This document shows positions 1 to 20,735 of a stretch of DNA of 20,735 bases, piece by piece; positions within the stretch are counted from its first letter, which is position 1, and each line of letters starts with the position of its first letter. Made by a program: the position numbers and the translations under genes. Below the pieces are notes generated by a model. The model saw nothing but the letters and a program-made list of their open reading frames with translations, ran no database searches and was not told where the DNA came from. The DNA is from a virus. Where the stretch lies: IMG/VR virus record IMGVR_UViG_3300042350_003734, positions 1 to 20,735 of that record. One strand, written 5' to 3'.

Positions 1-422
1 TACACGATCTCAAGCTTGTGCCCAGCGGTGGCAGGCGGGTAGACGTAGAACGTCTTCGGGCTGCGCTCGTCGAACATGAAGTGCTTGAGGCTCGTCGATG
101 ACGTCTCGGTATGCCAGTCGGGCAGCTGAGCATCAAGGATTTCCCGCTCCACCACGCGGACCGCACGACCCACTGCGTTGGCAGCAGATATGTTGCGGAC
201 TGCATCCAGGAAGCGGTTGCCATCCGTAGGGATGGACTGCTGAGACCCAGCAACCAGCGTCAGGACGAAGGTCGATGAGTAAATATCGGGGCGATGGATC
301 GCAAGCTCCCGGCGTCCATCATTCAAGTAGCGGAGCAGCTCGGCTTGCGCCCAACGGACGTTGGTTTGGTCCTGAAGGATGTCTCCAGCCCTGGTGAGGA
401 TTTCATTGGGTGTCTGTGCCAT
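1..422 (-). CDS. Phage head-tail adaptor-like protein (DUF6682-like), 3' end outside window
   Basis: The ATG at 422-420 opens a frame reading MAQTPNEILTRAGDILQD and staying open for about 140 codons to the left edge, so the C-terminus is missing. The start overlaps the last 20 nt of the 62-aa gene upstream. The opening pattern, a helix followed by a W-x-x-x-E-L-x-x-Y-L-N-D-G-x-R-E motif, resembles the DUF6682 family found just after capsid genes in podovirus-like phages. Proteins in this position are usually thought to join the portal to the tail. The position directly after major capsid fits that role. Family recall is from the residue pattern only, and function is inference. Confidence 0.7.
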   Translation of the reverse strand, partial: MAQTPNEILTRAGDILQDQTNVRWAQAELLRYLNDGRRELAIHRPDIYSSTFVLTLVAGSQQSIPTDGNRFLDAVRNISAANAVGRAVRVVEREILDAQLPDWHTETSSTSLKHFMFDERSPKTFYVYPPATAGHKLEIV

Positions 423-591
423 GTGGCTCTCCGGTCTTTGGGATGGCTGACCTTCTGCGACGAACAACCTTTGCGGGCTCAGGCTCAACCTTTGCGGGCT
501 TGGGCTCTTCGTAAATCTCGTAATCGCCAGAGTCCATCAGGACCTTGGCATACGCATAAACATTGCCGTTTCGTTTGTGTCGTAGAAGCAT
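403..591 (-). CDS. Small charged protein between major capsid and adaptor (62 aa)
   Basis: A 62-residue frame beginning MLLRHKRNGNVYAYAKVL. The C-terminal half is rich in Lys, Glu and Pro (EPKPAKVEPEPAKVVRRRR). I do not recognise a named family, although a small protein with an HK-x-x-x-G-x-V-Y start is common directly after major capsid genes in related phages. It lies between the capsid terminator and the adaptor gene and overlaps the latter by 20 nt. The ATG has no visible Shine-Dalgarno: the bases before it are TTTCTTCC, the T-tract of the terminator. Expression may therefore depend on readthrough or use a weak start. The coding call rests on position and length. Confidence 0.6.
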   Translation of the reverse strand: MLLRHKRNGNVYAYAKVLMDSGDYEIYEEPKPAKVEPEPAKVVRRRRSAIPKTGEPHGTDTQ

Positions 592-592
592 T

Positions 593-629
593 GGAAGAAA
601 GGGCGGACCGAGTTGCCCCAGCCCGCCCT
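593..629 (-). terminator. Intrinsic terminator after the major capsid gene
   Basis: On the minus strand AGGGCGG (629-623) pairs with CCGCCCT (606-600) around a 16-nt loop and is followed by TTTCTTCC. It starts 6 nt after the capsid stop codon. The stem is strong and the U-tract is interrupted, so partial termination is likely. A terminator just after the major capsid gene recalls T-phi of T7, which raises capsid expression relative to downstream genes. That functional parallel is inference. Confidence 0.65.
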
Positions 630-634
630 ACTCA

Positions 635-1618
635 TCAGGCGTAGAAGAAGCCTTCGACCAGAGCCTCGGGCTTGATCACCTTGTAGCCAAACACGTTCAA
701 GCCACGAACGATGTTTCCGAACGTGGACTGCGAACGCAGCGTTTCGACTTTGGTGATTTGCGAAGCAAAGGTGATGGCGTCGCGAGTACCTGCGTACACG
801 TAGGTGCCCTTGACGGTGCCAGCGCCAGCGTCACCAGACATACGGGTCGCGCCAGTTGCGGTGGGCAACAGGTTCGACACGTAGAGGGTGAAGCGGTCGA
901 TGGTGCCGAGGCGACCATTGCGCAGCGGGGTCTGGTTGTCGCCAGTGATCGAGGCGTCCTTCAGATCGGACTGCTTGATCATGGCTGCCATCCACGCAGG
1001 GATGACCATCCAGCGACCCATTTCAGGCACGTTCTGCTCGTCCAGGACCTGACCCATTTCCACGATCTTGTTGATGACCGTGGTCTTGGACAGCTGAACG
1101 CCGGTCAGACCACCAGTGGCGTTGCCGTCGCCGAGGTTGATGTTGGCGGACAGAACACCGGCAGATGCGCCTTGGTTGGCGGCAGCTGCAGCGTTCTTCA
1201 CGCCAGCCAACACATCGGTGTCCACGGAAATCTTCATCTGCTGAGCAGCGTCATTGGTGAAGATGTCCATGAGCTTGAGGTCAGCCTGCACCTCATCGAC
1301 GTCGTCCACGACGACCTGGAAGTACTTGCCCTGATCGATGTTCAGTTCGATCACGCTGTTGGTCGGGACCTGAGAAGACAGGGTCTGACCTTTGCTGTAC
1401 GAACTGATGGTGATCGAGGGGATCGTGCGAATCTCGACCTTGTCGCCTTGGTCTTTGATCTCGCCTTCCCAGTCGTTGTTGGTGATCTCGGAAAGAACGG
1501 TCGAGCTATAGAACTTGACCTGGAGCTTGCCGGACCAGATTTGCGGGATGAACTTCCCGGTGTAGCCGTCGGTGCCGGAACCGGCGCCGTAGTAGTTTCC
1601 AGAAACAGCGATGGACAT
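635..1618 (-). CDS. Major capsid protein
   Basis: 327 aa, the usual size for a podovirus HK97-fold coat protein. It has an N-terminal stretch with GYTGKFIPQIWSGKLQ, a central I-x-x-D-Q-G-K-Y-F-x-V-x-V-D-D-V-D region (about 92-110), an alanine-rich helix with V-D-T-D-V-L-A (about 130-145), and a C-terminal beta region ending NVFGYKVIKPEALVEGFFYA. These features are typical of phage coat proteins that oligomerise into the head shell. The start is set by AAGGAG six bases before the ATG. The scaffold gene is directly upstream and a terminator directly downstream, which is the expected arrangement for the most abundant virion protein. No alternative identity seems likely. Confidence 0.9.
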   Translation of the reverse strand: MSIAVSGNYYGAGSGTDGYTGKFIPQIWSGKLQVKFYSSTVLSEITNNDWEGEIKDQGDKVEIRTIPSITISSYSKGQTLSSQVPTNSVIELNIDQGKYFQVVVDDVDEVQADLKLMDIFTNDAAQQMKISVDTDVLAGVKNAAAAANQGASAGVLSANINLGDGNATGGLTGVQLSKTTVINKIVEMGQVLDEQNVPEMGRWMVIPAWMAAMIKQSDLKDASITGDNQTPLRNGRLGTIDRFTLYVSNLLPTATGATRMSGDAGAGTVKGTYVYAGTRDAITFASQITKVETLRSQSTFGNIVRGLNVFGYKVIKPEALVEGFFYA

Positions 1619-1692
1619 TTGAAACTCCTTGGTTGTATGTCCTCGCCGCCCCTCTGTTTGCTAAGCGTTCGCGTCAGACCGGATTGTCTGCT

Positions 1693-2643
1693 TCAACGAA
1701 AGCGCCCTTCAGATTGAGCGGCGAATATGTCGGATTCAATCCGAGCCGCTTCTGCCTCAGCGATCTTTCCACGCCTGACGTCGTCGTAGAAACGAGCGAC
1801 ATCCTCCGTGGTCCAGACCCTTTTTGCCGGTGCTGCTGCAGGTTGCGCTGCCCTCGTCGAGGACGGCACTACCTGATCAGCGCGGCTTGGCGGTCGCGAC
1901 TCAGTGCTTGGTTGTCTCGACTGCTCAAAGGAGTTGAAGAAGTTGGCGATGCGCCATGCATCGAGCTTTTCATAAGCGTCGTCAAAGAGTTCCTGCCTCG
2001 GGCGACCTGTATACGGGTCGAGCCCTGAGAGGTGGTTCAGGAAGTCCTGATCGGTATTCAGCTGTTCCCACTGCGGAGCGTCTCGGTTCAGTGATTCAAA
2101 GAACGCCTGACGTGCGACCCTGCGCTGCGCCTCCGTGACCTGTTCAAGCTGCTTCTTGACATCACCGTCTACGCCATTCGCGCTCTTTGCAGCGCGTTTG
2201 ACCATGTCGATGAACTCCGCTCCGTACTGCTCAACCTCTTCCGGCTTGATGCCGTCGTTGGTGGGCGCAGGCGTTTCGAGTGATGCGACCTTCTGCTCTG
2301 CAGTAGCCAGCTGATCACGCAGTTCGCGGATCGTCTGAGCCATGCGGGGCATCTCTTTCGCAAGACGACCCTCAGCCACTTTGGCGCGTTGCTTCCAGTG
2401 GTCAAGGTCGCCGCTCTCATCGGCGGATTTATCGGCAGGCGCCTGATCTGTTTTCGCGGGTTCCGCAGGCGGAGCGCTGTCGACAGGTTCAGTCGGTTTC
2501 GGATCAGTCGGTTCAGCAGGTGCTGGATCGACGGCTGGTGCTGGAGCCGGTGGTGTGGTGCCATCCGGAGTTCCATACGCTTGTTGGTACGCTTGTTCCG
2601 CAAGCTCGGCTTGCTTCTCAACTGCTCTTGGTAGTCGTGACAT
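1693..2643 (-). CDS. Capsid assembly scaffolding protein
   Basis: 316 aa. Residues about 24-65 are a Pro/Ala/Glu-rich low-complexity stretch with repeated P-A-P-A and D-P-K/E-P-T units. A probable coiled coil follows (about 80-125, QRAKVAEGRLAKEMPRMAQT). The rest is helical and charged, and the last 45 residues include a T-T-E-D-V-A-R-F-Y-D-D-V-R-R-G-K segment. An acidic, helical, low-complexity protein directly upstream of the capsid gene is the standard phage scaffold arrangement. Scaffolds direct procapsid assembly and are then released. The Shine-Dalgarno is GAGGAAATTTA before the ATG at 2643. The role rests on context and composition, since scaffolds share little sequence. Confidence 0.78.
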   Translation of the reverse strand: MSRLPRAVEKQAELAEQAYQQAYGTPDGTTPPAPAPAVDPAPAEPTDPKPTEPVDSAPPAEPAKTDQAPADKSADESGDLDHWKQRAKVAEGRLAKEMPRMAQTIRELRDQLATAEQKVASLETPAPTNDGIKPEEVEQYGAEFIDMVKRAAKSANGVDGDVKKQLEQVTEAQRRVARQAFFESLNRDAPQWEQLNTDQDFLNHLSGLDPYTGRPRQELFDDAYEKLDAWRIANFFNSFEQSRQPSTESRPPSRADQVVPSSTRAAQPAAAPAKRVWTTEDVARFYDDVRRGKIAEAEAARIESDIFAAQSEGRFR

Positions 2644-2728
2644 TAAATTTCCTCTGAGCCATGTCCTACGCGCAAGAGAGCCTCATCGGAGTCTCTGCCT
2701 ACGTGACCGGAGTTCAGGGCGGGTTGAT

Positions 2729-2744
2729 GCCGGGTTTCCCCGGC
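2729..2744 (-). other. Hairpin in the leader of the scaffold gene
   Basis: A perfect 6-bp GC stem, GCCGGG (2729-2734) and CCCGGC (2739-2744), closes a four-base loop. It lies in the 104-nt gap before the scaffold start. No T-tract follows on either strand, so it is not a classic terminator. It could stabilise or process the mRNA. Confidence 0.4.
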
Positions 2745-2747
2745 GGG

Positions 2748-2954
2748 TTACCTGTGTTCAGTCGAACACAGCTTTATCAGGTCGGAAAGCGCGAGGCAGT
2801 AGCCCTGCAGCTTGTGAGCCTGGACTGCGGCGGTTGCCGCCTCCAGGTCATCTCGCTTCGCTTCCCGCTCCTGAATGAGGTACTGCACGAAGTGTTGGAA
2901 GTCTGAGTCCCGTCTCAGGCGTTCAACGACTTCGCGCTGTTTTGGTGTGATCAC
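2748..2954 (-). CDS. Small helical virion-region protein (68 aa)
   Basis: Begins at a GTG (2954-2952) that overlaps the upstream stop as GTGA, so translation is probably coupled. The protein reads MITPKQREVVERLRRDSDFQ, then a long charged helix and a Cys-containing tail (GYCLALSDLIKLCS). Small helical proteins of this type (a helix, then E-R-E-A-K-x-D-D-L-E) commonly sit between portal and scaffold genes in podovirus-like phages and have no assigned function. I see no catalytic or metal-binding motif. The role is unknown. Confidence 0.72.
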   Translation of the reverse strand: MITPKQREVVERLRRDSDFQHFVQYLIQEREAKRDDLEAATAAVQAHKLQGYCLALSDLIKLCSTEHR

Positions 2955-3271
2955 TTCTTGAATGAGGCGCGCTGCCAGGACATCTTGTCCCAGTGTTGCG
3001 GCATCGGCTGGACCATCCCGCCGTTAGCCATACCGGCGCTATAGCCGGGGCGCTTTCTCATTTCGTCAAGCTGCTCGTCAGTGAACTGGTTGAGCGGAAC
3101 CTCTGGACCGGGGGCTGTCATGTTGCTTTCCGGCGTCTTCTTCATGTTCCCAGCCAAGACATCGCGCAGCAGTTCATCCTGCTTTTCCATGCGCTTTTGA
3201 CTGTCCTGGTAGCGCTTCGCTGCCAGTGCGCCCTGACCTGCGCCAGAGACGAATGATGCAAACTTTCCCAT
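2951..3271 (-). CDS. Small virion-region protein between portal and scaffold (106 aa)
   Basis: 106 aa with AGGAGATCAC before the ATG at 3271. The N-terminus MGKFASFVSGAGQGALAAKR is a small-residue-rich hydrophobic helix. A charged helix follows (Q-K-R-M-E-K-Q-D-E-L-L-R-D-V-L), and then a Gly/Met/Pro-rich tail (GYSAGMANGGMVQPMPQHW). The G-x-x-x-G-rich start and the G-M-A-N-G-G tail recall small minor virion or ejection proteins, but I cannot name a family. It lies 8 nt downstream of the portal gene and is coupled to the 68-aa gene. Confidence 0.72.
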   Translation of the reverse strand: MGKFASFVSGAGQGALAAKRYQDSQKRMEKQDELLRDVLAGNMKKTPESNMTAPGPEVPLNQFTDEQLDEMRKRPGYSAGMANGGMVQPMPQHWDKMSWQRASFKK

Positions 3272-3279
3272 GTGATCTC

Positions 3280-5220
3280 CTATTGCAGCATCGGAGGCTG
3301 CGGTTGTTGGGGCGGCTGCGGCTGAGCTTGTTCGGCTGCAGCTGCGGTAGCCTCCTGCTGCGCGCGCTGAGCCATCAGAATCTCATCAGGCTTCGGCACG
3401 ATCTTGTCGACATCGATGTTCAAGGACTTGGCGGTCTCGCGCAGAAGCTCTGCACGACCAGCGGGTCCGATGATCTGCATGTCGAATGGGTTGGCAGTCA
3501 GCTGCATGAACTCATTGCGGCGCTGCTGTTGGGTCTCCTTGAGGAGGGTCCCGACGATCCCGGAGGCGACGATCTGCATGTCGCCCTTGATGCTGACATC
3601 GTCGTCATAGATCATCAAGTGGTCGTAGAAGCGAGTGAGCATTTCGGACGTTGCTTTGTCCAGGCTCAGGATCGCTTGCTTGATGCCCTTGGCTGCGTTC
3701 TCCATCAGCATGCTCAAGCCGCTTGCGGTGCGTCCAGCGCCACTGACGTTGCTGCTGCCGTAGACGTAGTTCGGCACCCCGGTGACCTCATCAGCCACCT
3801 TCTGGAAGTACTGAAGGACGTTCATCAGCGTCTCAGCGTTCATGTTGGGCTGGAAGAAGCGAACAGCGGGTTGTCCGCCGCCAGTGCGGTCAGACGTCGT
3901 CTGCCAAATCTTCCAGGGGTACATCGAGGTCAGGTTCTCGCCATCAGGCAAGCGGTCAACGCTGACCTCCACCTGGGGACCTGACGCGATGCCCATGTTG
4001 TTCGACAAGGCGCGAGCGGCACCGTTGCAGATAACCTGGGTGTCTCGCATGATCTCTGGCAGAGCCATGCCCCAGAACGCACCAGGGATGTTCTCCCAGG
4101 CTGCTTTGCTGTACGGACGACGCCCAAGCGGATCAGGGTTCTTGATCGCCTTGATCGTGTGCGCGCCGACCTTCCAGCAGTTGACCTCGTACTCAACGTG
4201 ATCCTCAACGTCCTTCATGCCCCACTCGCGGAGCATGTAGCCCGAAGCGGAGCCCCAGAACTCGACGGCTTCGATGATCTCAGTGCCGATCAGCGTGTTG
4301 TTCCTGCCCTCAAGCAGGTGGCGCTCAGAGTCGCCCTGCTCCATGTTGCGCAGACCGCCACGCCCGTACTGCTCAAGCGCTGCGCGGATAGCGTCGTCGT
4401 TGTACCCAGGAACGCCGATCAGTTTGGACAGCGATGCCCGCGTCAATTGGTGGCGCTGGATGAAGTAGCCGTCCTGCGGCGTCACCGCGTTGGGAGAAGG
4501 GAAGCAGTCATAGGGTGACACACGCTCGAACGACTCGCTGATGTCCTCAAAGACCTCCGGCTTCCAGCCTTTGGTCCAGCGCATCTGACGTCGTTGCTTG
4601 ATGACCGGACCCTTGATTACGCATGACGGGAAGGTCACAAAGTCATAGATGACTTCCGACATCGTCTCCGACCAGCGCGCGTCAGTGAGCTTGTCCAGCA
4701 TGCGACGCTCCATGTTCATGGCGGCGTTCTTGGCAAGCTCGTTCATGCGCTTGGTGACCGTGTCGTACAACTCCTTCATCCGAGCATTGATTGCTCGCGG
4801 GTCAATCGCCATGCCTTGCTGGGACACGGCGTCAGCTTCCATGACGACGGTCTCGATGATTCCCTCGCGCATTTCGCTGGGCAGCGAAGGCTCAGCAGTG
4901 GGCTGCAGGCTCCAGCTTGATCCGGTGCCCGACAACAGCACGTCTTTAATCCATGACTCGGCTGCGCGGCACTTGATGTCCGTGAGCATCATGTAGATGT
5001 CTGAGCCACCAGTCTGGCGAATCAGTGCGAGCTTGTCGGGGTCATACTCACCACGGCGCTGGCGCTCGCAGCGAAGCAGGCGCTCGGTGATGTCAGCTTT
5101 GGCAGACTTGGCTTCGGTGTAGCAGCGGTCGATGTAGGCGCTCAGGGAGAGAACAGCAGGTTCCTCCTTGATCTGCTCCTTCTCGACGTCGCGCCGCAAC
5201 CTCAGTGATTCAAGTGCCAT
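3280..5220 (-). CDS. Portal protein (head-tail connector)
   Basis: 646 aa, matching the usual length of podovirus portal proteins, which form the dodecameric ring where DNA enters the head and the tail attaches. Visible features are an N-terminal helical region, a G-G-S-D-I-Y-M-M-L-T-D-I-K-C-R-A-A segment near residue 70, S-P-Y-D-C-F-P-S-P-N-A and a conserved central W-x-x-I-P-G-A-F-W-G-M-A-L-P-E-I-M-R-D-T-Q block (about 376-396). After these come V-P-N-Y-V-Y-G-S-S-N with A-G-R-T-A-S-G-L-S-M-L (about 498-522), typical of the portal stem helix region. The C-terminus is a Gln/Pro tail (QPQPPQQPQPPMLQ). AAGGAATCGAC precedes the ATG. The large terminase is 9 nt upstream, the normal neighbour. Confidence 0.9.
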   Translation of the reverse strand: MALESLRLRRDVEKEQIKEEPAVLSLSAYIDRCYTEAKSAKADITERLLRCERQRRGEYDPDKLALIRQTGGSDIYMMLTDIKCRAAESWIKDVLLSGTGSSWSLQPTAEPSLPSEMREGIIETVVMEADAVSQQGMAIDPRAINARMKELYDTVTKRMNELAKNAAMNMERRMLDKLTDARWSETMSEVIYDFVTFPSCVIKGPVIKQRRQMRWTKGWKPEVFEDISESFERVSPYDCFPSPNAVTPQDGYFIQRHQLTRASLSKLIGVPGYNDDAIRAALEQYGRGGLRNMEQGDSERHLLEGRNNTLIGTEIIEAVEFWGSASGYMLREWGMKDVEDHVEYEVNCWKVGAHTIKAIKNPDPLGRRPYSKAAWENIPGAFWGMALPEIMRDTQVICNGAARALSNNMGIASGPQVEVSVDRLPDGENLTSMYPWKIWQTTSDRTGGGQPAVRFFQPNMNAETLMNVLQYFQKVADEVTGVPNYVYGSSNVSGAGRTASGLSMLMENAAKGIKQAILSLDKATSEMLTRFYDHLMIYDDDVSIKGDMQIVASGIVGTLLKETQQQRRNEFMQLTANPFDMQIIGPAGRAELLRETAKSLNIDVDKIVPKPDEILMAQRAQQEATAAAAEQAQPQPPQQPQPPMLQ

Positions 5221-5229
5221 GTCGATTCC

Positions 5230-6675
5230 TTAGACCCAACCGGCAGCTACCGGGTGGTTGTGTACTGTTTTTGAGCGAATAGGGTTCATCTCGGACCTCA
5301 TCTGGAGACACCCGTACTGAAGGGCGTCGTGTATGTGTGAAAACTTGTCCTTCACCGGACGGTCTTTGAACCGCGCAGAGCCAGAGACTCGAAGTCGCTC
5401 GTAGCGGTAGCCGCCGTTGAACCCTTTCCTCAGCATCTTGCAAGAGGGGTCTAGGACAAACCCAGGCTCTCCGCCGGACATCCGCTGCAGGAAGTAAGCA
5501 ACGGACTCGCGTCGAGCCACAAATTCATTGGTCGGAGCAGGCTCACAAAGGATGCCAAGCTCCATCAGTTCCTGCATGCAGGTCTTCTCATCGGTCTGGC
5601 TGCGCATGTTCCCAGCGGGGTCGCCAACAGCCTCGACGCGATGCTTCGAGTACTCGCCTCTGATCACCGGGCGGACAACCTCGGAGTAGAACTGCCGGAT
5701 GCCCATGTCCTCGGAGACCAACTCCTTGAGGACCAACAGCTGTCCGCGACTGTTCATCTGCAGGAAAGCGCAGGCTGGGGTCAGACCAAAGTCAAACGAC
5801 AGCAAGATTGGCATCCCTTGGATCGGCGTGATCGCCATCTCCGACAGATGCACTCTTTCGTTCCACTCCGGATAGACAGGCTTGCCATCCATCGTGGTGC
5901 CGTACTGCCCCAGCAGGAACACCCTGATCCAGTCTTCGGTCTTGCCGTACAGCTGGTTCAGGTAGTACTGATACCCGAGGCTGTGGTTCTGGATGTTCTC
6001 AGCCTGCGGGTTCGGCACGTACTGTTGGTACGTGGGCGACTTGGGGTCCATGTCCTGGATCAAGCCACCTGGCTGCTTGAAGAACCGGAAGATTTCCGGG
6101 CGCTCTTCTTCAGCCAGCTTGTACCACCAGGAGTCATCGTCAGGCGGGTTGGTGTCCATGATCACACCAGTCCAGCTGGGACCGCCGTTGCGCTTGGAGG
6201 GGAAGCGACCGACACGCTGAGTCAGCATGTCCAGAACCGCCTTCTCCATCTCGCTGGCTTCGTTCATCCAGCCGCCGGTCAACTCCAAGGACCTCAGCTT
6301 GCCGACATCATCAGGGCGATCCAACGCCATGAAGATGACCTCAAGCTCAAGTCCCGTTCCATCCCCGATGTCGGAGATGTTGATGTTCGACGTGATGGGC
6401 GTGTCCCACTTCATCGTCGCCAAGTCCTGATACCAGTCCATCCACGTCTTGATCGTGGTCGACTTCAGTTCAGGGTATGTGTTTCTGCAGATCGCCCAGC
6501 GTGATCGCCTCACGCCATCAGGTCCAGGCATTTGCTCCAAGGCTCGGGACAGGACCTCGAAGCAGCATGCGGTCGACTTGCCTGATCCGACAGGACCCAT
6601 CAGACCGCGCACGAACGAGTTGTCTTGATGGAAGGCTTCAGTTATCGGACCAGGGGCTTGGTAGTTGACGTTCAT
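5230..6675 (-). CDS. Terminase large subunit
   Basis: 481 aa two-domain DNA-packaging motor. The ATPase domain has Walker A GPVGSGKS at 27-34 and a Walker B-like LTGGWMNEASE with Glu139. A motif III-like V-I-M-D-T-N-P-P-D-D follows at 171-180. The RNase H-like nuclease domain has the expected acidic residues: Asp295 in LLSFDFG, Asp352 in AVGDPAGNMRS and Asp450 in HIHDALQYG. The start has AAAGGT upstream. The first 38 nt overlap the end of a small upstream frame, suggesting coupled translation. It sits before the portal gene as expected. Unusually, the small subunit is about 2.7 kb upstream, separated by the lysis genes. Confidence 0.93.
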   Translation of the reverse strand: MNVNYQAPGPITEAFHQDNSFVRGLMGPVGSGKSTACCFEVLSRALEQMPGPDGVRRSRWAICRNTYPELKSTTIKTWMDWYQDLATMKWDTPITSNINISDIGDGTGLELEVIFMALDRPDDVGKLRSLELTGGWMNEASEMEKAVLDMLTQRVGRFPSKRNGGPSWTGVIMDTNPPDDDSWWYKLAEEERPEIFRFFKQPGGLIQDMDPKSPTYQQYVPNPQAENIQNHSLGYQYYLNQLYGKTEDWIRVFLLGQYGTTMDGKPVYPEWNERVHLSEMAITPIQGMPILLSFDFGLTPACAFLQMNSRGQLLVLKELVSEDMGIRQFYSEVVRPVIRGEYSKHRVEAVGDPAGNMRSQTDEKTCMQELMELGILCEPAPTNEFVARRESVAYFLQRMSGGEPGFVLDPSCKMLRKGFNGGYRYERLRVSGSARFKDRPVKDKFSHIHDALQYGCLQMRSEMNPIRSKTVHNHPVAAGWV

Positions 6676-6913
6676 CAGGTGGTATTACCTTTGGCGGTTT
6701 TCGTTTGATCCGCTCAAGTTGTTGTGCAGCCCGCATCTGAGCGCAGGCTTGAGTGATCCACTCGAAGATGTTCCCGTCGGTCTTGGGGTCGTAGACCGGG
6801 TGCTTCGGGGTTACATCAACTGGACCTCGGCGGACCTGCGTTTCACCAGACCGGGGAGAACCTTCCCGCCGCCACGAGTCCAGAGCATCAGCTGTTCCTT
6901 CGCCCCTTCCCAA
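6638..6913 (-). CDS. Small coding segment between lysozyme and large terminase, start unclear
   Basis: After the lysozyme stop, a different frame reads VDVTPKHPVYDPKTDGNIFE and ends inside the terminase start region. Its codons carry a strongly GC-rich third position in this stretch, as real genes here do, so it looks translated. No ATG or GTG lies at the expected place. The nearest in-frame candidate is a TTG at 6913-6911 inside lysozyme, which lacks a well-spaced ribosome site, and an ATG lies at 7033. About 60 residues downstream of 6823 look genuine. The left coordinate is firm and the right one is a guess. The function is not recognised. Confidence 0.42.
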   Translation of the reverse strand: MGRGEGTADALDSWRREGSPRSGETQVRRGPVDVTPKHPVYDPKTDGNIFEWITQACAQMRAAQQLERIKRKPPKVIPPDERQLPSPWSDN

Positions 6914-7260
6914 TCCTTTGCGATGATCTTTCGCTTCAGGGTGGACGTCTGCAGCCTCCCGACGCCCAGGTTGTAGGCGAAGTCCACTATCGCTGCCAGA
7001 CGACCCGGCTTTTCTTGCAGCAGATTTGGGCATTGACGGAGGACTCCAGGAAGGTATGTGTGATTCAGTTCGAACAGCAACAGCTGTTCAGCGCGCTCCT
7101 TGCTCATTGGCGGGTGCGTGAGTTCGACCTTGTTGCCGTTCTCGTAGTACGTGCTGCCGTACCCGATGGTTGCGACACCAGCTGGGCACAAGTACGGCTT
7201 TGACCGGAACCCCTCAAACAACTTGCAGAGGTCGGCAGCGATTTGCACTGCCTCCTGCAT
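6811..7260 (-). CDS. Endolysin, T4-type lysozyme (GH24)
   Basis: 149 aa, the normal length for GH24 lysozymes, which cleave the MurNAc-GlcNAc bond of peptidoglycan at lysis. The active-site segment is L-F-E-G-F-R-S-K-P-Y-L-C-P-A-G-V-A-T-I-G-Y-G. Glu16 is the catalytic acid, Thr31 fits the conserved threonine, and the usual aspartate is Cys25. The 9- and 6-residue spacings equal Glu11, Asp20 and Thr26 of T4 lysozyme. Further family signatures are FAYNLGVGRLQTSTL (about 93-107) and LPGLVKRR near the end. No signal peptide or SAR helix is visible, so holin-dependent export is expected. The ATG overlaps the holin stop as TGATG and has GAGGAC upstream. Confidence 0.92.
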   Translation of the reverse strand: MQEAVQIAADLCKLFEGFRSKPYLCPAGVATIGYGSTYYENGNKVELTHPPMSKERAEQLLLFELNHTYLPGVLRQCPNLLQEKPGRLAAIVDFAYNLGVGRLQTSTLKRKIIAKDWEGAKEQLMLWTRGGGKVLPGLVKRRSAEVQLM

Positions 7261-7754
7261 CAGAGTCCTCGCTTGGCAAGGGTCCGGTCAAGGAACCAGT
7301 AGTTGATGGTCCCGGAGATCAGGGCGCTCATGTCGGCGGTCATCATGGTCTTGAACACCGCATCAGGAGGTGCGCCGTTGATCCAGGCGTTCCAGGCAAA
7401 CCAGACGTGGATGAACGACCAGATGAACAGCACCCAGTACGTGACTACAGGGCGGACGCTGGCAGACAGAGAAGCCACCCAGCCACCAGCTGCCTTGACC
7501 ATCTCGGTCTGCTGGTTGATCGCCGCATTGAACGCAGCCATCGCGCCTACGTCCACAGCTGCTTCGCGCTGGGCTCCGATCTCGGCAAGCTTCTGCGCGC
7601 CTCTCTGGGCTTCCAGGTCGCACTGGCGCTGGAACATCAGCAGTTCATGGGCGCGCTCGTTCTTCTTGTCCAGCCACTTCAAGACTTCAGGGGCGAGGCG
7701 GAAGATGCCGCCAAAGATCGACCCCAACAAACCACCACTCAGCAGATCAAGCAT
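7260..7754 (-). CDS. Holin of the 3TM (gene-transfer-agent) type
   Basis: 164 aa from the ATG at 7754, chosen because GGAGGAC lies just upstream. A longer frame from 7811 would overlap the preceding gene heavily. The protein begins MLDLLSGGLLGSIFGGIFRL, followed by a charged amphipathic stretch (residues about 30-75). Two hydrophobic segments then appear, TYWVLFIWSFIHVWFAW near 110-126 and a C-terminal one containing SGTINYWFLDRTLAKRGL. The ending W-F-L-D-R-T-L-x-K and overall layout match the Pfam family for 3TM holins of phages and gene transfer agents. Holins form lethal inner-membrane lesions that release endolysin. It directly precedes lysozyme. Assignment is by pattern recall. Confidence 0.82.
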   Translation of the reverse strand: MLDLLSGGLLGSIFGGIFRLAPEVLKWLDKKNERAHELLMFQRQCDLEAQRGAQKLAEIGAQREAAVDVGAMAAFNAAINQQTEMVKAAGGWVASLSASVRPVVTYWVLFIWSFIHVWFAWNAWINGAPPDAVFKTMMTADMSALISGTINYWFLDRTLAKRGL

Positions 7755-8022
7755 TCTTGTCCTCCTTCTTCTCGCAAGCTTTGGTGATGGCTTCCTTGCC
7801 TTTGATGGCAAGCAAGGTGCCCAAGCTTCCGAGGATGTACTTGCTCATGTCGCTCAACAGGAAGAAGAACTGCTTGTCTGCAGGAGCGATCCCATTCATG
7901 GGCTGCGGGACAAACACGATGCTGAACATCGACAAGACCACCATCACCAGTACGGTGAGGCAGAAGGTCGTGGCGATCATCAGCTTGATCTTCGACTCAA
8001 CAGATTCGTTATCCCATCTCAT
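7747..8022 (-). CDS. Small two-TM membrane protein in the lysis cassette
   Basis: 91 aa. A charged N-terminus (MRWDNESVESKIK) is followed by a strong membrane segment (LMIATTFCLTVLVMVVLSMF, about 14-33). A second, shorter hydrophobic segment follows (YILGSLGTLLAIKG, about 62-75), and the tail is lysine/glutamate-rich (KACEKKEDKNA). GGGGAAG lies before the ATG, which overlaps the lipoprotein stop as ATGA. Its stop overlaps the holin start by 8 nt. Placement between a lipoprotein and a holin makes it a good candidate for a second holin or an antiholin. The sequence alone does not decide which. Confidence 0.78.
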   Translation of the reverse strand: MRWDNESVESKIKLMIATTFCLTVLVMVVLSMFSIVFVPQPMNGIAPADKQFFFLLSDMSKYILGSLGTLLAIKGKEAITKACEKKEDKNA

Positions 8023-8213
8023 CGCACTTCCCCTTTCGGCTCACCCTTCATGTCCTCTGGTTTGAGAAGCTGGTCGGGGCATTCCTGAGTAATGGCGCAA
8101 ACGGGACGCTTGCAGTCCTCGCGCTCCCAGTTCTTGGGGTTCATGCACGGGTAGCGGTAGTACTCGGGTGCGTCACACCCAGCCAGCAGCAAGACGAAGA
8201 TCAAAATCCGCAT
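8019..8213 (-). CDS. Small outer-membrane-type lipoprotein, possible o-spanin
   Basis: 64 aa. A very short hydrophobic signal, MRILIFVLLLAGC, ends in a lipobox (L-L-A-G-C), so the mature protein would begin at Cys13 with an acylated N-terminus. Position +2 is Asp, which in enterobacteria favours retention in the inner membrane, so outer-membrane sorting is not certain. The mature part reads YYRYPCMNPKNWEREDCKR and has further cysteines. This Y-Y-R-Y-P-C pattern is widespread in phage lipoproteins. Adjacent to holin and lysozyme it could act as an o-spanin that helps disrupt the outer membrane, but it lacks the proline-rich character of classic Rz1. GAGGATC lies upstream of the ATG. Confidence 0.78.
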   Translation of the reverse strand: MRILIFVLLLAGCDAPEYYRYPCMNPKNWEREDCKRPVCAITQECPDQLLKPEDMKGEPKGEVR

Positions 8214-8695
8214 GTCTTGATCCTCGCGCAGTGAACGATCCCGTAGGTCACAGCAACTGCCGCACCGCCAAGCACCACAAAGGCGATGACGGCAAGCACG
8301 ATGTTGTCGATCAGCTGGGAGAGCTTTCGCTTCCTCTGTCGCTCAGCCTCTGCGCTGCGGCGCAGTTCATCCCTGTCCTCCTGGTCCATCGCCTTGGCTC
8401 GCGCCGCGATAGCCTCCCAGGTGTCGGCGTGACCGCTGTAATAAAACAGTTCCTTGAGGTCTCGCTCGAAGTCAGCCTGCTGCTTGAGGGCAAGCTCGAT
8501 CTCAATGGCTTTGCCCATGTTCGAGCCGCCCTGCTTCTTCGCTTCCCTAACCGCTTTGGTAGCGGTGTGCTTGGCATCAAAGTACTTGCCGAGCAGCGGT
8601 CCCAGGCTTCTGACGTCGTCGATGGTCGCCGACGCCTTCTTGATCATTGATACGGCGGTTGATACCGCCGCCATCGCGGTAAACGGGTCTATCAC
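8201..8695 (-). CDS. Tail-anchored membrane protein of the lysis region
   Basis: 164 aa from a GTG at 8695, chosen because GGGAGGAC lies just upstream. A longer frame from 8737 adds an unlikely N-terminus. It begins MIDPFTAMAAVSTAVSMIKK, has a long charged helical body with a basic/acidic segment (E-D-R-D-E-L-R-R-S-A-E-A-E-R-Q-R-K-R-K, about 123-141), and ends with one membrane helix (NIVLAVIAFVVLGGAAVAVTY). Proteins with an M-I-D-P-x-T-A start, a K-E-L-x-x-x-Y or W-S-G motif and a C-terminal membrane helix are common in marine and soil phages next to a YYRYPC lipoprotein. It overlaps that lipoprotein gene by 13 nt. A spanin-like partnership is inference, and classic i-spanins are anchored at the N-terminus. 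Confidence 0.78.
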   Translation of the reverse strand: MIDPFTAMAAVSTAVSMIKKASATIDDVRSLGPLLGKYFDAKHTATKAVREAKKQGGSNMGKAIEIELALKQQADFERDLKELFYYSGHADTWEAIAARAKAMDQEDRDELRRSAEAERQRKRKLSQLIDNIVLAVIAFVVLGGAAVAVTYGIVHCARIKTCGF

Positions 8696-8783
8696 GGTGT
8701 CCTCCCTGAAGGTAATACCAACAGACAGCACACCCAATTGGGGCTTCTAGTGCCGCCCCTCCTCTCTATTTGTGAAATTCATC

Positions 8784-9047
8784 TCAGTGCAGCTTGGCTT
8801 GCTCGGCTGCGCGGTCAAACGACTCGATCAACAGGGCTGCAAGCCGCTCCAAATCCTTACCGGAGCCCATCTCCCGCAGGTCCACATCGACTTCAAAGCG
8901 GTGAACGGCGCCATACAGGCTCACAAGACCGGAAATCGTGACCAGGAAGGGGGCAATCGCCTCAGCCTCCGGGCTTTTGTAGCCCACATCCACAAATTTC
9001 AGGGGCTCAAACTGCCTCAAGTAGCCCTCAAGCTCACGATCAACCAT
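8784..9047 (-). CDS. Hypothetical phage protein (87 aa)
   Basis: The frame is open back to 9302, but the ATG at 9047 is preferred: GGAGGAG lies 4 nt before it, and the upstream extension is arginine/proline-rich and looks non-coding. The protein begins MVDRELEGYLRQFEPLKFVD, with a middle of alternating hydrophobic residues and a basic, alanine-rich C-terminus (FDRAAEQAKLH). I do not recognise a family. It lies between the small terminase and the lysis genes, separated by 88 nt from the first lysis gene and 295 nt from the terminase. Confidence 0.62.
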   Translation of the reverse strand: MVDRELEGYLRQFEPLKFVDVGYKSPEAEAIAPFLVTISGLVSLYGAVHRFEVDVDLREMGSGKDLERLAALLIESFDRAAEQAKLH

Positions 9048-9342
9048 CCAACTCCTCCAATTTCTGTGCGCTTTAAGGCTGATATGCACAAAATTTTGCG
9101 AAAAACGAACATGTACCCCTCTCCAGGGGGGCGTCTTGGTCCGCATGGGGGTGCCAAAGTTATCGTCAGGCGATAAACCGGCTAACTTCGCTACAAAAAG
9201 GCGCCCAGTGCGTGTGGGGATGGGTATGTGGTGGGTCCCAACCCCGCCGCCTCGCGCGCTCGCGGGTCCGCGTGGGGGTGCCCGCGACTCCGCGCACGAC
9301 AACGCGCGCGTTTACGCCCTGTCCGACAGCTGTTGCCGCTGT
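9048..9342. other. Non-coding stretch between small terminase and the next gene
   Basis: No convincing gene is seen on either strand in these 295 bases. Visible elements are a self-complementary CAAAATTTTG (9089-9098), a CCCCT/AGGGG hairpin (9116-9129), and a perfect TTATCG/CGATAA inverted repeat around TCAGG (9160-9176). A very GC-rich, CG-repeat-rich part spans 9238-9312. One ACAGCTGT copy lies at 9326 just inside the region. Its place beside the terminase small-subunit gene makes a packaging-start or cohesive-end site possible, though nothing proves this. Confidence 0.4.
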
Positions 9343-10020
9343 TCAGCCTGGGAGCAGAGGACCGGACTCAGTGCCCGGTCGACTCCCCAGCACTGGCGCG
9401 GGGTTGCAGTCGATTGTGGGCGGCTGACTGTGGGTAGAGCGGATGCCAATGTTGAAGATGACGTTCGTCTTGGCGGTGTCGCCCTGGTAATCGCCCCACT
9501 TCGTCGGCTTGAGCTTGCTGGCAACCCACTTGCGGGCGTCCACGCGCAGCCGTGCTGCCTGGATTTCCTCCATGCTGCCAGTGGCGGCTTCGTCGGCGAT
9601 GTCGACGATCTCATCAGCCAGGGAATCGGCGCGGTCGTCGTGTGCGCGCGCGTACCGCTCCCGGAAGTCCTTCCTTTCCCGTAACCACCGATAGACAGTG
9701 TCGAGCCCTCGATGCTCCAGTCTGCAGTAGCTGCGCAGTGATCTCCCCTCTGCGATCCAGGCGCAGATGCGATCTGCCTCTTCGTCTGTGTATTCGCTTG
9801 GTCTGCCCATGACAGCTGTTTGGGTGCTGTTTTCTTCCCCTACGCTTTGCACAGCTGTTGCCTGCTGTTGTGCCAGCTGTAGCTGCTCATGGGCGTTTTT
9901 CTCAGCCAGGGCGACTTCCTGCAGCGCCTGATCCCTTGCTGCGTCCTTTTGCTGGCGCTTCTTCTCTGCTGCCCTTTTCCTGGCAGCTTCGCGCTCTTGG
10001 CGTTCTTGCTCTTCGTTCAT
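9343..10020 (-). CDS. Terminase small subunit (Sf6-type)
   Basis: 225 aa from the ATG at 10020, which overlaps the upstream stop as ATGA. The C-terminal two thirds hold the small-terminase domain: GRPSEYTDEEADRICAWIAE, then S-L-R-S-Y-C with a helix-turn-helix-like D-T-V-Y-R-W-L. After that come R-E-R-Y-A-R-A-H-D-D-R-A-D, E-I-V-D-I-A-D-E and A-R-L-R-V-D-A-R-K-W-x-A-S-K-L-K-P-T-K-W-G-D. These signatures match the Shigella phage Sf6 gp1 family, which binds the packaging site and feeds DNA to the large subunit. The first about 70 residues are an extra Gln/Glu/Ala/Lys-rich coiled coil, absent from typical members that begin near MGRPSEY. An internal start at that methionine is possible. Confidence 0.88.
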   Translation of the reverse strand: MNEEQERQEREAARKRAAEKKRQQKDAARDQALQEVALAEKNAHEQLQLAQQQATAVQSVGEENSTQTAVMGRPSEYTDEEADRICAWIAEGRSLRSYCRLEHRGLDTVYRWLRERKDFRERYARAHDDRADSLADEIVDIADEAATGSMEEIQAARLRVDARKWVASKLKPTKWGDYQGDTAKTNVIFNIGIRSTHSQPPTIDCNPAPVLGSRPGTESGPLLPG

Positions 10021-10250
10021 CGGTATCTCGCGGTCTTGGCGGCGATCTTCTGGGGCTGGGCGACGAACTGCTTGCCCTTGGCTTTCCCTTCCCTCTTCGC
10101 CTTTGTCGTCGCGGCGTACTCGGCGGGCGTCAATGCTTTGATCGCCTTCTCTGGCAGGTAGCGCTCGCCCGTCTGGCTGCTTGGCTTGCCGGACTTGGTG
10201 CGCCACTTCTGCTCTGTCCAGTCCTTCAGGCTCTTCTGGGGCGCTTTCAC
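10017..10250 (-). CDS. Small basic conserved protein (DUF5872-like, 77 aa)
   Basis: Starts at a GTG (10250) that overlaps the upstream stop as GTGA. The sequence begins MKAPQKSLKDWTEQKWRTKS and continues G-E-R-Y-L-P-E-K-A-I-K-A-L-T-P-A-E-Y-A-A-T-T-x-A-K-R, then a lysine-rich end (KGKQFVAQPQKIAAKT). The K-S-L-K-x-W-T-x-Q-K-W-R-T-K-S-G-K-P and Y-L-P-E-K-A-I-K-A-L signatures match a family widespread in phages and algal viruses, which I recall as DUF5872. The function is unknown. High positive charge suggests nucleic-acid binding. It is the gene just upstream of small terminase. Confidence 0.8.
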   Translation of the reverse strand: MKAPQKSLKDWTEQKWRTKSGKPSSQTGERYLPEKAIKALTPAEYAATTKAKREGKAKGKQFVAQPQKIAAKTARYR

Positions 10251-10423
10251 TTGTAGCCCCCGCCCTTTTCCTTGTACTGCTTTGCCAGCAGTTGCGCCTT
10301 GCGGGCGCTCCACTGCCCTGCGGCGGTCCCCTGAACAGCCTGCGCCTTGATCTTGTTGAACAGCTGTTTGCGCATCTCGGGCTTGGTGTAGTTCCCGGCG
10401 GCGTTCACGGTCGACTTCTTCAC
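10247..10423 (-). CDS. Small basic protein with a KKSTVNAAGNYTKP start (58 aa)
   Basis: A 58-aa frame too short for most ORF filters. It begins at a GTG (10423-10421), reads KKSTVNAAGNYTKPEMRKQL, then G-Q-W-S-A-R-K-A-Q-L-L-A-K-Q-Y-K, and ends GGGYK. The same motifs recur in small basic proteins next to the KSLKDWT family in many phages, which supports a true gene. Its start overlaps the stop of a 25-codon frame and its stop overlaps the next GTG, so the cluster is translationally coupled. The function is unknown. One ACAGCTGT palindrome lies within it at 10360. Confidence 0.72.
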   Translation of the reverse strand: MKKSTVNAAGNYTKPEMRKQLFNKIKAQAVQGTAAGQWSARKAQLLAKQYKEKGGGYK

Positions 10424-10497
10424 GGCTTGATCTTCGCTGCCAGCGCCTCAAGGGCTGCTGCAATGGACGCGCGGATGATCGTCAGCCAGCCCTTCAC
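10420..10497 (-). CDS. Mini-ORF, 25-aa amphipathic peptide
   Basis: A GTG (10497-10495) three bases after the preceding stop opens a frame reading MKGWLTIIRASIAAALEALA before ending KIKP. Its stop overlaps the next GTG as GTGA. The peptide would form one amphipathic or weakly membrane-seeking helix. The exact stop-start coupling on both sides supports translation. It may only serve to carry ribosomes to the next gene. Confidence 0.4.
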   Translation of the reverse strand: MKGWLTIIRASIAAALEALAAKIKP

Positions 10498-10500
10498 GGG

Positions 10501-10641
10501 TTAGCCGCCCTTCATGCACTTGCCAGCCTTGGCGCAGGCAGCGGCGTTCTTGCAGCCAGAGCAGGGCTTGAACTTGCCAATGGGACCGCCCTTTGCGTAC
10601 CCCTTGACGGCTTTCACTGGGACCTTCACTGCTTTCTTCAT
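10501..10641 (-). CDS. Small Cys-rich basic protein, first gene of the late block (46 aa)
   Basis: AAGGAG lies 7 nt before the ATG at 10641. The protein reads MKKAVKVPVKAVKGYAKGGP, then a cysteine cluster C-S-G-C-x5-C-x5-C with lysines between (about 27-43), and ends KGG. The C-x2-C-x5-C-x5-C arrangement could bind zinc or another metal, and the lysine-rich rest could bind nucleic acid. I know of similar G-x-x-x-K-C-x-x-C small proteins in phages but not their role. It is the first gene after the divergent control region. Confidence 0.65.
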   Translation of the reverse strand: MKKAVKVPVKAVKGYAKGGPIGKFKPCSGCKNAAACAKAGKCMKGG

Positions 10642-10700
10642 GGTTTCACTCCTTGTTTCACTCTTGATGTTGCAAAGAAACAACTGTTCGACATCTGTTG

Positions 10701-10716
10701 AATACCGTTTGGTATT
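10701..10716. promoter_or_regulatory. Inverted repeat, probable operator
   Basis: AATACC-GTTT-GGTATT is a perfect 6-bp inverted repeat with a 4-base spacer. Its right end overlaps the first two bases of the TTGACA box of the plus-strand promoter. A further AATACCG half lies at 10727-10733 inside the promoter spacer. Placement over a promoter in a divergent region suits a repressor or activator site. The binding protein is unknown. Confidence 0.55.
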
Positions 10717-10743
10717 GACATGCAGCAATACCGAACGATAAGA
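10715..10743 (+). promoter_or_regulatory. Sigma-70-like promoter for the plus-strand operon
   Basis: TTGACA at 10715-10720 is a perfect -35 box. A candidate -10 box GATAAG (10737-10742) follows after 16 bases, and ATAAGA after 17 bases is the alternative. Transcription would start near 10750 and run through about 300 nt of leader to the first gene at 11048. The AT-rich patch stands out in GC-rich surroundings. Confidence 0.65.
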
Positions 10744-11047
10744 TTCGGGTGTCGGTGATGTTCTTTGTGTCTGTTGTCCCCGCCACCGACGCGACTGGGG
10801 ACTGGGTTCCAGGCGACCGAGCAATGTCCTGGTGGGCGAGAGTCGGTTTGGTCCCGGCAAGACGCCAGAGACGGTGAGCTAACCCGACCGTAAAGAGCGC
10901 TCGACCAGCCCGCCGGAAATCCCACCGTCCCAGCCGATCTTCTGACCCGGCTGCAACAGGGTTTCAGACCTTGCCCACCGTGGTGGGTAAGTGCGGACGC
11001 CCTGTCCTACCGAGCGTTGGCGGTTCCCAGCGCATGAAAGGCTCTCA
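10744..11047 (+). ncRNA. Structured leader or non-coding RNA candidate
   Basis: Three hundred bases without a plausible gene, GC-rich and full of inverted repeats. CCAGG 10809-10813 pairs with CCTGG 10828-10832. GTCGGTT 10842-10848 pairs with AACCCGAC 10881-10888 with one bulge. The next pairs are ACGGT 10871-10875 with ACCGT 10887-10891 (alternative to the former) and CAGCCG 10931-10936 with CGGCTG 10948-10953. CTTGCCCACC 10970-10979 pairs with GGTGGGTAAG 10982-10991, and a GGAC/GTCC hairpin follows near 10995-11007. The mutually exclusive pairings near 10871-10891 would suit a switch. I do not recognise a known RNA class, and no tRNA fold is evident. It may be a leader controlling the operon. 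Confidence 0.45.
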
Positions 11048-11146
11048 ATGCTTTCCTTCCTGCTGGTTCTGATGTCCGTCTTCACGGCTCTGGTGCTGTT
11101 CAGCGCCGCTGCAGCCGCCCTCTGCCCCTCTTACGTCAAGGAGTGA
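11048..11146 (+). CDS. Short membrane peptide, first gene of the plus operon (32 aa)
   Basis: ATG at 11048 preceded by AAAGG. The peptide begins MLSFLLVLMSVFTALVLFSA and ends CPSYVKE, so it is almost entirely one hydrophobic helix with a short polar C-terminus. Its stop lies within the GAGTGA that also serves as the ribosome site of the next gene. No family is recognisable at this length. A membrane anchor or regulatory leader peptide are both possible. Confidence 0.5.
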   Translation: MLSFLLVLMSVFTALVLFSAAAAALCPSYVKE

Positions 11147-11148
11147 AC

Positions 11149-11499
11149 ATGACCACTGCAATCGACCTGTCCGGCTTCTACGGGACCGACAACTACTACC
11201 GCCACCCCTTCACCCGCTCGGTCTACACCGACGGCGTCAAGTACTTCGCCGAGCAGGCGGGTGCCTACTGGTTCCTGGACATCGTCCTGACCGAGTGGGA
11301 CGCCCTGGTGCGCCGCGAGGGGTTCCTGACCATTGACCTGAAGGTCAGCCGCAACAGCGCGGTGATCGAGGTCTCGGACGGCAACGGCTCTTACACCAAG
11401 CCGCGTCTGGTGGACTTCACCGACTGCCCGGACGGTGACTACCGCTTCTTCTTCGTCGCAGGCGAGCCCTGCGTTCTCATGCTTGCCTCGGAGTACTGA
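11149..11499 (+). CDS. DUF6876-like phage protein (116 aa)
   Basis: The ATG at 11149 is chosen over the GTG at 11143 because AAGGAG lies at the right distance. The protein contains F-Y-G-T-D-N-Y-Y-R-H-P-F, then Y-T-D-G-V-K-Y-F-A-E-Q-A-G-A-Y-W-F-L-D. Further on are W-D-A-L-V-R-R-E-G-F-L-T-I-D-L and V-D-F-T-D-C-P-D-G-D-Y, and it ends L-M-L-A-S-E-Y. This G-T-x-N-Y-Y-R-H and Y-T-D-G-V-K-x-x-A-E-x-A-G-A-Y-W-x-L-D pattern matches DUF6876, found in phages, plasmids and accessory regions. Its biochemical role is not established. It is cytosolic by sequence. Confidence 0.85.
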   Translation: MTTAIDLSGFYGTDNYYRHPFTRSVYTDGVKYFAEQAGAYWFLDIVLTEWDALVRREGFLTIDLKVSRNSAVIEVSDGNGSYTKPRLVDFTDCPDGDYRFFFVAGEPCVLMLASEY

Positions 11500-11501
11500 C
11501 C

Positions 11502-11720
11502 ATGAAAATCATCATCGCCATCAAGACTGTGTACGGCAACCAGTCGATCTACCCCGTGTGCGACAACGCCAAGCTGTTCGCCGAAATTGCCGGGACCAAG
11601 ACGCTCACCAAGCAGGCGATCCAAAAGATCATGGCGCTTGGCGTCACGGTTGAACTGGACAAGACGCCTTCCCTTGAGGAGGCGCTGGGCATGTTCACTG
11701 GTCAGGGGGCGCTCGCATGA
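11502..11720 (+). CDS. Conserved small phage protein (72 aa)
   Basis: 72 aa beginning MKIIIAIKTVYGNQSIYPVC, followed by A-K-L-F-A-E-I-A-G-T-K-T-L-T-K and an I-M-A-L-G-V-T-V-E segment. This start, with T-V-Y-G-N-x-x-I-Y-P-V-C and A-G-T-K-T-L-T, recurs in small proteins next to DUF6876-type genes in phages and mobile elements. The compact alpha/beta layout has no catalytic motif that I can see. It lies 2 nt after the DUF6876-like gene and overlaps the next as ATGA. Confidence 0.78.
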   Translation: MKIIIAIKTVYGNQSIYPVCDNAKLFAEIAGTKTLTKQAIQKIMALGVTVELDKTPSLEEALGMFTGQGALA

Positions 11721-11869
11721 ACGCCGCCCAGTCAATCACCCGCATTTTGCGTCGCCGCGAACAATACCGTTTGCTGCGTTTCATTGCTGAACAGCTGTTT
11801 ACGGCTGTCCAGTTCGTTCTCGCCGCAGCGCTGATCTACGCGCTGCTGGTTCTTGGTCTCGCCCTTTGA
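11717..11869 (+). CDS. Single-TM small protein (50 aa)
   Basis: Starts at an ATG overlapping the previous stop as ATGA. The N-terminal half is basic (MNAAQSITRILRRREQYRLL) and the C-terminal half is one membrane helix (AVQFVLAAALIYALLVLGLAL). The positive-inside rule puts the N-terminus in the cytoplasm. It lies 12 nt before the AAA+ ATPase start, so it could tether part of that machinery to the membrane, but no direct evidence shows this. It contains one ACAGCTGT (11791-11798). Confidence 0.6.
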   Translation: MNAAQSITRILRRREQYRLLRFIAEQLFTAVQFVLAAALIYALLVLGLAL

Positions 11870-11881
11870 TTGGAGGTCATC

Positions 11882-13114
11882 ATGGAAATTCAGCATCTCT
11901 CGAAGCCGCAACTCAACGAAGTCCTGCGCCGGGTCACCGGCAAGGGGCGAGACATGGCTCGCAACTCCAAGGAGGATTACCTCGACGCCCTGGCGTCGTG
12001 TTCCGCCGAGTCGGTCACCAGCGCGGTCCAGTCCCTGGGGCTGATCGCTGGCTCCTGGGCGGTCCAGGCTGCTGCTCCCGCGCCAGCTGTTGAACAGCTG
12101 CCCGAGATCAAGCCGGTCCGGGTCGCAACCCTGGGTCAGATTTTCGGAGTCCGGGGCAAGCTTGCCTCGACCGAGATCGAGGTCTGGAATGACCCGGCTG
12201 CTCCGACCCTGGACCCGCTCTACAAGTTCGACATCGACGCCCTGCACTCCGCTGCAGTCGCGATCAAGCGCGGTCGCAACGTCTGGCTGGCTGGTCCTGC
12301 TGGCACTGGCAAGACCGAGTTCGTCAAGAACCTCTGCGCGGGTCTCGGTCGCGCCTTCATCCGGATCAGCTTCGACTCCGGCGCTGAGCGCTATGAGTTC
12401 ATCGGCGGCGAGCGCGTCAAGAACGGCTCCACCGTCTACCAGGAAGGCGTCGTGCTTCGCGGCATGCAGCGCCCTGGTGCGGTGATCCTGCTCGATGAGG
12501 TCAGCTTCGCCCGCCCCGAGTACCTCTCAGCCCTCCACGCTCCCCTAGAGCCGGACGGTGCTGTCACGGTGCCCGAGACCGGGCAGGTGATCCGCAAGGC
12601 TCCCGGCGTCTGCTTCTTCGCTGCCGACAACTCGAACGGTCGCGGAGACTTCTCTGGCATGTACGTCGGCATTCGCGAGCAGAACGTTGCGTTCGTCAAC
12701 CGCTTCGCCAAGACCCTGGTCTTCAGCTACCTGAAGCCCGAGCTTGAGTCGAAGGTGATTGCCGCGCGCTCTGGCTGCACAGTCGAGCTTGCGGAGGTGA
12801 TCGTCAGCTTCCTCACCGTCTGCCGTCAGGCTGGCGATCAGGCTCAGCTTGATCACATTCCGACCCTGCGCGAGGCGTTCTACCTCGCCGAGGGGCTGAC
12901 CGACGGTCAGGAGTACCGCAAGGCGTTCGAGGAGACGATGGTCAACCGCGCCTCTCCCGAGTCTGCAGAGGTCCTGCAGCAAATCTGGAGGGCGAACGTC
13001 TCGGACGTTGCCATCGAACGGGCTCTCAACCCGCAGAAGTACAGCAACGCCCCTGCTGCCGACCCCGGCTGGTCGAACATGACCAGCGACGGCGAAATGT
13101 CACTGGCTGCTTAA
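11882..13114 (+). CDS. MoxR/CobS-like AAA+ ATPase
   Basis: 410 aa from the ATG at 11882, with GGAGGTCATC before it. Residues 1-60 form a helical N-terminus with a possible SAP-like fold (LSKPQLNEVLRRVTGK). The AAA+ core spans about 118-360: Walker A GPAGTGKT (138-145), Walker B VILLDE (201-206), sensor-1 Asn250 in FAADN and an arginine-finger region in FVNRFAK (271-277). The pattern D-S-G-A-E-R-Y-E-F-I-G-G-E-R-V-K and P-E-Y-L-S-A-L-H-A-P-L-E-P matches the MoxR/CobS branch (AAA_5). Such ATPases act as chaperones that remodel VWA-domain partners, and one is encoded 13 nt downstream. Cobalt chelation as in CobS is unlikely here since no other cobalamin genes are seen. Confidence 0.88.
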   Translation: MEIQHLSKPQLNEVLRRVTGKGRDMARNSKEDYLDALASCSAESVTSAVQSLGLIAGSWAVQAAAPAPAVEQLPEIKPVRVATLGQIFGVRGKLASTEIEVWNDPAAPTLDPLYKFDIDALHSAAVAIKRGRNVWLAGPAGTGKTEFVKNLCAGLGRAFIRISFDSGAERYEFIGGERVKNGSTVYQEGVVLRGMQRPGAVILLDEVSFARPEYLSALHAPLEPDGAVTVPETGQVIRKAPGVCFFAADNSNGRGDFSGMYVGIREQNVAFVNRFAKTLVFSYLKPELESKVIAARSGCTVELAEVIVSFLTVCRQAGDQAQLDHIPTLREAFYLAEGLTDGQEYRKAFEETMVNRASPESAEVLQQIWRANVSDVAIERALNPQKYSNAPAADPGWSNMTSDGEMSLAA

Positions 13115-13127
13115 CCTGGAGGTCAAC

Positions 13128-15224
13128 ATGGCAAATCAAATCATTGGCGCTCGCGTCAAAGCTGCAGCGCTTGTCCACGCCCAGAAGCAACTGGGCAACC
13201 TGGGCTTCCGGTTCAAGTCCGGCGCTGGCTCCGCAACCTTCCACGGCGAGACTGCCTACGCCGCCTGGGAGGCTGGCGCTGGCGACTGGGTTGGCGCTTT
13301 CCGCATCAACTACCCAGAGATGCCCGACAACGCCCTGGTCAGCCGCCGCGAGGCGGACCTGATCAGCGCTTACACGCTGCATGAGATCGGGCACGTCGCC
13401 TACACCGAGGCGAAGGTCACCAGCGGCAAAGCTGCGCTTGTCCACTACCTGTACAACGGGATCGAGGACGGGCGCATCGAGCATGCGGTCATTGCCAGCG
13501 GCAAGGCTCGCGGTGCGCGGTCGATGTTCAAACGCCTGATGTCGAAGTTCACCAGCAAGATCGTTGCTGGCGGCGACTTCAACCCGGCGTCAATCAACAG
13601 CGCCCCCTTCGCCCTGGCTCTGGTCTCACGCGCCGCCCTGGGCGATGGCAACGGGTTCGCGAAACAGCTGTTGTCTCGCATCCCGGAGCCGTACCAGTCG
13701 CTCTACGCAGCCGTTGCGGATGGCATCAAGTCTGCCCCGCTCGACCGCTCTGGCTCTGCCGTCTCGCTCAGTCTGGCTCAGCAGTTCCTGGACGGCTGGC
13801 TGCGCATCAACCCGGACGCCCTCAACCGCCCAGCCGCTCCCCCTCCCCTGGGTGAGCCCCAGGATGGCGAAGGCATCTCGATGCCGGGTGGCGAGGGCGA
13901 TCAGGACGGCGACCCCGCTGAGGGTGCCCTGCCTGACCAGCAGGAGGAGGAACAGCTGTCCGACAGAGACGGTCCCAGCGGTCACTGGTCGCCGCCTGAT
14001 CGCGACCTTTTCGACGCCGACAACCACGGCGACGGATTCGATGACAGCGATGAACAGCTGTCTCCCGAGGAGCAAGCCGCAGCCGAGGCTGACGCCAAGG
14101 AGCGCGACGAACTTGCGGAGCAGATGGCTGGCGCTGCCGAGGCGGCACCAGAGGCTGACGACAGCATTCTCAGCGCCCTGCCGGAGTCCGACTCGGACGA
14201 CGACGAAGGCGGTGACAGTGTTGGCGAGCCGTTCCAAGCTCTGGATCAGCCGGACCACTTCGATGAGGGCAAGGTCATCAAGCCCGAGCCCGAGGTCGAC
14301 GATGTCTTCAAGTCGATTCGCGAACGCACCCGCGATGCGGTCACGCTCCGGTCTGTCCCGGTTGCCAACCGCAGCGAGATGCGCAAGTGGAGCAAGCTGC
14401 AGGACTTGACCGACAAGACCCGCAAGTCGCACCTCAAGAAGCTCAACCGCCACGCGATGCCTGCTCTCAAGGCTCAGCTGTACCGGGTCCTCAAGGCTCC
14501 GGAGCGCTGCGGCTGGGACGGCGGCGCGATGGGTGGTCGCTTCGACGGCAAGCGCGCACCGCGCATGCTGGCTGGCAGCGAACAGGTCTTCAAGCGCCGC
14601 TGGCTTGCCGAGGGCATCGACACCGCCGTGTCGGTTGTCATCGACCTGTCCGGCTCGATGCAGGGCAGCACCATCGACTCTGCAGTCGACCTTGCCTGGA
14701 CTATTGCCCAGGCTTGCGAAGGCGCTCGCGCTGACGTCGAGGTTGTCGGGTTCCAGAACGCAAGGTATCCGGTCTACACGGGCGGCTACGACATGCGCGG
14801 CGATTGGCACTCGGCTCAAGGCAGCAGCGACTGCACCTTGGTGGTCGCCAAGCGGTTCGCTGACCGCTGCGAGTCGGTCGCCCACCACTTCCAGGTGTTG
14901 AAGCGACTGCCTGACCTGGGCACCCCTGACTATGAGGCATGCAAGACGGTTGTCGAACAGCTGTCCGAGATGCCGCACAAGCGCAAGGTTGTGATCATGG
15001 TCACCGACGGCTGCGGAGACGTTGCCGACATGCACCGCCTGGGCGAGGGAGCCTGGAAGCTGTACGGCGTAGACGTGATTGGCTTTGGCATCCACGTCGG
15101 CGCTCAGCAGTTCGCTCGCGCCTACCCGGTCGGCTCTCCGGTCAGCCTGGACTCGCTCCACAAGACGGGTCTCAAGGGCGTCGTCAAGCAGCTGGAGTCG
15201 CGCGATCAGCGCCGCGTCATCTAA
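13128..15224 (+). CDS. CobT-like VWA protein with N-terminal HEIGH motif
   Basis: 698 aa, GGAGGTCAAC before the ATG. Three parts are visible. (1) Residues 1-230 contain L-H-E-I-G-H (HEIGH at 85-89), then 110-118 N-G-I-E-D-G-R-I-E. HExxH with a downstream glutamate is the zinc-site plan of gluzincin peptidases, and the E-D-x-R-x-E stretch is also seen in CobT-type proteins. (2) Residues about 240-390 are a long acidic linker rich in Asp, Glu, Gly and Pro. (3) Residues about 490-690 form a VWA domain with MIDAS residues Asp506-x-Ser508-x-Ser510, Thr599 and Asp627. The AAA+ gene directly upstream is the expected partner. Whether the HEIGH site is catalytic is unknown. Confidence 0.86.
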   Translation: MANQIIGARVKAAALVHAQKQLGNLGFRFKSGAGSATFHGETAYAAWEAGAGDWVGAFRINYPEMPDNALVSRREADLISAYTLHEIGHVAYTEAKVTSGKAALVHYLYNGIEDGRIEHAVIASGKARGARSMFKRLMSKFTSKIVAGGDFNPASINSAPFALALVSRAALGDGNGFAKQLLSRIPEPYQSLYAAVADGIKSAPLDRSGSAVSLSLAQQFLDGWLRINPDALNRPAAPPPLGEPQDGEGISMPGGEGDQDGDPAEGALPDQQEEEQLSDRDGPSGHWSPPDRDLFDADNHGDGFDDSDEQLSPEEQAAAEADAKERDELAEQMAGAAEAAPEADDSILSALPESDSDDDEGGDSVGEPFQALDQPDHFDEGKVIKPEPEVDDVFKSIRERTRDAVTLRSVPVANRSEMRKWSKLQDLTDKTRKSHLKKLNRHAMPALKAQLYRVLKAPERCGWDGGAMGGRFDGKRAPRMLAGSEQVFKRRWLAEGIDTAVSVVIDLSGSMQGSTIDSAVDLAWTIAQACEGARADVEVVGFQNARYPVYTGGYDMRGDWHSAQGSSDCTLVVAKRFADRCESVAHHFQVLKRLPDLGTPDYEACKTVVEQLSEMPHKRKVVIMVTDGCGDVADMHRLGEGAWKLYGVDVIGFGIHVGAQQFARAYPVGSPVSLDSLHKTGLKGVVKQLESRDQRRVI

Positions 15225-15228
15225 CCCT

Positions 15229-15244
15229 GGGGGCTCGCGCCCCC
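15229..15244 (+). terminator. GC hairpin after the VWA gene
   Basis: A perfect GGGGGC (15229-15234) and GCCCCC (15239-15244) stem closes a TCGC loop 4 nt after the VWA stop. It is followed by TTCAACAACTG, not a T-tract, so it is at most a weak terminator. It may instead be an mRNA-processing hairpin that lowers expression of the two genes downstream. Confidence 0.4.
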
Positions 15245-15274
15245 TTCAACAACTGTTCAACAAGGAGCAACAGC

Positions 15275-15523
15275 ATGAGCATTCAGTCATTCAATGACCC
15301 AGCCGTTCAAGTCGACCTATCTCGCGACTCCGACCTGGAGTCACTTCGATTCATCCACGATGAGCGCGGGGGTCCCAGGTCAGCCTACGCATGGGCAATC
15401 GGTCGCACCCCGAATCAAAGAGGGATGAACTTCCTCACAGCCGACCTGGACACCCAGAAGGTGGAGGACTTCATCATCGCCTTCTACACCGCATACAACG
15501 CCCGCTTTGGGCGCACCTATTGA
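15275..15523 (+). CDS. Hypothetical protein (82 aa)
   Basis: ATG at 15275 with AAGGAG 8 nt before it. The protein begins MSIQSFNDPAVQVDLSRDSD and has S-L-R-F-I-H-D-E-R and A-Y-A-W-A-I-G-R-T-P-N. It ends with an aromatic helix, D-F-I-I-A-F-Y-T-A-Y-N-A-R-F-G-R-T-Y. No known family is recognised. It lies between the VWA protein and the HD hydrolase, 9 nt before the latter, so it belongs to the same transcript. There are no membrane segments or metal motifs. Confidence 0.7.
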   Translation: MSIQSFNDPAVQVDLSRDSDLESLRFIHDERGGPRSAYAWAIGRTPNQRGMNFLTADLDTQKVEDFIIAFYTAYNARFGRTY

Positions 15524-15532
15524 GGAGCCAGC

Positions 15533-16033
15533 ATGAAGATCGATGAACTTGCCCTGGTCATTGCCGAGCGCGCTCACCGCGAGGCTGTCAGGGCTGACGG
15601 CGTCACGCCGTACATTGCCCACCCGATGGTGGTTGCCGCTGTTGTCCGCGCTGCAGGTGGAAACGAAACAGCTGTCGCTGCAGCCCTGCTGCATGACGTG
15701 ATCGAGGACACCCCGACCAAGCCTTCGGAACTCATCGAGCTTGTCGGCGAGGAGGTCGCAGACCTTGTGGTCGAGTTGACCTTCCCAGCCAACATGCCCG
15801 ACCGCAGGCGGCGGATGATCGAGAGAGTCCCCTCGATGAGCCCAGCGGCTAGGCTGATCAAGCTTGCCGACATTTACTGCAACCTCTCGGACCTGCCCAG
15901 GGCAGGGTGGGAGGCAGACAAGGTGGCTCGGTATTACCGGCACCTGCTGGCTATGCGTGTGGCTTTGGCTGGAACCCACCCCGTGCTTGAACGGGCGTTC
16001 GACGATGTCGCCGAGAAGTTCCCTGTCGCGTAG
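15533..16033 (+). CDS. HD-domain alarmone (ppGpp) hydrolase-like protein
   Basis: 166 aa, the size of single-domain small alarmone hydrolases. Motifs fit the SpoT/MESH1 hydrolase fold: P-Y-I-A-H-P (His30), L-L-H-D-V-I-E-D-T (His54-Asp55 and Glu58-Asp59) and I-K-L-A-D-I-Y-C-N-L (Asp113 and Asn117). The HD site binds Mn2+ and removes the 3' pyrophosphate from (p)ppGpp or related alarmones. No synthetase or regulatory domain is attached. A phage enzyme could lower host alarmone levels during infection or neutralise toxic alarmone synthetases. Start: GAGGAGCCAGC before the ATG. It is the last gene of the plus operon, followed by a terminator 110 nt later. Confidence 0.82.
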   Translation: MKIDELALVIAERAHREAVRADGVTPYIAHPMVVAAVVRAAGGNETAVAAALLHDVIEDTPTKPSELIELVGEEVADLVVELTFPANMPDRRRRMIERVPSMSPAARLIKLADIYCNLSDLPRAGWEADKVARYYRHLLAMRVALAGTHPVLERAFDDVAEKFPVA

Positions 16034-16142
16034 TCCTGCTTGATATTGCCCTCGGGGAATTTCCTGGGGGCTGTTTCACTATGAGCAGGACCTACGGAAT
16101 TGGATTTGTTGGATAGTCCTTCTGCCGATTATGCACATTTAC

Positions 16143-16188
16143 AACCCCCGGCGCAACAGCTGTTATGGCTGTTGCTCTGGGGGTTTTT
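16143..16188 (+). terminator. Strong terminator at the end of the plus operon
   Basis: AACCCCC (16143-16149) pairs with GGGGGTT (16179-16185), and inside it CAACAGC (16154-16160) pairs with GCTGTTG (16168-16174). A TTTTT tract closes it on the plus strand. The minus strand has only a weak T-tract (TTGT), but the facing minus-strand gene also ends within the hairpin, so it may serve both directions. One ACAGCTGT copy forms part of the inner stem. The 109 bases before it (16034-16142) hold no gene. Confidence 0.85.
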
Positions 16189-16672
16189 CTGTATCTACGT
16201 TTGCAGGTATCCGGAGCAATTGCGCCCTGCCTGCAGCAATCTCGCTTTCAACGAAGGCGACCATATCCTCCATCTGTTTCACGGTGCTGTTGTCCAGCTG
16301 TTCGTCGTGAACAGCGAGCGCTGTTGCGATGGCGTTCATCTCAGCACCGCTGCACCCATATCGCTTGTGCTTGGCGGCTCTCTCAACCATCGCCTCGACT
16401 GCAAGCTGAGCTTGTCTGATCTCGGGCATGAACTCAGTGCCGAGACCGTGACGCGCATAGGCTTCAGAGATGTTGAAGCAGGCAATGAGTATGTCGACCT
16501 CATGCTTGCCCGCTCTGCCCTTCTTGATTGAATCAAGCGCTGCGTAGTGCTTGATCTTCAGAACCGTAAGCGCGTCGCTGAACTGGTGCGCGATAGGCTG
16601 CACCCCCTGGATCACTCTCTCCCAGGCGTTCAGTGTGATGGGCTTCGGTCTGTACTTGCTTCGCTTGCGCAC
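16163..16672 (-). CDS. Conserved phage protein of unknown function (169 aa)
   Basis: Starts at a GTG overlapping the previous stop as TAGTG. The protein begins MRKRSKYRPKPITLNAWERV, then has H-x-A-L-D-S-I-K-K-G-R-A and D-I-L-I-A-C-F-N-I-S-E-A-Y. A central region holds F-M-P-E-I-R-x-A-Q, and near the C-terminus A-T-A-L-A-V-H-D-E-Q-L-D. The R-K-R-S-K-Y-R-P-K start and A-L-x-V-H-D-x-Q-L-D motif recur in unnamed proteins of phages of Burkholderiales and Xanthomonadales. The basic N-terminus suggests nucleic-acid binding. Its stop lies inside the shared terminator hairpin. It is the last gene of the right-hand block. Confidence 0.78.
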   Translation of the reverse strand: MRKRSKYRPKPITLNAWERVIQGVQPIAHQFSDALTVLKIKHYAALDSIKKGRAGKHEVDILIACFNISEAYARHGLGTEFMPEIRQAQLAVEAMVERAAKHKRYGCSGAEMNAIATALAVHDEQLDNSTVKQMEDMVAFVESEIAAGRAQLLRIPANVDTEKPPEQQP

Positions 16673-17238
16673 TACTCCAGCAACTCCAACAGCTGTTGAG
16701 TTACCTTGCGGCGCGCGGCAGCGTATGCATCATCCGCAATCTCTTTTGCGAACTCGATGCGCTTCTCCCACCAGTCCTTTGATTCATCGGGTCCAAGCTT
16801 CATCATCTGCACCCGCCACTTCCATGTCGGCATGAATAGACCCGTTCCGTTGCAGTGCCAACAGCTGTCCGACGCCTTGCGCTTTGGCACGTTGAACTTG
16901 TTGGGTGGCGCGTAGCTGTTGAGCTTCGTCCCGGTCCCATTGCATGCCTTGCAAATTCGGATCATCCATTCAAGCAAAGCCTGCTGCGCGATGATGGCTG
17001 CTCGATCCTGACCAATGCCGATCCTCTTCCTTCGACCGGCGCGGATCAATGTGTTCGACAGCAGTTCGATGCTGTTCTGTAGTTCGCTGTTGTGACCTGC
17101 TGAGCGAAGGGCTTGCAACGTAGAGCCAAGCCGTGAGGCGAACGCAAGCGCGGCAACGATCTCGATGTCGTGATGTAGCTCGTCAGCCTTGAGGTTGCCG
17201 CTGTTGAGCGCTGAACCTATGCGCTCATGCGTCGCCAT
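16672..17238 (-). CDS. Putative zinc protein resembling Q-type antiterminators
   Basis: 188 aa from the ATG at 17238, chosen because AGGGGG lies before it. A GTG six bases earlier is the alternative. Two C-x-x-C-x-G-T-G knuckles occur at Cys96/Cys99 (RICKACNGTG) and Cys126/Cys129 (CWHCNGTG), about 27 residues apart, as in DnaJ-type zinc folds. Phage late antiterminators of the Q82 kind carry comparable C-x-x-C-x-G-x-G knuckles near the end of the early block, next to nin-region nucleases. A YbcO-type nuclease and a PD-(D/E)XK nuclease lie just upstream here, which fits. The antiterminator role is inference. It overlaps the nuclease gene by 14 nt. Confidence 0.6.
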   Translation of the reverse strand: MATHERIGSALNSGNLKADELHHDIEIVAALAFASRLGSTLQALRSAGHNSELQNSIELLSNTLIRAGRRKRIGIGQDRAAIIAQQALLEWMIRICKACNGTGTKLNSYAPPNKFNVPKRKASDSCWHCNGTGLFMPTWKWRVQMMKLGPDESKDWWEKRIEFAKEIADDAYAAARRKVTQQLLELLE

Positions 17239-17566
17239 CCGCACCCCCTACGATGCGGTCGCGCATCATGTGGACGAACTGGTCGAGCCTCAACATCACA
17301 AGCGGTCGCGTGTCCCCATCAACCCTCATCACCACCACTGGTATCTCGGTTGCCACGGACCCAGCCTCGCACTGCCGCATGAAATTGATCACTGACAGCT
17401 GTTTGCGTCGTTTCACTTCGATCCGGAACGGCGGCACGTTGATGTCCTCTCCGCTGTCCCTTGCCTGTCCCAGTTTTCTTTTCACCGCTACCCCCAACTG
17501 GTCGCTGAGGTACGTTGCGATCTCCCTTTCCGTCGAGGCTCCTCGGTCTCGCTGTAGTTTGCCCAT
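17225..17566 (-). CDS. PD-(D/E)XK-type nuclease, possible Holliday-junction resolvase
   Basis: 113 aa from the ATG at 17566, with GGAAGAG before it. It opens MGKLQRDRGASTEREIATYL, with Glu13/Glu15 in the first helix. A basic strand (VAVKRKLGQARDSG) leads to Asp41 in G-E-D-I, and Glu50-Val-Lys52 completes a PD-(D/E)XK signature. Size and layout match small archaeal-type or phage resolvase-like enzymes that cut branched DNA, needed to resolve replication intermediates before packaging. A restriction-like role is possible. In the overlap with the zinc-ribbon frame, this frame has the higher GC at third codon positions. Confidence 0.75.
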   Translation of the reverse strand: MGKLQRDRGASTEREIATYLSDQLGVAVKRKLGQARDSGEDINVPPFRIEVKRRKQLSVINFMRQCEAGSVATEIPVVVMRVDGDTRPLVMLRLDQFVHMMRDRIVGGADGDA

Positions 17567-17711
17567 CACTCTTCCTTTTCTTCTGATAACAGCTGTTGCA
17601 CACCCGTGTTCGCCTGCCAACGACGGAGACGTAGGTGAGCTTTGATCCTTGGGTTGGCGACGGCTTCCCGCACATCGCGCACGTAAACCTCTGCAGGTAC
17701 GGTGAGTTCAT
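17319..17711 (-). CDS. Zinc-ribbon protein whose tail overprints the nuclease gene
   Basis: ATG at 17711 overlaps the upstream stop as ATGA. Residues 1-50 read MNSPYLQRFTCAMCGKPSPT and then V-C-N-S-C-Y-Q-K-K-R-K. This gives two C-x-x-C knuckles (CAMC and CNSC) about 24 residues apart, a zinc-ribbon arrangement. Third-position GC is about 71 percent for these codons, like neighbours. From about residue 50 on, the frame runs 248 nt into the nuclease gene and turns low-complexity and basic, as an out-of-frame shadow would. An alternative frame starting at a GTG near 17718 and ending exactly as TGATG at 17566 gives a tidy 50-aa protein (MFDELTVPAEVYVRDVREAV), but its third-position GC is lower (about 56 percent). 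I favour the zinc frame for the first part. Confidence 0.5.
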   Translation of the reverse strand: MNSPYLQRFTCAMCGKPSPTQGSKLTYVSVVGRRTRVCNSCYQKKRKSDGQTTARPRSLDGKGDRNVPQRPVGGSGEKKTGTGKGQRRGHQRAAVPDRSETTQTAVSDQFHAAVRGWVRGNRDTSGGDEG

Positions 17712-18007
17712 CGAACACTGAGCCTCCCGTCTTCAATGAGCCACGCGATGGTGTCTCGGTGGGCTTCTTCCCAGGCACGGCGCTTCTCTTCCAGGCTCCA
17801 GTGCTTGCCCTGGTCGATCTCCATGTGGCACTTGTTGCAGACCGCAGCGACTCGGTAGTCGTGAGCCTTGATGCCCTTGCCCTTGCCGTCTCTTAGCTGG
17901 TTGCTGTGAGCGGGGACGATGTTGGTCCCGTCGCCGTGGCACCTGCAGACAAAGCAGAACGGCGCGTCGTGCAAGTGATCAAGAAGCTTGCGGCTGCGCC
18001 AGTTCAT
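17708..18007 (-). CDS. YbcO-type (DUF1364) HNH-like nuclease
   Basis: 99 aa, ATGA overlaps at both ends. The protein has C-F-V-C-R-C (Cys18, Cys21), then P-A-H-S-N-Q-L-R-D-G-K-G-K-G-I-K-A-H-D-Y, A-V-C-N-K-C-H (Cys57, Cys60, His61) and E-I-D-Q-G, with a C-terminal E-K-R-R-A-W-E-E-A-H-R-x-T. The A-H-S-N x G-K-G-x-G-x-K-A-H-D and C-x-x-C-H motifs are the signature of YbcO/DUF1364 nucleases found in the nin region of lambda-like phages. They bind zinc and degrade or nick DNA. Neighbouring nuclease genes support a recombination role. Confidence 0.85.
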   Translation of the reverse strand: MNWRSRKLLDHLHDAPFCFVCRCHGDGTNIVPAHSNQLRDGKGKGIKAHDYRVAAVCNKCHMEIDQGKHWSLEEKRRAWEEAHRDTIAWLIEDGRLSVR

Positions 18008-18459
18008 AGGCTTGGGGAAACCGCAGCGCGGTGAGCGTTGAACGGAGCGAGGATCAGACGCCTGAACCCATCTGCAGCAGCCGGGTTACTGTCGAGCAGC
18101 GACCGACTGCCGATGCCAAGCATCGAGCAGATGTAGTTGCGAGCAGATGGCTCGTCGCAGATTGAGTCGAAGCTCCTGGCGCTTGCCCAGTTGTAGAACT
18201 CTGGGTCTCGGCAAAGCAGGAACGCCTGTTGCGACAGCGTCTTCGGATGTTCAACAGCCTGTTCGTCGTCGCCGATCTGAACAAGCACCGCCATGAACCT
18301 CTGCCCCGCTCGCTTACCCTGGCGGATGGTGAAGTCTCTGAACGGGTGGGCTTCGCCCTCGTCGTCAAGCAAGAAGGTCACTGTCCTGCCGCGAGTGGAT
18401 GACTCCGCCCACTGCAGCAGCATGACCTCGCCTTGGAATGCAATCTTTTCTGCGTCCAC
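18004..18459 (-). CDS. Conserved phage protein upstream of the YbcO nuclease (151 aa)
   Basis: Starts at a GTG three bases after the previous stop, with AAGGAGTGAGGA providing the ribosome site. It reads MDAEKIAFQGEVMLLQWAES, then R-T-V-T-F-L-L-D-D-E-G-E-A-H-P-F-R-D-F and G-K-R-A-G-Q-R-F-M-A-V-L-V-Q-I-G-D-D-E. A helical C-terminus follows with L-S-Q-Q-A-F-L-L-C-R-D-P-E-F and a S-R-S-L-L-D-x-N-P-A-A-A motif. I know related phage proteins with the F-R-D-F and G-Q-R-F-M-A-V-L signatures in recombination regions, but not their activity. It does not show the NinB pattern that often occupies this place. Confidence 0.75.
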   Translation of the reverse strand: MDAEKIAFQGEVMLLQWAESSTRGRTVTFLLDDEGEAHPFRDFTIRQGKRAGQRFMAVLVQIGDDEQAVEHPKTLSQQAFLLCRDPEFYNWASARSFDSICDEPSARNYICSMLGIGSRSLLDSNPAAADGFRRLILAPFNAHRAAVSPSL

Positions 18460-18462
18460 TCC

Positions 18463-18771
18463 TCACTCCTTGTAGCGCATCAGTTGCCGGTACTTCTCGG
18501 CTTTGGTTGTTGGGCGCTTCGACTTAACAGCTGTTCGCTGTTTTTGCTTAGCGTTCGGTATTGTTTCTGGGCGATCTTTTGGAAGCACGGGCACACCAGG
18601 AGGGCTCGGCTCGCCCCACTCGTTTCCGTCAACGTTCAAGTACGTGATCTTGCTTCCTGGGAACTGGTCCATCAGCGAGCGGATGTCTTTGAACAGCTGG
18701 TCAACATGGGGCTTTTCTTTGCGGACCGCAGCGAAGTATTCTTTGTCCGCCTGCGTGAACTTCACACTCAT
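18463..18771 (-). CDS. Hypothetical protein (102 aa)
   Basis: ATG at 18771 overlaps the upstream stop as ATGA. It begins MSVKFTQADKEYFAAVRKEK, with a helical start, a middle S-K-I-T-Y-L-N-V-D-G-N-E-W-G-E-P, a Pro-rich linker and a strongly basic C-terminus (KQKQRTAVKSKRPTTKAEKYRQ begins near residue 75). The basic tail suggests nucleic-acid binding. No family is recognised. A 17-base motif (18547-18563) also seen in the plus-operon promoter lies within this gene. Confidence 0.65.
   Translation of the reverse strand: MSVKFTQADKEYFAAVRKEKPHVDQLFKDIRSLMDQFPGSKITYLNVDGNEWGEPSPPGVPVLPKDRPETIPNAKQKQRTAVKSKRPTTKAEKYRQLMRYKE
18547..18563 (-). repeat. Second copy of a 17-base motif from the plus-operon promoter
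   Basis: The minus strand reads CAATACCGAACGCTAAG here. The promoter region has CAATACCGAACGATAAG at 10726-10742, a 16 of 17 match. It lies inside the 102-aa gene with no TTGACA box nearby, so a second promoter is unlikely and an operator is possible. One such pair in 20 kb could arise by chance. Confidence 0.3.
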
Positions 18772-19358
18772 GCGTTCCGCTCCTTCAGCTTTGCATCGAC
18801 CATGTAAACCAACGCTTGCCAGTTTGTTCTATCGCCGAACGTCGCTCGATTAACTAAAGCACGCGCTTCGTCGTCCGTCAGTTCGACCCATTGGCGCGGT
18901 GCGGCGTAGAGCGGTTGCCAATACTTTCCAATCATGTCTTCGCTGGGATCGGTAGTGAAATGCGTCTTGTATTTCTCTTCATGGAACCAAGCCACCGGCT
19001 TCGCCTTCTGCCGCGCACAGACCAGACAACCATCACCGGGGATCAATGCCTTCCAGCCGCACTCCTTGCACAGTTCGAGTGAGGTCTGGTTGTACTGCTC
19101 GATGGCTGCTCTGGCTGCAGCCACCACACCATCAGGCGCCAGCGTTTGCCAGCCGAGCATGTCTTCCAGCGCCTCCAGAAGTTTCGCGTTGATGGCTTCA
19201 GCTTTGACTGCTCGCTGTAGATAGTCCGACGCCCACCGACCCTCGCTTTCGGCGAGTTCGTGCAGGCGGCGAAGCTCGGCGGCGGCTTCGGCGTACAAGC
19301 TGGTCGGCAGGGCGGCAGATTGCTCGCATTCATCAGCCAGCTTCAGTGTGTCGTTCAT
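18768..19358 (-). CDS. Hypothetical protein with a zinc-like C-x2-C pair (196 aa)
   Basis: ATG at 19358. The N-terminal half is helical and Glu/Ala-rich (about 1-90). A C-K-E-C-G-W-K-A-L-I-P-G-D-G-C-L-V-C stretch near 96-113 could bind zinc. The C-terminal half reads K-P-V-A-W-F-H, then Y-W-Q-P-L-Y-A-A-P-R-Q-W-V-E-L-T-D-D-E-A. The A-W-x-x-x and P-L-Y-A-A-P-x-x-W-x-x-L-T-x-x-E pattern is a common C-terminal module of small phage early proteins with unknown role. It is embedded in the minus-strand early block, with overlapping ends on both sides. Confidence 0.7.
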   Translation of the reverse strand: MNDTLKLADECEQSAALPTSLYAEAAAELRRLHELAESEGRWASDYLQRAVKAEAINAKLLEALEDMLGWQTLAPDGVVAAARAAIEQYNQTSLELCKECGWKALIPGDGCLVCARQKAKPVAWFHEEKYKTHFTTDPSEDMIGKYWQPLYAAPRQWVELTDDEARALVNRATFGDRTNWQALVYMVDAKLKERNA

Positions 19359-19627
19359 TGTCGCGCCTCCGGGTTAGCAGCCACCAATCCAACTACGTGG
19401 CATGAGTGGTGAAGCGATGTCTCTCTCGACTCGCCTCGTTTGAGAACAACGTGCTTGGTGCCGCTCGGCGTGACGTGTTCGCGCCTGATGAACTCGTACA
19501 CCTCGCCTGTCCGCAGCAGCGTGAACAGCTGTCCTGGTTGCATGTTCCTGACCTTCTTGCGAGCAGGGCACCTGCGCCCCTGGTAGCAGTTGCCGTGGCA
19601 TGGAGGACAGGTCTGCTCGACGCTCAC
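19355..19627 (-). CDS. Small Cys-rich N-terminal protein (90 aa)
   Basis: Starts at a GTG overlapping the helicase stop as GTGA. The first 25 residues carry a cysteine cluster (MSVEQTCPPCHGNCYQGRRC) followed by P-A-R-K-K. C-x-x-C and N-C-Y-Q-G-R-x-C-P-A-R are repeated themes in small phage proteins. The rest is a compact beta-type domain (Q-L-F-T-L-L-R-T-G-E-V-Y-E-F-I-R-R) with S-G-T-K-H-V-V-L-K-R-G. The function is unknown. It is co-transcribed with the helicase. Confidence 0.68.
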   Translation of the reverse strand: MSVEQTCPPCHGNCYQGRRCPARKKVRNMQPGQLFTLLRTGEVYEFIRREHVTPSGTKHVVLKRGESRETSLHHSCHVVGLVAANPEARQ

Positions 19628-20643
19628 GACAGCTGTTCCTCGACCAGGATTCCTGTTTCCTTCGCGACCAGACCTGGCGGAACGTATCTCGGGACCTCGA
19701 ATCCGTGCGGTCTGCCCTGAACCTGACGCTCATGGAAGCTGTTGCCTTCGTTGTGATACCAGAGCCGCACAGTTGCCTCCTCGCCGCCGTCTCTGTTCTT
19801 GACGACGATGACCTGGGCATCACTCCATGCCTTCGCGTCATCGAGCAAAGGCTTGCCGTCCTTCATGCGCCGCTCGTTCTCAGCCTTCGCGCCCTCCTCC
19901 TTGACCACGCGCTCCTTCATCTTGTTGCGGTAGACCAGGACGACGTTGTCAACGCGGTCAGTGATGGCGCCAGTACCCTTGATGTCGTACTTGCCTGGAA
20001 TCTTTTCCTCAGACTCAAGCTTGCGAATGTGGTGGACAACGTGAATGTGAATCTCATGCGCCCTCGCCATCTCGCAGAGCTTGAAGACGAAGTCCTTCTG
20101 GCTGTTGTAGTCGTCTTCTCCCGAGACGCAGCACATAAGGTTGTCGATGAAGAAGTGGTGGCACTTGTTCTCAAGCGCGGCGTACTTGACGATGCCCTGC
20201 ACGTCAGACATCGAGGCGGTGCCCCTGACGTCCGCGTACCAGAGCTTGTCTGTTGCCCAGTGGATGAAGTCCTTCGCGTACTGGGGTGAGGGCAAGCCCC
20301 CAGCAGCCTGAAGAATCATGCGGCTGTTCAGTGCTTCGGGCAGCATCTCGAAAGACGCAACGCCGCAGCGGTATCCCTGCTGCATGAAGCCAAGCTCAAC
20401 CTGACTGATGATCAGTGACTTGCCGTGCCCGTTGGCACCAGCCCAGAGGGTAACCTCTCCAGGCTTGAACTGCAGATTCAGGTTGCCCCAAGGCAGTTTG
20501 GCAAAGACGGTCGAGTTATCTCCATACATCCGCTGCAGCGTCTCTTCCACGAAGTCGGATGGCTTGCGCATCGTGTGCGCCTTGCTCTCCTGCTGCTTGA
20601 GGTAGGCACCGAAATCGAATGAGTCCGGGACCGTCTTAAACAT
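19624..20643 (-). CDS. Replicative helicase, DnaB-type ATPase domain
   Basis: 339 aa from the ATG at 20643, with GAGAG before it. A GTG at 20655 would add four residues. It has a short N-terminus (about 1-50) and then a RecA-like core: Walker A GANGHGKS (69-76), the catalytic glutamate in S-F-E-M (Glu99), and Walker B-type H-H-F-F-I-D-N (Asp167). A late H-V-V-H-H-I-R-K motif follows, and then D-I-K-G-T-G-A-I-T-D-R-V-D-N-V-V-L-V-Y-R, with Arg239 as a candidate finger. This matches the C-terminal helicase domain of DnaB, Twinkle and T7 gp4. The N-terminal primase or DnaG-binding domain is missing, so a separate primase is expected to the right of the window. Confidence 0.87.
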   Translation of the reverse strand: MFKTVPDSFDFGAYLKQQESKAHTMRKPSDFVEETLQRMYGDNSTVFAKLPWGNLNLQFKPGEVTLWAGANGHGKSLIISQVELGFMQQGYRCGVASFEMLPEALNSRMILQAAGGLPSPQYAKDFIHWATDKLWYADVRGTASMSDVQGIVKYAALENKCHHFFIDNLMCCVSGEDDYNSQKDFVFKLCEMARAHEIHIHVVHHIRKLESEEKIPGKYDIKGTGAITDRVDNVVLVYRNKMKERVVKEEGAKAENERRMKDGKPLLDDAKAWSDAQVIVVKNRDGGEEATVRLWYHNEGNSFHERQVQGRPHGFEVPRYVPPGLVAKETGILVEEQLS

Positions 20644-20735
20644 ACGCACTCTCACTCATCGATTCGTGAATCCACAAAGCCCACTCTTCATTCATCGACC
20701 TGAACCAGGGAAAGAAGTCCAGGGTCCACACCCAC
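20636..20735 (-). CDS. C-terminal end of an unidentified gene at the right edge
   Basis: The last 32 codons of a minus-strand frame enter from the right edge, reading WVWTLDFFPWFRSMNEEWAL and ending S-E-S-A-Y-V-stop. The stop overlaps the helicase ATG by 8 nt, as in translationally coupled neighbours. The tryptophan-rich segment and coupling support a real gene. Its identity cannot be told from this fragment. A replication gene would fit the place. Confidence 0.6.
   Translation of the reverse strand, partial: WVWTLDFFPWFRSMNEEWALWIHESMSESAYV

Follow-up and report, generated by a model that had tools for sequence, protein, structure and literature searches.

Why one 8-bp palindrome, ACAGCTGT, recurs so often along a phage genome was the question raised by the 20,735-nucleotide stretch of viral DNA analysed here (20.7 kb; the window). 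All 20 exact copies listed in the initial annotation were recovered (Table 1), 18 of them within 9326-19636. The approximate figure of 40 CAGCTG sites also proved accurate (41 counted), as did the seven placed before position 5736. Markov models of order 1, 2 and 3 predicted only 0.44, 0.61 and 0.58 copies of ACAGCTGT, and the element thus survived this control.

Table 1. Sites, half-site clusters and a candidate binding protein in the window
Feature	Position	Strand	Remark
ACAGCTGT site, TerL gene; third half-site follows, cluster 5735-5754	5736..5743	.	conserved in G001
ACAGCTGT site, endolysin-like gene; cluster 7073-7088	7080..7087	.	conserved in G001
ACAGCTGT site, intergenic; four-half-site cluster 9319-9343	9326..9333	.	
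ACAGCTGT site, TerS gene; cluster 9811-9831	9812..9819	.	
ACAGCTGT site, TerS gene	9851..9858	.	
ACAGCTGT site	10360..10367	.	kept in G005
ACAGCTGT site, small called ORF 11717-11869; cluster 11790-11809	11791..11798	.	
ACAGCTGT site, CobT-like gene	13664..13671	.	
ACAGCTGT site, CobT-like gene; cluster 13951-13966	13952..13959	.	gap breaks site in G001
ACAGCTGT site, CobT-like gene; cluster 14043-14062	14054..14061	.	
ACAGCTGT site, CobT-like gene	14957..14964	.	L009 also has a site at the aligned position
ACAGCTGT site, HD hydrolase gene	15668..15675	.	
ACAGCTGT site between convergent genes; cluster 16155-16173	16156..16163	.	
Five-half-site cluster without full palindrome	16274..16325	.	
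ACAGCTGT site	16689..16696	.	
ACAGCTGT site	16861..16868	.	identical at aligned position in G006 and L009
Three-half-site cluster without full palindrome	17057..17091	.	
ACAGCTGT site, RusA-like gene	17395..17402	.	
ACAGCTGT site, intergenic by the gene calls used	17589..17596	.	
ACAGCTGT site; cluster 18526-18542	18527..18534	.	
ACAGCTGT site, 104 bp from the 19629 site	19525..19532	.	G006: equally spaced pair at helicase gene end
ACAGCTGT site, helicase gene 3' end	19629..19636	.	
phrog_19763 protein (g3), 151 aa, candidate binder	18004..18459	-	

Codon preference, already discounted in the initial annotation, did not account for the excess. Seventeen coding copies were present in the window, compared with 1.0 expected after synonymous-codon shuffling (maximum of 4 in 300 shuffles), and the four sets to which this control was applied gave 17 vs 1.0, 39 vs 2.4, 15 vs 0.8 and 12 vs 0.8. 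CAGCTG outside ACAGCTGT was close to expectation under the same shuffle (21 vs 18.9 in the window), indicating that the enrichment is confined to the flanked form. The coding copies do occupy different reading frames, as had been claimed, but unevenly: 12 were read as xxA-CAG-CTG-Txx, four as ACA-GCT-GTx and one in the third frame. Gln-Leu and Thr-Ala-Val contexts dominate the coding copies, which could favour an artefact of codon usage, amino-acid content or base composition; this explanation, to which we assign almost no probability, is refuted by the shuffles, by counts of encodable positions against all palindromes, and by motif-free relatives. In the related contig G001, 39 of the 55 positions at which the protein sequence could encode ACAGCTGT carried it (71%), compared with 19% for the runner-up among 198 palindromic 8-mers and a median of 0. 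Encodable positions were in excess over the motif-free relatives, which have the same kinds of genes, and ACAGCTGT occupied 40-71% of them. Such occupancy by an 8-bp word implies strong pressure on the phage DNA beyond its proteins.

The reported concentration in the right half, with no copies in the structural genes, was confirmed by count. In the head genes, the protein sequence would permit ACAGCTGT at only 0-1 positions, which explains its apparent absence there. The right-half concentration arises at least in part because conserved head proteins cannot encode the word, and we rejected depletion in the head genes as a functional signal.

ACAGCTGT recurred in related podovirus-like contigs of 45-60 kb from uncultured phages, with 43 copies in G001, 22 in G006, 26 in G787 and 36 in G019, at a density of 0.37-1.07 per kb (about 0.4-1.1 copies/kb). 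Dispersed and mostly intragenic, it ranked first among over-represented 8-mers in five related contigs, and was abundant in G019 and G787 too. G001 retained 18 of 19 aligned window sites, compared with 75% of other 8-mers (P = 0.03). When the window was aligned with G006 and L009, most aligned sites differed and the density was kept; between distant relatives, sites largely turn over at a maintained high density. The idea that every relative has a palindrome of its own was rejected, as other top palindromes were weak or were clustered CI-type operators.

The element extends beyond the 8-mer. A or G was preferred immediately before the palindrome, and no copy in G001, G006 or L009 had T there, so that RACAGCTGTY is a better spelling of the site. 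Half-sites (RACAG/CTGTY) recurred at a helically phased spacing of about 11 bp: pooled over related genomes, and with a half-site definition chosen after the motif had been seen, same-orientation half-sites numbered 56 at 10-13 bp and 39 at 20-24 bp, vs 13.3 and 12.5 after synonymous shuffling. Motif-free relatives showed no comparable spacing peaks. In the window, 10 of the 20 palindromes had a further half-site in a cluster.

Sister phages carry a one-base re-spelling of the element. In G791, the non-palindromic one-letter variant ACAACTGT occurred 26 times vs 2.9 expected and AACAACTGTT 17 times vs 0.37, whereas CAGCTG was absent (0 vs about 21; 20.9). ACAACTGT was also enriched in G777 (13 vs 1.8) and in the L315 group (8-11 vs 1.0), which likewise avoid CAGCTG. 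The orientation of ACAACTGT relative to genes was 13:10 among 23 sites of the single contig G791, showing no strand bias. CAGCTG, the PvuII site, is thus avoided in the sisters but not in the motif-bearing genomes, and for the latter reason a PvuII-type restriction site under avoidance was rejected. A modification or protection site, one of the roles originally offered, fits poorly because the sister phages have eliminated CAGCTG and yet retain the element. Restriction may have caused the re-spelling, and the natural ACAACTGT form in CAGCTG-avoiding relatives provides a ready comparison of binding specificity with restriction pressure.

Among the roles proposed in the initial annotation, a protein-binding site fits best, given the helically phased half-sites, the use of both orientations and the ACAACTGT re-spelling in the sisters. 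We consider it probable (about 0.7) that ACAGCTGT represents the strongest version of a putative binding site, dispersed over the genome, for a dimeric, cooperative DNA-binding protein of this phage group; the slight half-site phasing in G019 counts against this reading. Two facing RACAG half-sites would form RACAGCTGTY, to which more subunits could be added cooperatively at other half-sites on the same helix face, about 11 bp away. What selection maintains would then be site density along the genome and not individual positions, with sites disappearing and re-emerging wherever the encoded protein permits. In the CAGCTG-avoiding sisters, the centre would have been changed to AACAACTGTT, with the outer bases and density kept. 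Its most likely role would be to organize or regulate the whole phage genome, as a roadblock or through nucleoid-like coverage. A bolder proposal, which we put forward only tentatively, is that a phage architectural protein coats its own genome through the phased half-sites, that these are placed despite their amino-acid cost, and that relatives re-spelled one base to escape a restriction enzyme with binding kept.

A different origin is suggested by HIP1 (GCGATCGC), the highly iterated palindrome of cyanobacteria (PMC4390886). Both are octameric palindromes, the most over-represented word, and dispersed in genes (here at ~1 per kb), and share an end-base bias among one-base deviations: those keeping CAGCTG were in excess here (ACAGCTGG, 22 vs 10.7; ACAGCTGC, 22 vs 13.4), as in HIP1 (PMC4390886). 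ACAGCTGT might accordingly have accumulated because CAGCTG is a target of a methyltransferase or of methyl-directed repair, with no dedicated binder. However, its half-sites lie at helical spacing, G791, G777 and the L315 group retain the element in a non-palindromic form while avoiding CAGCTG, and a scan of part of the G001 proteins revealed no cognate methyltransferase. Unlike HIP1, ACAGCTGT is a word of phage genomes and not of the sampled bacterial ones. We regard this origin as rather unlikely.

In ~770 proteobacterial genomes, ACAGCTGT reached at most 0.039/kb, compared with 0.37-1.07/kb in the phages, and it was also low in 30 genomes with the exact 43-bp tRNA-Asp end. A capsid-protein genome scan gave no close prophage (best 49% identity). 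Host-wide enrichment was dropped, and an uptake-like signal (DUS/USS) is unsupported, as no sampled bacterial genome was enriched. That the phage came to resemble a signature of its host chromosome is improbable at these densities, in a sample of ~770 of many proteobacterial species genomes. The initial proposal of a phage-specific element thus withstood the Markov, codon-shuffle and bacterial-genome tests, and its overall interpretation was supported in part.

The phages with dispersed sites have a CI-like S24 repressor and an integrase, and the motif was also present in the L296/G787 contig, which had been identified solely through its CI. On the basis of this co-occurrence and the one predicted contig, CI was first favoured as the binder. 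Stoperator-like sites of an immunity repressor would be a precedent: in Cluster A mycobacteriophages, the repressor binds 13-bp asymmetric stoperators in one predominant orientation (PMC6550527, PMC9283540), which resemble the present sites in their tens of short copies across the phage genome and in motif drift between relatives. The operator beside CI, assigned from its position, is CAATACC-N4-GGTATTG and overlaps the -35 box of the SSB operon; ACAGCTGT differs from it in sequence and is mostly intragenic. Moreover, the sites here are symmetric or unbiased, and the L315 group carries ACAACTGT although it lacks a CI between g8 and g10. CI was dropped as the binder on account of its operator and of these CI-less sisters, and we judge an immunity-repressor role improbable. 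Because the contig of G777, another carrier of ACAACTGT, begins at the replication gene, nothing can be concluded from its lack of CI and g8.

A phage-encoded binder is more likely than one from the host, and two candidates can be named, which makes the question directly testable. One, g8, lies next to CI, outside the window, and in motif-bearing contigs is divergent from CI with a predicted YdaS/Cro-like fold (Foldseek match of the model to YdaS, probability 1.00, E 0.02), resembling such regulators of lambdoid prophages (PDB 8co2, 8c7k). Autoregulation by g8 would predict RACAG in the CI-g8 intergenic region, and the absence of any such half-site there in G001, G006 and L009 counts against it. 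The other, the phrog_19763 protein (g3), was recovered from all motif-bearing contigs searched for it, whereas five motif-free relatives lacked it. Its fold search gave no match, with low model confidence in the N-terminal half. Homologues also occur in two phage types that lack dispersed sites, namely G790 (L341) and motif-free Burkholderia phages, and g3 as the sole determinant was therefore dropped. Neither candidate is clean, as G790 has homologues of both. Among the papers found in a literature search for ACAGCTGT, none reported it in a phage, and all concerned animal gene regulation or medicine. Whereas the window and its close relatives have dispersed sites and no tandem array, G790 has no dispersed motif, only a RACAG-containing tandem array resembling origin iterons, with seven 12-bp repeats, (A/G)ACAGATARCTG, before the replication gene and RACAG in helical phase.

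The initial annotation's count of 20 copies of the palindrome ACAGCTGT, and their positions, held on exact recounting, and CAGCTG occurred 41 times in the window. Markov models of order 1-3 predicted 0.4-0.6 copies of ACAGCTGT, confirming enrichment beyond chance. Codon preference was likewise insufficient, as had been argued, since synonymous-codon shuffling across all genes of the window (300 shuffles) gave 1.0 expected copies (maximum 4) against 17 coding copies observed. In the same shuffle, CAGCTG lacking the flanks of ACAGCTGT was at expectation, which singles out the flanked form.

The palindrome recurred in related contigs, with 43 copies in G001 (58.5 kb), 35 in G005, 22 in G006, 16 in L009, 26 in G787 and 36 in the distant G019, and it was the top over-represented 8-mer in nearly all motif-bearing contigs ranked. 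About 70 other capsid relatives held 0-1 copies each. The enrichment is genuine and strong, and particular to a single branch of these phages. The bacterial genomes sampled did not share it: density was 0.37-1.07/kb in the phages, compared with at most 0.039/kb in any of 369 class-level genomes, 399 phylum-level genomes and 30 genomes carrying the exact tRNA-Asp end. Of 19 sites that could be aligned between the window and G001, 18 were identical, versus 75% of other 8-mers (P = 0.03). Toward G006 and L009 (about 70% nucleotide identity), most aligned sites differed while density was kept, so density is maintained more than site position.

We then considered encodable positions, defined as every place where the protein could spell a word by synonymous codons. 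ACAGCTGT occupied 39 of 55 such positions in G001, 33 of 47 in G019 and 17 of 24 in the window, compared with none of 14-27 in motif-free relatives; in a G001 comparison of 198 palindromic 8-mers, the next-best reached a use of 0.19 (median 0). Per kilobase, motif-bearing genomes also held roughly two to three times as many encodable positions (0.69-1.08/kb versus 0.27-0.47/kb), and the unused remainder lay near the motif-free baseline. ACAGCTGT therefore appears to have shaped amino-acid sequence too. The reported concentration in the right half stood insofar as the left part lacks copies, but the head genes there hold only 0-1 encodable positions, which can explain the absence.

The base 5' of the palindrome was never T and mostly A or G in G001, G006 and L009, giving RACAGCTGTY, and single mismatches within the core showed little or no enrichment. 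The half-sites RACAG and CTGTY are set in helical phase. Pooling these three contigs, same-orientation pairs peaked at 10-13 bp (56 versus 13.3 after synonymous shuffling) and 20-24 bp (39 versus 12.5). Converging pairs were likewise in excess at 14-18 bp (43 versus 11.9), as were diverging pairs at 6 bp (23 versus 3.6). The 10-13 bp peak is no codon effect, because its spacings are not limited to multiples of three. Such peaks were not found in motif-free relatives; a similar tendency was seen in G787 and scarcely any in G019. Clusters of at least three half-sites include 10 of the window's palindromes.

G777 and the L315 group were initially counted as motif-negative, but this was overturned by enrichment of a variant re-spelled at one base, ACAACTGT (13 versus 1.8 and 8-9 versus 1.0, respectively). 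Among further contigs recruited by search with the phrog_19763 protein, L328, L332 and L334 carried ACAGCTGT, and L337, L338, L343 and L347-L350 carried ACAACTGT; neither was found in the 8.9 kb of L340. In G791, the full contig of L337, ACAACTGT occurred 26 times (2.9 expected; orientation relative to genes 13:10), AACAACTGTT 17 times (0.37 expected) and CAGCTG 0 times (20.9 expected). Palindrome avoidance, CAGCTG included, was widespread across the phage group. Many palindromic 6-mers (GCCGGC, CGGCCG, CAGCTG and others) were strongly avoided in G777-G781, G009 and G791, and G009, G780 and G781 likewise had no CAGCTG.

In the simplest account, one central base would have changed where CAGCTG was costly, and the element survived. 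Such survival would speak against a methylation target or an RNA-level signal, and for a putative binding site that tolerates change at its centre but not in its outer bases. A methyltransferase-linked origin like that of HIP1 (PMC4390886) would share with ACAGCTGT its density and end-base deviations, but leaves both ACAACTGT and the half-site phasing unexplained. From these sequence patterns, ACAGCTGT is best explained as a dispersed, cooperative putative DNA binding site.

The CI repressor is unlikely to be the binder, as its positional operator, CAATACC-N4-GGTATTG, differs from ACAGCTGT. In G001, G006, L009 and G787, this operator flanks CI; it precedes the Cro-like gene and overlaps the SSB-like gene's -35 box. 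No CI was found between g8 and g10 in L315. Stoperators (PMC6550527) resemble ACAGCTGT in dispersal but differ in symmetry and operator identity, the CI operator of these phages being assigned by position. Two other candidate binders, the YdaS-like g8 and the phrog_19763 protein g3, were present in all motif-bearing contigs whose immunity region was examined; g3 also occurred in G777 and was absent from G778-G781 and G009. Neither gene's presence is sufficient for the dispersed motif, because G790 has homologues of both, and homologues of g3 also occur in the Burkholderia phages BcepIL02, DC1 and JC1, all without dispersed enrichment. The tandem repeats that G790 (contig L341) has instead may be origin iterons or an operator array.

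Coordinates of features in the window and in related contigs
Feature	Location	Remarks
CI-type operator copy GAATACCGTTTGGTATTGACA	window, about 10701-10720	first base differs from CAATACC-N4-GGTATTG; overlaps possible -35 box
CobS/MoxR-like ATPase, then CobT/VWA-like protein	window, 11870-15224	
HD hydrolase	window, 15533-16033	NCBIfam spoT_relA, E 6e-21, below family cut-off
g3, phrog_19763 protein	window, 18004-18459	
Seven tandem 12-bp repeats, (A/G)ACAGATARCTG	L341, 6873-6957	between Cro-like g8 and replication initiator gene
attP-like tRNA-Asp 3' end	L039, about 10818-10864 (G001); G006, about 29390-29432	beside integrase gene

Capsid, portal, terminase and DnaB-like helicase place the window, which constitutes a 20,735-base IMG/VR record, in a podovirus-like group. 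Judged by portal identity, the closest cultured phages are those of Rhizobium (36%) and the HMO-2011 type (26-29%). Genes for a tyrosine integrase and a CI-like S24 repressor are present in near-complete relatives, along with one for a divergent YdaS/Cro-like protein. In G001 and G006, a match to the tRNA-Asp gene 3' end adjoins the integrase, and 40 of 399 Pseudomonadota genomes contain its 43-bp core exactly, in either of two spellings. On this evidence the phages appear temperate, with proteobacteria as their probable hosts.

The CobS/MoxR-like and CobT/VWA-like pair is conserved in G787, L009, G777 and L315. The HD hydrolase resembles the N-terminal part of SpoT/RelA and is thus possibly a small alarmone hydrolase. 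In the unrelated contig L142 (2780-3447), 15 copies of ACAGCTGT at 30-bp multiples form a tandem repeat and are not dispersed. The distant capsid relative L256 carries an unrelated repeated palindrome, with five copies of GTCATGAC in the longer context TTA-GTCATGAC-TAA.
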